NCBI RefSeq assembly: GCF_039539005.1
Contig: NZ_BAABCP010000001.1
Location: forward strand, 1,240,001 to 1,304,000
DNA from: Microbacterium soli
GTDB lineage: Bacteria > Actinomycetota > Actinomycetes > Actinomycetales > Microbacteriaceae
Length of the DNA stretch: 64,000 bases
Direction: 5' to 3'
The translations under genes were made by a program, and so were the position numbers. Under the pieces are notes generated by a model that was not told the DNA's origin, searched no databases, and saw only the letters and a list, made by a program, of their open reading frames with translations. Each line of letters starts with the position of its first letter. The first letter of the stretch is position 1. Of this stretch, positions 1-64,000 are shown piece after piece.

Positions 1-1
1 G

Positions 2-337
2 GCGAACGAGCCGCACCTGTTCGGCATCGCGCCCGTCGAGGCCGCCAACCGCGCGCTCGCACGAGCCGGCCGGACCTGGCAGGACGTCGACGTCCTCGAG
101 CTCAATGAGGCCTTCGCCGCGCAGAGCATCGCCTGCCTGCGCTCGTGGCCCGAGCTGGATCCGGCCGCGGTGAACATCCATGGTGGTGCGATCGCGATCG
201 GTCACCCGCTGGGCGCCTCCGGCGCCCGCGTGCTCGGGCACGTCGCGCACGAGCTGCGCCGTCGCGGTGGCGGCGTGGGCGTCGCGGCCATCTGCATCGG
301 CGTCGGCCAGGCGCTGGCCGTCGTGCTGGAACGCTGA
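2..337 (+). CDS. Acetyl-CoA acetyltransferase (thiolase), C-terminal part
   Basis: C-terminal end of a thiolase, cut by the window edge; the reading frame opens at base 2 and stops with TGA at 335-337. Thiolases join or split acetyl and acyl-CoA units in fatty acid and ketone metabolism. Visible family marks are NEAFAAQ, the HGGAIAIGHPLGASG block with the catalytic His of GHPLGASG, and the late Cys loop read here as CIGVGQAL. The family norm for that loop is CIGGGQG, so two glycines are replaced (V and A), which may tune activity. About 111 residues are visible of a usual 390-400. The substrate chain length cannot be told from this part. Confidence 0.9.
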   Translation, partial: ANEPHLFGIAPVEAANRALARAGRTWQDVDVLELNEAFAAQSIACLRSWPELDPAAVNIHGGAIAIGHPLGASGARVLGHVAHELRRRGGGVGVAAICIGVGQALAVVLER

Positions 338-349
338 TCCGCGCGGATC
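336..349. terminator. Short GC palindrome between convergent genes
   Basis: GATCCGCGCGGATC is a perfect 14-bp palindrome that overlaps the thiolase stop codon and lies before the convergent ABC permease end. It has no T tract, so a terminator role is only a guess. Confidence 0.3.
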
Positions 350-368
350 GCGGGGAGCGGACGCGACG

Positions 369-1964
369 TCAGGTCGTGGCGAGGTCACGGCGACGGAAGC
401 CGACGAACCCGACCAGCAGCAGGAAGAGCGTCACCAGGCTGATCCAGAGCAGTCCCCATCCGTCGGCACCGGATTCGGTGACGTTCGGGACGTGCCAGAA
501 GGGGCTGATCGCGAGGACCCAGTCCCACAGCTTGAACGTCGGCCCGAGCAGGGTCAGCACGAATGCGGCGAAGACGCCGACCCAGGCCGCGAGCGACACC
601 TCGGGACGCGCGCCGATCACGGCGACGGAGACGGCCGTGATCGTCCAGACGGCGGGGATCGTTGCCGCCGCCTGCAGGACGGTGTCGCCGAATCCCGCGC
701 CGATGTCCGCACCGGCGGCCAGCGCGGCGATGATGACACCCGCGATGAGGACGTGCACCGCCGGCACGATCAGCGCCAGGACCACGTTCGACGCGTAGAA
801 GCGGGGGCGCGAGACCGCACCGGCCAGGAGGGGTTCGACCCGGTCCTCCATCTCCTCGCTGCGGATCTTGACCATCACCTGCACGCCCGGGATCGCGGCG
901 ATGATGCCGACGAGGCTGAGGATCGTGACGAGGAACGCGCTCGTGAGCGCCTCCGGGGTGGCGGCGCCGGCGGCGAGGATCGCGGCGACCGCACTGTCCT
1001 TGCCGAGCAGGTCCTGGATCGACGCCGCGAAGGAGCCGAACACCACGCCGAGCAGGGCGAACGCGATGGTCCAGGTGAGGATCGGACCCCTGTTCAGCGT
1101 GACCGCCAGGTGCCGGGTGGACCGCACCCGTCCTCGGGCGGGGCCGGGGCGGGGCGCGATGGCGCCCTGACCGAAGTCGCGACGGGCCTGAAGCACGAAC
1201 GCGATGATCAGCGCGACGACGGTGAGGGCGAGCGCGTACAGGAGAGGCCACCCGTCGTTCCCGGTCGCGGGTCGGGTCTCGGTCATCCACCCCAGCGGGT
1301 TGATCCAGATCGTCCACGATGGGGCGCCGACCGAGTAGGCGAATCCGCGCATGATGAACAGCACGCCCAGGGCGCCGACGGCGAGGGAGCTCGCGGTGCG
1401 GGCGTCGGAGCCGAGCTGCGCGGTCACCCCCGCGATGCCGGTGAACATCCATCCGGTCGCGGTGAACGTCGCCGCCAGCAGCACCGACGCCGGCCAGTCC
1501 CCTCCGCACAGCCCGGTGACGGCGGCGGAGACGACGCCGACGAGGACGGAGCCGATCAGTGCCACACCGACGCCGGCGAGCAGTCGGCTGCCGCGGCCGA
1601 GCACGCCCGAGGCCAGCAGCTCCGCCTGACCGGAGTCCTCCTGGCCGCGGGTGGCCTTCGTCACGGTGAGGATCGCGCCGAGCGCGACGAGGAACCCTGC
1701 CAGCGCGAGCGACCGCCAGGCGTTGAACCCGTCGCTGGTGTGCACATCGAAGGCGGGGCCGAAGACGATGCCCAGGGCGGGATTCGCGCGGAGCGCGGTC
1801 GACAGGCCCGCGCGGTCTTCGGCGGTGGGGAAGATCCACGGATAGACGAGCACGGACGACGCCGAGAGCGCCGTGGCGATGGCGATCCACGGGGCGAAGC
1901 CGCGCAGGTCGTGCCGCAGGGAGGCGACCAGCAGCGGGCGGATGCCCGCGAGCACCGTGCTCAC
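369..1964 (-). CDS. ABC-2 type exporter permease
   Basis: Integral membrane permease of an ABC exporter, 531 residues with about twelve hydrophobic segments in two halves, joined by a basic cytoplasmic loop near residues 258-285. The architecture fits the actinobacterial polyketide or drug exporter permeases (TetB-like, ABC-2 superfamily), which extrude antibiotics or hydrophobic compounds. The start is GTG, overlapping the stop of the upstream ATPase gene as GTGA, so the two are translationally coupled and should form one transporter. The substrate is unknown; no resistance or biosynthesis gene lies next to it in the visible sequence. Confidence 0.85.
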   Translation of the reverse strand: MSTVLAGIRPLLVASLRHDLRGFAPWIAIATALSASSVLVYPWIFPTAEDRAGLSTALRANPALGIVFGPAFDVHTSDGFNAWRSLALAGFLVALGAILTVTKATRGQEDSGQAELLASGVLGRGSRLLAGVGVALIGSVLVGVVSAAVTGLCGGDWPASVLLAATFTATGWMFTGIAGVTAQLGSDARTASSLAVGALGVLFIMRGFAYSVGAPSWTIWINPLGWMTETRPATGNDGWPLLYALALTVVALIIAFVLQARRDFGQGAIAPRPGPARGRVRSTRHLAVTLNRGPILTWTIAFALLGVVFGSFAASIQDLLGKDSAVAAILAAGAATPEALTSAFLVTILSLVGIIAAIPGVQVMVKIRSEEMEDRVEPLLAGAVSRPRFYASNVVLALIVPAVHVLIAGVIIAALAAGADIGAGFGDTVLQAAATIPAVWTITAVSVAVIGARPEVSLAAWVGVFAAFVLTLLGPTFKLWDWVLAISPFWHVPNVTESGADGWGLLWISLVTLFLLLVGFVGFRRRDLATT

Positions 1965-2869
1965 GGCTCCGCCGCCGCATCCGCGTCGTTCTCGTACAGA
2001 CGCAGGAACAGCGACTCCAGCGACGGCGGCTCCACCGTCAGCGATGCCAGACCGTATGGTGCCAGCAGCGTCATCGCGTCGCCGATCCTGTCCGCGTCGG
2101 CCGTCGCCGTCAGCCTGCCGCCGTCCAGATGCACGTCGTGCAGCGATGCGAGATCGGCGGCGACGGGGATGCGCTCGAGCCTGGCGCGGATGGTCGTGCG
2201 CGCCTGCGCGCGCATCTCGCCCAGGGTGCCGGTCTCGACGATCCTGCCGTCACGGATGATGGAGAGCCGGTCGGCGAGGGTCTCGACCTCGGCGAGGATG
2301 TGGCTGGACAGCAGCACCGAGACGCCACGCGCCTTCGCCTCGCCGACGACCTCGGTGAACACCGCCTCCATCAGCGGGTCCAGGCCGCTCGTCGGCTCGT
2401 CGAGGATCAGAAGCTCGGCGTCCGAGGCGAGGGCGGAGACGATCGCGACCTTCTGACGGTTGCCCTTCGAGTACTGGCGCCCGCGCTTGGTGGGATCCAA
2501 CTCGAAGCGCTCGACGAGCTCCGCGCGGCGCTGCTCGTTCAGGCCGCCGCGCATCGCCCCGAGCAGGTCGATCGCCTCGCCGCCGGTCATGTTCGGCCAC
2601 AGCGACACGTCCCCGGGCACGTATGCGAGGCGTCGGTGCAGCTCGACGACGTCCTGCCACGGGTCCCCGCCGAGCACCTTCGCGGTGCCGCTGTCGGCTT
2701 TCAGCAGCCCCAGCAGCACGCGGATCGTGGTCGACTTGCCGGCGCCGTTCGGCCCGAGGAAACCGTGCACCTCGCCCTCGGCCACGCTCAGGTCGAGACC
2801 GTTCAAGGCCCGGAACCTGCCGAAGCTCTTGACCAGACCCCGCACCTCGATCACGTGCTCCGCGTTCAT
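1961..2869 (-). CDS. ABC transporter ATP-binding protein
   Basis: Nucleotide-binding subunit that powers the neighbouring permease. Walker A is GPNGAGKST (about residues 39-47), the signature region is YSKGNRQKV, Walker B is LLILDEPTSGLDP, and the switch His is in SSHILAE. A C-terminal extension of about 80 residues follows, as in drug-exporter ATPases of the DrrA/CcmA type. An upstream ATG at 2893 is in frame, but the ATG at 2869 is preceded by GGAGGG at a 9-nt distance and gives the usual N-terminus, so that start is used. The gene is first in the two-gene operon. Confidence 0.9.
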   Translation of the reverse strand: MNAEHVIEVRGLVKSFGRFRALNGLDLSVAEGEVHGFLGPNGAGKSTTIRVLLGLLKADSGTAKVLGGDPWQDVVELHRRLAYVPGDVSLWPNMTGGEAIDLLGAMRGGLNEQRRAELVERFELDPTKRGRQYSKGNRQKVAIVSALASDAELLILDEPTSGLDPLMEAVFTEVVGEAKARGVSVLLSSHILAEVETLADRLSIIRDGRIVETGTLGEMRAQARTTIRARLERIPVAADLASLHDVHLDGGRLTATADADRIGDAMTLLAPYGLASLTVEPPSLESLFLRLYENDADAAAEP

Positions 2870-2937
2870 CGGCGATGTCCCTCCGATCGGCACGCCTCAT
2901 CAGGGGAATCAACTTACACCGCGTCCCCGCCGTCTTC

Positions 2938-3393
2938 TCAGACCCTCGTCGAGACGACGGCCTCGCTCGGCCCGCCGCAGCGCTCGGTGCCGCCCGTGCG
3001 CGTCCATTCGGGCGCGACCTCGGACTCCGTGAGCACTGCTCCGTCGACATCGAGAGCACGCACCGTGAACGTCTCCGGCAGGCCGGCCACGGAGAAGATC
3101 CAGGCGTCGGTGTCGTGCTCCGCGACGGTGACGAGTCCGAGCGGCCCCGACGGGTCGATGTCCTCCGCAGGCGCGCACCCGGCATCCGTGCACAGCTGCA
3201 CCCGGTCGACGACCGCCGCGTCGCCGCCGAGCTCGACCGTCAGCGTGTTCGACCAACCGATCGCCGGGCACACCGTCGCACCGGAGCAGCCGGCCGACAC
3301 GGATGCGACGAGCAGGCTCGCGGCGGCCGCCGCCGCCCGCCCGCGGCCCGTCGTCCTCGTCGCGCAGCCGCTCGCCGGCCTACGACTCGGCAC
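2938..3393 (-). CDS. Putative secreted lipoprotein
   Basis: A 151-residue protein with an Arg-rich N-terminus, a hydrophobic stretch AAAAAASLLVASVSAGCSG and a lipobox-like cleavage site before Cys36, so it is probably lipid-anchored outside the membrane. The mature part has paired cysteines (VCPAI, LCTDAGCAP, ERCGG) that could form disulfides. No family is recognised. The start is GTG at 3391-3393, preceded by GGAGGAGGAGAG; that ribosome site lies inside the end of the upstream small gene, so translation is probably coupled. Function unknown. Confidence 0.7.
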   Translation of the reverse strand: MPSRRPASGCATRTTGRGRAAAAAASLLVASVSAGCSGATVCPAIGWSNTLTVELGGDAAVVDRVQLCTDAGCAPAEDIDPSGPLGLVTVAEHDTDAWIFSVAGLPETFTVRALDVDGAVLTESEVAPEWTRTGGTERCGGPSEAVVSTRV

Positions 3394-3505
3394 CCCGGCT
3401 CTCCTCCTCCAGCTGCTTGAGCCGTCTGAGCTTGGACCACGGGTAGCACGCGATCCACACGATGGACGCGATCGATGCGCCCATGATCAGCGATGAGATG
3501 TCCAT
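3380..3505 (-). CDS. Small single-pass membrane protein, 41 aa
   Basis: A 41-residue reading frame, ATG at 3505 to TAG at 3380. It has one hydrophobic segment near the N-terminus (SLIMGASIASIVWIACYPW) and then a charged helix (KLRRLKQLEEESR). Its 3' end overlaps the GTG start of the lipoprotein gene by 14 nt and contains the purine-rich ribosome site of that gene, which supports it as a real leader gene of a two-gene operon. The layout resembles small membrane proteins with a cytoplasmic coiled tail. Function unknown. Confidence 0.6.
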   Translation of the reverse strand: MDISSLIMGASIASIVWIACYPWSKLRRLKQLEEESRGAES

Positions 3506-3635
3506 GGGGACGACCATACGAGATGTCCGCGATCCCGACAGCGGCGATCTGCGCGGAGGGGAAGAACCCGATCACGGCGCGTCCATCGGCACGAACACAC
3601 CGAACCCATTCACTCGTCGGGCCTACGGGCCGACT

Positions 3636-3652
3636 CACCGTGCGCGAGGGGG
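3636..3652. repeat. Extra att-like core (17 bp)
   Basis: caccgtgcgcgaggggg occurs here and again at 4053-4069, where it overlaps the attL core of the large element. It matches the 3' end of tRNA-Leu plus flank. This third core lies directly before the IS481-like remnant and suggests an older or tandem insertion at the same site. Confidence 0.6.
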
Positions 3653-3700
3653 TGTCTGGTTTCAGGACATCGTTGACGGCTGGTCGCGGGGATCCGGTTC

Positions 3701-3782
3701 GTGATCGTTGACACCTGAGTCGGGTGATCGTTGACGACGCGAGGGTCGTGATCGTTGACGAGTGAGTCGCGTGATCGTTGAC
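3701..3782 (+). repeat. Four direct copies of gtgatcgttgac, 23-24 bp apart
   Basis: The 12-mer gtgatcgttgac starts at 3701, 3724, 3748 and 3771 (spacing 23, 24, 23). One inverted copy is at 3948-3959 and shorter relatives lie at 3668-3677 and 3984-3989. Two helical turns per repeat places all sites on one face of the DNA, as for transposase binding sites at IS ends. Confidence 0.8.
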
Positions 3783-3784
3783 GG

Positions 3785-3939
3785 ATGAAGCCGAAGAACC
3801 TCGTCATCGTCCGCGCTGTCACCGACCAGGGCCTCACCCACGTGGAAGCCGCCGCACCGTCAGCAGCATGAACACCGGCGAGATCATCGCCGAATTCACC
3901 ATCGACCCCACCAAGAACTACCAACCCAAGAACCCTTGA
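3785..3939 (+). pseudogene. IS481-family transposase remnant (first and last codons only)
   Basis: The frame opens with MKPKNLVIVRAVTDQGLTHV, the typical N-terminal helix-turn-helix start of IS481 transposases (a QGLTxxEAA pattern), and stops after 28 codons. A second frame (ATG at 3868, stop 3937-3939) ends NTGEIIAEFTIDPTKNYQPK, the typical C-terminal tail of the same family. The whole catalytic DDE core, about 280-300 residues, is missing. An internal deletion joining the two ends is the simplest reading. Confidence 0.75.
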
Positions 3940-4006
3940 CCAGCACCGTCAACGATCACGCGACTCACCAGTCCCCCGCCAGCCGTCAACACCCCAAGAC
4001 ACGAAA

Positions 4007-4052
4007 AAGTCCTGAGCTGCGACCAGTCCGTAAACTATGTCGCGACTCAGGA
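4007..4052 (-). terminator. Native tRNA-Leu terminator, displaced by the mobile element
   Basis: On the minus strand gtcctgagtcgcgac pairs with gtcgcagctcaggac (one slipped position) around an 18-nt loop, followed directly by TTTTT. It stands immediately downstream of the tRNA 3' end copy at attL, where a terminator of the uninterrupted tRNA-Leu gene is expected. In the present arrangement it is 16.5 kb from the intact tRNA gene. Confidence 0.8.
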
Positions 4053-4056
4053 CACC

Positions 4057-4078
4057 GTGCGCGAGGGGGGACTTGAAC
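4057..4078. repeat. attL core (22-bp direct repeat)
   Basis: Identical to 20546-20567. It covers the acceptor stem and T-arm end of tRNA-Leu read on the minus strand. The sequence after 4078 no longer matches the tRNA, so this is the junction copy rather than a gene. Confidence 0.9.
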
Positions 4079-4195
4079 TGACCTCGACCCCCTCGCGCCG
4101 CGAATCTCGGTAGAGCGTTCTGCCGCATGAAACCAACGATCTACGACATCTGACCTGTGGATAACTCCATCGCGATACCCCAACCTACAGGTTGT

Positions 4196-4217
4196 TTAGC
4201 ACTTTCGTTAGCACTTT
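4196..4217 (+). repeat. Paired ttagcacttt motif, left end
   Basis: Two direct copies at 4196-4205 and 4208-4217, a 12-bp period. The same pair, also with a 12-bp period and in the same orientation, occurs near the right end of the element at 20464-20485. A looser single copy (agcacttt) is at 4305-4312. These are candidate arm-type binding sites of the element's integrase; it is an inference from position and repetition. Confidence 0.6.
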
Positions 4218-4361
4218 TTGCGGCTTGGGGAGCCGTGGAACCTCGGTTCGGGCTACACCCTTGGCCGACCTGCTACGAGGCTTCAACTCGCCAGTTCGTA
4301 TCAGAGCACTTTGAACCCGTCGGCTCCGGTTGGCGGCATCATTTGTCAGGTTGACTAGGCC

Positions 4362-5335
4362 GTGTTGATAAACGCCTTCGGGTGCCTCGTGGGCGAATCT
4401 TGGACCGTGTTGCGTGATGTGATCTCGGATGAGGCGTGGGCTGTGATCGGGCCGCTGTTCCCGACTGCGAAGTCGACGGGTCGGCCGCCGGTGGATCGGC
4501 GCACGGCGGTCGAGGCGATGGCGTGGCGGTTCCGGACCGGGGCACCGTGGCGGGACGTGCCGGAGCGGTTCGGGAACTGGAACACGATCTACAAGAACTT
4601 CAACCGGTGGTCCGAGCAGGGCGTGTGGGCGCGGGTGCTGGAGAAGACGCAGTCGCTCGCGCAGCAGTCCGGTGATCTGGATTGGGTCGCGTCGATCGAC
4701 TCCACGATCGTGCGCGTGCATCAGCATGGTGCGACCCTTCCGCGCACCACCGGGGGGCATTGTCGAACTACAAGAAGTTCGGTGACGAGCCGCCCGATCA
4801 TGCGATCGGCCGCTCCCGTGGCGGGTTGACGACGAAGAATCACCTGGTCTGCGACGGGAAGGGACGCGCTCTCGCGTTCATCCTCACCCCGGGGCAGGCG
4901 GCGGACACCAGCATGCTGCCCGCGACGCTGCGCGAGATCCGCGTCCCCGGCGCGAGGGGTAGGCCACGGTCGAGGCCGGACCGGGTGCTCGCGGACAGGG
5001 GCTACCCATCGAAGGCGAACCGGGCCGGGCTGCGCGAGCGCGGGATCGCGGCGACGATCCCGGAGCGTGAGGATCAGATCGCTCACCGACGCAAGCGGCG
5101 CGGCCGGCCGATCGACTTCGGTGACGAGCAGCGGGCCCGCTACCGCGACCGTAACGTCGTCGAGCGGTGCTTCAACAAGCTCAAGCAGTGGCGCGGGATA
5201 GCGATGCGCTCAGACAAGCTCGCCCGCAACTACCACGCCGGCCTCTGCCTCGCCGCCACTCTGCACTGGCTCGGCAGCATGTCGGCTCCGGAGCGCATCG
5301 AGGGAGATCAACTCGCGGTCACGGTATCCTTGTGA
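4362..5335 (+). CDS. IS5-family transposase, made by -1 frameshift
   Basis: DDE transposase split over two frames. The first frame (4362 onward; a likely true start is GTG at 4407, giving VLRDVISDEAW) has the DUF4096 N-terminal region and the first catalytic Asp in SIDSTIVRVHQHG. The second frame resumes at ALSNYKKFGD and has VLADRGYPSK (second Asp) and RNVVERCFNKLKQWRGIA (catalytic Glu). They join at the six-G run 4750-4755, where a -1 slip restores the frame, the usual programmed frameshift in the IS427-type group. All three acidic residues are present, so the element may be active. An ordinary frameshift mutation cannot be excluded. Confidence 0.85.
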
Positions 5336-5406
5336 GCATGATGACCAGCCAGGCCCGCGTCGGCCGCTCCCAGAACGGCGATCTGGTCGTGCGCTGATCC
5401 GCGCTC

Positions 5407-5450
5407 CTCCTTGTGTGAGTGACCCAAACTCACCCACACGACACAAGGAG
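5407..5450 (+). promoter_or_regulatory. Inverted repeat that masks the VOC gene ribosome site
   Basis: ctccttgtgt (5407-5416) pairs perfectly with acacaaggag (5441-5450), with an inner gtgagt/actcac pair. The right arm contains AAGGAG, the ribosome site of the ATG at 5455. In RNA this would hide the ribosome site; in DNA it could be an operator. It also blocks read-through translation from the transposase. Confidence 0.55.
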
Positions 5451-5454
5451 AATC

Positions 5455-5829
5455 ATGACAGCACACTTCAACCACACAATCATCGCCTCGATCGACGCTG
5501 CCGAAATGGCGGAGTTCTATCGTGACCTGCTCGAAGCCGACGACGCGCCCGCATGGGGCCCGTTCGTCAACGTCCAGATCGCCGGCGGGGTATTGCTGCA
5601 GTTCGCAGCCCCGCCGATGGAGTTCCCGCCGCAGCACTACGCATTTCTCCTCGAAGACCCCCACTTCGACCGTGCATACGCCAAGATCACTGACTACGGC
5701 TTCGATCACTGGGCAGACCCCCAGCGCTCCAAGCCCGGAGAGATCAACCACGAGCACGGCGGTCGAGGCGTCTACCTTCTCGATCCCTCAGGGCACTATC
5801 TCGAGCTGATCACCCAGCCGTACCTCTGA
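5455..5829 (+). CDS. VOC (glyoxalase/bleomycin-resistance) family protein
   Basis: A 124-residue single-module VOC protein. It starts with the usual beta strand and a metal-ligand His (FNHTIIASIDAAEMAEFYRD) and ends with YLLDPSGHYLELITQPY, where the Glu of YLELI is the typical second metal ligand. Members are small metal-binding enzymes or binding proteins (glyoxalases, dioxygenases, thiol transferases, bleomycin binders); the substrate here is unknown. It lies inside the IS5-type element, 120 bp after the transposase, with a good AAGGAG site, so it is a passenger gene. Confidence 0.8.
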   Translation: MTAHFNHTIIASIDAAEMAEFYRDLLEADDAPAWGPFVNVQIAGGVLLQFAAPPMEFPPQHYAFLLEDPHFDRAYAKITDYGFDHWADPQRSKPGEINHEHGGRGVYLLDPSGHYLELITQPYL

Positions 5830-5926
5830 CCCGCAGCGGGCGCGACGGAACATTCGCTCCGCCCACCCTGATGCTGACCGGGGGCGGGGCCGGCTCGAAA
5901 CCCCGACCCCGGTTTAGCAACACGGC

Positions 5927-6607
5927 CTAGAGCAGGCCGGCTTGATGGGCGAGTACGGCGGCCTGTACTCGACGCTCTACGCCGAGGCGTTGAAGCACTT
6001 CGCTGACATAGCCTTTGACTGTTGCTTCGGAGAGATACAAGCTGCTGGCGATTCGGGCGTTGTCCTCTCCTCGCGCGATCCCGAGGAGGACTTCGTGTTG
6101 ACGCGGGGTGAGTCGTGAGACAAGCTCGTGGGCGTCGGCTTGCCGCGTCATCGGACCGGCAGCGTTCTCCAGTAACCAGCGGGCCACGACGGGCGATAAT
6201 GCCGCACCGCCAGCTTGGACGGTGTGCACCGCGTTGACCAGGTCTTCCGGGGCGCTGGCTTTCGTCACATATCCGTCTACCGACACTTCTACAGCTCGTC
6301 GCAGATACTCAGTGTCGGCGAACGTCGTCAACACGACCAGTCGCGCAGGTACCCCTGCCGCGCGCAGGTCTGCGATCGCATCGAGCCCCGATCGGCCCGG
6401 CATCCTCACGTCCATCAACACAACGTCACACTGAGCCTTTCGTACCGCGGGAACGATGCCGAGACCGTCTCCGTGTTCGAGGACGACACGGATGCGTGGA
6501 TCGTTTTCGAGGATCGTGCGCAGGCCCGCTCGGATGAGCGGTTCGTCGTCGATCAGTGCGACACGGATAGCGTGGGAGCCGTCGTTGACATTCGGTGCGG
6601 GGGTCAT
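5927..6607 (-). CDS. NarL/LuxR-type response regulator
   Basis: A 226-residue regulator. The receiver domain (about 15-130) has the acidic pair near D20-D21, phospho-acceptor D66 in VVLMDVRMPG, Thr94 and Lys116. The LuxR helix-turn-helix is at about 165-220 (LTPRQHEVLLGIARGEDN ... LSEATVKGYVSEVLQRLGV). The start overlaps the kinase stop as ATGA, so the two are one operon. The TAG stop (5927-5929) straddles the junction with the IS5 element: T and A come from the target, G from the IS. The left flank shows that the original stop was also TAG, so the protein is unchanged. Confidence 0.92.
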   Translation of the reverse strand: MTPAPNVNDGSHAIRVALIDDEPLIRAGLRTILENDPRIRVVLEHGDGLGIVPAVRKAQCDVVLMDVRMPGRSGLDAIADLRAAGVPARLVVLTTFADTEYLRRAVEVSVDGYVTKASAPEDLVNAVHTVQAGGAALSPVVARWLLENAAGPMTRQADAHELVSRLTPRQHEVLLGIARGEDNARIASSLYLSEATVKGYVSEVLQRLGVERRVQAAVLAHQAGLL

Positions 6608-7737
6608 GGTGCTGGGATAGTCGTTGTCGAGTTCACTTGCCCGTTCGTGAAACAGACTTCGTAGACCTCGGTGCGCTCGAAGGGACTGAAAGTCGACTCG
6701 TAGTGGCGACAGTCCCCCGATCCCACTTGCTGCGGCGGTGCTTCCATCTCCACAATCGGAAGTCGGGAGCGGGCGCTGCTCTCAGACTCCCCGACGGTGA
6801 TGGCGGCGAAATCTGTGGCGGAAAGGCGGGAGAGCGCAGCCTGACCGAGCACCATGCCCACGGGAATCGCGATCATGAGCGCGGCAGTCGCCACGGGGAG
6901 AGCGATGAGCATCCGCCGCGTTCGGCGACGCCGATGCATGAGTGTACGTCGAGCTTCGTTCACTCCGGTGGTGGCCTGTAGCGGCAGACTCGCTCGAATA
7001 TGCCAACCGTCACCACTGGGTCCGGTTTTCAGTGAACCGCCCAACTCTTCGACCTGGGTGCGAAGCCCTCGCAGTCCGCGTCCGCCTGTGGGTGAGATGG
7101 TCGGCCCGACCGCGGTATCGACTGCATCGTTCTCCACACCGATGACGACCTCGTCACGGTCGCTTCGGATACGGATGCGGATCGGTGCTCCGGGTGCGTG
7201 GCGCAGCGCGTTCGTGCATCCCTCTCGCACCACCGAAATCGCGGTGCTGGTCGTGGTCGACGACGGCGTCGATCCAGCCAGGTTCCTCGCGACCTGAATA
7301 TCGACCTGCACCGGGGTCTCAGTTTGACGGACAGTATCGGCGATGTGTTCGATGCTTTCCTCCAATCCCGAGCCTTCTGCCTCCAGGCTGAGACCGCTGA
7401 CTGACCGATTCAGCGCCTCGACGCACTCTGCGATGGAAGCGCGCAACCGTTCGAGATCGGGTGCGAGATCCGTGCCTGCGCGCGTGCGTAGAGCGGCGGC
7501 CTCGATCGAAGCGAGCGTGAGGCGATGACCGAGGTCATCGTGGATCGTCCGCGAAAGCTCGGCGGCATGCGCCGAACGGATACGCTGCTCGGTCTCGACG
7601 GCGCGCGATTCTTTCTGCGCTGCGAGTTCCCAACCAAGCTCTGCCTCCTGACGGCGCAACAGCATCAGACGCCCCGTAAGCACAGCGGCGACGGACACTG
7701 GCAGCGAGATCGCGACCCAAACCAAGACATCGGACAT
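6604..7737 (-). CDS. Sensor histidine kinase with extra C-terminal membrane and external domain
   Basis: 377 residues, partner of the adjacent regulator. It has one N-terminal membrane helix (about 5-27), a HisKA_3 phospho-acceptor site RTIHDDLGHRLTL (His66), and an ATP-binding domain with GRGLRGLRTQVEELGG. Unusually the chain continues: a basic stretch RRRRTRR, a second membrane helix (about 278-300), and a 75-residue tail with two cysteines (GDCRHYES, YEVCFTNG) that would lie outside the cell. Most NarX-type kinases sense at the N-terminus, so this tail may be the sensor. It is divergent from the serine hydrolase gene, a plausible target. Confidence 0.88.
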   Translation of the reverse strand: MSDVLVWVAISLPVSVAAVLTGRLMLLRRQEAELGWELAAQKESRAVETEQRIRSAHAAELSRTIHDDLGHRLTLASIEAAALRTRAGTDLAPDLERLRASIAECVEALNRSVSGLSLEAEGSGLEESIEHIADTVRQTETPVQVDIQVARNLAGSTPSSTTTSTAISVVREGCTNALRHAPGAPIRIRIRSDRDEVVIGVENDAVDTAVGPTISPTGGRGLRGLRTQVEELGGSLKTGPSGDGWHIRASLPLQATTGVNEARRTLMHRRRRTRRMLIALPVATAALMIAIPVGMVLGQAALSRLSATDFAAITVGESESSARSRLPIVEMEAPPQQVGSGDCRHYESTFSPFERTEVYEVCFTNGQVNSTTTIPAP

Positions 7738-7858
7738 GCTTCATATTCTCCCGGCCTTTCCTTACTGCATACACCCGCCGTTCGGGGGTACTTTGCTAAG
7801 CGAGGAGGGGCCGGACGGCCCTGCCGCCGCGCGTTCACGAGTTTCTACCGTGAGATGC

Positions 7859-9343
7859 ATGAGCAGAACGGCAACAATAGCAACGACGACGCACTCCCGA
7901 TTCACGCGCACTCGTCTGGCCGCTGCCATTGGCGTGGCCCTCGCGCTCATGGCGCAGATCATGCCGATCCAGGCCGCCTCGGCTGCACCGCAGGAGGACG
8001 TCCAGGGATGGCTGGAGGAGGTGAACGCGAGCGGAGTTCCGGCGATCGCCGTTGTCGTCACACACGGGAACGAGGTCGCGGTGGAAGCTGGCGCAGGGCA
8101 GGTCGACGGTCGCCCGGTCGATGAGCACACATCATTCCGCATCGAGTCGCTCTCGAAATCGTTCACCGCGACCGCGGTCATGCAACTCGTCGAGGAGAAA
8201 CGGGTTGACCTCGATGTGCCGGTAACGCAGTATCTGCCGGATCTGCGACTCGATGACGAGCGTGCCGAGAGCATCACTGTGCGACAACTCCTGAATCAAT
8301 CGAGCGGAATCAGCGACGCGACCCTCGGGTTCGACCAATACGCTGCCGGACCGCAGACTCCGCGAGAAGCAGGCGAACTGCTGTCGCGCAGTCGACTCGC
8401 TTTCGACCCCGGAACGGATTGGGCCTACTCGAATCCCAACTACTGGATCTGCGCCCAGCTCATCGAAGAAGTCTCCGGCCAGGATCTGGATACCTATCTG
8501 CAACAGAACATCCTTGACCCGCTAGGAATGGATGAGACTACGAGTGCGTCCACCAGCGGTCAGGTTCAGGGTGCTCCGGGGCATGCGCAGGCGTTCGGGG
8601 CACCGGTTCGAGTCACCGGTCCCGACAGTTGGGTCGCTGGTGCTGGTGGCGTGACCTCCACGGCTCACGATCTGGGCATCTGGCTCCGCTTCCAGCACGG
8701 TGTGCTGCCCGGCGGTGAGGAGGTGCTGTCCGCGGCAATGCGCGACGAGATGCACCGTCGCCAAGCACCGGAAGGGGGCCTGTATGCGCTGGGCTGGTAC
8801 AGCGGCCCACCGGCAGACGGCGGCGTCGAACGGGTCTCACACTCCGGCGTCGGCGCGGGAACCAGCGCCTACCAGGGGTTGTTTCCCCACGAAACCGGTA
8901 TAGCAGTTCTACAGGCGAGTTCTGCACTGGATTCCTACGAGATAGCGGCCTCTCTGTATGAAGCATCTTCGACCGGGGAACTCGGAACTGCGCCACCGGC
9001 ACCCGGGCCGGGCCGGGACATCGTGATCACCCTCGTCGCCATTGCGCTTCTCGGGCTGTTTGCGCGAGGGATTGTGCGGAGCGCGCGTTGGGCAAGGCGT
9101 CTTGGGAAAATCCGCGCCACCATCACGCTCGGGATCGGCGCTGTCGTGGCAGCGGTGCTGTTCACAGTTCCAGTATGGGGCTCCGCTATCTTGGGACGCG
9201 CCGCGACCTGGCCTATCCTGTTCGCCGGAGCACCAATCCCCGTCATCGCGGTCCTAGCAATAGCGGTCGGAGTTGGCCTGCTCATCATCGCGCGACTCGC
9301 TCGGCTCATCGCCTATGTTGCAGCAGAACAGCATGGTCAATAA
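7859..9343 (+). CDS. Secreted or membrane-bound serine hydrolase, beta-lactamase/PBP-like
   Basis: 494 residues from the ATG at 7859; upstream in-frame codons exist but would lengthen the N-terminus without a signal start. There is a signal-like segment (RLAAAIGVALALMAQIM, cut near ASA-APQ). The catalytic domain has S97-L-S-K100 (SxxK), a YSN motif in DWAYSNPNYW and HSG in place of KTG, typical of class C beta-lactamase-like esterases and DD-peptidases. Three C-terminal membrane helices (about 385-490) anchor it, so the active site faces outside. It is divergent from the kinase-regulator pair and probably controlled by it. The substrate is not known. Confidence 0.85.
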   Translation: MSRTATIATTTHSRFTRTRLAAAIGVALALMAQIMPIQAASAAPQEDVQGWLEEVNASGVPAIAVVVTHGNEVAVEAGAGQVDGRPVDEHTSFRIESLSKSFTATAVMQLVEEKRVDLDVPVTQYLPDLRLDDERAESITVRQLLNQSSGISDATLGFDQYAAGPQTPREAGELLSRSRLAFDPGTDWAYSNPNYWICAQLIEEVSGQDLDTYLQQNILDPLGMDETTSASTSGQVQGAPGHAQAFGAPVRVTGPDSWVAGAGGVTSTAHDLGIWLRFQHGVLPGGEEVLSAAMRDEMHRRQAPEGGLYALGWYSGPPADGGVERVSHSGVGAGTSAYQGLFPHETGIAVLQASSALDSYEIAASLYEASSTGELGTAPPAPGPGRDIVITLVAIALLGLFARGIVRSARWARRLGKIRATITLGIGAVVAAVLFTVPVWGSAILGRAATWPILFAGAPIPVIAVLAIAVGVGLLIIARLARLIAYVAAEQHGQ

Positions 9344-9564
9344 ATGGAAAACGTAGAACCCTGCTGTCGATCGCGGCGCAGTCACTCTCCCGTCGATGGC
9401 AGCCAAGCCTTGCCTCGTCGATAAGCGCTGAGTACTCGCCCAACGCAGCAACGCTTCGCTTTCTCTCCTCCGCCCCACGTAGGCTCCTCTAACTCATCCC
9501 TGTTCTTCTGAATGAACGTATGCTACCGTGGTAGATAACATAGTTTCCGTATTGGAAATCCTGG
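9344..9564 (+). other. Intergenic region before the relaxase gene, possible oriT
   Basis: 221 bp without a gene. It holds a small inverted repeat ctacc-gt-ggtag (9523-9534) followed by an A/T-richer stretch (gataacatagtttccgtattgg). MobF relaxases usually nick an oriT near their own gene, often next to such short repeats, so this is the first place to look for oriT. The repeat could equally be an operator. Confidence 0.35.
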
Positions 9565-12500
9565 GTGGTGAGCCTCATGCATGGCGGCGTGATCCTGTTC
9601 CGGGGAACCGGGGCCGACGCGCGCCGCTATGTCGAGGCCGACCGCTCTCGCGCGGATGACTACTACCTCGGCGCTGACGCGTCCGTGGCGGATTTCACTG
9701 CGCTCGATGGTGCCGGGAACGTGACAGTCGCGCTGGGCCTCCACCCGGAGGCGTATGCAGCATGGGTGGACTGGGCGAGCCCGCTCACAGGCGAGTCGAT
9801 GGGCAGGCCCCGTTTGCCGGGCGAGGGGCGGCAGGGGTCTCCGCGGTTCGCGGAGATGGTCGTGAACGCCCCCAAGTCGCTGTCGATCGCCGCCGCGCTC
9901 CACCCCGAAGTCTCTGCTGCTCTCGACCGGGCGCAGCAGGACGCGGTGGCGGAGATTCAGCGGTGGCTCGCTCAGCACTCCGTGACCCGTGTGGGTCCGC
10001 GCGGCAAGCAGGAGGTTGTGCCCGTCCAGCAGTTGCAGACGGTGGCGGTGTCGCACCGCACGTCCCGGGCGGGTGATCCGCACCGGCATATCCACTTCCA
10101 GATCGGCACCCGCGTATGGGCGGCCGGGAAGCGGCGGGCGCTGGACACGGCGGCGTTGTTCCGGCAGCAGGGCGCGATTCGCGCGCTCGGTACTGCCGTG
10201 ATCGCCGCGCACCCGGAGCTTGCGGAGGTGCTGGATCGGCACGGCCTGACTCTTGACCCCGTATCGGGTGAGGTGGTCGAGCTCGAGCGGTTCAACGGCG
10301 TGATGAGCAAGCGCGGCGAGCAAGTGCGCCGACACCTCGAACGGTTCGAAGCGGAGTGGGAGGCGGCACATCCCGGCGAGTCGATGGGGCCGGTTGTCTC
10401 CGCGCGTCTCGCGGCGAAAGCGTGGGCGCACGAGCGGCCCGCGAAGAAGCCCACGACCCTCCGCGAAGAGCAGGCGTGGGTGACCGAGCTGCACGACGTC
10501 GGCTACGACCCGGCCAGGTTGCGCCGGCCTGCGCGCCGTACGCCGGCGTCACTTGACGACCTCTCCGTGCAGACCGTCGCGAACCGGGCACTGGATCGGT
10601 GCGCGGCTGGTGGTTCGGCGTGGACGAGGCATACGGTGCAGGAGCACGCGACACGGATCATGACCGAGTATGGCGTGCAAGCAGCGCCCGCCGAGATACG
10701 CGAGTTCGTGAACGTCGCAACGGCGTTGGCGATGGAGGATTGCTTCTCGATCCTCCCGCCTGGCACACCCGCCCCGGAGCATGTGGCGCACCGCACCAGC
10801 CTGCGTGTCGTGCAGGCGGAGACGGAGCTGCGCGACCTCATCGCCGCGCGCATCCCGCAACAAGACCCGGAGCACCCGGACGTAAGCCGGGCGGCGCGCA
10901 GGCGCGGCCTGGACGCCGGGCAGGAGCGCGCCGCCGCCGCGGTCGCATCGACCGACCCGCTCGTGATCGGAGAAGGAGCAGCAGGTAGCGGGAAGACGAC
11001 GATGCTCGGTGTTGCAGTCGAAGCCGCCGCACTGCACGGGCGGGCGTCGCGGGTAGTTGCGCCGACGCTGCGCGCCGCGCAGGTCGCACACGATGAACTC
11101 GGCGTGCCCGCGACCAGTGTTGCGGCGCTCGTGCACGCTCACGGATGGCGATGGAACAGCGACGGCGTATGGACACGCCTCGCACCCGGCGACACCGACC
11201 CCGACACCGGGCACACCTATCACGGCCCAGTCGAGGGCGCGCGGCTGGCGCGGGGTGAGCGGGTGATCGTCGACGAGGCCGGAATGCTCGACCAGGACAC
11301 CGCAATCGCCCTCCTGACCGTCTGCGATGAGGCGGGCGCAACGGTCGCACTCGTCGGGGATCGCGCGCAGCTCGCCGCCGTCGGACGCGGCGGGGTGCTC
11401 GACATGGCCGCACAGCTCCGGGGCCGCACGTTCGACATGGCGCAGGTGCACCGTTTCACTGACCGCGCCTACGCCGACCTGACGGTGCGGATGCGGGACG
11501 GTGGCAACCCCGGCGAGGTGTTCGACCAACTCACCGCGCTCGGCCTCGTACGCCTGCACGCCAGCAACGAAGACGTGCGCGAGCACATCGCCAAGCGAAG
11601 CCGGGAGGGAGAAACCGTCACGGTCACGTCCAATGACGAGGCTCGCGCTGTGAACGCGCGTATCCGTGAGGAACGGGTGGCGCGTGGTGAGGTCGACGAC
11701 CATCGCACCGCGACCGGCAACGACGGCCTCCCCATCGGTGCTGGGGACGTGATCCAAACGCGCAAGAACAACACCAGCATCGGTGTGGCGAACCGTCAGA
11801 ACTGGATCGTGCAACGCGTCGAGCAGGACGGGGCATTGCGTGTGCGCGAGGCGGGGAACGGGCGGAAGCGGCAGCGCACCGTGCGCCTGCCCGCCGAGTA
11901 TGTGGCCGAACACGCGCACCTGTCGTATGCGGCGACCGCCTACGGGGTGCAGGGCGCGACCGTCACCGGGTCGCACACGATCCTCACCGACGCCACCAGC
12001 GCGGCAGGTGTCTATGTCGGCATGACTCGCGGCCGCGAACAGAACCTGCTGCACGTCGTTGCCGAGACCCAGGAGCAGGCGCGGGAGCAGTTCATCGCGG
12101 CGATGGAGCGGGACCGTGCCGACCGAGGCCTCACCGACGCGACCGAACGCGCAGCAGACGCTGTGCGGGGGCTCGTGAACGATGGGCCGGTACGGCTCGT
12201 GCAGACGGAGCGGGCACGCCTGACGCAGCTCATCGAACGCGCAGAGCAGCACGCAGCACTGTTCGAGGATGCCGCCGCCCGATTCGCCGCACAGAAGCAA
12301 GCGCATCACGTCGAAGCCGAGGAGCACGCCGAGCGTGTGACCCATGCCAAGGCGCTTGCAGAGCACACCCGGCACGCGTTCACCGCCGAAGTGGAGACGC
12401 GGGTGCGGACAGATGGGCAAGAACTCGTGGAGGCTCGCGCGCAGCTTCAGGCCGCTCGCGACGCGGCGCGTGCGGCGAAGTTCGGGCGCAGGCGCACCGC

Positions 12501-13035
12501 CGCCCGGGACATCAACACCGCGGAAGAGTCGGTGGCGAAGATCGAGCAGCGCGTCACCCAGACCTGGGGCACCTCGCCGTCTCTCTTGCGCCCTGTCGCC
12601 GAGTGGGCGACGAAGATCGCGACGGAACACGCTGACGCTCACTCGGAGGTGCAGGTGGCTGAACAGGCTCTCAGCGACACCGAGGCCGCGAGGCAGCAGG
12701 CGGCCCAGCGGCAGGCCGTCGAACGGGATCGCCTCACCGTCGAGGTGTACGGCGCGGAGCAGGCACGGCAGATGCGAGGCACCTTCCGCACCCCGAACCC
12801 CAAGGCCGACGCCGAACGCGCCAGGAAGCGGGCAGCCGACGCGCGGCGGGTCATCGCTGAGTTGGATGCCCGCCCCGTCGCTGAGGCCGCCGAATGGCTC
12901 GCCCAGCGGCGAGAGCAGCAACGGGCCGAGCGCGAGGCGCTGCAAGCCCGTCAGGAGGCCCTCACGCGCCGCAACGCGGGGCTGACGAGGACTGGCCCGG
13001 ATCAGCGGCGAGAAGGGCCGGGGCGCAGCTTGTGA
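9565..13035 (+). CDS. MobF-family conjugative relaxase with helicase domain
   Basis: 1156-residue relaxase of the TrwC/TraA type: it nicks oriT, stays bound to the strand through a Tyr and unwinds DNA for transfer. The N-terminal relaxase domain has candidate tyrosines Y22 and Y33-Y34 and the three-His metal site in DPHRHIHFQI (H173, H175, H177). The helicase domain has Walker A GEGAAGSGKTT (about 469-479), Walker B VIVDEAGML and a late TRGREQNLLHV motif. A charged coiled-coil tail covers about 850-1140. The start is one of two GTGs (9565, 9568) or the ATG at 9577; none has a strong ribosome site. No coupling or secretion gene is nearby. Confidence 0.9.
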   Translation: MVSLMHGGVILFRGTGADARRYVEADRSRADDYYLGADASVADFTALDGAGNVTVALGLHPEAYAAWVDWASPLTGESMGRPRLPGEGRQGSPRFAEMVVNAPKSLSIAAALHPEVSAALDRAQQDAVAEIQRWLAQHSVTRVGPRGKQEVVPVQQLQTVAVSHRTSRAGDPHRHIHFQIGTRVWAAGKRRALDTAALFRQQGAIRALGTAVIAAHPELAEVLDRHGLTLDPVSGEVVELERFNGVMSKRGEQVRRHLERFEAEWEAAHPGESMGPVVSARLAAKAWAHERPAKKPTTLREEQAWVTELHDVGYDPARLRRPARRTPASLDDLSVQTVANRALDRCAAGGSAWTRHTVQEHATRIMTEYGVQAAPAEIREFVNVATALAMEDCFSILPPGTPAPEHVAHRTSLRVVQAETELRDLIAARIPQQDPEHPDVSRAARRRGLDAGQERAAAAVASTDPLVIGEGAAGSGKTTMLGVAVEAAALHGRASRVVAPTLRAAQVAHDELGVPATSVAALVHAHGWRWNSDGVWTRLAPGDTDPDTGHTYHGPVEGARLARGERVIVDEAGMLDQDTAIALLTVCDEAGATVALVGDRAQLAAVGRGGVLDMAAQLRGRTFDMAQVHRFTDRAYADLTVRMRDGGNPGEVFDQLTALGLVRLHASNEDVREHIAKRSREGETVTVTSNDEARAVNARIREERVARGEVDDHRTATGNDGLPIGAGDVIQTRKNNTSIGVANRQNWIVQRVEQDGALRVREAGNGRKRQRTVRLPAEYVAEHAHLSYAATAYGVQGATVTGSHTILTDATSAAGVYVGMTRGREQNLLHVVAETQEQAREQFIAAMERDRADRGLTDATERAADAVRGLVNDGPVRLVQTERARLTQLIERAEQHAALFEDAAARFAAQKQAHHVEAEEHAERVTHAKALAEHTRHAFTAEVETRVRTDGQELVEARAQLQAARDAARAAKFGRRRTAARDINTAEESVAKIEQRVTQTWGTSPSLLRPVAEWATKIATEHADAHSEVQVAEQALSDTEAARQQAAQRQAVERDRLTVEVYGAEQARQMRGTFRTPNPKADAERARKRAADARRVIAELDARPVAEAAEWLAQRREQQRAEREALQARQEALTRRNAGLTRTGPDQRREGPGRSL

Positions 13036-13050
13036 CCCGGCCTGGTGACG

Positions 13051-13833
13051 CTACAGAGACAGCCCACCGTGGGGCGTTGGCGGCTCCGGGCGGCGCGCGC
13101 CCGTGCCGAACGACCCCGCGGCCGAATGAGAACGTCGGCGGCGGGCTGCGTCGAGTTCGCGATCCAGCACGTCCGGCGTCCGCGAGACACCCCGCGCTTG
13201 GAAGCTGCGCACCTGCTCCACCGTCACCGCCTCCCCAGCTCGCCCGCCTGCGTCGAGCCGGTGGAGGTTCGGCCGGATCAGCGCGTCGATGCCTGTGTGG
13301 TCTTCCACGATCGCGAGGGTGCGGGCGTGGGCGAACACGTCGCCGGGAATCTGAGACCAGTCGATGACCCATCCGGCGTCGCGGGCGAGCTGGTTGAACA
13401 TGATGTGCTGACTGCGGGTGTTCACGTCACGGAACGGGTGGATCGCGGTCGTCTCACCCCACACCCAGGCCAGCCCGTCGGAGAACGCATCCGCGTCCAG
13501 GCCGCGGAGATGGTCACGGGCAGCGAGTTCCCCGAAGACGCGCTCAGCCTCGGGCACGATGAACGGCGGACGGCAGTGTGCGATACCCGTGCCGCCGGGG
13601 TGCGTGTCGGTGTCGCGGATGTCACCACCCCAGACATACAGATCGGCAGTCAGATGCCGGTGGATGGCCTGCAAGTGGGCGAGGTCGTATCGGCCGGGGA
13701 TGGGGTGCTCGGTGAGTTCGACCATGCGCTGATGGATCGCGGCCGTCTCCACGGCTTTCCAGCGGTCGTAGTCGGTGATGCCGAGCTTGTTGATCAGAAC
13801 GAGGCTGTTCGGGTAGCTGTAGCGGTCGGGCAC
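13051..13833 (-). CDS. Fic/DOC family protein with altered Fic motif
   Basis: 260 residues. Fic enzymes transfer AMP or other groups to target proteins and are often toxins. The motif is HPFRDVNTRSQ (132-142); the standard is HPFx(D/E)GNGRxxR. The catalytic His132, the acidic D136, N138 and R140 remain, but both glycines are replaced (V137, T139) and the last Arg is His143. The altered anion loop may change the nucleotide donor or reduce activity. GTG start at 13833, 21 bp after an antitoxin-like gene on the same strand, convergent with the relaxase gene. The Arg-rich last 60 residues look disordered. Confidence 0.8.
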   Translation of the reverse strand: MPDRYSYPNSLVLINKLGITDYDRWKAVETAAIHQRMVELTEHPIPGRYDLAHLQAIHRHLTADLYVWGGDIRDTDTHPGGTGIAHCRPPFIVPEAERVFGELAARDHLRGLDADAFSDGLAWVWGETTAIHPFRDVNTRSQHIMFNQLARDAGWVIDWSQIPGDVFAHARTLAIVEDHTGIDALIRPNLHRLDAGGRAGEAVTVEQVRSFQARGVSRTPDVLDRELDAARRRRSHSAAGSFGTGARRPEPPTPHGGLSL

Positions 13834-13854
13834 TGGTGCTCCTGCCCGGACGGG

Positions 13855-14055
13855 TTACTTCTCGGGGAAGCGGTCAAGCGCCGCAGCGATCGCCTCGCGC
13901 ACCGCCTCATCCGCGGACAGTTCACCGCGCACCTGACGGCGGGCAATCTCTCGGTCCGCCTCAGTCACGACCGCACCGGCCGTGACCTGCCCGGCCTCGA
14001 CCTCCGCGAGCACTCGCCGGACATGGGCCTCGGATACCGGAGTCTTGAGAGCCAT
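13855..14055 (-). CDS. VbhA-like antitoxin partner of the Fic protein
   Basis: 66 residues, mostly helical and charged, ending with REIARRQVRGELSADEAV, which resembles the C-terminal part of VbhA-type Fic inhibitors. It directly precedes the Fic gene, the usual order for antitoxin and Fic toxin. The inhibitory (S/T)xxxE(G/N) motif is not obvious here, so family membership rests on size, position and the RGELSADEAV tail. If right, it holds the Fic protein inactive and helps keep the element in the cell. Confidence 0.6.
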   Translation of the reverse strand: MALKTPVSEAHVRRVLAEVEAGQVTAGAVVTEADREIARRQVRGELSADEAVREAIAAALDRFPEK

Positions 14056-14164
14056 GCGGGGTGCCTCCTTATGGTTGGCGTTCTGTACCTAGTTTACGTC
14101 GCCCCACCGACATCCACCCGGAAGCCAGGGGCGGGGGTGCCGATTCGGCACAGCCAGCGGAGTG

Positions 14165-14389
14165 TCAGGATTCGCCGGTATCAGTCCCGACATCTGCGAA
14201 GAGGGCGAGGAACTTCTCACGCGGGATCACGATGCGCCGACCGAGCTTCACATGCGGGATGGTGCCCTCGTTGATGCTCGTGGTGATCGTGCGGGGATCG
14301 ACGCCGAGTGCTTCGGCGGCTTCTTTGCGGGTGATGACGAGGCTGCGTCGCCCACGGAGGTCGTCCATGTCGAGGGTGCTCTGCCGCAT
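14165..14389 (-). CDS. Excisionase-like MerR/HTH_17 DNA-binding protein
   Basis: 74 residues with one winged helix-turn-helix: ITRKEAAEALGVDPRTITTS, then the wing IPHVKLGRRIVIPREKF. This is the pattern of small excisionase-family proteins that bend DNA and steer integrases to excision. It is divergent from the regulator-integrase operon with about 100 bp between, which should hold both promoters. It could also be a plain repressor. Confidence 0.75.
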   Translation of the reverse strand: MRQSTLDMDDLRGRRSLVITRKEAAEALGVDPRTITTSINEGTIPHVKLGRRIVIPREKFLALFADVGTDTGES

Positions 14390-14487
14390 GTCGCACCATC
14401 CGTTCGTGTCAGCGCCGAGAAATATGGTTCATCCCACCGTAGAGAATCGCACTTGCGCTGTCAAGCATTGCGCTGTAGTTTTCTACT

Positions 14488-15141
14488 ATGGAAAACGAGA
14501 GGGTGCGGGGCAACCCCGCAGGCATCACGAACACGCACGTCGCACAGAACATCCGTGCGGCCCGGCAAGCGATCGGTATGGACTTGCGCACCATGTCCGA
14601 CGGGCTGAGAGCCGCAGGGCGCAAGCTCTCCACCTCGGGCATCAGCAAGTTGGAGGCCGGGGATCGCCGCGTGGACGTGGACGACCTGACCGTGATCGCC
14701 TACCTGCTGCGCACCACCCCCGCCGCGCTCCTGACCCCGCCCGACGAGCAGACGACCCTCACCGGGGTGCCGGAAGGGTATGAGCCGGAGGAGATCGACA
14801 GGTGGATGCGCGGGGAACTCGTGCTCACCGATGAGGGGCTGTTCAACTACTGGCAGCAGGAATGGGTGATCTGCACCGACCGCATCCACCACCTCGAAAC
14901 CACCCTCGCAGGCATGACCGCCCCAAGCAAGGACGATCCCGAGAAGCCGAGCGCCCACCCCAAGACCATCGCCGCCTACCAGGAACGTTTGGAGACAGCG
15001 CGGGCACGCGCGCGTGTGATCCGGGAGCGAGGCGTGCAACTCGACCCGGAGGGGCGTGTGTTCAACGCCGCCGACTACATCCAGAACTACGGCGATACCC
15101 ATCGGCCCGGGCAGACGACGGCAAGGAGCACCCTGTCATGA
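14488..15141 (+). CDS. XRE-family transcriptional regulator
   Basis: 217 residues. The helix-turn-helix lies at about 18-75 (HVAQNIRAARQAIGMDLRTM ... STSGISKLEAGDRRVDVDDL). The rest is a charged helical region with no clear match. The stop overlaps the integrase start (ATGA-type overlap at 15138-15141), so the regulator and integrase are one operon; it probably controls its own promoter and thereby integrase level, in opposition to the divergent excisionase-like gene. Confidence 0.85.
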   Translation: MENERVRGNPAGITNTHVAQNIRAARQAIGMDLRTMSDGLRAAGRKLSTSGISKLEAGDRRVDVDDLTVIAYLLRTTPAALLTPPDEQTTLTGVPEGYEPEEIDRWMRGELVLTDEGLFNYWQQEWVICTDRIHHLETTLAGMTAPSKDDPEKPSAHPKTIAAYQERLETARARARVIRERGVQLDPEGRVFNAADYIQNYGDTHRPGQTTARSTLS

Positions 15142-16400
15142 CGAAGAAGCCACAGTCCGCAGGGCGGGGCGGCGGGGGTGAGAAGCAGCAGCGGCGCTCC
15201 CGTTCCCGGCAGCCCGGTTCGATCCAGGCTTACGACACCGACATGGGGAAGCGGTGGCGGTTCCAGATCTACGTCCTGAAAGACCCCGAATACCCCGAGA
15301 TGGGATCGCGGCGGCTGACTCGTTCCGGGTTCACCAGCACCGATGAGGCGAACGACGCCTTGCAGGAGGCGTTGAAGCAGCGCAAGCAGAACGAGAAGTT
15401 CGGCAACAAGGTGCCGACCGTGGGGACTTACGCGGATGAGTGGGTGGCAGGACTCAAGCTCGCGGCGTCCACGATCACCGGGTACAAGAAGATCATCCGC
15501 AACCACATCAGCCCCCAGCTCGGCGCGATCCGGCTCGACAAGCTCACCGCCACCCGTATCGCCCGCCACTACCGCGACCTCGAAGACCACGGCCGCAACG
15601 ACGAATACGGCAAAGGACAGCCGCTCTCTGCCAACAGCGTCCACAAGGTGCATGTCGTGCTGGGTGCGATCCTCGACGCGGCGATCGACGACGGGCACCT
15701 GACGGTGAACCCGGCGAAGAAGAAGCGCACCGTGAAGCCGCCGAAGTCCAGCGAGGTGCGGGCGCAGAAACCCGAGATCGCGACCTGGACGGCCGAGCAG
15801 TTGCAGACCTTCCTCACCTGGAACCGCGACACCCTCGACGACGAACTGTTCCCGCTGTGGCGACTCATCGCCTACACCGGCATGCGCCGCTCCGAAGCGC
15901 TCGCCCTCAAGTGGTCGGACATCAACACGAAGACGATGCGAGTCAGCATCCGCCGCGCCGTCGATACCGACGACTGGACGAAGACGAAGACCACCAAGAC
16001 CGGGCAAGCCCGCGTCATCGACGTGGACACCGAGACATTGAAGGTGCTCGCCTCCTACAAGGTCGCGCGGGCCGAGGTGTCGTTCGAGCTTGCGAAAGCC
16101 GACGCCTACATCTTCGGCGACGACGACGGGAAGCTCCGCTCACCCGACGCGATGACCAGCCGCTGGGATCGCCGCCTCAAATGGGCCACCGCGAAGTTCG
16201 ACTCCCTACACCGGGTCACAATCAAAGGACTGCGTCACACCCACGCGACCCTGCTGCTCGAACTCGGCGAACACCCCAAGGTCGTGCAAGAGCGGCTCGG
16301 GCACTCCACGATCACCACGACGATGAACATCTACTCTCACGTCACCCCGACCATGCAGCGCTCCGCTGTAGACCGCTTCGCCGCCCATCTCAACTCGTAA
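15138..16400 (+). CDS. int: Tyrosine site-specific integrase
   Basis: 420 residues from the ATG at 15138 (ribosome site AAGGAG, 9 nt upstream). An N-terminal arm-binding domain covers about 25-95, a core-binding SAM-like domain about 95-195, and the catalytic domain about 215-415. Catalytic residues are R250 (TGMRRSE), R366 (KGLRHTHATL, with K363 at the place often held by His), H389 (LGHSTITTT) and nucleophile Y399 (NIYSHV). It should recombine the 22-bp core in tRNA-Leu. Unusually it is 4 kb from the nearest att site, because lipid cargo lies between it and attR. Confidence 0.93.
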   Translation: MTKKPQSAGRGGGGEKQQRRSRSRQPGSIQAYDTDMGKRWRFQIYVLKDPEYPEMGSRRLTRSGFTSTDEANDALQEALKQRKQNEKFGNKVPTVGTYADEWVAGLKLAASTITGYKKIIRNHISPQLGAIRLDKLTATRIARHYRDLEDHGRNDEYGKGQPLSANSVHKVHVVLGAILDAAIDDGHLTVNPAKKKRTVKPPKSSEVRAQKPEIATWTAEQLQTFLTWNRDTLDDELFPLWRLIAYTGMRRSEALALKWSDINTKTMRVSIRRAVDTDDWTKTKTTKTGQARVIDVDTETLKVLASYKVARAEVSFELAKADAYIFGDDDGKLRSPDAMTSRWDRRLKWATAKFDSLHRVTIKGLRHTHATLLLELGEHPKVVQERLGHSTITTTMNIYSHVTPTMQRSAVDRFAAHLNS

Positions 16401-16645
16401 GACCTATGGTCGTGCGTCGGCATCGCAACGCTAAAGGGACCCTGTCGTCGCCGATACGGGACGCCGTTGCATGAGCCGCATGATTCCGGTCACCTTCTAG
16501 TCTCCGAGAGCGTCTCGGCCTGTAGCCGAATGGCGCGAGAACAGTTAGCCTCTCGCAATTTCCCGAGGTGGCGTCGGCGTCAGCATGAAGAGTCGCCCGG
16601 CCAGCCCCGGCTACGAGAGACTGCCGCGGGAATATCATTTCGGAG

Positions 16646-17074
16646 TCACGGATGATCGGAGCGCTCGAGAGTGTTCGCGAGCGTCTGGATGAACTTGCCG
16701 ACCGCATTAGGGGCTGGCAGGTCGATTCGGAGTCGGATGCTTCCCGCTTTCGGTCCTGTGCCGTTGACGATTGCCGCCCCGCCGAGTTGGTCGAGAAGCG
16801 GGCCTATGGCGTCTGCTGCATCGGCGGGCAGATGGCCGACGCCGCGTCCGTTGGAGGTGACGGCGACCCCGGCTGGGGATCTTCGCGTGCGGGGCTGGGT
16901 GCGGAGGACGTAGGTGCGAGGCGCTTGGCTGTCGCGTTCGCGATCGTTCACGAGGTAGTGGGTCCGTTCCAGGGCGACAGGCCGTGTCGGCAGGTGCCGG
17001 AGATCGGGAAGTTCGTGGTGGCGACTGATGCGACCGGTTGTGATGTGTAGAAGTTGTTCCCACCATGCGGGCAT
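16646..17074 (-). CDS. Hypothetical protein, 142 aa
   Basis: Start ATG at 17074 with GGAGAAGG 7 nt upstream; a longer frame to 17122 has no ribosome site. The N-terminus begins MPAWWEQLLHITTGRISRHH; the second half contains VAVTSNGRGVGHLPADAADA followed by a beta-rich end. That half recalls small beta domains fused to actinobacterial DNA-handling proteins, but I cannot assign a family. It lies alone after the integrase, convergent with it. Codon use fits the neighbours. Confidence 0.6.
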   Translation of the reverse strand: MPAWWEQLLHITTGRISRHHELPDLRHLPTRPVALERTHYLVNDRERDSQAPRTYVLRTQPRTRRSPAGVAVTSNGRGVGHLPADAADAIGPLLDQLGGAAIVNGTGPKAGSIRLRIDLPAPNAVGKFIQTLANTLERSDHP

Positions 17075-17243
17075 GAGCGCCCCTTCTCCTCGGATCGGTA
17101 TGCCATCACCGCGGCGGAGCACTCTCCCACTATGTCAGCCCGTGCTGTGAATCCTCCGGTCAGCCGCAGGCCCGAACAGATCGCGCAGAGGCAATTTCGT
17201 TGATCACCGGTATTCTCGGGCGATTGAGCGTAGCGTGAGGAGC

Positions 17244-17408
17244 ATGTGGACAGTTCTTCTCATCTTGCTTGTGGCATGGGTGGTGCTGTCGATCGTGGGA
17301 TTCGTATTCGAGGGCCTGCTCTGGTTGGCCATCATCGGAATCGTGCTCTTCATCGGCACCCTGATCTTCGGGATACTCCGGCAGCGCGCCAAGCGAGCCA
17401 AGGCGTAG
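17244..17408 (+). CDS. Small two-helix membrane protein, 54 aa
   Basis: ATG at 17244 with GTGAGGAGC directly upstream, TAG at 17406-17408. The chain is nearly all hydrophobic: MWTVLLILLVAWVVLSIVGF, then FEGLLWLAIIGIVLFIGTLI, then a basic tail RQRAKRAKA, giving two membrane helices with both ends inside the cell. It resembles small hydrophobic proteins common in actinobacteria. Convergent with the lipid kinase gene. Function unknown. Confidence 0.65.
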   Translation: MWTVLLILLVAWVVLSIVGFVFEGLLWLAIIGIVLFIGTLIFGILRQRAKRAKA

Positions 17409-17467
17409 TCACCCCGCGCGGGACGCACGGGGCGCGGTCCACCTCCCTTGCCGTGGCGCCGAGGTTT

Positions 17468-18511
17468 CTAAAGGCGTGACGGCCGCTGCCGGGCGGCGGT
17501 GCCCTTCTCCACCGAGTTCGTTTCGGCCGCCACGCGCACATGCAGGGCGCCTGGGCGGACACTGACACGAACACGGGTGATGTGGCCGAAGCTGTCGCCG
17601 TCGAGTTCGATGAGGTGAGGGGCGTCGAACCGGGCGTCGAACCGGGTTCCTTGAACGTATGCGAGTGCGTGGAGGTCGGGTTTCTGCTGGAGGATCTTGC
17701 GGCTGAGCGGGGAGCGGCGGGCGAGGCCTTGCAGGGTGAGGCGGGTTCCGATCCGCGCCCACCCGAAGCGTCCTGTCGGGCGCATCATCACGACGTCCAG
17801 CAGCCCGTCGTCGATGATCGCAGCGGGGATCAGGAGCATGTTCCCGGTGAGGGTTCCGCAGTTGCCGACGATGACCGTGTGCGCCCGCGTCGACCTCACC
17901 CGCCCTCCGTCGATTCGGTAGTCGAGATGGAAGAGCTTGTTCACGATGACCGAGCGGGCGATCGGTGTGACGTACGCGAACCAGCCGAGATGCTTTTTCG
18001 CGATGGTGCTCGTGCTCTCCGCCATCTCCGCATCCAGTCCGATGCCGGCCATGACCATGAACGTGTGCGAACGCCGGGCGCCGCTCTCGTCCTCGAGCTC
18101 AGCCACCCCGACATCCACGGACCGGTCCTCACCTGCGAAGGCAACGGAGACGCAGGCGGCGATGTCGTTGAGCGGCGCACCGATATCACGTGCGAGGAGA
18201 TTGCCGGTGCCCAGGGGAACCAGCGCGACCGGGATGCCCGTGCCTTGCATCACCTCCGCGACGGCTCGGACCGTGCCGTCGCCGCCCGCGACCATCACCA
18301 CCGCCGGATCAGCAGCGAGAGCGTGCTCCGCGGCGGCCCGGCCCGCGTCGTCGCTGCGGGTCTCGTACCAGCGCGTCTGCGCCCACCCGTGCTGGATTTC
18401 ATACTCCGCGACCACGGGGCGAAGCCGCTCCAGCGGGGTCTTCGCGGGGTTATAAACGACGACGGCGGCGGCGTGCCGTCGCCCGGCTGCCGGGTGGTCG
18501 CGCGTGCTCAC
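17468..18511 (-). CDS. Diacylglycerol/lipid kinase family protein
   Basis: 347 residues. The N-terminal domain has the nucleotide-binding GGDGTVRAV loop (about 76-84) and the VPLGTGNLLARD motif of the DAGK/YegS family; the C-terminal beta-sandwich has the conserved DDGLLDVVMMRP. Members phosphorylate lipid hydroxyls such as diacylglycerol or sphingoid bases at the inner membrane face. The start overlaps the stop of the desaturase gene (ATGA at 18508-18511), so the two enzymes are coupled and may act on the same lipids. Cargo of the mobile element. Confidence 0.88.
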   Translation of the reverse strand: MSTRDHPAAGRRHAAAVVVYNPAKTPLERLRPVVAEYEIQHGWAQTRWYETRSDDAGRAAAEHALAADPAVVMVAGGDGTVRAVAEVMQGTGIPVALVPLGTGNLLARDIGAPLNDIAACVSVAFAGEDRSVDVGVAELEDESGARRSHTFMVMAGIGLDAEMAESTSTIAKKHLGWFAYVTPIARSVIVNKLFHLDYRIDGGRVRSTRAHTVIVGNCGTLTGNMLLIPAAIIDDGLLDVVMMRPTGRFGWARIGTRLTLQGLARRSPLSRKILQQKPDLHALAYVQGTRFDARFDAPHLIELDGDSFGHITRVRVSVRPGALHVRVAAETNSVEKGTAARQRPSRL

Positions 18512-19620
18512 TGCGGGGCTGCGGTGATGTAACGGCGCTGCTCGACCAGGGGGCAGGTGAACACGTCGCGCTCCCCGAGCCCGACACGGTTGATGTACCG
18601 CACGATGATCGCATAGGACGCCAGCAGCCCGGTCTGCACATACGGCACATCATGGCTCCGGCAGTACGCGGCGATGATAGGCGCCGCCTTGCGCAGGTGA
18701 GGGCGCGGCATGGACGGAAAGAGGTGATGCTCGATCTGATAATTCAACCCGCCCATCGCGGTGTCGAGCAGACGTCCGCCGCGGACGTTTCGGCTCATCA
18801 TCGCCTGGCGGCGCAGGAAGTCGAAGCTCGCATCGCTCGGCACGATCGGCATCCCCTTGTGGTTCGGGGCGAACGAGACGCCCATGTAGAACCCGAAGAG
18901 CCCGAGCTGCACCGCGAGGAACACGAACGCGATGCCCGGCGACAGCACGAGGAAGACGAGCACCGGGAAACCGACCAGCCGGACCAAGAGGAACCCGATC
19001 TCGACCCATCGCCTGCTCAACGGACCGCGCGTGACCACCCGACGCACCCCGGACGCATGCAGCGAGACACCTTCCAGGAGCAGGATCGGGAAGAAGAAGA
19101 TCCCCTGATGCGAGCGCAACCACGACAGAACCCGCCCTCTCGGCGCGGCACGCTCGGGAGCCACGACGATCACCGGCAGCTCGATGTCCGGATCAGACCC
19201 CAGCTTGTTCGGATTCGCGTGGTGACGGGTGTGCTTGTGCTGCCACCACCCGTAGCTCATCCCCACCAGCAGGTCGCCGAGGACAAGGCTCACCCAATCG
19301 TTCCACTTGCCCGAAACGAAGATCTGCCGGTGCGCCGAATCATGCCCGAGAAAGGCGATCTGCGTGAACACTACCGCCAGGAACACCGCCGTGAACAGCT
19401 GCCACCACGTGTCACCGATCCACACGAACGCCAACAGCCCGCCGGTGAGCACGAGCGGCAAGCCGATCAGCTTCGACCAGTAATACCCATATCGGCGACG
19501 CAGCAACCCCTGATCCCGGATCGTCTTCGCCAGGGCCGTGAACTCACTCCCAGCCCTGCCGCTCCGCCGATCCATCGAGCGCGGTGTGGTCGAACGAAAC
19601 CCACCCATGATGCGCCCCAC
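18508..19620 (-). CDS. Membrane fatty acid desaturase
   Basis: 370 residues with the three His boxes of acyl-lipid or acyl-CoA desaturases: HDSAH (about 93-97), HKHTRHH (about 127-133) and QIEHHLFP (about 298-305), and two paired hydrophobic regions between them. The third box with Q is typical of front-end and linoleoyl-type enzymes as well as actinobacterial acyl-lipid desaturases. It should place a double bond in membrane acyl chains using di-iron and an electron donor that is not encoded nearby. GTG start at 19620, or ATG at 19608. Second gene of a three-gene operon. Confidence 0.9.
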   Translation of the reverse strand: MGRIMGGFRSTTPRSMDRRSGRAGSEFTALAKTIRDQGLLRRRYGYYWSKLIGLPLVLTGGLLAFVWIGDTWWQLFTAVFLAVVFTQIAFLGHDSAHRQIFVSGKWNDWVSLVLGDLLVGMSYGWWQHKHTRHHANPNKLGSDPDIELPVIVVAPERAAPRGRVLSWLRSHQGIFFFPILLLEGVSLHASGVRRVVTRGPLSRRWVEIGFLLVRLVGFPVLVFLVLSPGIAFVFLAVQLGLFGFYMGVSFAPNHKGMPIVPSDASFDFLRRQAMMSRNVRGGRLLDTAMGGLNYQIEHHLFPSMPRPHLRKAAPIIAAYCRSHDVPYVQTGLLASYAIIVRYINRVGLGERDVFTCPLVEQRRYITAAPQ

Positions 19621-19641
19621 ATCCCACGGCCACGGACGCCA

Positions 19642-20181
19642 TCAACGCCCGTGACCACCCTCGTCAGTCCAGTCGTCGATACGGGCACGATCGTCGGTCG
19701 CCGCGACACGCCGATCCGGCTCAGGCACTCGTGTCTCGGAGGTGCGGAACGTCACCGACTCCGCGAGAGCCGCGACAGAGGCCGCTCTGTCATGCTCACC
19801 CGCAGCCGCCTCGCGGAACCGGACCGCCGCCGCATCCTGCTTCGCACGGACACCCTCGCTGATCTCCGCCAGGCGGTCAGCGAGCACGCCGCCGAGACCG
19901 TCGCGCAACTCCTCAAGATTCGTGTTCGCGATCTCCAAGCGACGATCCGAGATCGTCACCTCGACAGTCGAGTACCCTGCCTTCGCGAGACGTTCCCGCG
20001 TCTCGCTCCCCAGGATCTCCGTGATCTCGTCCCGTTCGGGGCGGCGCGTGAACACCGCCTCCACCGTGTAACGATCCGGGGCCTCATCAGTCATCAGCGC
20101 CGCAGGCAACGAACCCACCAGCACCGATCCCAGGCCCAGCGTCGCGGTATCTGCACCGCTCGTTCGTGTCTGCGTATCCAT
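19642..20181 (-). CDS. Hypothetical protein, first gene of the lipid operon
   Basis: 179 residues, ATG at 20181. Mixed alpha/beta, with a helical, charged second half (about 90-135) and a disordered acidic C-terminus. No membrane helix is clear apart from a weakly hydrophobic stretch LGLGSVLVGSLPAALM near residue 15-30. No family recognised. It ends 21 bp before the desaturase start on the same strand, so it is probably co-transcribed with the desaturase and lipid kinase and could assist them. The 364 bp to its right, up to attR, hold no gene that I can see. Confidence 0.6.
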   Translation of the reverse strand: MDTQTRTSGADTATLGLGSVLVGSLPAALMTDEAPDRYTVEAVFTRRPERDEITEILGSETRERLAKAGYSTVEVTISDRRLEIANTNLEELRDGLGGVLADRLAEISEGVRAKQDAAAVRFREAAAGEHDRAASVAALAESVTFRTSETRVPEPDRRVAATDDRARIDDWTDEGGHGR

Positions 20182-20463
20182 AACCCGACGTTACGCCCCC
20201 AACATGTACGCCTCACAGGTTCAACCAAACCCGCGCGCGCCGCAGAAAACTCCAGGAAACAACCGACCCCAGCACAGCGGTCGCACTCTCACCGGGGCTC
20301 GACACCGTCACATGTCTACGCATGGCACCGTGACCTGCACCACGCGCAGGGGACGAGCCGATGAACCGCCCCTTCAACGCGCGAAGGACAAATCTCCACC
20401 TCAGCCCGAGGAAGCCCTGAATGTCACCGTCGTTGGCGTCTTACGATCCTTCCGGATCCGCGC

Positions 20464-20485
20464 TTAGCACTTTTTCTAGCACTTC
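20464..20485 (+). repeat. Paired ttagcacttt motif, right end
   Basis: ttagcacttt at 20464-20473 and ctagcacttc at 20476-20485, again a 12-bp period and the same orientation as the left-end pair. It lies 60 bp inside attR. Candidate integrase arm sites. Confidence 0.6.
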
Positions 20486-20492
20486 CAACACG

Positions 20493-20537
20493 AATGGCCC
20501 CCGACCCGAGAGATAGAATCCCAGGTCAGGGGCCATT
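20493..20537 (-). terminator. Element-borne hairpin after tRNA-Leu
   Basis: aatggcccccgacc (20493-20506) pairs with ggtcaggggccatt (20524-20537), one mismatch. It sits just inside the element, downstream of the intact tRNA-Leu, and would replace the terminator displaced beyond attL. No clear T tract follows on the minus strand, so it may act mainly as a 3'-end stabiliser. Confidence 0.6.
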
Positions 20538-20546
20538 TCATTCGTG

Positions 20547-20630
<84 letters not shown>

Positions 20631-20746
20631 AGTCGTGTTCCGAAGAACTCAACCTGAAGATCCTAACACGGCCGCGCCTGCCGTCCGCACACCCCCGGGA
20701 CCGGCATCCGTCGCCCTCATCCGCGGTCTCGCGCGGCGCCGACGGA

Positions 20747-20830
20747 CGCGCGAGAACAGGAGATTCACCCGTTACAGGACGTTCCGGGCGGAGATCGTCC
20801 TGTCTTCGCCGAATCTCCTGTTCTCGCGCG
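20747..20830. repeat. 84-bp nested palindrome in an intergenic region
   Basis: cgcgcgagaacaggagattc (20747-20766) is a perfect inverted copy of 20811-20830. Inside is a second perfect pair, acaggacg (20774-20781) and cgtcctgt (20796-20803). The whole can fold as a long two-part hairpin. The 324-bp gap between tRNA-Leu and fhaA otherwise holds only the fhaA promoter region. It looks like a dispersed intergenic repeat (MITE or REP-like), but no second copy is in this window. Confidence 0.75.
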
Positions 20831-20954
20831 AACGCCTCGTGGGATGCACCACCGCACCCGCGCCCCGTGGCGAGTGAAAAACACGCCGACTGAAGCGCGC
20901 TTCCAGCGCGGCTGGCTACGATGGCCCTACCGGTCGGCATGCCAGAGGAACCAC

Positions 20955-21665
20955 GTGGGACTACTTGACAGCTTTGAGAAGGGTCTCGAACGCGCAGTGA
21001 ACAGCGCGTTCGCCAAGACCTTCCGCAGCGGCATCCAGCCCGTCGAGATCGCCTCCGCCCTGCGCCGCGAGGCCGACACGAACGCGGCTGTGGTCAGCCG
21101 TGAGCGGATCATCACGCCCAGCGAGTACCTGGTGCGCCTGAGCGCGGAGGACGATGAGCGGATGCAGGCACTCGGCCACGCCCTCATCGACGAGCTCCAC
21201 ACCCTGCTGACCTCGCACGCCCGCACCCAGGGATACAGCTTCGCCGGCCCGCTGCACATCACGCTGCAGAGCGACGAGCACGTGGCCACCGGGACGGTCC
21301 GCGTCAGCGCGTCCGCCGTGCAGAGCGGCGTCACCTGGCAGGGCGTCGTCGAGGTCGACGGCAGGCAGCACACTCTCACGAGCGCACGCACGGTGATCGG
21401 CCGCGGCGGCGATGCCGACATCACGATCGCCGATGCCGGGTCCAGCCGCCGGCACGCCGAGATCCTCTGGGACGGCGAGCGCGCCCTGCTGCGCGACCTC
21501 CGTTCGACCAACGGCACCAAAGTGGACGGGCAGAAGGTGAGCGAGGCCCCGCTGAGCACCGGCACCGCGTTCACCATCGGACGCACGCAGCTGGTCTTCC
21601 GCGTCGTTCCCGCCTCCGGCTCCCCCGCCCCGGGCGCCCACGGCCTGCGAGGAGGCGTCTCGTGA
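20955..21665 (+). CDS. fhaA: FHA-domain protein with DUF3662 domain (FhaA)
   Basis: 236 residues. The N-terminal DUF3662/FhaA domain (VGLLDSFEKGLERAVNSAFA onward, about 1-110) is followed by a linker and a C-terminal FHA domain (about 145-225) with GRGGDADI, SSRRHAEI and STNGTKVDG, the phospho-Thr binding motifs. FhaA is a substrate and reader of PknB and affects peptidoglycan synthesis. Start GTG at 20955 with AGAGGA upstream; a longer frame from 20844 has no family match. First gene of the wall/phosphorylation cluster, overlapping fhaB by 4 nt. Confidence 0.93.
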   Translation: MGLLDSFEKGLERAVNSAFAKTFRSGIQPVEIASALRREADTNAAVVSRERIITPSEYLVRLSAEDDERMQALGHALIDELHTLLTSHARTQGYSFAGPLHITLQSDEHVATGTVRVSASAVQSGVTWQGVVEVDGRQHTLTSARTVIGRGGDADITIADAGSSRRHAEILWDGERALLRDLRSTNGTKVDGQKVSEAPLSTGTAFTIGRTQLVFRVVPASGSPAPGAHGLRGGVS

Positions 21666-22150
21666 GCGAACTGATGCTGCTCGTGCTGCGTGTCGGGTTC
21701 CTCGTGCTGCTGTGGTTCTTCGTGTTCGCCGTGGTCTACTCGCTGCGCGCCGACCTGTTCGGCGTGCGGGTGCGCAAGCTGCCCGCCGCTGAGGTCGCGG
21801 CACCGGCCTCCCCGGTGCACAGCGCCCCTCGGCCGAGCGGAACCCCGGCCCAGGCCGCCACCCGGCTCCTGATCACCTCCGGCCCGAAGGCGGGTCTGGA
21901 GGTTCCGCTGGGCGGCGCCGAGTCCCTGTCCATCGGCCGCTCCAGCGAGTCGGGTCTGGTGATCCGCGACGACTACACCTCCAGCCACCACGCCCGCATC
22001 TCCCGACGCGGGGACATCTGGACCCTCCAGGACCTCGGCTCCACCAACGGCACCTTCGTGAACGGCCAGCGGCTGGGCGACAAGGCCGTGCAGCTGCAGA
22101 TCGGCGCGTCCGTCAAGGTGGGCGCCACGACCTTCGAGCTGCGAGCGTAA
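21662..22150 (+). CDS. fhaB: Membrane-anchored FHA-domain protein (FhaB/FipA)
   Basis: 162 residues: one N-terminal membrane helix (LMLLVLRVGFLVLLWFFVFA), a flexible linker, and an FHA domain (about 75-160) with IGRSSESGLVI, SSHHARI and STNGTFVNG. It reads phospho-Thr marks made by PknA/PknB at the inner membrane face and links them to cell division and wall growth. GTG start overlapping the fhaA stop (GTGA). Ends 15 bp before the phosphatase gene. Confidence 0.93.
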   Translation: MSELMLLVLRVGFLVLLWFFVFAVVYSLRADLFGVRVRKLPAAEVAAPASPVHSAPRPSGTPAQAATRLLITSGPKAGLEVPLGGAESLSIGRSSESGLVIRDDYTSSHHARISRRGDIWTLQDLGSTNGTFVNGQRLGDKAVQLQIGASVKVGATTFELRA

Positions 22151-22165
22151 GGGTCACCCGTCCCG

Positions 22166-23488
22166 ATGGTCTTCGAGGGCTCGAGCGCCGCGATCTCCCA
22201 CACCGGCAAGGTGCGCTCCAACAACCAGGACTCCGGGTACTCCGGCGCGAACCTGTTCGTCGTCGCCGACGGCATGGGCGGGCACGCCGGCGGCGACGTC
22301 GCCTCCAGCATCGCGATCAGCCGCATGGAGGGCCTCGACGAGCACTACGCCTCCACCGACGACGCCGAGGCCGCGCTGCAGGCCGCGGCCACGACCGCCG
22401 CATCCGATCTGGTGCGCGCCTCCAAGGAGCGCCCGGAACTGGCGGGGCTCGGCACCACGCTCAGCGCGATCATCATGGTCGACGACCACGCCGTCATCGG
22501 CCACATCGGCGACTCCCGCATCTACCTGTACCGCGACGATGCGCTCACCCAGATCACCACCGACCACACCTTCGTGCAGCGGCTGGTCGACTCCGGCCGC
22601 ATCACCCTCGAAGAGGCCCGTTACCACCCGCGCCGCTCGGTGCTGATGCGCGTGCTCAGCGACATGGACATCGCCCCCGACCTGGACATGTTCGTCATGC
22701 CCACGCGTCCGGGGGATCGCTGGCTGCTGTGCTCGGACGGGCTGTCCGGCGTGGTCGACGACACGCACATCGCCAAGGCCATGTCGCAGGGGCTCGCCCC
22801 CGGACGCACGGCCGACATCCTGCTCAAACAGGCCCTCGACGGCGGAGCCCCCGACAACGTCACCGTCGTGCTCGTGGACGTCGGCGGGGCGCATCCGCTC
22901 TCCTCCGGCACTCCGACGGTGGTCGGCGCCGCGTCGGACCCCACCGACCTGCCCGTGCCCGCCCCGCGATCGTCGCTCAGCGGCTGGCTGCACCCCGTGC
23001 TGCAGGCCGCCAACGAACCCAGCCACTTCGAGCCGGACTCCGACTACTTCGAGGAGATCATCGAAGAGGACAGGCGTCGGCGCACCCGCCGCCGCATCGC
23101 CTGGCTGGGCGCGTTCCTCGTGGCGGTGCTCGCGCTCATCGGTTTGGGGATCCTCGCCTACAACTGGACGCAGACGCGCTACTTCGTCGGCGCCGACGAC
23201 GACAGCGTGGTGATCTACCGCGGCGTGCAGCAGGACCTCGGCCCCATCAAGCTGTCCACCGAGGTGAAGGACACCTTCATCCTGCTCGCCGATCTGCCCA
23301 GCTATCAGCGGGCGTCGGTGGAGCGCACCATCAACGCCCGCTCCTTCGCCGACGCGGTCGCCATCACCGAGCGACTGCGCGCCAGCGCCCTGCCACCGGT
23401 CCCCGTGCCCGTCCCGACCCCCGACCCGACGCCGGGTGCCCCCACCGCGCCCGCCCCGAACGCGACGGAGGAGGCGCCGACACCATGA
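22166..23488 (+). CDS. pstP: PP2C-type Ser/Thr phosphatase
   Basis: 440 residues. The PP2C domain (about 5-235) has the metal-binding motifs RSNNQDS, VADGMGGHAGG, GHIGDSRIY and APDNVTVV. A linker, one membrane helix (about 313-335: IAWLGAFLVAVLALIGLGIL) and an external tail rich in Pro and Thr follow. It removes phosphate from PknA, PknB and their targets. Its stop overlaps the rodA start (ATGA), so opposing kinases and phosphatase are made from one operon. Confidence 0.93.
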   Translation: MVFEGSSAAISHTGKVRSNNQDSGYSGANLFVVADGMGGHAGGDVASSIAISRMEGLDEHYASTDDAEAALQAAATTAASDLVRASKERPELAGLGTTLSAIIMVDDHAVIGHIGDSRIYLYRDDALTQITTDHTFVQRLVDSGRITLEEARYHPRRSVLMRVLSDMDIAPDLDMFVMPTRPGDRWLLCSDGLSGVVDDTHIAKAMSQGLAPGRTADILLKQALDGGAPDNVTVVLVDVGGAHPLSSGTPTVVGAASDPTDLPVPAPRSSLSGWLHPVLQAANEPSHFEPDSDYFEEIIEEDRRRRTRRRIAWLGAFLVAVLALIGLGILAYNWTQTRYFVGADDDSVVIYRGVQQDLGPIKLSTEVKDTFILLADLPSYQRASVERTINARSFADAVAITERLRASALPPVPVPVPTPDPTPGAPTAPAPNATEEAPTP

Positions 23489-24867
23489 CCGACGTCACCG
23501 CCGACACCAGCGTCGTCAAGGCGCTCAAGCGCATCCGGATGCCGCAGAAGCAGCGCAACCGGGAGTTCTGGCTGCTGCTGTTCGCCATCGTGCTCTCCGC
23601 CGGTGCGCTCACCCTCGTGCAGCTGGGTGCGCTGAAGACCATCGACCCGATGATCCTCCTCATCGGCGGCGGACCCGCCGTGCTGGCGCTCGCGGTGCAC
23701 ATCGTGCTGCGCGTGGTGGCCTCGGATGCGGACCCCTTCGTCCTCCCGATCGGCACGGCCCTGACGGGGCTGGGCATCGCGATGATCTACCGCATCGACC
23801 TCGCCGCGGAGAACTCCGGATGGTCCGCGCTGTCCATCAAGCAGCTGGCGTGGATGGCCATCTCGCTGGCGGGCGTCATCGCCCTGATCATCGCGCTGCG
23901 CAACTACCGGGTGCTGTACCGCTTCACCTACCTGTCCGGGCTCGCCGGCATCGTGCTGCTCGTGCTGCCGTCCATCCCGTTCCTCAAGGCCAGGGGCGCG
24001 ACGGCCGACGTGTGGGTGTCGATCGCCGGCGTGTTCTCGTTCCAGCCCGGCGAGCTGGCCAAGATCTGCCTGGCGATCTTCTTCGCCGGGTACCTCGTGC
24101 GCACTCGGGAGAGCCTCAGTTCCGTGGGCACCCGGTTCCTCGGCATGACCTGGCCGCGCATGCGCGAGCTCGGGCCCGTGCTGGTGGTGTGGGTCGTCTC
24201 GCTGCTGATCATCGTCAGCCAGCACGACCTCGGCACCGGCGTGCTGATCTTCGGCATGTTCATCGCGATGCTGTACGTGGCCACCGGAAAGACCAGCTGG
24301 GTGCTCATCGGCCTGGCCGGCGTCGCCGCCGGAGCGTTCCTCGCCACCCGGGTGCTGGCGTACGTCGAGCGCCGCTTCACGAACTGGCTGGACGCCTTCA
24401 ACCCCGACATCATCGACGCGCGGGGCGGCAGCTACCAGCTCGTGGAGGGGATCTTCGGGCTCGCCCACGGCGGCCTGATCGGCACCGGCTGGGGGCAGGG
24501 GCGCCCGCAGATCACCCCGCTCGCGGCCAGCGACTACATCATCCCGAGCCTGGGGGAGGAGCTGGGCATCGTCGGCCTGTTCGCGATCCTCTGCCTGTAC
24601 ATGGTGTTCGTCAGTCGCGGGCTGCGCATCGGGCTGGCCGGCCAGGACGATTTCGGCAGGCTGCTGGCCACCGGGCTGTCGTTCACGATCGCACTGCAGG
24701 TGTTCATCATGGTCGGCGGCGTCACCCGGGTCATCCCGCTGACGGGCCTGACCACCCCGTTCCTCGCCGCCGGCGGCTCGTCGCTCGTGGCCAACTGGCT
24801 CATCGTCGCCCTCCTGCTGCGCATCAGCGACGGCGTGCGCCGCCAACCCAGGGTCGTGATCGGATGA
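23485..24867 (+). CDS. rodA: SEDS-family peptidoglycan polymerase RodA/FtsW
   Basis: 460 residues with about ten to twelve membrane helices and SEDS marks such as FSFQPGELAKICLAIFFAGY, SQHDLGTGVLIFG and the late FIMVGGVTRVIPLTGLTTPF. It polymerises lipid II into glycan strands at the membrane with its partner transpeptidase, here PbpA encoded next. The ATG at 23485 overlaps the pstP stop; the open frame upstream belongs to a shadow of pstP. Confidence 0.93.
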   Translation: MTDVTADTSVVKALKRIRMPQKQRNREFWLLLFAIVLSAGALTLVQLGALKTIDPMILLIGGGPAVLALAVHIVLRVVASDADPFVLPIGTALTGLGIAMIYRIDLAAENSGWSALSIKQLAWMAISLAGVIALIIALRNYRVLYRFTYLSGLAGIVLLVLPSIPFLKARGATADVWVSIAGVFSFQPGELAKICLAIFFAGYLVRTRESLSSVGTRFLGMTWPRMRELGPVLVVWVVSLLIIVSQHDLGTGVLIFGMFIAMLYVATGKTSWVLIGLAGVAAGAFLATRVLAYVERRFTNWLDAFNPDIIDARGGSYQLVEGIFGLAHGGLIGTGWGQGRPQITPLAASDYIIPSLGEELGIVGLFAILCLYMVFVSRGLRIGLAGQDDFGRLLATGLSFTIALQVFIMVGGVTRVIPLTGLTTPFLAAGGSSLVANWLIVALLLRISDGVRRQPRVVIG

Positions 24868-24880
24868 GGACGGTGATCGG

Positions 24881-26341
24881 ATGACCAAAGAACTGCGGAG
24901 GCTCAGCTTCGTCGTCCTCGCGATGTTCCTGTCGCTGTTCGTCGCGTCGAGCTGGATCCAGGTCGTCGACGCCGACAATCTCGCCCAGAACGCGGCCAAC
25001 ACCCGCACCCGCCTGGACAGCTACCAGATCCAGCGCGGGTCGATCCTCGTGGACGACTCGGCGATCGTCACCTCGGTGCCCACCGGCGACCGCTACCAGT
25101 ATCAGCGCGTGTACACGGATGCGGAGATGTGGGCGCCCGTGACGGGATACTTCAACCCCGCACTGCAGGCCGCCACCGGCATCGAGAGCGCACTGAACTC
25201 CGATCTGTCCGGGACCGGCTCCAACGCGTTCTTCGCGGAGATCGAGCGCATCCTCTCCGGACAGCCGCAGCAGGGGCTCAGCGCCAGCCTGACCCTGAGC
25301 GCGAAGGCGCAGCGGGCGGCATGGGATGCGATGCAGGAGAAGGGCTATCAGGGCGCCGTCGTCGCGATCGAGCCCGCCACCGGCCGCATCCTGGCCATGG
25401 TGTCCACCCCCGGGTTCGACACGAACAAGCTGGCCGCACACGATCCCGCGGCCGTCGACGCCGAGCACGAGCGCCTGGTCGCCGACCCCGCCAAGCCGCT
25501 GTACAACCGCGCCATCGCCGGCAACCTCAACCCGCCGGGGTCGACCTTCAAGCTCGTCGTCGCGACGGCGGCGCTGCGCTCCGGCGACTGGACGCTGGAG
25601 TCGACGCTGCCCAACCCCGCCGTCTACCAGCTGCCCGGCTCGGACAGGCAGGTCTCCAACGCGTGGAAGGGCACGTGCGGCGAGGGCGAGACGACGACGA
25701 TCGCGGAGGCGCTGCGGCGCAGCTGCAACATCCCGATGGCGGAGCTGGCCGTCGAGCTCGGCGGCGAGGCCATCCGCGAGACCGCCGAGCTGTACGGTTT
25801 CAACACCGAGTTCGACATCCCCCTGGAGGCGACCCCCTCGAGTTACCCGCCCGACCTGAACGCGCCGCAGACGGCGCTGACCGGGTTCGGCCAGGGGCAG
25901 GTCACCGCGACGCCGCTGCAGATGGCGATGGTGGCGGCGGGGATCGCCAACGGCGGCACCGTCATGACGCCGCGGATGGTGGATGCCGTGATCGCCGACG
26001 ACTTCGAGACGCACACCCGGTTCACCGACGAGGCCTTCGATCAGGTGCTCACCGCCGCGCAGGCGCGCGACCTCACCGCGGTGCTGGTCGAGGGGGTCGG
26101 TTCGGGGGCGGCGACGGGTGCAAGAATAGACGGCGTCGACGTTGCCGGGAAGACGGGGACCGCCGAGAACGGCGGAAACCCGTACTCGCTGTGGTTCACA
26201 GGTTTCGCGCCGGCGGAGAATCCGAAGGTCGCGGTGGCGGTCGTCGTCGAAGACGGCGGTGGAAGAGGACAGTCGGGCTCCGGTAACGGGATTGCGGCTC
26301 CGATTGCGAAGAAAGTCATAGAGGCGGTGCTGGGCAGATGA
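24881..26341 (+). CDS. pbpA: Class B penicillin-binding protein (PbpA)
   Basis: 486 residues: a membrane helix (8-28), a dimerisation region, and a transpeptidase domain with the active serine S221-T-F-K224, S281-C-N283 and K424-T-G426. It cross-links peptidoglycan made by the adjacent RodA outside the membrane. Ribosome site GATCGG with ATG 13 bp after the rodA stop. The stop overlaps the pknA start (ATGA). Confidence 0.94.
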   Translation: MTKELRRLSFVVLAMFLSLFVASSWIQVVDADNLAQNAANTRTRLDSYQIQRGSILVDDSAIVTSVPTGDRYQYQRVYTDAEMWAPVTGYFNPALQAATGIESALNSDLSGTGSNAFFAEIERILSGQPQQGLSASLTLSAKAQRAAWDAMQEKGYQGAVVAIEPATGRILAMVSTPGFDTNKLAAHDPAAVDAEHERLVADPAKPLYNRAIAGNLNPPGSTFKLVVATAALRSGDWTLESTLPNPAVYQLPGSDRQVSNAWKGTCGEGETTTIAEALRRSCNIPMAELAVELGGEAIRETAELYGFNTEFDIPLEATPSSYPPDLNAPQTALTGFGQGQVTATPLQMAMVAAGIANGGTVMTPRMVDAVIADDFETHTRFTDEAFDQVLTAAQARDLTAVLVEGVGSGAATGARIDGVDVAGKTGTAENGGNPYSLWFTGFAPAENPKVAVAVVVEDGGGRGQSGSGNGIAAPIAKKVIEAVLGR

Positions 26342-28095
26342 GGCCGACGCAGGGTGTGTCGTTCGGTGGTCGCTACGAGCTGCAGTCGCGGATCGCGATC
26401 GGTGGCATGGGAGAGGTCTGGGAGGCGACCGATCACGTCATCGGGCGAACCGTCGCCATCAAGATCCTCAAGGACGAGTACATGGGCGATCCGGGCTTCC
26501 TGGAGCGCTTCCGCGCGGAGGCCCGGCATGCGGCGCTCGTCAACCACGACGGCATCGCCAGTGTGTTCGACTACGGCGAGGAGAACGGCTCCGCCTTCCT
26601 GGTGATGGAGCTCGTGCCCGGCGAGGCGCTGTCGACGATCCTCGAGCGCGACGGCGAGCTCAGCCCCGACAAGACCCTCGACATCGTCGCACAGACCGCA
26701 TCCGCCCTGCAGGCCGCGCACGCCGCGGGACTCGTGCACCGGGACATCAAGCCCGGCAACCTGCTGATCACCCCGGACGGGCGGGTGAAGATCACCGATT
26801 TCGGCATCGCCCGCATCGCCGACCAGGTGCCGCTGACGGCCACCGGCCAGGTGATGGGGACCGTGCAGTACCTGTCCCCCGAGCAGGCGTCCGGCCACGC
26901 CGCATCACCGGCCACGGACGTGTACTCGCTGGGCATCGTCGCGTACGAGTGCCTCGCCGGCAAGCGACCCTTCACCGGCGAGTCGCAGGTGGCGATCGCC
27001 ATGGCGCAGATCAACGAGCAGCCTCCGCCGCTGCCCGATTCCGTCCCCCGCCCCGTGCAGAACCTCGTCATGGCGATGATCGCCAAGAAGCCGGGGGACC
27101 GGCCCTCCTCCGCCGCCACCGTGTCGCGCGCGGCGCAGGCGCTGCGCCGCGGCGACCTGAACTCGGCGGCGATCGCCGTGCCCGCCATCGCCGCTGCGGG
27201 TGCGGCGGATGCCGACGACGCCACGCGCATCCTGACGGGGATGGGCGACGGCGAGGCCACCCGCATCCTGCCCACCACGGCGCAGATGCCCGCCGGTGGC
27301 GCGACCGAGGAGGAAGCGCCGACGGAGAAGAAGAAGCGCAGCCCGTGGACCTGGCCGCTCATCGCGCTCATCGCCCTGCTCGTGCTCGCCCTCGGCGGCA
27401 CGCTGTTCAGCCTGCTGCTCAACCCCGGCGATGAGACCCCCATCGAGTCGACCTCCAGCTCAGCCGCTCCCGAACCGGACGACAGCCCGACCGAGGAGGC
27501 CCCCGAGCCCGTCGACGTCGATGCGCTCAACCTTCTCGGCATGACGTGCGACGAGGCCACCGCCGCGCTGGATGCGGAGGGTCTCGTCGCCGACTGCATC
27601 GCGGGCACCCCGGCTTCCAGCGAGGCCGAGCAGGGCCAGATCTACGAGGTGGTCAACGGCGGCAACCAGACCCCACCGGCGACCATCCAGGTCAAGTACT
27701 ACGCCGATCAGGTCGCCGTGCCGGCACCGTCCACCGCGCCCACCATCCCGGGCGCGGTCACCGAGGGCGAGGAGGCGACCGTGAACTGGAGCGCCTACAA
27801 CTGCCCCTCCGGCACCGCGCCTCTCAGCTCCTACGAAGTCACCCTCGTCAACGCGACCTTCAAGGAGGGCGGCGGCACCGAGAGGAGCTTCCAGCCCGGC
27901 GTGGGCTCCCAGGTGATCGTCGTCGACGACGACACGGCGGGCAAGACGGTCACCGCCACGTACCGCGCGTTCTGCGGCGAACGCGCCTCCGGGATGTCCG
28001 GCTCGGGCACGTCGACGACCATCCAGGCCGCCGAGCCCGACCCGGGCACGGTCCTGCCCACGCCTCCCGCCGACCTGCCAGGTTCCGACGGGTAA
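26338..28095 (+). CDS. pknA: Ser/Thr protein kinase PknA with unusual external domains
   Basis: 585 residues. The kinase domain (about 12-275) has the Gly loop IAIGGMGEV, Lys42, HRDIKPGN with catalytic D136 and DFG 154-156. A membrane helix (about 337-360) follows. The external part holds one PASTA-like unit (about 395-465, GMTCDEATAALDAEGLVADC) and then a beta-sandwich that resembles a fibronectin type III fold with paired cysteines (about 470-565). PknA of mycobacteria lacks such external parts; here it may sense wall fragments or bind a surface partner. It phosphorylates division and wall proteins. Confidence 0.9.
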   Translation: MRPTQGVSFGGRYELQSRIAIGGMGEVWEATDHVIGRTVAIKILKDEYMGDPGFLERFRAEARHAALVNHDGIASVFDYGEENGSAFLVMELVPGEALSTILERDGELSPDKTLDIVAQTASALQAAHAAGLVHRDIKPGNLLITPDGRVKITDFGIARIADQVPLTATGQVMGTVQYLSPEQASGHAASPATDVYSLGIVAYECLAGKRPFTGESQVAIAMAQINEQPPPLPDSVPRPVQNLVMAMIAKKPGDRPSSAATVSRAAQALRRGDLNSAAIAVPAIAAAGAADADDATRILTGMGDGEATRILPTTAQMPAGGATEEEAPTEKKKRSPWTWPLIALIALLVLALGGTLFSLLLNPGDETPIESTSSSAAPEPDDSPTEEAPEPVDVDALNLLGMTCDEATAALDAEGLVADCIAGTPASSEAEQGQIYEVVNGGNQTPPATIQVKYYADQVAVPAPSTAPTIPGAVTEGEEATVNWSAYNCPSGTAPLSSYEVTLVNATFKEGGGTERSFQPGVGSQVIVVDDDTAGKTVTATYRAFCGERASGMSGSGTSTTIQAAEPDPGTVLPTPPADLPGSDG

Positions 28096-28134
28096 TCTGA
28101 CAGGGGACTTCAAGGATCAGCTGGGGGGACGGAC

Positions 28135-29832
28135 GTGTCGACAGAGCCGCGCATCCTCGCCGACCGCTACCGCGTGGATGAGATGATCGGCCAGGGCGGG
28201 ATGGCGACCGTCCACCGCGGCTACGACCTCACGCTCGGACGCGAGGTCGCGATCAAGATCCTCGACCCCGAGCTGGCCAGGGACACGGTCTTCCGCACGC
28301 GCTTCCGCTTGGAGGCGCAGGCGGCGTCCCGCATGTCGCATCCGTCCATCGTGCGCGTGTTCGACGCCGGCGATCCCGGTGCGGACGGCCAGGGTCGCAT
28401 CGAACCGTACATCGTCATGGAGCTCGTGCACGGCAGGCTCCTCAAGGACATCATCGCCGACGGTCCACTGTCGGTCGAGGACGCGATCCGCTACACCGAC
28501 GGGATCCTGGAGGCACTGGACTATTCGCACCGCGCGGGTGTCGTGCATCGCGACATCAAGCCCGGCAACGTGATGATCACCGACGCCGGCCAGGTGAAGG
28601 TGATGGACTTCGGCATCGCCCGAGCCGTCTCCGACTCCTCCTCGACGGTGGCGGAGACCACCCAGATCATCGGCACCGCCGCCTACTTCTCGCCCGAGCA
28701 GGCCAAGGGCGAGTCGGTGGACTCCCGTACCGACCTGTACTCCACCGGTGTCGTGCTCTACGAGATGCTCACCTCGCGTCAGCCGTTCCGGGGCGACTCG
28801 CCGGTGGCCGTGGCCTACCAGCACGTCAGCGAGACGCCGATCCCGCCGTCCGAGCTCAACGAGGACCTCCCGCACGCGCTGGACGCCGTGGTGCTGCGGG
28901 CCCTCGCGAAGGACCCGTACCAGCGCTTCCCCGACGCCGGCACCTTCCGGATGGCTCTGCACGGCGTCGCCTCCGGCGAGACCGCCACGAAGAAGCAGAT
29001 CGGCGCGCTCACCAGCGAGCTCTACGGGCCCAACCCGCGTCAGGCGCAGGAGACCGCTCGGTCGCTGCGCCAGCTGAGCACCGACACCACCATGACCCGC
29101 ACGCAGTCCGGGCCTCCGGTCGCATGGATCTGGGCGGGCGTGGCGCTGCTGGCCGTGCTGCTGATCTCGGTGCTGTTCTGGGTCGTGAGCCTGTCGCTGC
29201 GCTCCACCGAGGTGCCCAGCGCGACCTCGGTGACGGTGCCGAACCTCGTCGACCTGACACTCGACCAGGCCAAGGGCGAGCTCAAGGAGATCGGGCTGAA
29301 GGCCGATGTGCGCGACGAGTCCAGCGCCGACTTCGCCGAAGATCACGTGATCCGCTCACAACCCGGGACGGGAGCGAAGGTCTCCAAGGGCGAGTCGATC
29401 ATCGTGTACGTCTCCACCGGCGCCGACACCATCGAGATGCCGGTCATCGAGGGCCTGTCGCAGGATGCCGCGAAGAAGGTCATCGCCGACGCCGACCTCG
29501 TGCTGGGCACGGTCGAGCAGACCAACGACCCGCGTGCGGCCGCGGGAACCGTGCTGCGCTCCAGCCAGGAGGCCGGAACCCAGGTGGCGCCGGGCACGAC
29601 CATCAACCTGGTCATCGCCAACGGCCGGGTCACGGTCAAGGACATGACGGGGTTCACCCTGGAAGCGGCCACCTCCGAGCTCGAGGAGCTGGCGCTGACC
29701 GTGGCGCCCACCGAGATCGGCACCTGCGGCGACGGACAGGCGCCGAACACCGTGCTGTCGATGACCGTCTCGCCCGGCGAGGTGCCGATCCTCTCGACGG
29801 TGGGCCTGAGCTACTGCGTCACGGGGGAGTGA
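28135..29832 (+). CDS. pknB: Ser/Thr protein kinase PknB with PASTA repeats
   Basis: 565 residues. Kinase domain about 11-275: IGQGGMATV loop, Lys41, HRDIKPGN with D140, DFG 158-160, and an activation loop rich in Ser/Thr (SSSTVAETTQ) for autophosphorylation. A membrane helix (about 330-352) is followed by three PASTA units (starting near TVPNLVDLTL, IEMPVIEGLS and VTVKDMTGFT) that bind muropeptides outside the cell; four is the common number, so this is a shorter sensor. GTG start after GCTGGGGGGA. Its 3' end overlaps the convergent amidotransferase gene by 22 bp. Confidence 0.94.
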   Translation: MSTEPRILADRYRVDEMIGQGGMATVHRGYDLTLGREVAIKILDPELARDTVFRTRFRLEAQAASRMSHPSIVRVFDAGDPGADGQGRIEPYIVMELVHGRLLKDIIADGPLSVEDAIRYTDGILEALDYSHRAGVVHRDIKPGNVMITDAGQVKVMDFGIARAVSDSSSTVAETTQIIGTAAYFSPEQAKGESVDSRTDLYSTGVVLYEMLTSRQPFRGDSPVAVAYQHVSETPIPPSELNEDLPHALDAVVLRALAKDPYQRFPDAGTFRMALHGVASGETATKKQIGALTSELYGPNPRQAQETARSLRQLSTDTTMTRTQSGPPVAWIWAGVALLAVLLISVLFWVVSLSLRSTEVPSATSVTVPNLVDLTLDQAKGELKEIGLKADVRDESSADFAEDHVIRSQPGTGAKVSKGESIIVYVSTGADTIEMPVIEGLSQDAAKKVIADADLVLGTVEQTNDPRAAAGTVLRSSQEAGTQVAPGTTINLVIANGRVTVKDMTGFTLEAATSELEELALTVAPTEIGTCGDGQAPNTVLSMTVSPGEVPILSTVGLSYCVTGE

Positions 29833-30416
29833 GCCCGCACCCCGGCCAGCCAGTTCCCCAGCATCCGGTGCCCACCCTCGGTGAGCACGCTCTCCGGGTG
29901 GAACTGCACGCCGAGGATCGGCAGGCTGCGATGCGTGATGGCCATGACCGTCCCGCTCTCCGCGCGCGCGGTGATCCGCAGCTCGTCCGGCAGGGTCGCC
30001 TCGTCGAGCGCGAGCGAGTGGTAGCGTCCGGCGGCGAACGGTGAGGGGATGCCGTCGAACAGCGCCGACCCGTCATGGGTCACCTGCGAGACCATGCCGT
30101 GCATGAGCTCCGGCGCACGGATCACGCTGCCGCCGAACGCCTCACCGATGGCCTGATGCCCCAGGCACACGCCCAGCATCGGCATCCGCTCCTCCGCCGC
30201 CCGCCGCACCACCTGCAGCGACGCGCCCGCGCTCGACGGGGTCCCCGGGCCGGGCGAGATCATCACGGCGTCGTGCACCGACAGCATCCGCTCCCACCCG
30301 GCATCCGGCGCATCCGACTGGACGAGGGCGACCTCCGCGCCCAGTTCGCGCAGGTAGCCGATCAGGGTGTGCACGAAGCTGTCGTGGTTGTCGACCACCA
30401 GCACGCGCACGGTCAC
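29811..30416 (-). CDS. Glutamine amidotransferase, TrpG/PabA type
   Basis: 201-residue class I glutamine amidotransferase. Catalytic Cys84 is in GVCLGHQAIG; the His/Glu pair is in QFHPESVLTEGG (H173, E175). The PGPGTPSSAG loop is typical of anthranilate or aminodeoxychorismate synthase component II, which supplies ammonia for tryptophan or folate synthesis. The synthase partner is not encoded nearby; a copy at this position beside pknB is common in actinobacteria. GTG start overlapping the upstream small gene (GTGA). Confidence 0.9.
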   Translation of the reverse strand: MTVRVLVVDNHDSFVHTLIGYLRELGAEVALVQSDAPDAGWERMLSVHDAVMISPGPGTPSSAGASLQVVRRAAEERMPMLGVCLGHQAIGEAFGGSVIRAPELMHGMVSQVTHDGSALFDGIPSPFAAGRYHSLALDEATLPDELRITARAESGTVMAITHRSLPILGVQFHPESVLTEGGHRMLGNWLAGVRAHSPVTQ

Positions 30417-30568
30417 TCCAGATCCACCTCACCGGGCGTGACGTACGGACTCACCCACGGGAACACGTAGAAGAACAGGGCGTAGAGCACGGCCGCCAGC
30501 AGCGCCAGCAGGATGATCAGGCGCACCCACCACGGGCCAGGCAGCAGGCGCCACAGCGCAGCGTACAT
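30413..30568 (-). CDS. Small single-pass membrane protein, 51 aa
   Basis: ATG at 30568, TGA at 30413-30415. After MYAALWRLLPGPWWVR comes one long hydrophobic helix (LIILLALLAAVLYALFFYVF) and a short acidic tail. It lies between the sortase gene (12 bp upstream) and the amidotransferase gene, with which it overlaps (GTGA), so it is part of the same minus-strand operon. A ribosome site GGAGAACGCCG precedes it. Function unknown; similar small proteins are often found beside class E sortases. Confidence 0.75.
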   Translation of the reverse strand: MYAALWRLLPGPWWVRLIILLALLAAVLYALFFYVFPWVSPYVTPGEVDLE

Positions 30569-30579
30569 CGGCGTTCTCC

Positions 30580-31365
30580 TTACAGTGACGGGGAGGCGGG
30601 TTCGACGGGGGCGAGGGAGGCGGGAGGCCCCTCGGCGCGCGGCTGGAAGCTCTCGAACACCCCATAGGCGACGATCCGCTCCGCCAGGGAGTACAGCGGG
30701 GAGCACGCGGTGAGGGTGATGTACCGTTCCCCGGTCTGCACCCCGGGCTGCTGCGGCACATCGGCGAGGACGTCGACCTCGGTGGGCCGGACGTACTCCA
30801 GCGTGCGGAACCGGTAGGTGTACCAGCCGTCGAGCGTCTCGACGACGATCGCGTCGTTCAGCCTGAGCTTGTCGATCCGGTTGAACGGCTTCCCCCACGT
30901 GGTGCGATGCCCGGCCAGGGCGAGGTTGCCGACCTCTCCCGGCATCTTCGACTGCGTGTACAGGCCGATGCCGATCCTGTCGAGCGTGCGGGCGCGACTC
31001 GTGCCGCCGGCGATGTGCACGTTGTAGTCGGCCCCGAAGCGGGGGATGAGCATGTTGGCGAAGATCTCGGCATCCGCCGGATGCGGACGCACCGGCGGCT
31101 CGTACACGACCGTGCCGTCGGGCTCGGTCTCCACGACGGGCGGCGGCTCCGGCGCGGGTGCCTGGGCCCACTGCTCGGACAGCGCGGCGCCCTTCTCGTT
31201 GTTCTGGGCCCCGATGATGATGTCGCCGATCCACATCTGCCAGGAGACGAACAGCAGCACGAGCACCCCGGCCGTGAGCAGGAGCTCGCCGAGCACCCCG
31301 CTAAACGTCGCCCCTGATCGACGCCGCGGGCGCGATGAGTGCCGGGCGGGAGCGACAGCATGCAT
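30580..31365 (-). CDS. Class E sortase
   Basis: 261 residues from the ATG at 31365. A basic N-terminus, one membrane helix (about 23-45), a linker rich in Pro and Glu, and the sortase barrel with catalytic H153 (LALAGHRTTW), C221 (TLTACSPLYS) and R230 (ERIVAYG). The TLTxC motif and the actinobacterial setting mark class E, which usually attaches LAxTG-type proteins to peptidoglycan. No LAxTG substrate is visible in this window. No ribosome site precedes the start; a -10 box 7 nt upstream suggests a leaderless transcript. Confidence 0.92.
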   Translation of the reverse strand: MHAVAPARHSSRPRRRSGATFSGVLGELLLTAGVLVLLFVSWQMWIGDIIIGAQNNEKGAALSEQWAQAPAPEPPPVVETEPDGTVVYEPPVRPHPADAEIFANMLIPRFGADYNVHIAGGTSRARTLDRIGIGLYTQSKMPGEVGNLALAGHRTTWGKPFNRIDKLRLNDAIVVETLDGWYTYRFRTLEYVRPTEVDVLADVPQQPGVQTGERYITLTACSPLYSLAERIVAYGVFESFQPRAEGPPASLAPVEPASPSL

Positions 31366-31372
31366 AGGGGGA

Positions 31373-31395
31373 AGTCTATTCGCCCCGGCTAGACT
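31373..31395. promoter_or_regulatory. Back-to-back -10 boxes of the sortase and crgA genes
   Basis: TAGACT on the minus strand (31373-31378) and TAGACT on the plus strand (31390-31395) are each 7 nt from a start codon (31365 and 31403), with no ribosome sites. Both genes would be read from leaderless mRNAs in a 37-bp gap. Confidence 0.6.
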
Positions 31396-31402
31396 GAACC
31401 GC

Positions 31403-31642
31403 ATGGCACGATCTCGCGTACCCGAAGAGCCCGTCGACCGTCCCGAAGGCGACCAGGCCGCGCCCAACGCCGTATGGTTCAAGCCCGTCATGGTCGGCTT
31501 CATGCTGCTCGGTCTCGCCTGGATCCTGGTGTACTACATCTCCGGCTCGCAGTTCCCGATCCCCGGCCTCGGCGGCTGGAACCTCGGCATCGGGCTGGGC
31601 ATCGCCCTGATCGGCTTCCTCATGACCACGCGCTGGCGCTGA
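31403..31642 (+). CDS. crgA: Septum-associated protein CrgA
   Basis: 79 residues with two membrane helices (about 28-48 and 60-76) and the CrgA marks WFKPVMVGFMLLGLAWILVYYIS and a final TTRWR. CrgA joins FtsZ, FtsQ and penicillin-binding proteins at the division septum of actinobacteria. Divergent from the sortase gene, probably leaderless. Position next to the wall and kinase cluster is conserved in actinobacteria. Confidence 0.93.
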   Translation: MARSRVPEEPVDRPEGDQAAPNAVWFKPVMVGFMLLGLAWILVYYISGSQFPIPGLGGWNLGIGLGIALIGFLMTTRWR

Positions 31643-31655
31643 CCCGCCGAGAGAG

Positions 31656-31664
31656 TTATCCACA
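31656..31664 (+). other. DnaA box outside oriC
   Basis: TTATCCACA, a perfect DnaA box, followed by a second half-match tgtccacag. It lies between crgA and the rhomboid gene. Isolated boxes may titrate DnaA. Confidence 0.5.
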
Positions 31665-31697
31665 GGCCTGTCCACAGGTGGGGAGAATTACACGGAT

Positions 31698-31731
31698 GTT
31701 GTTCACAGGGTCGGACGGTTCTGTGAACAAC
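31698..31731. terminator. Inverted repeat between convergent crgA and rhomboid genes
   Basis: gttgttcacag (31698-31708) pairs perfectly with ctgtgaacaac (31721-31731) over a 12-nt loop. A shared bidirectional terminator is the likely role, though there is no T tract; the arms also contain ttcaca/tgtgaa halves that a repressor could bind. Confidence 0.55.
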
Positions 31732-31737
31732 CTCTGA

Positions 31738-32625
31738 TCAGGCCAGCAGCAGCATCCGCCCGACGAACTCCACGACCACCAGCAGCACGACGGTGAGAGC
31801 GGCCAGCAGCGCGATCTGCCAAATCCGCTGCTCGCGGCGGCGGGTGCGCACGTAGATGAGCGAGATCAGCGCGCCGACGACCACCCCGCCGAGGTGCGCC
31901 TGCCACGAGATGCCGCCGACGACGAGCCCGAAGACGAAGTTGATCACGAGCACGACGAGGATGCCGGTGACGTTGGCTCCGAGATGCCGGCCGATGATGA
32001 GCAGGGCCGCCATCATCCCGAACAGGGCGCCGGATGCGCCGACGGTCGGAGCGCCGGGTGCCAGCAGCGCGACGGCGACGGATCCGCCCAGCCCGCTGAT
32101 CAGGTACAACGCGAGGTAGCGGCCGCGGCCCAGCATGGGTTCGAGGATCTGCCCCAGCATCCACAGGGCCAGCATGTTCAGCCCGAGGTGGATGAAACCG
32201 CCGTGCACGAACAGCACGGTCAGCATGCGCCAGGGCTCGAACGGGGCGCCGGAGAGGTCCGGATAGATGTACGCCGCCGCGAACAGCAGCAGGTCGGTGA
32301 TCGCGCCGCCCACGCGCGGGAGCAGCTGGAGCAGCCCGATCACAGCGGTGACGGCCAGCAGCGCGTACGTGACGACCGGCCGACCGCTGCGGCCGGCCAT
32401 CGCCACCGCACCACCGCGCCACCGTCGGCTCGCCCGCCGCTGGGCGGGGGACTGGGCCTTGCGCTGCGCCTTCATGCACTCCGGGCAGATCACCCCGACG
32501 GGGCCCTGGGTCTGGCACTCCGGGCAGATGGTGCGCAGGCAGCGCTGGCAGAGCACGAAGCTCTGCCGACCCGGATGCCGGTAGCAGAAGTTGTCGCGAT
32601 TGCTCGTGAACTCTGGAGTCGTCAT
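31738..32625 (-). CDS. Rhomboid-family intramembrane serine protease with zinc ribbon
   Basis: 295 residues. The N-terminus carries paired Cys motifs (CYRHP, CQRCLRTICPEC, ICPEC), a small zinc-binding region, before six or seven membrane helices. The rhomboid pair is S198 in VGASGALFG and H244 in WQAHLGG; HGGFIHLGLNMLALW is the conserved early loop. It cuts membrane proteins within the bilayer; substrates are unknown. Ends near the crgA-side inverted repeat; 18 bp before it lies the cyclophilin stop on the same strand. Confidence 0.92.
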   Translation of the reverse strand: MTTPEFTSNRDNFCYRHPGRQSFVLCQRCLRTICPECQTQGPVGVICPECMKAQRKAQSPAQRRASRRWRGGAVAMAGRSGRPVVTYALLAVTAVIGLLQLLPRVGGAITDLLLFAAAYIYPDLSGAPFEPWRMLTVLFVHGGFIHLGLNMLALWMLGQILEPMLGRGRYLALYLISGLGGSVAVALLAPGAPTVGASGALFGMMAALLIIGRHLGANVTGILVVLVINFVFGLVVGGISWQAHLGGVVVGALISLIYVRTRRREQRIWQIALLAALTVVLLVVVEFVGRMLLLA

Positions 32626-32643
32626 CCGGGTCGGCCCGTGCTC

Positions 32644-33201
32644 TCAGGCCTTGACGATGTCGACGGACTGCAGCACGACCGCCTCGACGGGGCGATCGCC
32701 GGCACCGGTGGGAACGGCGGAGATCGCGTCGACGACGGCCTTGGAGGCGTCATCGACGACGGCGCCGAAGATGGTGTGCTTGCCCTGCAGCCACGGGGTG
32801 GGGTCGGTGGTGATGAAGAACTGCGAGCCGTTGGTGCCCTCGGCCTTGCCGGTGATGGCGTTGCGGCGCAGACCCGCGTTGGCCATGGCGAGCATGTAGG
32901 GCTCGTTGAAGTTCAGCTCGGGGTGGATCTCGTCGTTGAAGTTGTAGCCGGGACCACCGGTGCCCTGGCCGAGCGGGTCGCCGCCCTGGATCATGAAGTT
33001 CGGGATGATGCGGTGGAAGATGACGTCCTTGTACAGCGGACCTTCGCCGGGCTTGCCGGTGGCGGGGTGGGTCCACTCCTTGGTCCCGTCGGCGAGGCCG
33101 ACGAAGTTGGCGACGGTGTTCGGCGCGTGATCGCCGTAGAGGTTGATGACGATGTCGCCGTGGTTGGTGTGCAGGGTTGCGACGTGAGAAGCATGAGGCA
33201 T
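32644..33201 (-). CDS. ppiA: Peptidyl-prolyl cis-trans isomerase, cyclophilin type
   Basis: 185 residues with cyclophilin marks: FHRIIPNFMIQGGDPLGQGT, MANAG, GSQFFITTDPTPWLQGKHTIFG. It speeds proline isomerisation in protein folding; no signal peptide, so cytoplasmic. Start ATG at 33201 (MPHASHVATLHTNHGDIV) is chosen; an ATG two codons earlier (33207) is possible. It is divergent from the next gene with 136 bp between. Confidence 0.93.
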   Translation of the reverse strand: MPHASHVATLHTNHGDIVINLYGDHAPNTVANFVGLADGTKEWTHPATGKPGEGPLYKDVIFHRIIPNFMIQGGDPLGQGTGGPGYNFNDEIHPELNFNEPYMLAMANAGLRRNAITGKAEGTNGSQFFITTDPTPWLQGKHTIFGAVVDDASKAVVDAISAVPTGAGDRPVEAVVLQSVDIVKA

Positions 33202-33337
33202 GGTCATATTCTCGCAGAGGCCTGCTGTGCGGGTGCAGATATTCGCACAAGTCGGACGGATGCGCCAGACCCTGCCCGCTTCCAGCCTCGCATGGCAAGA
33301 TGAGACACCTACGGACTCCGACCGACGGGAGAGCAAC

Positions 33338-33832
33338 GTGAACCTCAGCCGCAGGCGCAAGAAGGAGCTGCGCAAGCTACAGGACGATGCAGGGCAGCTG
33401 TGGGAGGCGCAGCAGGTGCTCGTGGGCCAGGCGGCGGGAATCGCCCGCGAAGCCGGCCGCCAGCTCGGGAACTTCAACCGTGAGCGGATCGTACCGGTCG
33501 TGCAGGACGCCTACGCGCGTAAGGTCGCCCCGACGGTGGATCGCGGGCTGCGGATCGGCAGGCACGTCGTCGACGAGAAGGTCGTCCCGATCGTGGGCGG
33601 TGTGGTCGGTACGGCGCTGTCGGCGTGGGACGTCGCCAACGCCAAGCGGCACGGCGCCGTGACCCGTGTCGCGCCCGCGCCGCGGAAGAAGGGCCTCGGC
33701 CTGGGATCGTTCATCGCGCTCGTGCTCGGCGCCGCGGCGGCGATCGGTGTGGTGGTCGCCGCCTGGCAGGCACTGCGCGCGGACGACGAGCTGTGGGTCG
33801 CCGACGACCCGCTGTCCGCTCCCGACGCGTGA
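33338..33832 (+). CDS. Hypothetical membrane protein, 164 aa
   Basis: GTG start at 33338 with GGGAGAG upstream. The first 60 residues are a charged helix (NLSRRRKKELRKLQDDAGQL), then a mixed region, and one membrane helix near the C-terminus (LGLGSFIALVLGAAAAIGVV) followed by an acidic end. This looks like a tail-anchored cytoplasmic coiled protein. Similar proteins are common in Microbacteriaceae; no function known. Its stop overlaps the next start (GTGA). Confidence 0.8.
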   Translation: MNLSRRRKKELRKLQDDAGQLWEAQQVLVGQAAGIAREAGRQLGNFNRERIVPVVQDAYARKVAPTVDRGLRIGRHVVDEKVVPIVGGVVGTALSAWDVANAKRHGAVTRVAPAPRKKGLGLGSFIALVLGAAAAIGVVVAAWQALRADDELWVADDPLSAPDA

Positions 33833-34335
33833 CAGCATCGACCGACGGCCACGGTAGAGCCGACGGGCTCGAGCGTGTCCGCGTCGCGGCATCCGCTCGA
33901 GGTCTGGACATCGACATCCGGGAGCGTCCGGCCGCCGGCAGTCTGCAGGAGGCCGCGAAGCTGCTGGGCCTGGAGCCCTCCGACATCGTCAAGACGCTGG
34001 TGGTCAAGCGCCACGACGACTCGTATCTGTTCGCGCTGGTGCCCGGCGGCCGCTCGATCTCCTGGCCGAAGCTGCGCGCCGTCGTGGGCGTGAACCGGTT
34101 GCGCCTGCCCGAACCGGACCTGGCGCTGGCTGCGACCGGGTACGAGCGCGGCACGATCGTGCCGATCGGCAGCAGCACCGACTGGCCGGTGTACGCGGAC
34201 GAGTCGATCGTCGGGCGCCGGGTCGCGATGGGCGCCGGTGCGCACGGCTACAGCCTGTTCGTCGACGCCGACGCGCTGATCGCCTCCTACGGTGCGACCG
34301 TGGCGGACATCTCCGTTCCCGAGTCGCAGCGTTAG
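33829..34335 (+). CDS. YbaK/ProX-type aminoacyl-tRNA deacylase
   Basis: 168 residues with the YbaK fold: AAKLLGLEPSDIVKTLVVK with the catalytic Lys, then VPGGRSISWPKLRAVVG, GTIVPIGSS and VAMGAGAHGYSLFVD. Such proteins clear mischarged tRNA (for example Cys- or Ala-tRNA-Pro). GTG start overlapping the upstream stop. Convergent with the NUDIX gene; a GC-rich hairpin (cggccg pairs) lies in the 24-bp gap. Confidence 0.9.
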   Translation: MTASTDGHGRADGLERVRVAASARGLDIDIRERPAAGSLQEAAKLLGLEPSDIVKTLVVKRHDDSYLFALVPGGRSISWPKLRAVVGVNRLRLPEPDLALAATGYERGTIVPIGSSTDWPVYADESIVGRRVAMGAGAHGYSLFVDADALIASYGATVADISVPESQR

Positions 34336-34359
34336 GGCGGCCGGCTGCGGCGGCCGGAT

Positions 34360-34782
34360 TCAGAGGATGCCGGCCATCCGCAGCGAGATGTCCACGAGCT
34401 TCACCCTCTGAAGTCGGGCCACCTCCTCGAGCGTGAACCACGCCGCCATGTCGGTGGACCCGTTGGTCTCGAACCGCAGGTGCCCGCCGGTGATCTCCGC
34501 CCGGTACACGATGCGCAGGGTGTGCAGCGGTGACCCCGCCTTGTGCAAGCGCTGGGAGCCCGGAATGACACGGGAGTGGATGCCGAGCAGCGCGGTGGTC
34601 TCGATGCGGAACCCGGTCTCCTCGCGCAGCTCACGTCGCACGGCGAGCTCGGGATCCTCGCCCTCCTCGAGACCTCCGCCGGGCATGGTCCAGGCCACTC
34701 GGCGCCCCTCGGTCCAGCGTGCGAGCAGGATCCTGTCCTGGTCGTCGGTGACGACCGCGTATGCCGCCACACGCAGATCCAT
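34360..34782 (-). CDS. NUDIX hydrolase
   Basis: 140 residues. The Nudix box is GGGLEEGEDPELAVRRELRE followed by ETGF, matching GX5EX7REUXEEXGU. It hydrolyses a nucleoside diphosphate linked to another group; the substrate cannot be told. ATG at 34782 has no ribosome site but TACTGT on the same strand about 7 nt upstream, so the mRNA may be leaderless. Confidence 0.92.
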   Translation of the reverse strand: MDLRVAAYAVVTDDQDRILLARWTEGRRVAWTMPGGGLEEGEDPELAVRRELREETGFRIETTALLGIHSRVIPGSQRLHKAGSPLHTLRIVYRAEITGGHLRFETNGSTDMAAWFTLEEVARLQRVKLVDISLRMAGIL

Positions 34783-34827
34783 GTTTCACACAGTAGCGCG
34801 CGCCACCCCGGCATCCGGATTCCCGCG

Positions 34828-35679
34828 TCAGCGGACCACCGCCGTGACCGACGCCAACCGCTGCAGCACCTCGTGACTGATGGACCCGAGCAGGAAGCGG
34901 CGCACGGCGCCGTGCCCGCGGCTGCCCACGACCGTCAGCCGTGCGCTGCCGGCGAGCTCGTTGATGATGACGGAGGGGAAGCCCTCGGCCACGGCCTCCT
35001 CGATCCGCAGGTCGGGGTAGGTGCCGCGCAGGCCCGCCAGCGACAGCGCGAGCGCTTGTCGAGCGTTCTCCTCCATGCCCTCCCGGTACGCCTGAGGGCT
35101 GGCCATGAGGGCATTGCGCGGGGCGGAGATCGGCGTCCAGACGATCACGGCCGTCAGCGGCTCGCCCAGGCGGTCCGCTTCGGCCGCCGCGAAGGCGATC
35201 GCCGCCTCGGACACCGCCGAGCCGTCCACACCCACGACCACACCGTGGCGCTCCTCGTCCGCATCGAGGTCGAAGTCCGGGACCACGACGACGGGGCAGT
35301 GTGAGGCGGCAGTGAGGCGGATGCCGTGCGAGCCGCGCGCTGGCCCCTGTCCGGGGCCTCGGTAGTCGCTGCCGATCACCAGCAGCACGGCGTCCTCCGA
35401 TGCGGCGGAGAGCACCGCGACGGGATCGCCGAGCTCGACGCGGGTGGTCACCGTCACACCGCCGGCAGTGAGGCGTTCGGCCTCGGCGGTGAGCAGCCGC
35501 TCGGTGTCGGTCAGGGCGGCGTCGATGACGATGCCCTCACCGACCATGCCGACCGCACCGCCGACGACACTCAGAAGCTCGATGCTCTGCGAGCGGGCGC
35601 GCGCCCGCTCCACCGCCCAGTCGACGGCCCGGCGGCTTCCGGAGGCATCCGTGACGCCCACGATGATCTTGTCGGTCAT
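34828..35679 (-). CDS. Universal stress protein with two Usp domains
   Basis: 283 residues with two tandem Usp domains (about 1-140 and 150-283). The second ends with VVGSRGHGAVRRFLLGSISH, the ATP-binding motif G-2x-G-9x-G(S/T); the first has VIGSDYRGPGQGPARGSHG, a longer glycine-rich form. Usp proteins bind ATP and adjust growth arrest and stress survival. Start ATG at 35679 with GGGAGCCC upstream. Single gene. Confidence 0.92.
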   Translation of the reverse strand: MTDKIIVGVTDASGSRRAVDWAVERARARSQSIELLSVVGGAVGMVGEGIVIDAALTDTERLLTAEAERLTAGGVTVTTRVELGDPVAVLSAASEDAVLLVIGSDYRGPGQGPARGSHGIRLTAASHCPVVVVPDFDLDADEERHGVVVGVDGSAVSEAAIAFAAAEADRLGEPLTAVIVWTPISAPRNALMASPQAYREGMEENARQALALSLAGLRGTYPDLRIEEAVAEGFPSVIINELAGSARLTVVGSRGHGAVRRFLLGSISHEVLQRLASVTAVVR

Positions 35680-35757
35680 TTCGGGCTCCCGTCCGTGGTG
35701 GCCTCACTCTATCCAGTCACGGCCGGATCCGCACCGTGCCGGTCCCGTCGGCCGGAT

Positions 35758-36888
35758 TCACACGCCCATCGCGTCCAGCGCGGTCCTGAGCCGGGCGACC
35801 GTGCCGTCGATATCGCCGAGCTTGTCGAGGCCGAACAGTCCCATCCGGAAGGTGGAGAACGACTCCGGCTCCCCGCAGTGCAGCGGCACGCCCGCGGCGA
35901 TCTGCAGGCCGTGCTCGGCGAACCGGCGGCCCGTGCGCAGACCCTGATCGGCGGTGTGCACGACGACGACGCTGGGCGCGGCGAACTCCGAGGCGGCCAC
36001 GGAGGGCAGCCCGCGCTCGGCCAGGAGCTCCCGCACCCGTCCGCCGAGCTCGATCTGCGCCGCACGCAGCGTCTCGAGGCCGCGATCACGGGTCTCGATC
36101 ATCTGCACGAGGTTGCGCGCGATGGAGTCGGTGGGCATGGTCGCGTGGTAGCCGGCACCGCCGTCGCGATAGCCGTCGGAGATGGCCAGCCAGCGGCTCA
36201 GGTCGAGGGCGAAGCTGCCGGGAACGCCGGATGCCACGGCATCCCGCCCCCGCTCGCTGAGCATGACGAACCCGGTCCCCGGGGTGCCGCTCCACCCCTT
36301 CTGCGGCGCGCTGAGCAGCACGTCGACGTCGAGGGCGCGCATGTCGACCCACATCGCCCCGGAGGCGATGCAGTCCAGCACGAACACCCCGCCGACCTCG
36401 TGGACGGCCGCGGCGAGCGCGCGCACGTAGTCGTCCGGGAGGAGGATGCCGGCCGCGGTCTCCACGTGCGGCGCGAACACGACATCCGGACGTTCGGCGC
36501 GGATCGCGTCGACGACCTCCGCGCTGGGGGCGGGACTCCAGGCGGCCTGCGGGCCGTCGCCATCGGGTCGGGCGGCGCAGACGGTGACGGCGGATGCGAC
36601 CGGCCCGGCCTCGAGGATCTGCGACCAGCGGTAGGAGAACAGCCCGTTGCGCACGACGAGGGCTTTCCGGCCGGTGGTCAGCCGGCGGGCGACGGACTCC
36701 ATGGCGTAGCTGCCGCCGCCGTTGATCACCGCGACGCCGTCAGCGCGATACGTGTCGCGGAGGATGGTCAGGGTCTGCTGCATGACGCCGATGAAGCGCT
36801 GCGACATGTGGTTGAGGGATCGGTCGGTGAAGACCACCGAGTACTCCAGCAGTCCGTCCGGATCGACGTCGGCGTGGGGAAGGCTCAT
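35758..36888 (-). CDS. Class V aminotransferase (PLP-dependent)
   Basis: 376 residues from the ATG at 36888. Fold-type I enzyme of the alanine-glyoxylate/serine-pyruvate aminotransferase group: NGGGSYAMESVARRL, the APHVETAAG loop, DCIASGAMWVDM and the PLP lysine in SAPQKGWSGTPG. It transfers amino groups between small amino and oxo acids. The chosen ATG has GGGAGG only 1-2 nt before it, too close for a ribosome site, so the exact start is uncertain. Confidence 0.88.
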   Translation of the reverse strand: MSLPHADVDPDGLLEYSVVFTDRSLNHMSQRFIGVMQQTLTILRDTYRADGVAVINGGGSYAMESVARRLTTGRKALVVRNGLFSYRWSQILEAGPVASAVTVCAARPDGDGPQAAWSPAPSAEVVDAIRAERPDVVFAPHVETAAGILLPDDYVRALAAAVHEVGGVFVLDCIASGAMWVDMRALDVDVLLSAPQKGWSGTPGTGFVMLSERGRDAVASGVPGSFALDLSRWLAISDGYRDGGAGYHATMPTDSIARNLVQMIETRDRGLETLRAAQIELGGRVRELLAERGLPSVAASEFAAPSVVVVHTADQGLRTGRRFAEHGLQIAAGVPLHCGEPESFSTFRMGLFGLDKLGDIDGTVARLRTALDAMGV

Positions 36889-36969
36889 GCCTCCCAGGGT
36901 GGCACCGCGCAGGGGTTCCGGTAAAGGGCTTCCACAAGACGGAACCCTCCCGAGGCTGCCGCACCAGCT

Positions 36970-37023
36970 CATGTGGCGCGATCAGTCACATCCCTGGGAA
37001 GAGGCGACGTGTCGCGCCACATG
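36970..37023 (-). terminator. 54-nt inverted repeat after the lipoprotein gene
   Basis: catgtggcgcga (36970-36981) is a perfect inverted copy of tcgcgccacatg (37012-37023). It stands 9 bp after the stop of the lipoprotein gene and upstream of the aminotransferase start. The 30-nt loop is long for a terminator, so an operator for the aminotransferase gene is an alternative. Confidence 0.5.
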
Positions 37024-37032
37024 AACCCGCCA

Positions 37033-37587
37033 TCACGGCATCTTCGTGGCCGTGATGCTCAGGTTGGCCTGCTCGGAGAAGACGACCAGCACGCCGGTCT
37101 CGCCGTCGTTGAGGTTCCACATGTTGGAGGACCCGTTCTCGAACGGGCCGTTCAGGGTGTAACCGGCGGTCTCGGCATCCTGGAGCATCTGCTCGACCTC
37201 CGCCATGCTCACGCCGTCGTAGTTGAGGGCCCAGCCGCCGCCGACCGTTCCACCGCCCTCTCCGACCGTCACCACGGATGTCGGCGCCTTCTCGGGCAGC
37301 GGCAGGTCTTCGGGGAACCCGTCGGGGATCTTGGTGCCGACCTTGACGTCACCCAGACCGACCTCCACATCCCCCGCGGGCCCCTCGTCCGCATCGGCAT
37401 CGGGGACCTCGGCGGCGCCCTCCGGTGCCGCGTCGCCCTCCTGACTCGTCGTTCCGGGCTGGTCGGCGGGTTCCCCGCCACCAGAGCACCCGGTCAGCAG
37501 CAGGCCGCACAGCGCCAGCGGCGCCGCCACGCGGACGGCGAGGGAATGGGGGATTCTCATGCGTTCCCGAGTGGGCAAGTGATCCAT
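37033..37587 (-). CDS. Putative lipoprotein
   Basis: 184 residues. Signal peptide with lipobox LLTGC (Cys34), then an acidic, Pro/Ala-rich linker (about 35-80) and a compact domain with IPDGFPEDLPLPEKAPTSVV and GFENGSSN-like loops. The domain resembles small secreted proteins of actinobacteria with a repeated PDGFP motif; no function known. Start ATG at 37587 with AGGAG 5 nt upstream. The roughly 300 bp upstream contain only its promoter region and an IS-like repeat. Confidence 0.8.
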   Translation of the reverse strand: MDHLPTRERMRIPHSLAVRVAAPLALCGLLLTGCSGGGEPADQPGTTSQEGDAAPEGAAEVPDADADEGPAGDVEVGLGDVKVGTKIPDGFPEDLPLPEKAPTSVVTVGEGGGTVGGGWALNYDGVSMAEVEQMLQDAETAGYTLNGPFENGSSNMWNLNDGETGVLVVFSEQANLSITATKMP

Positions 37588-37780
37588 GATGACTCCTGGG
37601 GATTGGTGATCATTGTTGCCCACATGATACAAACCCCTGGTTCGGCGGCGAGGCGCACCATCGTGATCCGCGCCGGCTTCGCGAGCCCATTCAGCGAGTT
37701 CGGGTAGCGCCGCAGCCCAACCCAACGAAACCTGGCAGTCCGACTCCGCGCACTGGCGCCTGGCCGACGGCCGGACTCTC

Positions 37781-37804
37781 ACCTGTGACATGTCTCGCGA
37801 ATCA
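37781..37804 (+). repeat. IS-like 24-bp repeat, copy 1
   Basis: acctgtgacatgtctcgcga plus atca. A copy with 20 of 24 matches lies at 39688-39711 in the same orientation. It resembles the subterminal repeats of IS481-type elements; here no transposase remains beside it. Confidence 0.5.
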
Positions 37805-37884
37805 ACCGTGAAAGAACGAAGCGAAAGCGGTCTGTCGATCGCCGAGCGGTCCTCCATCGCGTACCGGATCGCAGATCTCGTCGC

Positions 37885-38745
37885 CTAGAGCGTCCGGCAG
37901 AGAACGTCGAACAGTGCGCGGGCGGCGGGCCCGGGGCTTTGGCGAACTGCGACCGAAAGCGCGGCATGTGCTGCATTGCGCAAAGGAACAGCCCTGAGCG
38001 GCGGGCCGATCATCGACTCAGCGAGCACAGCAACACCCGCGCCTCGAGCAACGAGCCCAAGCGCGGTATCAGGGGAATGCGCTTCGACAGCAGGTTGAAT
38101 GTCGCACTTCGCCGCCTGGCCCATGAGCTCTAGTGCGGCACGGATGCCAGTGCCGGCCGCGAGCGTAATGACGTCGACTTCCGCAAGTTCACGCATATCG
38201 AGCGCATCGATCTGGCACCATGGATGGCCCTCCGGCACCCCGACGCAGATGCACTCATCGACGAACATCAAACTGGCGAACGACGCTGGAAGCGGTTCGC
38301 AGTGTGCGACCAAGATCACGTCGAGTTCACCCCGTAGTAACCCCTCGATCAATGGCTCCGAGTCGTCTTCGACCAACGTCGCGCTCACCCCAGGGTAGGT
38401 TGCACGGAACTCCGCGAATCCATCGAGGAAACCCGGGATCGTGCAACCGATGATTGTGCCGATCCGCACACTTCCGCGAACGAGCCCATTCAGTTCGTCG
38501 CTCACACGCTCGATGCTGTCGACTCCAGCGAGTACGGCTTGCATCGTCGGGATCATCGTCCGCCCCTCGAGTGTGAGCCGCGGGGTGCGCGTGGATCGGT
38601 CGAAGAGCGAAACGCGGAGTTCGCGTTCAAGCTTCGCCACCTGGGCGGAAACACCGGATTGGCTGACATGAAGGGAACGCGCAGCTTCGGTGAAGGAGCC
38701 GAGACGTGCGACCTCGACGACGTACCTGAGTTGATGCAGTTCCAT
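37885..38745 (-). CDS. LysR-family transcriptional regulator
   Basis: 286 residues. N-terminal helix-turn-helix: MELHQLRYVVEVARLGSFTE ... SLHVSQSGVSAQVAKLERELRVSLFDR. The rest is the periplasmic-binding-like effector domain (about 90-286). It is divergent from the SnoaL-like gene with 70 bp between, so it probably controls that gene and itself in response to a small molecule. The effector is unknown. Confidence 0.93.
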   Translation of the reverse strand: MELHQLRYVVEVARLGSFTEAARSLHVSQSGVSAQVAKLERELRVSLFDRSTRTPRLTLEGRTMIPTMQAVLAGVDSIERVSDELNGLVRGSVRIGTIIGCTIPGFLDGFAEFRATYPGVSATLVEDDSEPLIEGLLRGELDVILVAHCEPLPASFASLMFVDECICVGVPEGHPWCQIDALDMRELAEVDVITLAAGTGIRAALELMGQAAKCDIQPAVEAHSPDTALGLVARGAGVAVLAESMIGPPLRAVPLRNAAHAALSVAVRQSPGPAARALFDVLCRTL

Positions 38746-38815
38746 AAGCAGAAATGCTAGTTCACATAAATATCAGATGTTTTACTTCTATTCCGGGAAC
38801 AGCGAGCATACAAGC

Positions 38816-39169
38816 ATGAACACCTCAGGGATGACACCAGCGACCATCGCCGAACTCTACTTCGAGTGCTGGGCGGCCGGAGACCCGGAGCCGCTTCGCG
38901 ATCTCCTGCATTCGAACGTAACCTTCGATGGAGCTCTCGGTTCCACGCGCGGCCCGGAAGAGTTCCTGGAAGGTCTCGCCGGAATGTTTGCTGCGACGAC
39001 GTCGAACGTCGTACGGCTGCGTCTGGCATCCGATGAAGATGTCGTCACCTGGTCGGAACTCCAAATCGGTGGTAAGGCTCCGATGCAGGTCGCTAACTGG
39101 ACCCACGTTGAAAATGGGCGAATCGTCGCGGTTCGCGCGACTTTCGATCCGCGGCCGATATTTGCCTGA
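38816..39169 (+). CDS. SnoaL/NTF2-like protein
   Basis: 117 residues from the ATG at 38816 (MNTSGMTPATIAELYFECWA). One NTF2-like cone fold: an N-terminal helix pair, then VTFDGALGSTRGPEEFLEGL, and beta strands ending FDPRPIFA. Members are small enzymes (isomerases, cyclases) or binding proteins. Divergent from lysR. Both genes lie between two IS-like repeats and may have arrived together. Confidence 0.82.
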   Translation: MNTSGMTPATIAELYFECWAAGDPEPLRDLLHSNVTFDGALGSTRGPEEFLEGLAGMFAATTSNVVRLRLASDEDVVTWSELQIGGKAPMQVANWTHVENGRIVAVRATFDPRPIFA

Positions 39170-39750
39170 ACACTGTTACCAAGAGGCCGTGACGCGCACG
39201 ATGGGCAGATCCGATTGCCATTGTCGTGTCCGGGAGCTGCACGAGACGCCCCTGGCGACGGTCATGGCAGTACGTGGTCGACATAGCTGCCCGATGCGGT
39301 CGGCTGGTCTCATTGCGATATCGAGGCGGCGACGCATCCGCCCGAGTACTCCGACGTACGAGGTCCGCCGGCATCGGTCAGAGCGAAACGTCCAAGTGAT
39401 TCGTCAGCAACCCGACTTGGCTGCCGGACTCGTCGTAGCTTGGCCTGGAGCAGGGGTTCTCTCGCCCGGTCAACATATCGTCCACAGCCGCGAACTGCCC
39501 GGTCGGACTGATCGACTCGCGCACTTCCGCCGCTTGCCTGGTGACGTCGAAACCTCTCAACGTCGCTGTTCCCGCATCAGCGTCGTCCCCCAGCCCCGGT
39601 CGACTACCGCCGACGGGAAGATCAGCTTCCGCCGCGCAGGCAGAATGCACCACACACAACGGGAGCCCGGACGATGGCCGGGCTGCCACCTGTGACACAT
39701 CTCGCAACTCATCCGAGACCCATGTCCCGAGTCACCACACTGTGGAAGCA
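39170..39750. other. Scarred intergenic region without a clear gene
   Basis: About 580 bp with several open frames on both strands, none with a family match, good start or normal residue composition. It contains the second IS-like repeat (39688-39711). I read it as decayed mobile DNA. Confidence 0.6.
39688..39711 (+). repeat. IS-like 24-bp repeat, copy 2
   Basis: acctgtgacacatctcgcaa plus ctca, 20 of 24 identical to 37781-37804, same strand. The two copies bracket lysR and the SnoaL-like gene (1.9 kb). Confidence 0.5.
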
Positions 39751-40017
39751 ATGGAGCGTTGCGGGAACAGACGACCACGGGTTGAGAAGCTCGTTTCCAC
39801 ATGGAATCAAGGCACCCGCGATGATGCCGAGGCCACAGGCACCGCCGACGATCACCTAATCGACGCAGCGGCGGAACCAAGTAGACGACCTCGAACACGC
39901 CTCACCGACAAGGAAGTGGACGCTATGCGAACACTCCTCGCTCAAGGCGTCAGCGTTAAGGAGGTGTCACGTCAGTTCGGAGTGCATCGCGGAACCGTGT
40001 GGGCCAAGACTCGCTAG
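39751..40017 (+). CDS. Small protein with Hin-type helix-turn-helix
   Basis: 88 residues from the ATG at 39751. The C-terminal half, RTRLTDKEVDAMRTLLAQGV then SVKEVSRQFGVHRGTVWAKT, is a clear resolvase/invertase-type helix-turn-helix. Such small proteins are often found as leftovers or partners of serine recombinases. No strong ribosome site is seen, so it may be a remnant of a longer recombinase. It ends 2 bp before the convergent HAAS gene. Confidence 0.55.
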   Translation: MERCGNRRPRVEKLVSTWNQGTRDDAEATGTADDHLIDAAAEPSRRPRTRLTDKEVDAMRTLLAQGVSVKEVSRQFGVHRGTVWAKTR

Positions 40018-40019
40018 AT

Positions 40020-40436
40020 TCAATGCCCAGACTGGACGCGAGTCCGTCGAGCTTGCGCTGCCACCGTCAGCACCACAACCCATGCGACGAGCAGCAACGC
40101 GCCGACCACGACGCCCCAGAGCGGCTCGATGCCCCAGAGAAGCGGCCGCCCGCCAACGAGATCGATGATGCCCTTACTCAGGAACCAGCCGCCCGCTACC
40201 GCGAGGAGGACCGACGCGACCACAAGTGGCCAGAATCGTATCGGAGCACTCGACGGTGCATATTGCTTCGCGTAGTCCTGGGGCGAGCCGAAGCTGTCAT
40301 ATGGGTCTTCATGCGTGTCGGCGATGTGACTCTCTACCTGGCGGAGAACATCAGCGATGCGGTCTTCATGAGTATCTTGCAGTTCCAGTGAGAGCCGGAG
40401 TTCGTCGAGATACTCGCTTGCTCGTTCGTTAGTCAC
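40020..40436 (-). CDS. HAAS-domain membrane protein, partner of PadR
   Basis: 138 residues. The N-terminal charged helical domain (TNERASEYLDELRLSLELQD, then a DSFGSPQDYAKQ loop) is a HAAS-type signal helical bundle; two membrane helices follow (about 75-95 and 108-130). Such proteins are regularly encoded after a PadR regulator and are thought to relay or dampen envelope signals. GTG start at 40436 with AAAGGAG upstream, overlapping the padR stop by 8 nt. Confidence 0.8.
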   Translation of the reverse strand: MTNERASEYLDELRLSLELQDTHEDRIADVLRQVESHIADTHEDPYDSFGSPQDYAKQYAPSSAPIRFWPLVVASVLLAVAGGWFLSKGIIDLVGGRPLLWGIEPLWGVVVGALLLVAWVVVLTVAAQARRTRVQSGH

Positions 40437-40776
40437 GGTGCTCCTTTGAAGAGTGAATGATCGTGCTTGCGAGACGTGAAAACTCTGCCCATCTCCCGCG
40501 AATGCGGGCCAGCTCGTCCCGGCCTTGATCGGTGATCTTGAAGAACTTACGTCCGGGGCCGCCGTCGCCATCTTGCCAAGTGGCGACGAGGTGACCCGCA
40601 GCTTCGTACCTGGCCAGGAGTGGGTACAGGGTGCCACCCTTTACCTGCCCCAGCCCGCCCTGCTCGAGGCGCTGCGCGATCAAGTAGCCGTAAGTCTCAC
40701 CTTCGGAAATGATCGAGAGAACTGCTGGCCCGAGCACGCCGCGTAGCCATTCTGAGGGCCACGAGTCAACTTCCAT
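40429..40776 (-). CDS. PadR-family transcriptional regulator
   Basis: 115 residues from the ATG at 40776. The winged helix-turn-helix has ISEGETYGYLIAQRLEQGGL, KGGTLYPLLARYEAAGHLVA and the YxLT-like KITDQGRDEL wing. PadR proteins repress their own operon and are released by ligands or envelope stress. Co-transcribed with the HAAS gene. No ribosome site; a -10 box 6 nt upstream suggests a leaderless mRNA. Confidence 0.92.
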   Translation of the reverse strand: MEVDSWPSEWLRGVLGPAVLSIISEGETYGYLIAQRLEQGGLGQVKGGTLYPLLARYEAAGHLVATWQDGDGGPGRKFFKITDQGRDELARIRGRWAEFSRLASTIIHSSKEHRD

Positions 40777-40812
40777 GACTAAACAGTATCGCAATCTAGT
40801 CAGTACTGCTAC
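40777..40812 (-). promoter_or_regulatory. padR promoter with possible operator
   Basis: TACTGT on the minus strand (40783-40788) lies 6 nt before the start codon. The perfect palindrome cagtactg (40801-40808) and a second cagta at 40784-40788 are about two turns apart and could be the PadR operator. Confidence 0.45.
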
Positions 40813-40899
40813 ATAGTCGAAGATTATGCCCGCCCATCACGTGGACAGCCGCCTGGTTGGCGTCACAGTCGACGCGAGATTCCATCGCCGAGCGGATCC

Positions 40900-41820
40900 T
40901 TGCCCATTCCGAAGTTGCGGTCGCGTGCAGAGCCGTGGCGTTTGCGGGCACTAGCCTCGTCCGCGAGACGTGCACGTTCTGCGGCCAAGCAGACCCGGCA
41001 CGTCCAGCACGCCCACCACCTGAAAGGGCTGCTCTACTGCGGCACCTGCGGGTCGCGGATGCTCCTCGACTTCGCCACCAACCCGCGCGGCACGACCTAC
41101 GCCTATTTCATCTGCTCGGGCCGCGCCGCGAAGAAGACCCCTTGCACCAGGCGAGCGGTTCCGGTCGCGGTCGCGGAACGCCTCGTTGCGGACTCCTACG
41201 CGCGCATCACGATCAGCGACGGCACCTATAGCAACCTCGCGAAGCAGGTGGATGCGGCGTTTGATAAGCGCATGGCGGGTCGGGATCAGGAAATCGCCGA
41301 CCTCATGGCGAACCGGGAACGCCTCGAAACCAAGTCCGACAAGCTGCTGGCGGCGCACTTCGCCGACGCCATCGACCTGGCCACGTTGAAGCGACACCAA
41401 GACCGCATCCGGGCGGGCCTCGCGGACGTGAACCAGAAGCTCGCCGAGCACGACGAGCACCAGTCCGGCGGGCGCGCGTTCCTCCACGACAGCCTGCGAC
41501 TCCTCACCGACGCCCACCACGCCTACGCACGCTCAGACGACGCCGACCACAGGCTCGCGAACCAAGCGTTCTACACGCGCATCGACATCACGGAAGACGA
41601 GGAGCTGCGCCCGCAGCTCGCGGAACCGTTCGCGACGATCATCCGCGAGGGTATGCGCGCCGAGGACGACAGTGACAGCACGAACGACGACCCCGGAGAC
41701 GCCAAACGGGAACCCGCAACATCTTTCAATGTCGCGAGTTCCCGTAAGACACTTTGGGTGGAGCCTAGGAGATTCGAACTCCTGACATCCTGCTTGCAAA
41801 GCAGGCGCTCTACCAACTGA
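40900..41820 (+). pseudogene. Truncated large serine recombinase
   Basis: C-terminal part of a large serine integrase: the zinc-ribbon region HLKGLLYCGTCGSRMLLDF with later FICSGR and CTRRAV cysteines, then a coiled-coil (about RDQEIADLMANRERLETKSD). The N-terminal resolvase catalytic domain with the active Ser is missing; homology begins near 40950. The frame then runs on into the tRNA-Ala gene on the other strand, giving a nonsense tail, so the true C-terminus is near 41740. It is a relic of an element that was integrated beside tRNA-Ala. Confidence 0.85.
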
Positions 41821-41831
41821 GCTAAGGCCCC
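41759..41831 (-). tRNA. tRNA-Ala (anticodon TGC)
   Basis: 73 nt: acceptor ggggcct/aggctcc (one G-U pair), D-arm agctcagttggtagagc, anticodon arm cctgctttgcaagcagg with TGC, T-arm aggagttcgaatctcct, discriminator A; no encoded CCA. The truncated recombinase gene reads into it from the other strand. Confidence 0.96.
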
Positions 41832-41879
41832 GACACCCCGAGGGGCGGCATAAAGCCTACCAGCATCACAGCGCGTCGA

Positions 41880-42290
41880 ACGCACGGCATCCGCACCCCG
41901 CAGGTCGACGACGCGGATGATCTCAGCCCGGTCCGCTTCGACGGGCACGCCCTCTCCGGCGGCGATCGCGACGCCGTCCTCCCAGAAGCGCGTCGCTCCC
42001 TGGCGCCCTTCGTCGTTCACGCCGAACATGAGTGCGAGTTCATCCAGCCGCCGGCCGGCCGCCCTGTTCTGGACCTTGCGTCCCCAGGTGTCCGGCGCCG
42101 AATCGCCGAACGGATTGATCGGTTGCAACGACTGCGCCCCGGGGAAGAGTCCCAGCCCGGGTGTCAGCACGAAGGCCTCACGACTCCTCAGATCATCGGA
42201 GTCGTACTCGACCGAGCCCGAGATGAGAGCCGAACGCAGGTTCCCGGGTGCTCTCGTCGGCGTTGCGCTCCCCTGCGCGGGGTCGGGCAA
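41880..42290 (-). pseudogene. HipA-like kinase fragment
   Basis: Residues read LRSALISGSVEYDSDDLRSR, then PFGDSAPDTWGRKVQNRAAG and LALMFGVNDEGRQGATRFWE: the N-terminal subdomain of HipA-family toxin kinases. The ATP-binding and catalytic domains are absent, and the frame runs into tRNA-Ala. The fragment lies between two tRNA genes, where an element has probably been gained and partly lost. Confidence 0.7.
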
Positions 42291-42316
42291 CAGTCACCGC
42301 GGATCGAGACGAAGAA

Positions 42317-42344
42317 CCCCCGGACTTCCGCAGAGATCCGGGGG
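42317..42344 (-). terminator. Terminator of tRNA-Ile
   Basis: cccccgga (42317-42324) pairs with tccggggg (42337-42344) around 12 nt; on the minus strand it is followed by ttcttcgtc. It lies 16 nt after the encoded CCA of tRNA-Ile. Confidence 0.75.
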
Positions 42345-42359
42345 AGGGTGTCGACCTTG

Positions 42360-42436
42360 TGGTGGGGCTACCAGGACTTGAACCTGGGACCTCTTCATTA
42401 TCAGTGAAGCGCTCTAACCGCCTGAGCTATAGCCCC
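42360..42436 (-). tRNA. tRNA-Ile (anticodon GAT), CCA encoded
   Basis: Acceptor ggggcta/tagcccc, D-arm agctcaggcggttagagc, anticodon arm cttcactgataatgaag with GAT, T-arm ccaggttcaagtcctgg, discriminator A and an encoded CCA (42360-42362). 74 nt without CCA. Confidence 0.96.
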
Positions 42437-42480
42437 GTCAACCTCCAAGACTTTACCGGAAGAAACGGGTGAAAAGCGAA

Positions 42481-42510
42481 TCGAGCCCGACCCCGAAGGG
42501 CCGGGCTCGA
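42481..42510 (-). terminator. Terminator of the DUF4097/two-component operon
   Basis: tcgagcccg (42481-42489) pairs with cgggctcga (42502-42510) over 12 nt, 8 bp after the DUF4097 stop; on the minus strand a ttcgcttttcacc stretch follows. Confidence 0.65.
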
Positions 42511-42517
42511 CGTCGGC

Positions 42518-43342
42518 TCAGTCGCCGAATCCGCTCGGCTCCAGCACGACGGTTCCCGCCGTCACACTCGCCCGGATGCGATGCTCGCTGCGGCTGTCCT
42601 CGCGAAGCGAGCTGCGGAGCGTTCCCGCCGATTCCTCACGCCGCAGGTCGTATGCCGCATCCGGGAGCAGGAGTTCGAGGCGCCCTGCCGCGACCCGCAC
42701 ATCCACGGCATCCGGCACCGAGCGCAGGGTCGACTCGATCTTCCCGGCGTTGACCGTGTACGAGGCGCTGCGCACCCCGTCCAGGTCGATCCTCGCGTTG
42801 CCGGCGTTCAGCTGCGCCGTCAAGGTCCGCGTCTCGCCGGTGACGGTGAGGGACCCGGCGTTGAGACGGACGCCCAGTTCGTCGAAGGCCCCGTCCACGG
42901 CGAGCGCCCCCGCGTTGAGGGTGAGGTCGGCGTCCAGTCCCTCCAGGGACTCCGGGAGCACGAGGGTCACCCTCGGGTCCTTGTCGAACCAGCCCCCGCG
43001 CACCCAGTCCGGACGGAACAGCTCGAAGGCCTGCCGCGGCCCCCGCACAGTCAGCTCGTCCCCGTCCCGTGTCAGCGACCATCCCGACGTCGAACCCTGT
43101 TCGATGCGCAGCTCCGCATCGGCGGCGCTCCCGCGGAACTCCACCCGCACGTCCGCGGCACTCACGTCCATGTCCAGGGAGTTCACGCCTTCGGCATCCG
43201 CTTCCAGCGATCCCGATCGCGCGTCCAGCTGGTGCGCACCGGCGACCGCGGCGGTCGCCCCCGTTCCCAGCAGCACCACCCCGCCGAACACCGCCAGCAG
43301 CACGGTCAGTGCGCCGACGCTCCTCTTCGTCGTGCCGTTCAT
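42518..43342 (-). CDS. DUF4097-family membrane-anchored beta-helix protein
   Basis: 274 residues: one N-terminal membrane helix (about 8-30), then repeated short beta strands (LNAGALAVDGAFDELGVRLN, AGSLTVTG, LNAGNARIDLDG, VNAGKIES, SAGTLRSSL), the beta-helix pattern of DUF4097 adhesin-like proteins. It is outside the membrane. ATG overlaps the stop of the response regulator gene (ATGA) and has GGGAGG upstream, so it is the last gene of the kinase-regulator operon and perhaps an output or accessory sensor. Confidence 0.85.
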   Translation of the reverse strand: MNGTTKRSVGALTVLLAVFGGVVLLGTGATAAVAGAHQLDARSGSLEADAEGVNSLDMDVSAADVRVEFRGSAADAELRIEQGSTSGWSLTRDGDELTVRGPRQAFELFRPDWVRGGWFDKDPRVTLVLPESLEGLDADLTLNAGALAVDGAFDELGVRLNAGSLTVTGETRTLTAQLNAGNARIDLDGVRSASYTVNAGKIESTLRSVPDAVDVRVAAGRLELLLPDAAYDLRREESAGTLRSSLREDSRSEHRIRASVTAGTVVLEPSGFGD

Positions 43343-44046
43343 CGCCTGCCTCCCTGGTCGTCGTTGCCGGCATCCGTCACGGCGGTGCCGATGTTCTCGA
43401 TGTGCGCGAGTGCCGCCAGCACCCGCCGGTTCCCGTCCTCGCGTTCCAGCCCGAGCTTCTGGAAGATGGCGGTGATGTGCTTCTCCACGCTGGCCTCGCT
43501 GAGGAACAGCGTGGTGGCGATGGCACTGTTTGACCTGCCCTCCGCGATGAGGGCGAGCACCGTCCTCTCGCGCTCGGTGAGCCGCTGCATCCGCTCGTCG
43601 TGATTGCGGCGGGTGAGCAACTGCGCCACCACCTCCGGGTCCAGCACCGTGCTGCCGGCGGCGATGCTGCGCACCGAGTCGATGAACTCGGCGACGTCGG
43701 TGACCCGATCTTTGAGCAGGTAACCCAGCGCCCCGCCGCGCGCCTGCCCGGACTGCGACGCGATCAGCTCGCTCGCGTAGCGCTCCTCCACGTACTGGGA
43801 GAGCACCAGCAGAGGAAGCGACGGATACGCGGCGCGGATCTCCAGGGCGGCGCGGATGCCCTCGTCCGTGAAGGTCGGCGGCAGCCGGACGTCCAGGATG
43901 CACAGCTCCGGCTCGGTCTCCACGACGGCATCCAGCAGGCCGTCGGTGTCCGCCAGTGCGGCCACGACCTCGTCGCCGGCGTCCTCCAGCAGTCGCACGA
44001 GGCCTTCGCGGAGGAGGACCGAGTCCTCGCAGATCAGGATGCGCAT
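43339..44046 (-). CDS. NarL/LuxR-type response regulator
   Basis: 235 residues. Receiver domain about 1-130 with acidic D8-adjacent pair ICEDS, phospho-acceptor Asp in LCILDVRLPP, and Lys in GYLLKDRV. LuxR helix-turn-helix about 155-215 (LTERERTVLALIAEGRSNSA ... LSEASVEKHITAIFQKLGL). Start ATG at 44046, overlapping the kinase gene by 13 bp. Partner of the adjacent kinase. Confidence 0.94.
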   Translation of the reverse strand: MRILICEDSVLLREGLVRLLEDAGDEVVAALADTDGLLDAVVETEPELCILDVRLPPTFTDEGIRAALEIRAAYPSLPLLVLSQYVEERYASELIASQSGQARGGALGYLLKDRVTDVAEFIDSVRSIAAGSTVLDPEVVAQLLTRRNHDERMQRLTERERTVLALIAEGRSNSAIATTLFLSEASVEKHITAIFQKLGLEREDGNRRVLAALAHIENIGTAVTDAGNDDQGGRR

Positions 44047-45410
44047 GGCACCGTCACCTCCAGGCTGGTCGGCCCGCCGGCCGGGCTGTCCAGGCGGAAG
44101 GTTCCGCCGGCGGCCAGGATGCGGTTCGTGATGCCGTCGAGTCCGCCCCCGGGCTGCACCTGCGCGCCGCCCAGGCCGTTGTCCTCGACGCGCGCCCACA
44201 GCGCGCCCTCGCGGCTGCGCACGAGCACCCGGCATTCCCCGGCACGGGAGTGCTTGGCGGCGTTGGTCAGCGACTCGGCGATCGCGAAGTACACGGCCGC
44301 CTCGGCATCCCGGCAGGACGCGGCCGCACCGCTCGCACTCGGGTCGATGCGCACGTCCAGCTGCACGGGGATGTGCGAGCGGCCGGCGAGCGCCGACAGC
44401 GCCGCGTCCAGCCCGCGATCGTCGAGGACGGAGGTGTGGATGCCGCGGGCGAGCTGACGCAGCTCGGTGATGGCGGCCTTGGTCGAGGTGTGCGCCTCGC
44501 CGATGAGGGCCTTCGCGGCGGCGGGGTCCGAGTCGATCTTCTGCTGGGCGAGGCCCAGGGTCATGCCCACCGAGACCAGCCGGGGCTGGACGCCGTCGTG
44601 CAGATCGCGCTCGATGCGGGTGCGCTCCAGCTCCGCCGCGCGCACGGCCCCGGCGCGCTGCGCGGATGTCGTGCGCACCTGGGCGCTGAGCTCCGCCTCC
44701 CGGTCGGGCATGACGAGCGTGCGGCTGAGCAGCCGGTGCAGCAGGGCGAGGCCCACGATGCCGGCGGCCGCGGCCAGCACACCGAGGATGCCGACCAGCG
44801 GCGCCCACTCGGCGGACATGGCGGCGCCGAACGGACCCGCCACGATGCTCTGGCCGCTCGCCTCCGAGAAGGCGAAGAACACCGACCAGACGATGCCCCA
44901 GAACAGCCGGAGCACGATCGTGCCGGCGACGCAGGCCAGCACGAAGTTCAGCAGCACGCGCCACATCCGCCCGTCCACCGACTGGCGACTCACGGTGCGG
45001 AACCACCCGCCGAAGCCGGGGTGCGTCTGCGGCCGCCATGGCAGATCGGGCAGCTGCCCGCCGTAGAGACCGCCGACGCGACGCACCTCGAACCACGCCA
45101 CCCCGTACAGGCCGTACACGAGCCCGAGCAGGACGAAGATCCCGACGCCGAAGACGAACAGCATCCCCAGTCCCAGCCCGAGGGCGGCGGCGAGGACGCC
45201 GAGGACCGCCGAGCCCGCCGCACCGAGGGCGGCCAGCTCGAGGATCGTCAGGACGATGCGCAGCGGCGGCTTGACGGCATCCGTCTGCGTCGCGGATGCC
45301 GCGGGCGACGCCGGTACCGATGATGCGGACGGCGCGGCCGCCGACGCCGCCGGCGGCGTATACGACGGCGGCTGCGGTGCCGGGGGCGGTGGAGTCGGAT
45401 TCGTGGTCAT
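44034..45410 (-). CDS. Sensor histidine kinase with multi-pass sensor domain
   Basis: 458 residues from the ATG at 45410 (45419 also possible). A disordered Pro/Ala-rich N-terminus (about 1-45), a membrane sensor domain of about five helices (50-240, the PF13796-like putative sensor), the HisKA_3 site ERDLHDGVQPRLVSVG and the ATPase domain with GLGGAQVQPGGGLDGI. Such kinases often respond to envelope stress. First gene of the kinase-regulator-DUF4097 operon. Confidence 0.92.
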   Translation of the reverse strand: MTTNPTPPPPAPQPPSYTPPAASAAAPSASSVPASPAASATQTDAVKPPLRIVLTILELAALGAAGSAVLGVLAAALGLGLGMLFVFGVGIFVLLGLVYGLYGVAWFEVRRVGGLYGGQLPDLPWRPQTHPGFGGWFRTVSRQSVDGRMWRVLLNFVLACVAGTIVLRLFWGIVWSVFFAFSEASGQSIVAGPFGAAMSAEWAPLVGILGVLAAAAGIVGLALLHRLLSRTLVMPDREAELSAQVRTTSAQRAGAVRAAELERTRIERDLHDGVQPRLVSVGMTLGLAQQKIDSDPAAAKALIGEAHTSTKAAITELRQLARGIHTSVLDDRGLDAALSALAGRSHIPVQLDVRIDPSASGAAASCRDAEAAVYFAIAESLTNAAKHSRAGECRVLVRSREGALWARVEDNGLGGAQVQPGGGLDGITNRILAAGGTFRLDSPAGGPTSLEVTVPCAS

Positions 45411-45493
45411 GGCCTCCACGCTACGGGCGAGGCGTCTCGGGCGGAACGGAGGCGTCCGTAGGCGCGGGTTCGGGTTTTCCCTACACTGACAGG

Positions 45494-46207
45494 ATGACGG
45501 ATGCGCACGGCGACGAACCGCACGGCACCGGGCTCGGCCAGCGCCTGAACTGGCTGCGGGCCGGAGTGCTGGGCGCCAACGACGGCATCGTGTCGGTCGC
45601 GTCTCTGGTGGTGGGCGTCGCCGGTGCGACCAGTGGCACGACCGCCCTGGTCATCGCCGGGCTCGCCGGCCTCGTCGGCGGAGCCATCTCGATGGCGCTC
45701 GGCGAGTACGTGTCGGTGTCCAGTCAGCGCGACAGCGAGCGGGCGCTCATCCACAAGGAGCGCGAGGAGCTGCGCACCATGCCCGACGAGGAGCTCGAGG
45801 AGCTGACCCTGCTGTACCGTGAGCGCGGGCTCAGCGAGAGCACAGCGCGTCAGGTCGCCACCGAGCTCACCGCGCATGATGCGCTGGCCGCGCACCTGGA
45901 GGTCGAGCTGGGCATCGACCAGGACGACCTGGTCAACCCGTGGCACGCCGCCGTGTCCTCGGCGATCTCGTTCACGATCGGTGCGTTGCTGCCGCTGCTG
46001 GCCATCCTGCTGCCGCCCGCCGGGTGGCGGGTGCCCGTCACCTTCACGGCCGTGCTCCTCGCCCTCGCCCTGACCGGGTGGATCTCCGCCCGCGTGGGCG
46101 GTGCCAGCCCCGTCCGGGCATCGGCGCGTCTCGTGCTCGGCGGGGCGCTGGCGCTGCTGGCGACATGGCTCATCGGCACCCTGCTGGGCACCACGGGCGT
46201 GGTGTGA
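45494..46207 (+). CDS. VIT1/CCC1-family membrane transporter
   Basis: 237 residues with five membrane helices. Helices 1-2 carry LRAGVLGANDGIVSVASLVV and GALAGLVGGAISMALGEYVS-type glycine/Met-rich turns of the VIT1/CCC1 iron-manganese transporter family; the central loop is acidic (ELEELTLLYRERGLSE), the usual metal-binding region. It exports or stores Fe2+ or Mn2+. ATG at 45494 has no ribosome site but TACACT (45482-45487) 6 nt upstream, so it is probably leaderless. Confidence 0.9.
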   Translation: MTDAHGDEPHGTGLGQRLNWLRAGVLGANDGIVSVASLVVGVAGATSGTTALVIAGLAGLVGGAISMALGEYVSVSSQRDSERALIHKEREELRTMPDEELEELTLLYRERGLSESTARQVATELTAHDALAAHLEVELGIDQDDLVNPWHAAVSSAISFTIGALLPLLAILLPPAGWRVPVTFTAVLLALALTGWISARVGGASPVRASARLVLGGALALLATWLIGTLLGTTGVV

Positions 46208-46234
46208 CCGAGCGGCGGGTGACCGTGCGCCGGA

Positions 46235-46639
46235 TCAGTTCGACATGAAGCCGACCAGCAGCCCGCCGGTCACCTTGACCGCCAGGTTGTAGATGCCGGC
46301 GACCACGGCGCCGAGCACCGTGAACACGATGAGGTTGAGGATCGACACCACGGCGCCGAACGCCATCACCTGAGGCAGACCCACCAGACTCTGCAGGTCG
46401 ACCGCCCCGTCCGTGAGGGTGTCCAGGAACTCGCCCGTCTGGGCGAGCACGTTCGTGGCCTGCAGCACCATGAAGATGAGGAAGAACGACACCATCGTGA
46501 CGATCGCCAGTGCCACCGCCCCCAGGAACGACAGCTTGACCGCAGACCAGAAGTCGACGTAGACCAGACGCAGCCGGACCTGCTTGCCGCTGGTCCTGCG
46601 GGTCGACTTCTTCGCCAGCTTGTCTGCGACTGTGCTCAT
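46235..46639 (-). CDS. DUF3566-family membrane protein
   Basis: 134 residues: a basic N-terminus (KLAKKSTRRTSGKQVRLRLV) and two long membrane helices (about 33-60 and 92-125), with the DUF3566 core VDFWSAVKLSFLGAVALAIV. In actinobacteria this gene follows gyrA nearly always and the protein is tied to cell shape and division at the poles. 18 bp after the gyrA stop, same strand. Confidence 0.93.
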   Translation of the reverse strand: MSTVADKLAKKSTRRTSGKQVRLRLVYVDFWSAVKLSFLGAVALAIVTMVSFFLIFMVLQATNVLAQTGEFLDTLTDGAVDLQSLVGLPQVMAFGAVVSILNLIVFTVLGAVVAGIYNLAVKVTGGLLVGFMSN

Positions 46640-46657
46640 TGCTCGGCTCTCTTCGGG

Positions 46658-49189
<2,532 letters not shown>

Positions 49190-49250
49190 GTGTCTTTCCG
49201 TACTGAAGTTGTGTCAGCGCCGCGATGAACGGCGTGGGCGTGAGAGCGAC

Positions 49251-51350
49251 TCAGATGTCAAGGAACCGCACGTCCTTGGCGTTGCGCTGGATGAAGGTGC
49301 GTCGCGACTCGACGTCCTCCCCCATCAGCACGCTGAAGATCTCGTCGGCCGCGGCCGCGTCGTCGATGGTGATCTGGCGGAGCGTGCGGGTGGTGTGATC
49401 CATCGTGGTCTCCCACAGCTCCTTCGGGTTCATCTCGCCCAGACCCTTGTACCGCTGGATGCCGGCCTCCTTGGGCAGCCGCTTGCCGTTGGCGAGCCCG
49501 TCCTTCAGCAGCGCATCCCGCTCCAGGTCGGTGTACACGTACTCGTGCGCGGAGTTCGTCCACTTCAGCCGGTACAGCGGCGGCATAGCGAGGTACACGA
49601 AGCCGGCCTCGATGAGACCGCGCATGTAGCGGAACAGCAGCGTGAGCAGCAGCGTCGTGATGTGCTGGCCGTCGACATCGGCGTCCGCCATCAGCACGAT
49701 CTTGTGGTACCGCGCCTTGTCGATGTCGAAGTCCTCGCCGATGCCGGTGCCGAAGGCCTGGATCATGGCCTGGACCTCTTTGTTGCTGAGCGCCTTGTCC
49801 AGTCGCGCCCGCTCGACGTTGAGGATCTTGCCGCGCAGGGCGAGGATCGCCTGCGTGTGCGGGTCGCGGCCCTGCACGGCCGAGCCGCCGGCGGAATCCC
49901 CCTCCACGAGGAAGATCTCGCTGATCGAGGGGTCCTTGCTCGTGCAGTCCTTGAGCTTGTCGGGCATCGCCGCCGACTCGAACACGCTCTTGCGCCGGGC
50001 CGTCTCACGCGCCTTGCGCGCGGCGAGACGCGCGGTGGCGGCGTCGATGGACTTGCGGATGATGTTCTTGGCCTGCGCGGGATTGCGGTCGAGCCAGTCG
50101 CCCAGCTGCTCGTGCACGATCCTCTGCACGAACGTCTTCGCCTCGGTGTTGCCGAGCTTGGTCTTGGTCTGACCCTCGAACTGCGGTTCGCCGAGCTTGA
50201 TGGAGATGACCGCGGTCAACCCCTCGCGGACATCCTCGCCGGAGAGGTTGTCGTCCTTCTCCTTGAGCAGGTTGTTGGCCCGGGCGTAGCGGTTGATCAG
50301 CCCTGTCAGCGCCGCCCGGAATCCCTCCTCGTGCGTGCCGCCCTCGTGGGTGTTGATGGTGTTCGCGTACGTGAACACGTTCTCGGTGTACGAGGCGGTC
50401 CACTGCATCGCGATCTCCAGGGAGATCTTGCGCTCGGTGTCCTCCGCCTCGAAATCGATGATCTCGTCGTTGACGACCTCGGCCTTGCGCACCCGGTTGA
50501 GGTACTCGACGTAGTCGACGAGTCCGCGCTCGTAGAGGAACACGTCGGAGGGCTGCCTGGTGACGCTCGCGCCGTCCTCCGTGTCGACCTCGTAGGCGGA
50601 TGCCGGGCGCTCGTCGCGCAGGGCGATGCGCAGCCCCTTGTTCAGGAACGCCATCTGCTGGAAGCGGGTGCGCAGCGTCTCGTAGTCGAACTCGACGGTC
50701 TCGGTGAAGATCTCGGGGTCCGGCCAGAACGTGATGATCGTCCCGGTGCCGTCGGTCTCCTCGCCCTTGATGAGCTTCTGCTGCGGAACCCCGCCGTTCG
50801 CGAAGCTGTGCCGCCAGACGTGCCCCTTGCGCCTGATCTCGACGTCGAACCGGGACGACAGCGCGTTGACGACCGAGGACCCGACCCCGTGCAGACCGCC
50901 GGAGACGGCGTATCCGCCCCCGCCGAACTTGCCGCCGGCATGCAGGATCGTCAGCACCACCTCGACGGTCGACTTCGTCGGGTCGGACGCATGCGGGTCG
51001 ACGGGGATGCCGCGGCCGTTGTCGTCGACGCGGATGCCGCCGTCGGCGAGGATCGTCACCTCGATGTTGTCGGCGTAGCCGGCCAGCGCCTCGTCGACGG
51101 AGTTGTCGACGATCTCGTAGACGAGGTGATGCAGGCCGCGCGGCCCCGTGGAGCCGATGTACATGCCCGGCCGCTTGCGGACGGCCTCGAGCCCCTCGAG
51201 GACCTGGATGGCGTCGGCACCGTAGTCGCCGGGGACCCGGTGCGGGTCGGGAGCGGACTCGGACGATGCGGACGCGTCCTGTCCCGCACCCCCTCGGCTC
51301 GCTGAGTCCATCGCAGGATCGTTCGCGTCGGCAGGGGTTTCAGGCGTCAT
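49251..51350 (-). CDS. gyrB: DNA gyrase subunit B
   Basis: 699 residues from the ATG at 51350 (GGAGAATC upstream); an in-frame ATG at 51386 would add 12 residues. GHKL ATPase domain with [15 protein letters not shown] and the [11 protein letters not shown] lid; TOPRIM domain with [14 protein letters not shown] and [11 protein letters not shown]; and the C-terminal [20 protein letters not shown]. Supplies ATP-driven strand passage with GyrA. Confidence 0.97.
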
Positions 51351-51467
51351 CAGAAAGGATTCTCCACATCGAAAGGACCCTGTCATTCTAGCGGGTTTTA
51401 CAGGCCGACATGCCGCTCACAGGCCGTGTATGCGCTTCTGAGCGCTTGGAGGCCGGGCCGTGATGTC

Positions 51468-51953
51468 CTACCCGTAGGTGTCACGCGGGCCCCGTCCGGG
51501 AACGACTCGCACCCCCCATTTCCAGGACGGGACGTCCGGTCCGATGAATCGCAGGTTCTCGACGCCGGCATCCGGATACCGACGACCGATCTCCGTCATG
51601 ATGACCGACCGCATGAACTGCAGGTTCTTCGCCCACGCGGTGGAATCGCACTTGACGGTGAGCACACCGCGCTCCAGGGACACCGGCTCGGAGTGCTTCG
51701 CGGTGTCGGCTCCGGCCAGTTCGGCCCACTGCCGCACGAGGTCCTCCGCCGCCAGCGTCCTCTCCCAGCCGGAATCCCTGGTCAGCTGCGCGAGAACGTC
51801 GCCGAGGGTACCGGGATCCCGCCCCTTCGTGAACGGCGCGTTGTCATCGTCGACGGCCACGCGCCTGCGGCGCCTCCAGTTCTTCGAGCTGGGCTTGAGG
51901 CCGCGCAGCCGCAGATAGGTGGCGATGGTCTCGGGCGGCTGCGGGTCAGTCAT
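51468..51953 (-). CDS. dciA: DUF721/DciA-type helicase loader
   Basis: 161 residues from the ATG at 51953. A helical N-terminus (ATYLRLRGLKPSSKNWRRRR) is followed by the DUF721 domain: SGWERTLAAEDLVRQWAELA, LERGVLTVKCDSTAWAKNLQ and FMRSVIMTEIGRRYPDAGVE. DciA helps load the replicative helicase DnaB in bacteria without DnaC. The start overlaps the recF stop by 8 bp; location between recF and gyrB is standard in actinobacteria. Confidence 0.9.
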   Translation of the reverse strand: MTDPQPPETIATYLRLRGLKPSSKNWRRRRRVAVDDDNAPFTKGRDPGTLGDVLAQLTRDSGWERTLAAEDLVRQWAELAGADTAKHSEPVSLERGVLTVKCDSTAWAKNLQFMRSVIMTEIGRRYPDAGVENLRFIGPDVPSWKWGVRVVPGRGPRDTYG

Positions 51954-53136
51954 CGTCCACCTCCGGCTCCCTGGTCCTCTCGTCGCTGATGGTACCGGCA
52001 TGGATGCGCACGACGTGCCTGTGCAGCTCCTCGGGGATGTCGGCTTCGACGGCCGCCGTCACGACGACCTGTTCGTAACCGGCGGTGATGGTCGCGAGTC
52101 GGCGCCGTCGGTCGGCGTCCAGCTCGGCGAAGACGTCGTCGAGGATGAGCACGGGATCGCCGGCGGGGGACTCCGCCCGCAGCAGCTGCGCCGAGGCCAG
52201 TCGCAGCGCCAGCGCGACCGACCAGGATTCGCCGTGGGAGGCATACCCCTTCACGGGCAGATCCCGCACGCGCAGCACGAGGTCGTCGCGATGCGGACCG
52301 ACGAGCGTGAGGCCACGGTCGATCTCCCTGCTGCGCTTCGCCTCCAGGCGTGCCCGGAACTGCTCCTCGATCCCTTCGCGCGCGGCGCTCACGGCATCCG
52401 TGTCGGGGTCCTCATCCGGCGATTCCTCGGGATCCCCGCCCCGTACGGACATCGCCCACTCCAACTGCGGGCTGTGGTCGGCCCCGGCGATCGCACTGTA
52501 CGCCTCGGCCAGCGGCGGCTGCAGGTCTGATGCCAGCCGCAGCCGCGCATGGATGATCTCCGAGCCCAGCGAGACGAGCTTGTCGTCCCAGACGTCGAGC
52601 GTGGACAGGCCCTCGCCGCGGATGCCGCGGGCTCTGGCCGACTTCAGCAGTGCCGTGCGCTGGCGCAGCACCCGCTCATAGTCGGCGATGACCCCGGCCA
52701 TGCGCGGCGTGCGCTGGATCAGCAGCTGATCCGCGAATCTTCTGCGCGAGGCCGGGTCTCCCCGCACGATCTGCAGGTCCTCCGGCGCGAACAGCACGAC
52801 ATGCGCGTAACGGGGCAGCTCGTTGGTCTTCGCCGGTGATCCGTTGATGCGGGCCCGGTTCGAGCCGTGCCTGTTGATCTGCACCTCGACGAGCACGGTG
52901 CGGCTGCCGTGCACGAGCCGTGCGCGGACGATCGCGGACTCCGCGCCGTCACGCACCATCGGAGCATCCGAGGAGACCCGATGCGAACCCAGTGTCGCCA
53001 GGAACACCACCGCCTCTGCGAGGTTGGTCTTGCCCTGTCCGTTGCTGCCGACGAGAACATTCGGCCCCGGATGCAGGGTCAGGTCGGCGGTCGCGTAATT
53101 GCGGAAGTCGACCAGGTTCAGGTGCTCCACGATCAC
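51946..53136 (-). CDS. recF: DNA repair ATPase RecF
   Basis: 396 residues. Walker A GSNGQGKTN, the NYATADLTLHPG start of the SMC-like head, the signature region LRLASAQLLRAESP and Walker B VLILDDVFAELDADR. It guides RecA loading at gaps. The insertion ESPDEDPDTDAVSAAREG near the middle is acidic and longer than usual. Located 70 bp after dnaN. Confidence 0.96.
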   Translation of the reverse strand: MIVEHLNLVDFRNYATADLTLHPGPNVLVGSNGQGKTNLAEAVVFLATLGSHRVSSDAPMVRDGAESAIVRARLVHGSRTVLVEVQINRHGSNRARINGSPAKTNELPRYAHVVLFAPEDLQIVRGDPASRRRFADQLLIQRTPRMAGVIADYERVLRQRTALLKSARARGIRGEGLSTLDVWDDKLVSLGSEIIHARLRLASDLQPPLAEAYSAIAGADHSPQLEWAMSVRGGDPEESPDEDPDTDAVSAAREGIEEQFRARLEAKRSREIDRGLTLVGPHRDDLVLRVRDLPVKGYASHGESWSVALALRLASAQLLRAESPAGDPVLILDDVFAELDADRRRRLATITAGYEQVVVTAAVEADIPEELHRHVVRIHAGTISDERTREPEVDDD

Positions 53137-53206
53137 CGCATCAGCCTATCCTTCGGGTGCGACAGCACCCGGGCCGACGCCTCTCGCGGGCCGGAGCAGC
53201 AGTAGC

Positions 53207-54349
53207 TCAGCGCAGCAGCAGGTTGGGCTGGAGCAGATACTTGAAGGAGTCCAGGCCGGCCTGGTCGACGGAGGTCTGGCTGGTCACCAGCACGGGGCTG
53301 AGCTTGTTCGCGTTGTCGCTCGAGGTGAACGTGACGCGGGTGAACTCGCTCTTGACCGCGCCCAGCGCCTCGAGCAGGTACTGCGGGTTGAGCCCGAGGG
53401 TCACGTCGTCGCCACCGGTGAGGTGGGCATCGACGGACTCCGAGGCGCGAGCCTGCTCGCTGCCGGAGGCGTCCATCGTCACGCCGTCAGTCGTGAACGT
53501 GAAGCGCAGGGGCGCCGAGCGATCCAGCACGAGCGCGACACGGCGGACGGCTTCGATGAGTTCTCCCGTGTTCACGACGGCGTAGTGGTCGGTCTGTTCG
53601 GGGAACAGGCGACGGACCGGTGGGAAATTCCCCTTGATGAGCAACGAGGTGACGGTCTTGTTGCCCGAGGTGAACGCGATGATCTCACGATCCCCCTCGC
53701 CGGAGAACGCGATCTGGATGTTACCGGCGTGTGCGAACGTCTTGCCGACCTCGGTGAGGGTGCGCGCCGGGACGAGTGCGGTCTGGTCCGCGCCGTCGCC
53801 GTCCCAGGGCACATCGCGCAGCGACACCCGGTACCGGTCCGTCGCGACAAGGCTGAGCGTGGTGCCGGAGACCTCCAGTTGCACGCCCGTGAGCACGGGG
53901 GTCACGTCGTCGCGGGATGCGGCGAAGGCGACCTGCGAGATCGCCGTGCCGAACTCCTCGGCGGGGACGACACCCGTCGAACCGGTGACCTCGGGGATGG
54001 ACGGATACTCCTCGACGGGCATGGCGGCAAGAGTGAAGCGCGCCGACCCGCAGGTGACGGCGATGCCGCCGTCCTCCTCCACGGCGACCTCGATGGGCGC
54101 ATTGGGAAGTCTGCTGGCGATGTCGGACAGCAGTCGGCCGTGCACGAGGATCGTGCCGGGATCGTCGACGGTGGCCTCGATGGTCGTGCGCGCGGACGCC
54201 TCGTAGTCGAAGGCCGACAGGGTGAGACCCTCGGACGCGGCCTCGATGAGCACGCCGGCGAGGATGGGCTGAGGGTTGCGCTGCGGCAGCAGTTTGACGA
54301 CGAAGGACACAGCCTCACTGAACACGTCGCGGTTGACCTGGAACCTCAC
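53207..54349 (-). CDS. dnaN: DNA polymerase III beta sliding clamp
   Basis: 380 residues from the GTG at 54349 (GAGGGAGC upstream), reading VRFQVNRDVFSEAVSFVVKL. Three clamp domains; typical late motif LNPQYLLEALGAVKSEFTRV and a C-terminal PNLLLR in place of the common PMRL. It holds polymerases on DNA. A longer frame to 54406 has no family match and enters the origin. Confidence 0.96.
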   Translation of the reverse strand: MRFQVNRDVFSEAVSFVVKLLPQRNPQPILAGVLIEAASEGLTLSAFDYEASARTTIEATVDDPGTILVHGRLLSDIASRLPNAPIEVAVEEDGGIAVTCGSARFTLAAMPVEEYPSIPEVTGSTGVVPAEEFGTAISQVAFAASRDDVTPVLTGVQLEVSGTTLSLVATDRYRVSLRDVPWDGDGADQTALVPARTLTEVGKTFAHAGNIQIAFSGEGDREIIAFTSGNKTVTSLLIKGNFPPVRRLFPEQTDHYAVVNTGELIEAVRRVALVLDRSAPLRFTFTTDGVTMDASGSEQARASESVDAHLTGGDDVTLGLNPQYLLEALGAVKSEFTRVTFTSSDNANKLSPVLVTSQTSVDQAGLDSFKYLLQPNLLLR

Positions 54350-54766
54350 GGGCGCTCCCTCGTTGCACTTCACCTGTCGCAGTGGGCCCACTGCAGGCGA
54401 TCCCATGCTAGCCGCACACGGCGGCGCATCCGCTACGGGGATCCGAACGGATCACGGATGTCGTCCACATCCGTCCGGTGATCGGAGAACCCCATTCCTC
54501 TGAAGATCTCTTAACGGTGTTAACAGCTGTGGAATCTGTGGATAAGTCGGTGGATAGCAGCGGAGAGTAGGAAACTACACACGTGTGAGATGTGGAGACC
54601 CTGAGGAATTCGCGGGTTGCGGGAGTATCGCGGCCGGTTCGGCGCTCACCGGTTATCCACAGGCAGCTGGATCCGGCGGCATCCGGACGGAGAGATTTCC
54701 ACAAGTTATCCACAGGCCCTGCGGACAACTGGCGAGTCACCGTGCGCCGTGAGGCGTGTCGCGAGG
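54350..54766. other. oriC: Replication origin oriC (dnaA-dnaN gap)
   Basis: 417 bp without genes. Perfect DnaA boxes: TGTGGATAA at 54537-54545, TTATCCACA at 54653-54661 and 54706-54714; near-matches include ATTTCCACA (54695-54703) and ggtggatag (54550-54558). An A/T-richer part with gttaac (54519-54524 area, gaagatctcttaacggtgtt) is a candidate unwinding site. Position between dnaA and dnaN is the actinobacterial norm. Confidence 0.88.
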
Positions 54767-56158
54767 TCAACGACGGCTGATCTGCGTGGTGATCTCAGTG
54801 ACCTGGTTGTAGATCGAACGGCGCTCCTTCATGAGCTCACTGATCTTCTTGCAGGCGTACATCACGGTGGTGTGATCGCGGTTGCCGAAGAGCTGCCCGA
54901 TCTTCGGCAACGACAGGCTCGTGCGCTCACGGCACAGATACATCGCGATCTGCCGGGCGATGGCGATCTGCTGCGAGCGGCTCGAGCCGTACAGGTCGTC
55001 GACGGTGAGTTTGAAGTAGGCCGCCGTCGACGTGATGATGTCGGTCGGCGAGATGATGTTGTCCTCGGTCGTGTCGATGATGTCGCGCAGCACGGTCTGC
55101 GCGAGGGAGATGTCCAGGACCGACCGGTTCAGGCTCGCGAACGCCGAGACGCGGATGAGTGCGCCCTCGAGCTCCCTGATGTTGGACGACACCGCCGTCG
55201 CGATGTACTCGAGCACGTCGTCGGGGATGTGCAGGGATTCGCTCTGCGCCTTCTTGCGGAGGATCGCGATGCGGGTCTCCAGGTCAGGTGCCTGCACATC
55301 GGTGATGAGGCCCCACTCGAAGCGGCTGCGCATGCGATCCTCGAAACCGGTGAGCAGCTTGGGGGCGACATCGCTCGTGATCACGACCTGCTTGTTGTGG
55401 TCGTGCAGCTGATTGAAGGTGTGGAAGAACGCCTCCTGCGTCTCCGCACGACCCTGCAGGAACTGGATGTCGTCGATCATCAGGATGTCGACCTCGCGAT
55501 AGCGGCTCTGGAACGCGGCGCCGCGATTGTTCGCGATCGAGTTGATGAAGTCGTTCGTGAACTCCTCGCTGGAGACGTACCGCACCTTCACACCGGCGTA
55601 CAGCGACTGGGCGTAGTCGCCGATCGCATGCAGGAGGTGGGTCTTGCCGAGTCCGGAGTCGCCGTAGATGAACAGCGGGTTGTACGCCTTGGCGGGCGCT
55701 TCGGCGACGGCGACGGCCGCGGCGTGAGCGAAGCGGTTGGACTGCCCGATGACGAAGTTGTCGAACGTGTACTTCGGGTTCAGACGCGATTCGTGGCGCA
55801 GCGGCGTGGGCGCCTCGGGGGAGGGGTCGGGATGCGGTGGCGTCGAACCCGCGAAGTCGGGGACTGCGATGGGCGCGGTGTGCTGGTCGGCCAGCTCGTG
55901 GTTGACCACCGTGCGGTACGAGGTGACCTCCTCGCCGATGGCGGACAGCGCCTCCATGATCGGGATGCGCAGTCGCTTGTTGATCTGGGCGGCGGTGAGA
56001 TCGTTCGGGACGTCGAGGTACAGCACTCCACCCATGACCCCGGCGGGGACGACCAGGCTCAGGAAGCCGTGCAGCTGCGGTGACACCCTCTCATCGGCCG
56101 AGAGGTGTTCGAGCAGGGTGACCCAGATCGGCACATCGGGATGGGATTCAGCTGTCAT
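54767..56158 (-). CDS. dnaA: Chromosomal replication initiator DnaA
   Basis: 463 residues from the ATG at 56158 (CGGAGCACC upstream). Domain I about 1-85; a Pro-rich linker (STPPHPDPSPEAPTP); AAA+ domain from LNPKYTFDNFVIGQSNRFAH with Walker A GDSGLGKTH and Walker B ILMIDDIQF; DNA-binding domain IV with the signature GNRDHTTVMYACKKI. It binds DnaA boxes and opens oriC. The linker is short for an actinobacterium (Streptomyces forms are longer). Confidence 0.97.
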   Translation of the reverse strand: MTAESHPDVPIWVTLLEHLSADERVSPQLHGFLSLVVPAGVMGGVLYLDVPNDLTAAQINKRLRIPIMEALSAIGEEVTSYRTVVNHELADQHTAPIAVPDFAGSTPPHPDPSPEAPTPLRHESRLNPKYTFDNFVIGQSNRFAHAAAVAVAEAPAKAYNPLFIYGDSGLGKTHLLHAIGDYAQSLYAGVKVRYVSSEEFTNDFINSIANNRGAAFQSRYREVDILMIDDIQFLQGRAETQEAFFHTFNQLHDHNKQVVITSDVAPKLLTGFEDRMRSRFEWGLITDVQAPDLETRIAILRKKAQSESLHIPDDVLEYIATAVSSNIRELEGALIRVSAFASLNRSVLDISLAQTVLRDIIDTTEDNIISPTDIITSTAAYFKLTVDDLYGSSRSQQIAIARQIAMYLCRERTSLSLPKIGQLFGNRDHTTVMYACKKISELMKERRSIYNQVTEITTQISRR

Positions 56159-56475
56159 GGTGCTCCGGGCGAGGTTGTGGAAAGGTCGCTCGAAGCGTGA
56201 TCTCCCCCTGTGGATAACATTGGATGCCACGGTAGTCATCGACCGCCGGATCGGCAAGCCGCCCCCGGAAACACGCGGATGCCCCGCATCCCGCGCCGGT
56301 GTCCACAGATGTGGATAATGGGTGTGCACAGTCAGCGGATGCCATCGGCGGGGTCGCTGACGGATTTGCTCTGCATGGCGGCAGGTCGTACCCTTAATCG
56401 GTTGACTTATGCCTGACGGCAGTACCCCTGTCTCCGGACGCGAAACCCCGGTGACACCAGTTCCGGAGTGATTCC
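56159..56475. other. dnaA-rpmH intergenic region with DnaA boxes
   Basis: 317 bp holding divergent promoters. Two perfect boxes TGTGGATAA at 56209-56217 and 56310-56318 suggest DnaA autoregulation. Toward rpmH, ttgact (56402-56407) may be a -35 element of the rpmH operon. Confidence 0.6.
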
Positions 56476-56613
56476 ATGAGCAAGCGCACCTTCCAGCCCA
56501 ACAACCGCCGCCGCGCCAAGAAGCACGGCTTCCGCGCCCGCATGCGCACTCGTGCCGGCCGCGCCATCCTCTCGGCTCGCCGCGCGAAGGGCCGCGCTGA
56601 GCTCTCGGCCTGA
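56476..56613 (+). CDS. rpmH: 50S ribosomal protein L34
   Basis: 45 residues: [43 protein letters not shown] end. The typical very basic L34. ATG at 56476, preceded by CCGGAGTGATTCC. First gene of the rpmH-rnpA-yidD-yidC operon. Confidence 0.97.
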
Positions 56614-56628
56614 GTCGGCTGAACCGCC

Positions 56629-56979
56629 GTGCTGGCCCGGCCGAATCGTCTGACGCGTGGCGTCGACTACCGACAGGTGGTGCGCCGCGGCACGCGATGC
56701 GGAGGACCGCGGTTGGTCACGTCCGTGCTGCGCGGCGCTGAGCGGCGCGCTCCGCGATTCGGCTTCATCGTCAGCAAGCAGGTGGGAACCGCCGTCGTCC
56801 GCAACACCGTCCGGCGGCGGCTCAAGGCCGTGTGCGCGGAGTTTCTCGACACGGTCCCGCAGGGCACGGATGTCGTGATCCGCGCCCTTCCGTCATCGGC
56901 AACCGCGGAGTTCACCCAGCTCCGCGCCGATGTGGCGCGCTGCCTGGGCCGGCTCGTCCTCGGAACGGGGAGCGCATGA
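56629..56979 (+). CDS. rnpA: Ribonuclease P protein component
   Basis: 116 residues, GTG start 15 bp after rpmH. Has the RNase P protein motif RFGFIVSKQVGTAVVRNTVR RRLK (the RNR region), which binds the catalytic RNA and pre-tRNA leaders. The stop overlaps the yidD start (ATGA). Confidence 0.95.
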   Translation: MLARPNRLTRGVDYRQVVRRGTRCGGPRLVTSVLRGAERRAPRFGFIVSKQVGTAVVRNTVRRRLKAVCAEFLDTVPQGTDVVIRALPSSATAEFTQLRADVARCLGRLVLGTGSA

Positions 56980-57341
56980 GTGCTCTTCCGTCCTATGCCT
57001 TCGGCACCGCGCGATTCCATGCATCCGATGTGCTGCGCGGGGTGCTGCTGATCCCCCGGAACGCCGTCCTGGCCTTCCTCGTGGCGTATCGTGCGGTCAT
57101 CTCCCCGATGTACGGGGATGTGTGCAGGTATTACCCATCGTGTTCCGCATACGCTGTAGGTGCGGTCCAGCAGCACGGTGCGCTGTGGGGGACTGTGCTG
57201 TCCGCCTGGCGCATCCTGCGCTGCAACCCGTGGAGCGGCGGCGGCGTCGACGACGTCCGCCCGCATGCTCATTTCCGATACGAACTGACCCGACGCGGGT
57301 TCGTCGTACCTGCTCGAAAGGAACTGAACAGTGGGTCCTGA
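56976..57341 (+). CDS. yidD: Membrane insertion efficiency factor YidD
   Basis: 121 residues with the YidD core YRAVISPMYGDVCRYYPSCS, then QHGALWGTVLSAWRILRCNP and W-rich turn; the three conserved Cys (CRYYPSC, RCNPW) are present. It assists YidC-dependent insertion at the inner membrane face. A non-conserved extension is at each end. Overlaps yidC by 11 bp. Confidence 0.94.
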   Translation: MSALPSYAFGTARFHASDVLRGVLLIPRNAVLAFLVAYRAVISPMYGDVCRYYPSCSAYAVGAVQQHGALWGTVLSAWRILRCNPWSGGGVDDVRPHAHFRYELTRRGFVVPARKELNSGS

Positions 57342-58407
57342 CCTCCTGCTCGCCGTCCGCGCCGCCGCCGATTCATCGGGGGGTGGATTCGACCTGTTCA
57401 GTGTCCTGCTGTGGCCGTTCAAGTGGATCGTCGAGACGATCCTCGTCGCGTGGCATTGGCTGTTCACCGCTGTGGGCATGGCGCCGGATGCCGGCCTCAC
57501 CTGGGTGCTGTCCATCGTCGGGCTCGTGATCGTGATCCGTGCAGCCGTGTTCCCGCTGTTCGTGAAGCAGATCAAGAGCCAGCGGAAGATGATGGAGATC
57601 GCTCCGCAGCTGAAGAAGGTCCAGGAGAAGTACAAGGGCAAGCGCGACCAGCTCAGTCGTGAGGCCATGAGTCGCGAGACGATGGCGCTGTACAAGAAGC
57701 ACGGCACAACTCCGGTCTCGTCGTGTCTGCCGATGCTCGTGCAGATGCCGTTCCTGCTGGGCATGTTCTGGACGCTGCGCGACGTCGCCGCTCACGCCGA
57801 GGCGGGCATCGGCGGCGTCGGGTTGCTCAGTGCCGAGCTGACGAAGAAGTTCTACGACGCGACGCTGTTCGGCGTGGCACCGCTGCACATCGATCTGCGC
57901 TCGGCGGTCGAGACCAAGCCCGAGGGGTGGCAGGCGACCGTCACGATCCTCGTCGTGCTCGTCATCCTCATGATCGGATCGCAGTTCTACACGCAGCTGC
58001 AGATCATCTCGAAGAATCTGTCACCGGAGGCGAAGACCGGCCAGGCGTACCAGATGCAGAAGATCATGCTCTACGTGCTGCCGCTGGGCTTCATCTTCTC
58101 CGGTGTGTTCTTCCCGCTCGGTGTGGTGCTCTACTGGTTCGTCTCCAACCTGTGGACCATGGGACAGCAGTTCCTCGTGATCAGGGAGATGCCGACGCCG
58201 GGATCGGATGCCGAGCGTGCGCGGCTGGAGCGCCTGGCCCGGCGCGGGAAGGCGATCAACTCCGAGGGGAAGATCGTTCCGATCGCTGTGTACGAGGCCG
58301 AGCAGAAGCGTCTGCTGGAGGAGGCGGAGCGTCGGAAGGCACAGACACCCAAGCGGCAGCAGCCGATCAGCAAGAAGCGCGCGAAGAAGAAGGGGCAGAG
58401 CTCATGA
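57331..58407 (+). CDS. yidC: Membrane protein insertase YidC
   Basis: 358 residues, GTG start at 57331 with AAAGGAAC upstream inside the end of yidD. Five membrane helices: WIVETILVAWHWLFTAVGMA, LSIVGLVIVIRAAVFPLFVK (with the conserved Arg of the hydrophilic groove), SSCLPMLVQMPFLLGMFWTL, VTILVVLVILMIGSQF and LYVLPLGFIFSGVFFPLGVV. A basic C-terminal tail (KRQQPISKKRAKKKGQSS) can bind ribosomes. The stop overlaps the khpB start. Confidence 0.95.
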   Translation: MGPDLLLAVRAAADSSGGGFDLFSVLLWPFKWIVETILVAWHWLFTAVGMAPDAGLTWVLSIVGLVIVIRAAVFPLFVKQIKSQRKMMEIAPQLKKVQEKYKGKRDQLSREAMSRETMALYKKHGTTPVSSCLPMLVQMPFLLGMFWTLRDVAAHAEAGIGGVGLLSAELTKKFYDATLFGVAPLHIDLRSAVETKPEGWQATVTILVVLVILMIGSQFYTQLQIISKNLSPEAKTGQAYQMQKIMLYVLPLGFIFSGVFFPLGVVLYWFVSNLWTMGQQFLVIREMPTPGSDAERARLERLARRGKAINSEGKIVPIAVYEAEQKRLLEEAERRKAQTPKRQQPISKKRAKKKGQSS

Positions 58408-58898
58408 CCGCCGAGGAACTGAAGTCGTCCGCGGACTCGACCGTCGAGGATCTCGAGCGCGAAGGCGACATCGCCGCCGACTTCCTGGAGGAGCTGCTCG
58501 ACATCGCCGACATCGATGGTGATCTGGATCTCGACGTGAGACAGGGTCGTGCGTACGTGTCGGTGGAGGCGGAGGGCGGATCGCTTTCGTCGCTTTCGGC
58601 GCCGGACACCGTACAGGCACTGCAGGAGCTCACTCGACTCGCCGTCCAGAGCAGGACGGGCTCGTTCTCCCGCTTGATCCTCGATATCGGCGGTTCGCGC
58701 GATGCGCGCCGCAGAGAGCTCGAAGTTCTCGTCGATGCCGCCGTCGCGAAGCTCGATGACGGCGCGAGCCAGGCGTCACTGCCGGCTATGTCCAGCTATG
58801 AGCGCAAGCTCGTGCACGACATCGTGTCGGATCGCGGCCTCGTCTCGGAGTCCTACGGTGAGGGCGCTGATCGGCACACGGTGATCTCGCGGCACTGA
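58404..58898 (+). CDS. khpB: KH/R3H RNA-binding protein (KhpB/Jag)
   Basis: 164 residues: an acidic N-terminus, a KH-like domain (about 25-100: DFLEELLDIADIDGDLDLDV ... LQELTRLAVQ) and an R3H domain (about 105-160) with the RKLVH motif (Arg-3x-His) in SSYERKLVHDIVSDRGL. Binds RNA and, with KhpA, adjusts cell division in Gram-positive bacteria. ATG overlaps the yidC stop. Confidence 0.93.
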   Translation: MTAEELKSSADSTVEDLEREGDIAADFLEELLDIADIDGDLDLDVRQGRAYVSVEAEGGSLSSLSAPDTVQALQELTRLAVQSRTGSFSRLILDIGGSRDARRRELEVLVDAAVAKLDDGASQASLPAMSSYERKLVHDIVSDRGLVSESYGEGADRHTVISRH

Positions 58899-58911
58899 CC
58901 CGCGGTTGGGA

Positions 58912-58927
58912 TGTTTCACGTGAAACA
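58912..58927. other. parS: parS site 1
   Basis: TGTTTCACGTGAAACA, a perfect 16-bp parS, between khpB and rsmG. ParB binds and spreads from here. Confidence 0.95.
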
Positions 58928-58997
58928 TCCGCGTGGGCTCGACGGAACTCGACTGATCTCCTCTCCCTGTCATTGAGGTCGTGTTCACGCTTTCCCC

Positions 58998-59029
58998 GGT
59001 CATTGAGCGAGCGCAGCGAGACGAAATGC
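58998..59029. repeat. Dispersed GAGCGAGCGCAGCGAGACGAAA repeat, copy 1
   Basis: ggtcattgagcgagcgcagc plus gagacgaaatgc. Related copies at 59716-59747 and about 60191-60217. A frequent type of intergenic repeat in Microbacteriaceae; all three here lie between parS sites. Confidence 0.75.
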
Positions 59030-59073
59030 AGGATCATCGCTTACAGCACACCGTCCATGTCGGAGGAGCATCC

Positions 59074-59706
59074 ATGACCGATACCAATGCGGCTGTCGAG
59101 CCGGAGCCCGCTGTCGCGGCGGAGCTTTTCGGTGATCGGATCGAGCTTGCACGACGTTTCACCGCCGCTCTGGCCGCCGAGGGGGAGCCACGCGGTCTCA
59201 TCGGACCCCTGGAGCCGCCGCGTCTGTGGACCCGGCACGTGCTGAACTCGGTGATCGGGGCTCCGCTGTTCCACGGTTCGGTCGCCGATGTCGGATCCGG
59301 GGCAGGTCTGCCCGGTCTCGTCCTCGCCATCGCACGCCCGGATGTCCAATGGACGTTGATCGAGCCGATGGAGCGGCGCGTGACCTGGTTGACGGAGCAG
59401 GTCGACGCACTGGGCCTCGACAACGTCCGTGTGATGCGGGTCCGCGCAGAGGATGTCGGACTGGAGTTCGATGTGGTCACAGCGCGGGCGGTGAGTGCCC
59501 TGCGCACGCTCGTTCCCATCACCGCGCCGCTCGCGAAGGATGCGGGTGAGCTGATCCTTCTCAAAGGTCACAACGTCGCGGCGGAGATCGAGGCCGCTCA
59601 GAAGGTGCTGCGGAGGCATCGGGTGTCGAACGTGACGGTCGAGATCCTCGGTGAGGGCGTGCTGGCGGAGAGCACCCGAGTGTTCCGTGGGCTCGTTCGC
59701 AGCTGA
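59074..59706 (+). CDS. rsmG: 16S rRNA (guanine-N7) methyltransferase RsmG
   Basis: 210 residues from the ATG at 59074 with GGAGGAGC 6 nt upstream; the longer frame from 58981 runs through an intergenic repeat. SAM motif VADVGSGAGLPGLVLAIARP, then LIEPMERRVTWLTEQVDALG and VTARAVSALRTLVP. Methylates G527 of 16S rRNA; loss gives low-level streptomycin resistance. Standard neighbour of parA. Confidence 0.95.
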   Translation: MTDTNAAVEPEPAVAAELFGDRIELARRFTAALAAEGEPRGLIGPLEPPRLWTRHVLNSVIGAPLFHGSVADVGSGAGLPGLVLAIARPDVQWTLIEPMERRVTWLTEQVDALGLDNVRVMRVRAEDVGLEFDVVTARAVSALRTLVPITAPLAKDAGELILLKGHNVAAEIEAAQKVLRRHRVSNVTVEILGEGVLAESTRVFRGLVRS

Positions 59707-59715
59707 GTGGTTTCC

Positions 59716-59747
59716 GGTCGTTGGGCGAGCGGAGCGAGTCGAAACGC
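59716..59747. repeat. Dispersed repeat, copy 2
   Basis: ggtcgttgggcgagcggagc plus gagtcgaaacgc; an inverted relative (gtttggtcgctcgttgctcaac) follows at about 59772-59793, so the unit can form a hairpin after rsmG. Confidence 0.7.
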
Positions 59748-59795
59748 ACTCCTTGCTCTTGTTGTGTGTTTCGTTTGGTCGCTCGTTGCTCAACG

Positions 59796-59811
59796 GCGTT
59801 TCACGTGAAAC
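59796..59811. other. parS: parS site 2
   Basis: CGTTTCACGTGAAACA, one mismatch at the first base from the ideal parS, between rsmG and the GIY-YIG gene. Confidence 0.9.
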
Positions 59812-59870
59812 ATTCACAGGCGCCGGGATCATGGCGGAACCCGGATGGACGAGAGTTCTACACTCCGGTG

Positions 59871-60275
59871 ATGAGCGGATACACGTACATTCCTCGTTGT
59901 GCGGATGGAACCTTCTACGTCGGCAGTACCCGCGACCTCCGCACTCGGCTCACCACGCACGCGCAAGGGATGGGCAGTGCGTACACGGCGTGCAGACTCC
60001 CCGTGACGCTCGTGTGGTTCGGTGTGTTCGATCGCATCGACGAGGCATTCGGTTCGGAGAAGCGGATTCAGGGTTGGAGCCACGCGAAGCGGCTCGCGTT
60101 CATCGAGGGTGGCATCGATGCGGTGAAGGGATGGAGCGCTCGCGAGCGGAAGATGCACCGAGGAAGGCGGAGTGACCCGCGCGCACTTGTGTGTGGAGCG
60201 AGCGGAGCGAGTCGAGACGTGTTCCCTCCCTCGGGGCGGGCATTTCCTCTCGGGGTTTCGCTCCTCGCTCGATGA
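59871..60275 (+). CDS. GIY-YIG nuclease-family protein
   Basis: 134 residues. The GIY-YIG fold is read as YTYIPRCADGTFYVGSTRDL (YIP and YVG strands), with the Arg of RTRLTTH and the Glu in AFGSEKRIQGWSHAKRLAFI. Such UPF0213-like proteins are small nucleases of unclear role. ATG at 59871 with TACACT (59858-59863) about 7 nt upstream and no ribosome site: leaderless. The last 30 residues (LVCGASGASRDVF...) are translated from a dispersed repeat, so the ancestral protein probably ended earlier. Confidence 0.85.
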   Translation: MSGYTYIPRCADGTFYVGSTRDLRTRLTTHAQGMGSAYTACRLPVTLVWFGVFDRIDEAFGSEKRIQGWSHAKRLAFIEGGIDAVKGWSARERKMHRGRRSDPRALVCGASGASRDVFPPSGRAFPLGVSLLAR

Positions 60276-60278
60276 CCG
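60191..60278. repeat. Dispersed repeat, copy 3, with inverted partner
   Basis: gtgtggagcgagcggagcga plus gtcgagacg (60191-60219) and the inverted gggtttcgctcctcgctcga plus tgacc (60253-60278). Together they form an imperfect hairpin that covers the 3' end of the GIY-YIG gene and could end its transcript. Confidence 0.65.
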
Positions 60279-60347
60279 GGGAACGACCGTGGAACGAGGG
60301 GGAGGGGTGCCGTCGATTAGAGTGGTAGACGGTCCCGAAAGGAGTCG

Positions 60348-61280
60348 ATGTTTCACGTGAAACCATCCGACAGCGCATCACCGAACAACGACTTCGGGAT
60401 GGACACCCCACTCGCCCGGGAACTCGCCGACCTCTCCAGCCGCCGCAAGGCGCTCAGTGGCGTCACCGTTCGATTCTCCGGTGAACCCCGTATCTTCGCG
60501 ATGTCGAATCAGAAGGGTGGCGTCGGCAAGACGACGTCGGCGGTGAACCTCGCATCCGCCCTCGCAGAGCTCGGTGCCAAGGTGCTCGTCGTCGACCTGG
60601 ATCCGCAGGGCAACGCCTCCACGGCGCTGAGCATCCCGCACACCGCCGACGTCCGCAGCATCTACGACGTGCTCATCGATGAGATGCCGTTCGCCGACAT
60701 CGTGCAGGTCAGTCCGGAGTCGTCCAATCTGCTGTGTGCGCCGAGCACCATCCACCTCGCCGGCGCCGAGATCGAACTCGTGTCTCAGGTCGCTCGCGAG
60801 TTCCGGTTGCGGCGTGCGCTGGAGGCCTATCTCGCCGAGCATCCCGTCGATGTCGTCATCATCGACTGCCCGCCGTCGTTGGGGTTGCTGACCATCAACG
60901 CCTTCACGGCGGCATCCGAGGTTCTCATCCCCATCCAAGCCGAGTACTACGCGCTGGAGGGACTGAGCCAGTTGCTGGGGAACATCCAGATGATCCAGAA
61001 GCACCTCAACCCGCAGCTTCGGCTCACGACCATCCTACTGACCATGTTCGACGCGCGCACCCGCTTGTCGCAGCAGGTCGCCGAGGAGGTTCGTGCCCAT
61101 TTCCCGGATCTGGTGCTGGAGGCCGTGATCCCGCGCTCGGTCCGCGTCTCCGAAGCGCCGAGCTTCGGCCAGACCGTGATCGCCTACGACGGGAACTCCG
61201 CCGGGGCCGTCGCCTATCGTGAAGCCGCAGTCGAGATCGCGCAGCGAGGCGAGCAGTCCTCGCAGAACAAGGAGCAATGA
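60348..61280 (+). CDS. parA: Chromosome partitioning ATPase ParA
   Basis: 310 residues. Deviant Walker A KGGVGKTT in AMSNQKGGVGKTTSAVNLAS, Walker A' VVDLDPQGNAST and VVIIDCPPSLG. It forms ATP-bound DNA-associated dimers that move ParB-parS complexes. The ATG at 60348 has AAAGGAG upstream; the first codons (MFHVKP) are a parS site. An internal ATG (23 codons in) is possible but has no ribosome site. Confidence 0.95.
   Translation: MFHVKPSDSASPNNDFGMDTPLARELADLSSRRKALSGVTVRFSGEPRIFAMSNQKGGVGKTTSAVNLASALAELGAKVLVVDLDPQGNASTALSIPHTADVRSIYDVLIDEMPFADIVQVSPESSNLLCAPSTIHLAGAEIELVSQVAREFRLRRALEAYLAEHPVDVVIIDCPPSLGLLTINAFTAASEVLIPIQAEYYALEGLSQLLGNIQMIQKHLNPQLRLTTILLTMFDARTRLSQQVAEEVRAHFPDLVLEAVIPRSVRVSEAPSFGQTVIAYDGNSAGAVAYREAAVEIAQRGEQSSQNKEQ
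60349..60364. other. parS: parS site 3, inside the parA start
   Basis: TGTTTCACGTGAAACC: one mismatch at the last base. It begins at the second base of the parA start codon and encodes residues 1-6. ParB bound here would cover the start of its own operon. Confidence 0.92.
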
Positions 61281-62248
61281 TGGCCAAACGCACCGGGCTC
61301 GGTCGGGGAATCGGCGCCCTCATCCCCACCACCGATCAGACCGCTCGCCCCGTCGATGTGTTCTTTCCTGGAGCGGTGGCGCCGAAGGGCGGTGACGGGA
61401 ACCCGTCCACTGACGTTGCACAGCCCGATCTCGCAGAGGTCCCCGGTATTCGGCTGATCCAGATCGATCCGCACAGGATCGTCCCCAATCCTCGCCAGCC
61501 GCGGACCGATTTCGACGAGGAGCGCCTCGCCGAGCTCGTTCACAGCGTGCGGGAGTTCGGCGTGCTCCAGCCCGTGGTCGTCCGCAAGAACGCCAACGGC
61601 GAGTACGAGCTGATCATGGGGGAGCGGCGGACCCGCGCCGCCCGTGAGGCGGGCCTTGCGGAGATCCCCGCCATCGTTCGCGACACGGCCGATGAGGATC
61701 TGCTGCGCGATGCCCTGCTGGAGAACCTGCATCGCTCCGAGCTGAATCCGCTCGAGGAGGCATCCGCCTACCAGCAGCTCCTCGATGACTTCGGCATCAC
61801 CCAGGAGGAGCTGGCCGCACGAATCGGGCGCTCACGCCCGCAGATCAGCAACACGATCCGTCTTCTTCGTCTGCCCGTCCCCGTGCAGCAGCGCGTGGCC
61901 GCCGGTGTGCTCTCCGCCGGGCATGCTCGTGCGATCCTGTCCGTGGAGGATCCGGAGCGGATGCAGCGCCTGGCGGACAAGGTCGTCAACGAGGACCTGT
62001 CCGTACGGGCCACGGAGGCGGCCGCGAAGGCGCTTCCCGTGGCTCCTGGCAGGAAGGCCAAGCCACAGCCCGGTGCGCGTCGCGCATACCTCGACGAGGT
62101 CTCCGCGAAACTCGGTGACAGATTGAACACCCGTGTGCAGATCACTTTGGGCGCGAGAAAAGGCCAGGTCAAGATTGAATTCGCGTCCATTCAGGACCTC
62201 AACAGGATCCTCGTCGAGCTCGGTGAGGACGAGTACGGCGCGCGCTGA
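61280..62248 (+). CDS. parB: Chromosome partitioning protein ParB
   Basis: 322 residues from the ATG at 61280 (AAGGAG 5 nt upstream; an ATG one codon earlier also exists). The N-terminal motif KRTGLGRGIGALIP binds ParA; the CTPase/N-domain has PNPRQPRTDFDEERL and GERRTRAAREAGL; the helix-turn-helix is ITQEELAARIGRSRPQISNT; the C-terminal dimer domain ends LNRILVELGEDEY. Binds parS and slides as a CTP clamp. Overlaps parA by one base. Confidence 0.96.
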   Translation: MAKRTGLGRGIGALIPTTDQTARPVDVFFPGAVAPKGGDGNPSTDVAQPDLAEVPGIRLIQIDPHRIVPNPRQPRTDFDEERLAELVHSVREFGVLQPVVVRKNANGEYELIMGERRTRAAREAGLAEIPAIVRDTADEDLLRDALLENLHRSELNPLEEASAYQQLLDDFGITQEELAARIGRSRPQISNTIRLLRLPVPVQQRVAAGVLSAGHARAILSVEDPERMQRLADKVVNEDLSVRATEAAAKALPVAPGRKAKPQPGARRAYLDEVSAKLGDRLNTRVQITLGARKGQVKIEFASIQDLNRILVELGEDEYGAR

Positions 62249-62355
62249 GCGCGCCTCGGCACCCCACCGGACTCGGGTCTGCCAGAACGGTCCCGAGCGT
62301 CCAGAACGCCGGAGGGGTGCTCCCGCCGCCTGTTCGGGGCGCGTAGGCTGAGACG

Positions 62356-62688
62356 GTGAACGATTCCGTCCCGCACCGCGCGAGTCTCGAGGTGCTCCGC
62401 GCGGAAGCCGCGGACGAGTTGGCCGTGCTGATCCAGGAACGATTGCGCGCGGGTGAGGACCCCTGGGACTTCATGGAGGACCTGCCCAGTGTGGACGAGC
62501 TCGTGGTGTACCTGCTGCGCGCGGAGAACATCGCCGCCGGTGACGGCGTCCAGCCCGGCCCGGCACGACACTATCGGGTGCTGAGGCAGATCGCCCTGGA
62601 GTATCCGCAGCTGACGGAGACGGTGTGGGGGATGCTGGGCTCTCGCAGCCATCGACGCTGGGACCTGCGGGTCGCCGACGCGTCCTGA
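62356..62688 (+). CDS. Hypothetical protein, 110 aa
   Basis: GTG start at 62356, no ribosome site but TAGGCT (62344-62349) 6 nt upstream, so probably leaderless. A mostly helical, acidic protein (LEVLRAEAADELAVLIQERL, DPWDFMEDLPSVDELVVYLL) with a basic end. Small proteins of this kind follow parB in many Microbacteriaceae; function unknown. Ends before a strong bidirectional terminator. Confidence 0.8.
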   Translation: MNDSVPHRASLEVLRAEAADELAVLIQERLRAGEDPWDFMEDLPSVDELVVYLLRAENIAAGDGVQPGPARHYRVLRQIALEYPQLTETVWGMLGSRSHRRWDLRVADAS

Positions 62689-62716
62689 CCCGTTCGACCC
62701 GCTCCGCCCTGCCCAT

Positions 62717-62755
62717 GCAGGAGGCCCGCCACCTCAGCGGTGACGGGCCTCCTGC
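62717..62755. terminator. Bidirectional terminator between convergent genes
   Basis: gcaggaggcccg (62717-62728) pairs perfectly with cgggcctcctgc (62744-62755), loop 15 nt, between the small gene and trxA. Confidence 0.85.
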
Positions 62756-62766
62756 GAGAACGGTGC

Positions 62767-63090
62767 TCAGCCGATGAAGTCGGCCAGGTCCTTCTCAAGC
62801 GCGAATTTCGGCTTTGCGCCGATGATCGTGGTCTTGACCTCGCCGCCCTGAAACACCTTCATGGCGGGGATCGAGGTGATCTGGTACTTCATGGCAAGAT
62901 CGGGGTTCTCGTCGACGTTGAGCTTGAGAACCGTGATCTTCTCGGGGTTCTCCGCCTGGATCTCGTCGAGGATCGGCGAGACCATGCGACACGGCCCGCA
63001 CCACGCAGCCCAGAAGTCGACGAGCACGGGGCCGTCGGCCTGGAGCACGTCCTGCTCCCAGGTCGCCTGGGTGGTTGCCTTGGCAGTCAT
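62767..63090 (-). CDS. trxA: Thioredoxin
   Basis: 107 residues with the active site WCGPC in FWAAWCGPCRMVSPILDEIQ and the cis-Pro region QITSIPAMKVF. Reduces protein disulfides in the cytoplasm; itself reduced by TrxB encoded just upstream. ATG at 63090 with AAGGAGAATTC upstream. Confidence 0.97.
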   Translation of the reverse strand: MTAKATTQATWEQDVLQADGPVLVDFWAAWCGPCRMVSPILDEIQAENPEKITVLKLNVDENPDLAMKYQITSIPAMKVFQGGEVKTTIIGAKPKFALEKDLADFIG

Positions 63091-63155
63091 GAATTCTCCT
63101 TGTTCGGTGTCATCCGGTCGAACACCGGTTGCGCTGAAAGTGTTCCCGCCGACCC

Positions 63156-64000
63156 TCAGCCGACGACCTCGGGAACGGCGTTCTCGACGGTGGAATCCTC
63201 CAGGGATGCCAGGAAGTGCTCCACATCGAGGGCCGCGACCACTCCGGACCCGGCGGCCGTGGCGGCCTGGCGGTATGTGGGGTCGATCACGTCGCCCGCG
63301 GCGAACACACCGGGGAGCGACGTGCGCGACGAGCGGCCGTCCACCCAGATGGTGCCCTCCGGGGTGAGCTCGAGTTTGTTGTGCACGAGGTGCGTGCGCG
63401 GGTCGTTGCCGATCGCGACGAAGACGCCCTGCACCTCGAGCTCGCTGGTCGAGCCGTCGACGGTCGAACGCAGCCGCACACCGGTCGTCTCGAACTCGCC
63501 GAGGATCTCCTCGACCTCGCTGTTCCAGACGAACTCGATCTTCTCGTTCGCGAAGGCGCGCTCCTGCATGATCTTGGACGCGCGCAGCGTGTCCTTGCGG
63601 TGGATGACGTACACCTTCGAGGCGAAACGGGTGAGGAAGGTGGCCTCCTCCATGGCGGAGTCCCCGCCGCCGACCACGGCGATGGCCTTCTCACGGAAGA
63701 AGAATCCGTCGCAGGTGGCGCACCACGACACACCGTGTCCGGAGAGGCGCTCCTCGCCCTCGACGCCGAGCTTGCGGTAGGCGGATCCCGTCGCGTACAC
63801 CACTGCGGATGCCTCGTGCACCGCCCCGCTGCCCAGCTCGACCTTCTTGACCGGGCCGTCGAGCTCCAGCGACACGACGTCGTCGTAGACGACCTCGGTG
63901 CCGAACTTCTCGGCCTGCTCCTGGAGCTTCACCATGAGGTCGGGGCCCTGGATTCCCTCGGGGAACCCGGGGAAGTTCTCCACATCGGTGGTCTTGGTCA
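63156..64000 (-). CDS. trxB: Thioredoxin reductase, N-terminus beyond window
   Basis: 281 residues visible; the reading frame continues past the right edge. Redox pair CATC in VSWCATCDGFFF, NADPH-binding VVGGGDSAMEEA, IHRKDTLRAS and the FAD motif GVFAAGDV near the C-terminus. The first FAD-binding segment (GxGxxG) lies outside the window. Transfers electrons from NADPH to TrxA; trxA follows 65 bp downstream. Confidence 0.96.
   Translation of the reverse strand, partial: TKTTDVENFPGFPEGIQGPDLMVKLQEQAEKFGTEVVYDDVVSLELDGPVKKVELGSGAVHEASAVVYATGSAYRKLGVEGEERLSGHGVSWCATCDGFFFREKAIAVVGGGDSAMEEATFLTRFASKVYVIHRKDTLRASKIMQERAFANEKIEFVWNSEVEEILGEFETTGVRLRSTVDGSTSELEVQGVFVAIGNDPRTHLVHNKLELTPEGTIWVDGRSSRTSLPGVFAAGDVIDPTYRQAATAAGSGVVAALDVEHFLASLEDSTVENAVPEVVG

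Follow-up and report, generated by a model that had tools for sequence, protein, structure and literature searches.

The region at 4057–20567 of the window (the whole 64 kb stretch of DNA that was analysed) is, on sequence evidence, a member of a family of integrative mobilizable elements (IMEs) located at tRNA-Leu genes. It spans 16.5 kb of a Microbacterium chromosome, and its organization is very probably that of an IME with two exchangeable cargo bays, the second of which holds a module of lipid genes. Part of this element, lipid genes included, is found nearly unchanged in another species, and the lipid module recurs across the genus, often at the 3' ends of tRNA genes.

Boundaries and target site

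The window contains a perfect 22 bp direct repeat, GTGCGCGAGGGGGGACTTGAAC, at 4057–4078 (attL) and 20546–20567 (attR), in agreement with the bounding repeats of tRNA-Leu(CAG) reported by the first-pass annotation. The 18 bp core of this sequence is absent elsewhere on both strands of the 64 kb window. The right copy forms the 3' end of a reconstituted tRNA-Leu(CAG) gene, the target, which ARAGORN places at 20546–20630 on the minus strand, and attL is an exact copy of that 3' end. Inside each end are paired TAGCACTT repeats (at 4197 and 4209 on the left, 20465 and 20477 on the right), with no further copy in the window. The left pair, TTAGCACTTT, has a 12 bp spacing and occupies 4196–4217 (plus strand), and the right pair occupies 20464–20484 (plus strand); the ends of related elements have the same pairs. 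They are putative arm-type sites that would be bound by the integrase (Int). Beside the tRNA is a gene (20955–21665) of the FHA type that we take, from its sequence, to be fhaA, and a PP2C phosphatase gene also adjoins this side. The G+C content is 0.63–0.66 across most of the element, 0.69–0.71 in mobF and about 0.67–0.73 in the near flanks, but such values prove nothing by themselves, because other parts of the window are equally low.

Gene content

Cargo bay 1 begins with an IS5-family insertion (4355–5930, plus strand; profile matches) with its transposase in two overlapping frames (4362–4829 and 4682–5335), a VOC/glyoxalase-family passenger gene (5419–5829; profile match) and 19 bp terminal inverted repeats, CTAG target duplication included. 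It is followed by genes for a LuxR-type response regulator (5927–6607, minus; PF00072, PF00196), a histidine kinase (6604–7737, minus; PF07730, PF02518) and an exported serine hydrolase of the beta-lactamase fold (7736–9343, plus; PF00144), for which none of the NCBIfam resistance models scored above cut-off.

The MobF relaxase-helicase (9565–13035, plus) matches TrwC (PF08751), AAA_30 and the NCBIfam MobF model (121 bits, cut-off 100), and has an HRHIH motif. Downstream is a gene for a Fic protein (13051–13833, minus; PF02661), whose best NCBIfam model is VbhT at a score far below its cut-off. The canonical Fic motif is HPFxxGNGR, from which the HPFRDVNTRS of this protein departs. A 66 aa ORF upstream of fic (13855–14055, minus) is VbhA-like by inspection only and is the probable antitoxin. 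The 74 aa protein encoded at 14165–14389 (minus) is termed excisionase-like from an HTH_17 match only (PF12728, 1.2e-10). Beside int is a gene for a helix-turn-helix-like protein (14488–15141, plus), which gave zero matches in a Pfam search and is kept in 12 of the 13 related regions fetched. The tyrosine integrase (PF00589, PF14659) is encoded on the plus strand in an ORF of 14862–16400, with the start set at 15138.

Bay 2 contains genes for a HIRAN-like protein (16646–17122, minus; PF08797 at 22.3 bits, below the cut-off of 24.7) and a 57 aa hydrophobic membrane protein (17235–17408, plus), followed by an operon that reads leftwards and specifies a lipid kinase, a desaturase and a 179 aa protein. 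The kinase (17468–18511, minus; PF00781, PF19279) is of the YegS/DgkB type with a GGDGT motif, and its relatives in the PDB are DgkB, BmrU and YegS chains. The fatty acid desaturase (18508–19620, minus; PF00487, 9.6e-40) has the three histidine boxes HDSAH, HTRHH and QIEHH; a sequence search for solved relatives gave none. The 179 aa protein (19642–20181, minus) had zero family matches in Pfam and NCBIfam, and its AlphaFold2 model (pLDDT 73) retrieved nothing significant from the PDB (best E 0.056), leaving the fold unassigned. Every gene named by the first-pass annotation (integrase, excisionase-like protein, MobF, Fic and the lipid operon) is present, the Fic partner again being recognized by eye. 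That list omitted the IS5-family insertion and its VOC gene, the two-component pair, the serine hydrolase, the weak HIRAN match and the 57 aa membrane protein.

A family of tRNA-Leu elements

Relatives of the integrase occur in 29 of 198 Microbacterium genomes (E ≤ 1e-30), and in 11 of these, its own genome included, they are near full length with 69% identity or more. Thirteen related element regions were fetched from integrase-carrying genomes. Both 22 bp att copies are present in eight; for the remaining five, either the stretch or contig came to an end or one att copy alone was seen. MobF is encoded, at least in part, in 11 of the 13, and the targets are tRNA-Leu(CAG) or tRNA-Leu(GAG). The gene lists of six related elements give a common layout: attL, cargo bay 1, mobF, toxin slot, xis, HTH gene, int, cargo bay 2, attR. 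The toxin slot between mobF and xis holds a Fic or a zeta-type toxin (zeta by inspection). Three of the six carry a single gene between int and attR, for an alpha/beta hydrolase, an acetyltransferase or a membrane protein (by inspection), and the window element differs in having a 3.8 kb lipid module at this position. The ends are also conserved, with the 150 bp after attL, and likewise the first 174 bp of the element, being 68–91% identical in five other elements, and the last 90 bp of the right end 73–83% identical in seven others, as against 30–44% at seven empty sites.

Recent transfer and empty sites

In Microbacterium sp. NIBRBAC000506063 (NZ_CP072876.1), the block from mobF to attR, with the lipid genes, is found at tRNA-Leu/fhaA. 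Its identity to the window is 98.98% over 6,757 bp and 96.66% over 4,163 bp, whereas the flanks align in four pieces over 700 bp at only 73.8–77.0%. Block identity so far above that of the flanks supports a recent, horizontal transfer of the element between species together with its lipid cargo, and a 97–99% identical block between flanks of 74–77% is in line with the mobilizable tRNA-Leu element with lipid cargo first proposed. The attL end, about 20.4 kb distant, is 91% identical to that of the window. Bay 1 of this strain carries copper-type genes (BlaI-type, M48-type, CopC, CtaG and P-type ATPase); since the lipid module is shared and bay 1 differs, the module moved as part of the element, with the contents of bay 1 being swapped. 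Some frames are split in NIBRBAC000506063 and the tRNA repeat is one G shorter, both of which are likely to be sequencing errors.

All seven close relatives fetched have a single uninterrupted tRNA-Leu repeat and zero related integrases. The empty site anticipated by the first-pass annotation is therefore present, but not as an exact before-and-after pair, as none of the seven has the left flank of the window at tRNA-Leu. The ABC-exporter permease gene that neighbours attL occurs in 7 of 366 genomes, its own included, and no att core was seen near it in five relative loci (about 1.5 kb read on each side).

Candidate oriT and possible helper functions

Upstream of mobF is a conserved block, GAATGAACGTATGCTACCGTGGTAG (9506–9537, plus), containing the inverted repeat CTACC/GGTAG, which we consider a candidate oriT from its position and conservation. 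It precedes mobF in all eight aligned elements, at the point where the homology in bay 1 stops, and DNA further upstream is unrelated among the eight. The exact pattern is kept in seven, with one base different in L086. In two plasmids with a 69% identical relaxase there is a related block, in which the repeat is changed yet still pairs.

The absence of a coupling protein, as first annotated, is upheld: a search of the genome with profile PF02534 gave a sole match, outside the element on contig C3, and a Pfam scan of the element ORFs found zero coupling-protein or VirB4 domains. Contig C3 (39,983 bp) carries this coupling-protein gene and a MobA-type relaxase. Coupling-protein genes occur in 83 of the 198 genomes. 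Of the 11 genomes with a full-length integrase (69% identity or more), 9 have one, versus 74 of 187 others (one-sided Fisher p = 0.007); two integrase carriers, G174 and G118, had zero matches.

A recurrent lipid module

The lipid cargo is less unusual than the first-pass annotation held, as the 179 aa protein is encoded at 49 loci in 47 of the 198 genomes. All 49 were read, and the surrounding cluster includes the desaturase at 27, the kinase at 20, either of them at 32 and the HIRAN-like protein at 13, while 17 have neither desaturase nor kinase; gene orders and strands vary. Nearly every genome (195/198) has at least one desaturase match. The matches listed at or above 68% identity occupy 75 loci in 71 genomes, and the rest mostly lie at 46–54%.

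A tRNA gene lies within 1 kb at 15 of the 49 loci (Leu 3, Gln 4, Met 2, Pro 2, Val 2, Lys 1, Arg 1) and is absent within that distance at 34. At all 15, the module is on the 3' side of the tRNA. A control of 31 stretches, hand-picked at arbitrary round coordinates (619,721 bp, 10 tRNAs), gives expectations of 3.2% within 1 kb of a tRNA and 1.5% on its 3' side; the binomial p of 6e-16 overstates the association, because the 49 loci share ancestry and are not independent. Distal repeats of the tRNA were examined at 18 tRNA-side loci or relatives, the attL of NIBRBAC000506063 lying outside the stretch used, and four have a clear one: the window, G040 (tRNA-Met, 38 bp with 1 mismatch, 2.8 kb), G069 (tRNA-Val, 37 bp with 2 mismatches, 3.7 kb) and EYE_78 (tRNA-Pro, 47 bp with 1 mismatch, 3.0 kb, with an integrase remnant). 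These repeats score 22–44.5, against scores of up to 12 for the reverse strand as a null. In the other 14, a clear distal repeat was missing at the length read, with G095 among them being suggestive. Outside Microbacterium, a Leifsonia plasmid carries a desaturase (69% identity) and a partial 179 aa protein (60% over 51% of its length) beside copper genes.

The 179 aa protein marks a recurring module with a desaturase, lipid kinase and/or HIRAN-like protein that is often found at tRNA 3' ends. We offer only tentatively the further idea that the 179 aa protein, desaturase and lipid kinase form a self-mobile, membrane-remodelling cassette across the Microbacteriaceae. Such a cassette would insert repeatedly at the 3' ends of tRNA genes (Leu, Gln, Met, Val, Pro, Lys, Arg) in the form of integrase-less, att-flanked islands of about 3 kb, and would also travel in bay 2 of MobF IMEs and on a plasmid next to copper genes. 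The 179 aa protein would be its dedicated partner or regulator, and the host would gain an envelope change open to selection.

The motifs of the desaturase and kinase are intact, and dN/dS is 0.06–0.36 in 13 gene comparisons covering four module proteins; given both, the module likely alters the membrane lipids of its host. The cargo may be redundant, because the host already has paralogues of the desaturase (47% identity) and kinase (40%).

Comparison with known mobile elements

The element integrates site-specifically between direct repeats at a tRNA gene and has its own relaxase, integrase and, if the HTH_17 match is a guide, excisionase. In these respects it is an IME of a known kind. Canonical IMEs such as ATE-1 of Trueperella, as described in excerpts of a 2017 review (PMC5704250), likewise have an integrase and their own relaxase, lack a coupling protein and channel, measure 5–50 kb, and carry cargo and toxin-antitoxin genes. 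The same excerpts list MobP, MobQ, MobV or MobC relaxases for canonical IMEs and none of MobF, and the sole actinobacterial IME they name carries MobV. Relative to that account, the element would be new in its MobF relaxase and lipid-gene cargo. Excerpts of later papers do not describe it, and a literature search among open-licence papers found no account of this element or of a lipid cargo on such elements, which is too narrow a basis to claim priority.

Like AICEs, it is actinobacterial and integrated at a tRNA by a tyrosine integrase. AICEs use an FtsK-like translocase and a replication initiator (excerpt of PMC3218068). The element has a MobF relaxase instead, and neither an FtsK-like nor a Rep gene turned up in the Pfam scan of its ORFs. 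With no PF02534 match inside it and no VirB4 in that scan, it also differs from T4SS-type ICEs, which have a coupling protein and VirB4 along with a relaxase. Among MobF mobilizable plasmids of Actinobacteria, pLW1 and a plasmid of M. paraoxydans encode a relaxase that matches that of the element at 69% identity over 76% of its length, and the sequence upstream is related as well. Unlike them, the element is integrated in the chromosome, at tRNA-Leu. As in the toxin-antitoxin VbhT/VbhA, fic is paired with a small ORF upstream and adjoins a conjugation gene, but the Fic protein differs in its low model score and altered motif. The G040, G069 and 5.2 kb G198 C2 islands resemble CIMEs in having att repeats with no integrase match, and might be moved by a helper integrase; L108 retains an integrase remnant. 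G040 and G069 keep att repeats and lack integration and transfer genes, a state in which loss and original absence look alike.

Proposed mechanism and alternative explanations

We infer the following cycle from the genes and sites present. The tyrosine integrase and excisionase-like protein would recombine the 22 bp tRNA-Leu core, with arm-type sites on both sides, and excise a circle able to insert at tRNA-Leu genes while leaving the tRNA intact. MobF would nick oriT just upstream of its own gene, and the nicked strand would exit by way of a resident conjugative element, using its coupling protein and channel. Fic and its small partner may act as an addiction module, and cargo would be swapped in the two bays. 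The module in bay 2 most likely increases the unsaturation of the host membrane and recycles its diacylglycerol, and is itself a repeated passenger of tRNA-gene islands in the Microbacteriaceae.

The view that the lipid operon is a native chromosomal locus at tRNA-Leu, with the element inserted alongside, has in its favour that G004 and G154 have the operon, whole or in part, at tRNA-Leu with no integrase in the stretch read. In G004, the module is at the same tRNA-Leu (91.8% identity over 4,016 bp, between flanks of 76.2 and 80.0%) and the arm sites are decayed. We regard this copy as a relic of the element because the stretch beside the tRNA is a decayed right end, 73% identical to that of the element and well above the empty-site range. 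In G154, a two-gene version lacks the right end (27% identity), which argues for a separate arrival. A lipid operon at this place lacking the 22 bp repeat, named by the first-pass annotation as counting against its proposal, thus exists in the literal sense in both genomes, and together with the inexact empty sites this makes the outcome of the two conditions mixed. The window operon has int on one side and the tRNA on the other, so that both ends of the element enclose it, and the right end belongs to the family; it is absent from all seven empty sites. Its identities to G004 (92%) and NIBRBAC000506063 (97%), far above those of the flanks, contradict a native origin, which is highly improbable and was rejected. 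It is improbable that the element is a dead relic that relocates only when homologous recombination takes place around the tRNA gene. An IS does sit in bay 1, the element lacks transfer machinery, and several relatives are decayed (G004, L089, L090 and L103-like fragments in G103). Yet the window has open frames for int, mobF, fic and xis, the lipid-gene frames are under purifying selection between distant carriers, and the near-identical copy in NIBRBAC000506063 ends abruptly at the tRNA.

The quite different genes in bay 2 of related elements, and the host paralogues, would suit lipid genes that are neutral chance freight of benefit to neither host nor element. We think this unlikely in view of the dN/dS values, the repeated company of the 179 aa protein with desaturase or kinase in varied orders and strands, and the module genes on the Leifsonia plasmid. 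We give less weight still to a role in defence or exclusion, in which the module alters what phages or mating partners meet at the cell surface rather than tuning fluidity: PADLOC has no match for the desaturase, kinase, HIRAN-like or 179 aa proteins, although the module is mobile, island-borne and variable in gene set, and the Fic protein matches a PADLOC candidate-defence model.

Significance

The elements constitute a defined MobF-type IME family in an actinobacterial genus, and their clear ends, empty sites, relics and very recent interspecies transfer make excision, helper dependence and oriT directly testable. Enzymes of membrane lipid metabolism have rarely been considered as cargo of mobile elements, yet they are recurrent in Microbacterium, and it is this recurrence, more than their presence in one element, that makes the lipid cargo of interest. 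Comparing strains that have the module with strains that lack it would directly test whether host membranes are tuned by mobile elements.

Related elements and lipid-module genes at other loci

A 5.2-kb relative of the element is found at another tRNA-Leu gene, in genome G198 (contig C2, about 6930–12200), and its left and right ends are 91% and 96.9% identical, respectively, to those of the M. soli element. By inspection, it carries a sulfur-type cargo, and neither an integrase match nor the lipid operon was detected within the 5.2-kb stretch. In genome G033 (contig C28), two related integrase/MobF elements lie within a single 39-kb stretch adjoining tRNA-Leu, an apparent tandem accretion.

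Genes of the lipid module also occur apart from the element. In genome G154, the tRNA-Leu(CAG) gene is adjoined by genes for the 179-aa protein and the kinase. The element's right end is absent from this locus, which makes it a distinct arrival at that target. Relatives of the desaturase and the 179-aa protein are carried by a plasmid of Leifsonia sp. ZF2019 (NZ_CP065038.1), where they adjoin BlaI, M56, P-type ATPase and CtaG genes, a copper set of the same kind as in bay 1, the cargo region between attL and mobF, of the Microbacterium sp. NIBRBAC000506063 element.

Flanking region, Fic protein and possible helper

The ABC exporter genes (369–2893) lie outside attL. The permease is present in 7 of 366 genomes, M. 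soli included, and the exporter genes of relatives were away from tRNA-Leu in all five relative loci examined, so the left flank is variable too. The Fic protein (13051–13833) has the motif HPFRDVNTRS, which departs from the canonical HPFxxGNGR. Elsewhere in the M. soli genome, contig C3 (39,983 bp) encodes a coupling protein, a MobA-type relaxase and metal-type genes, and is a possible conjugative helper.
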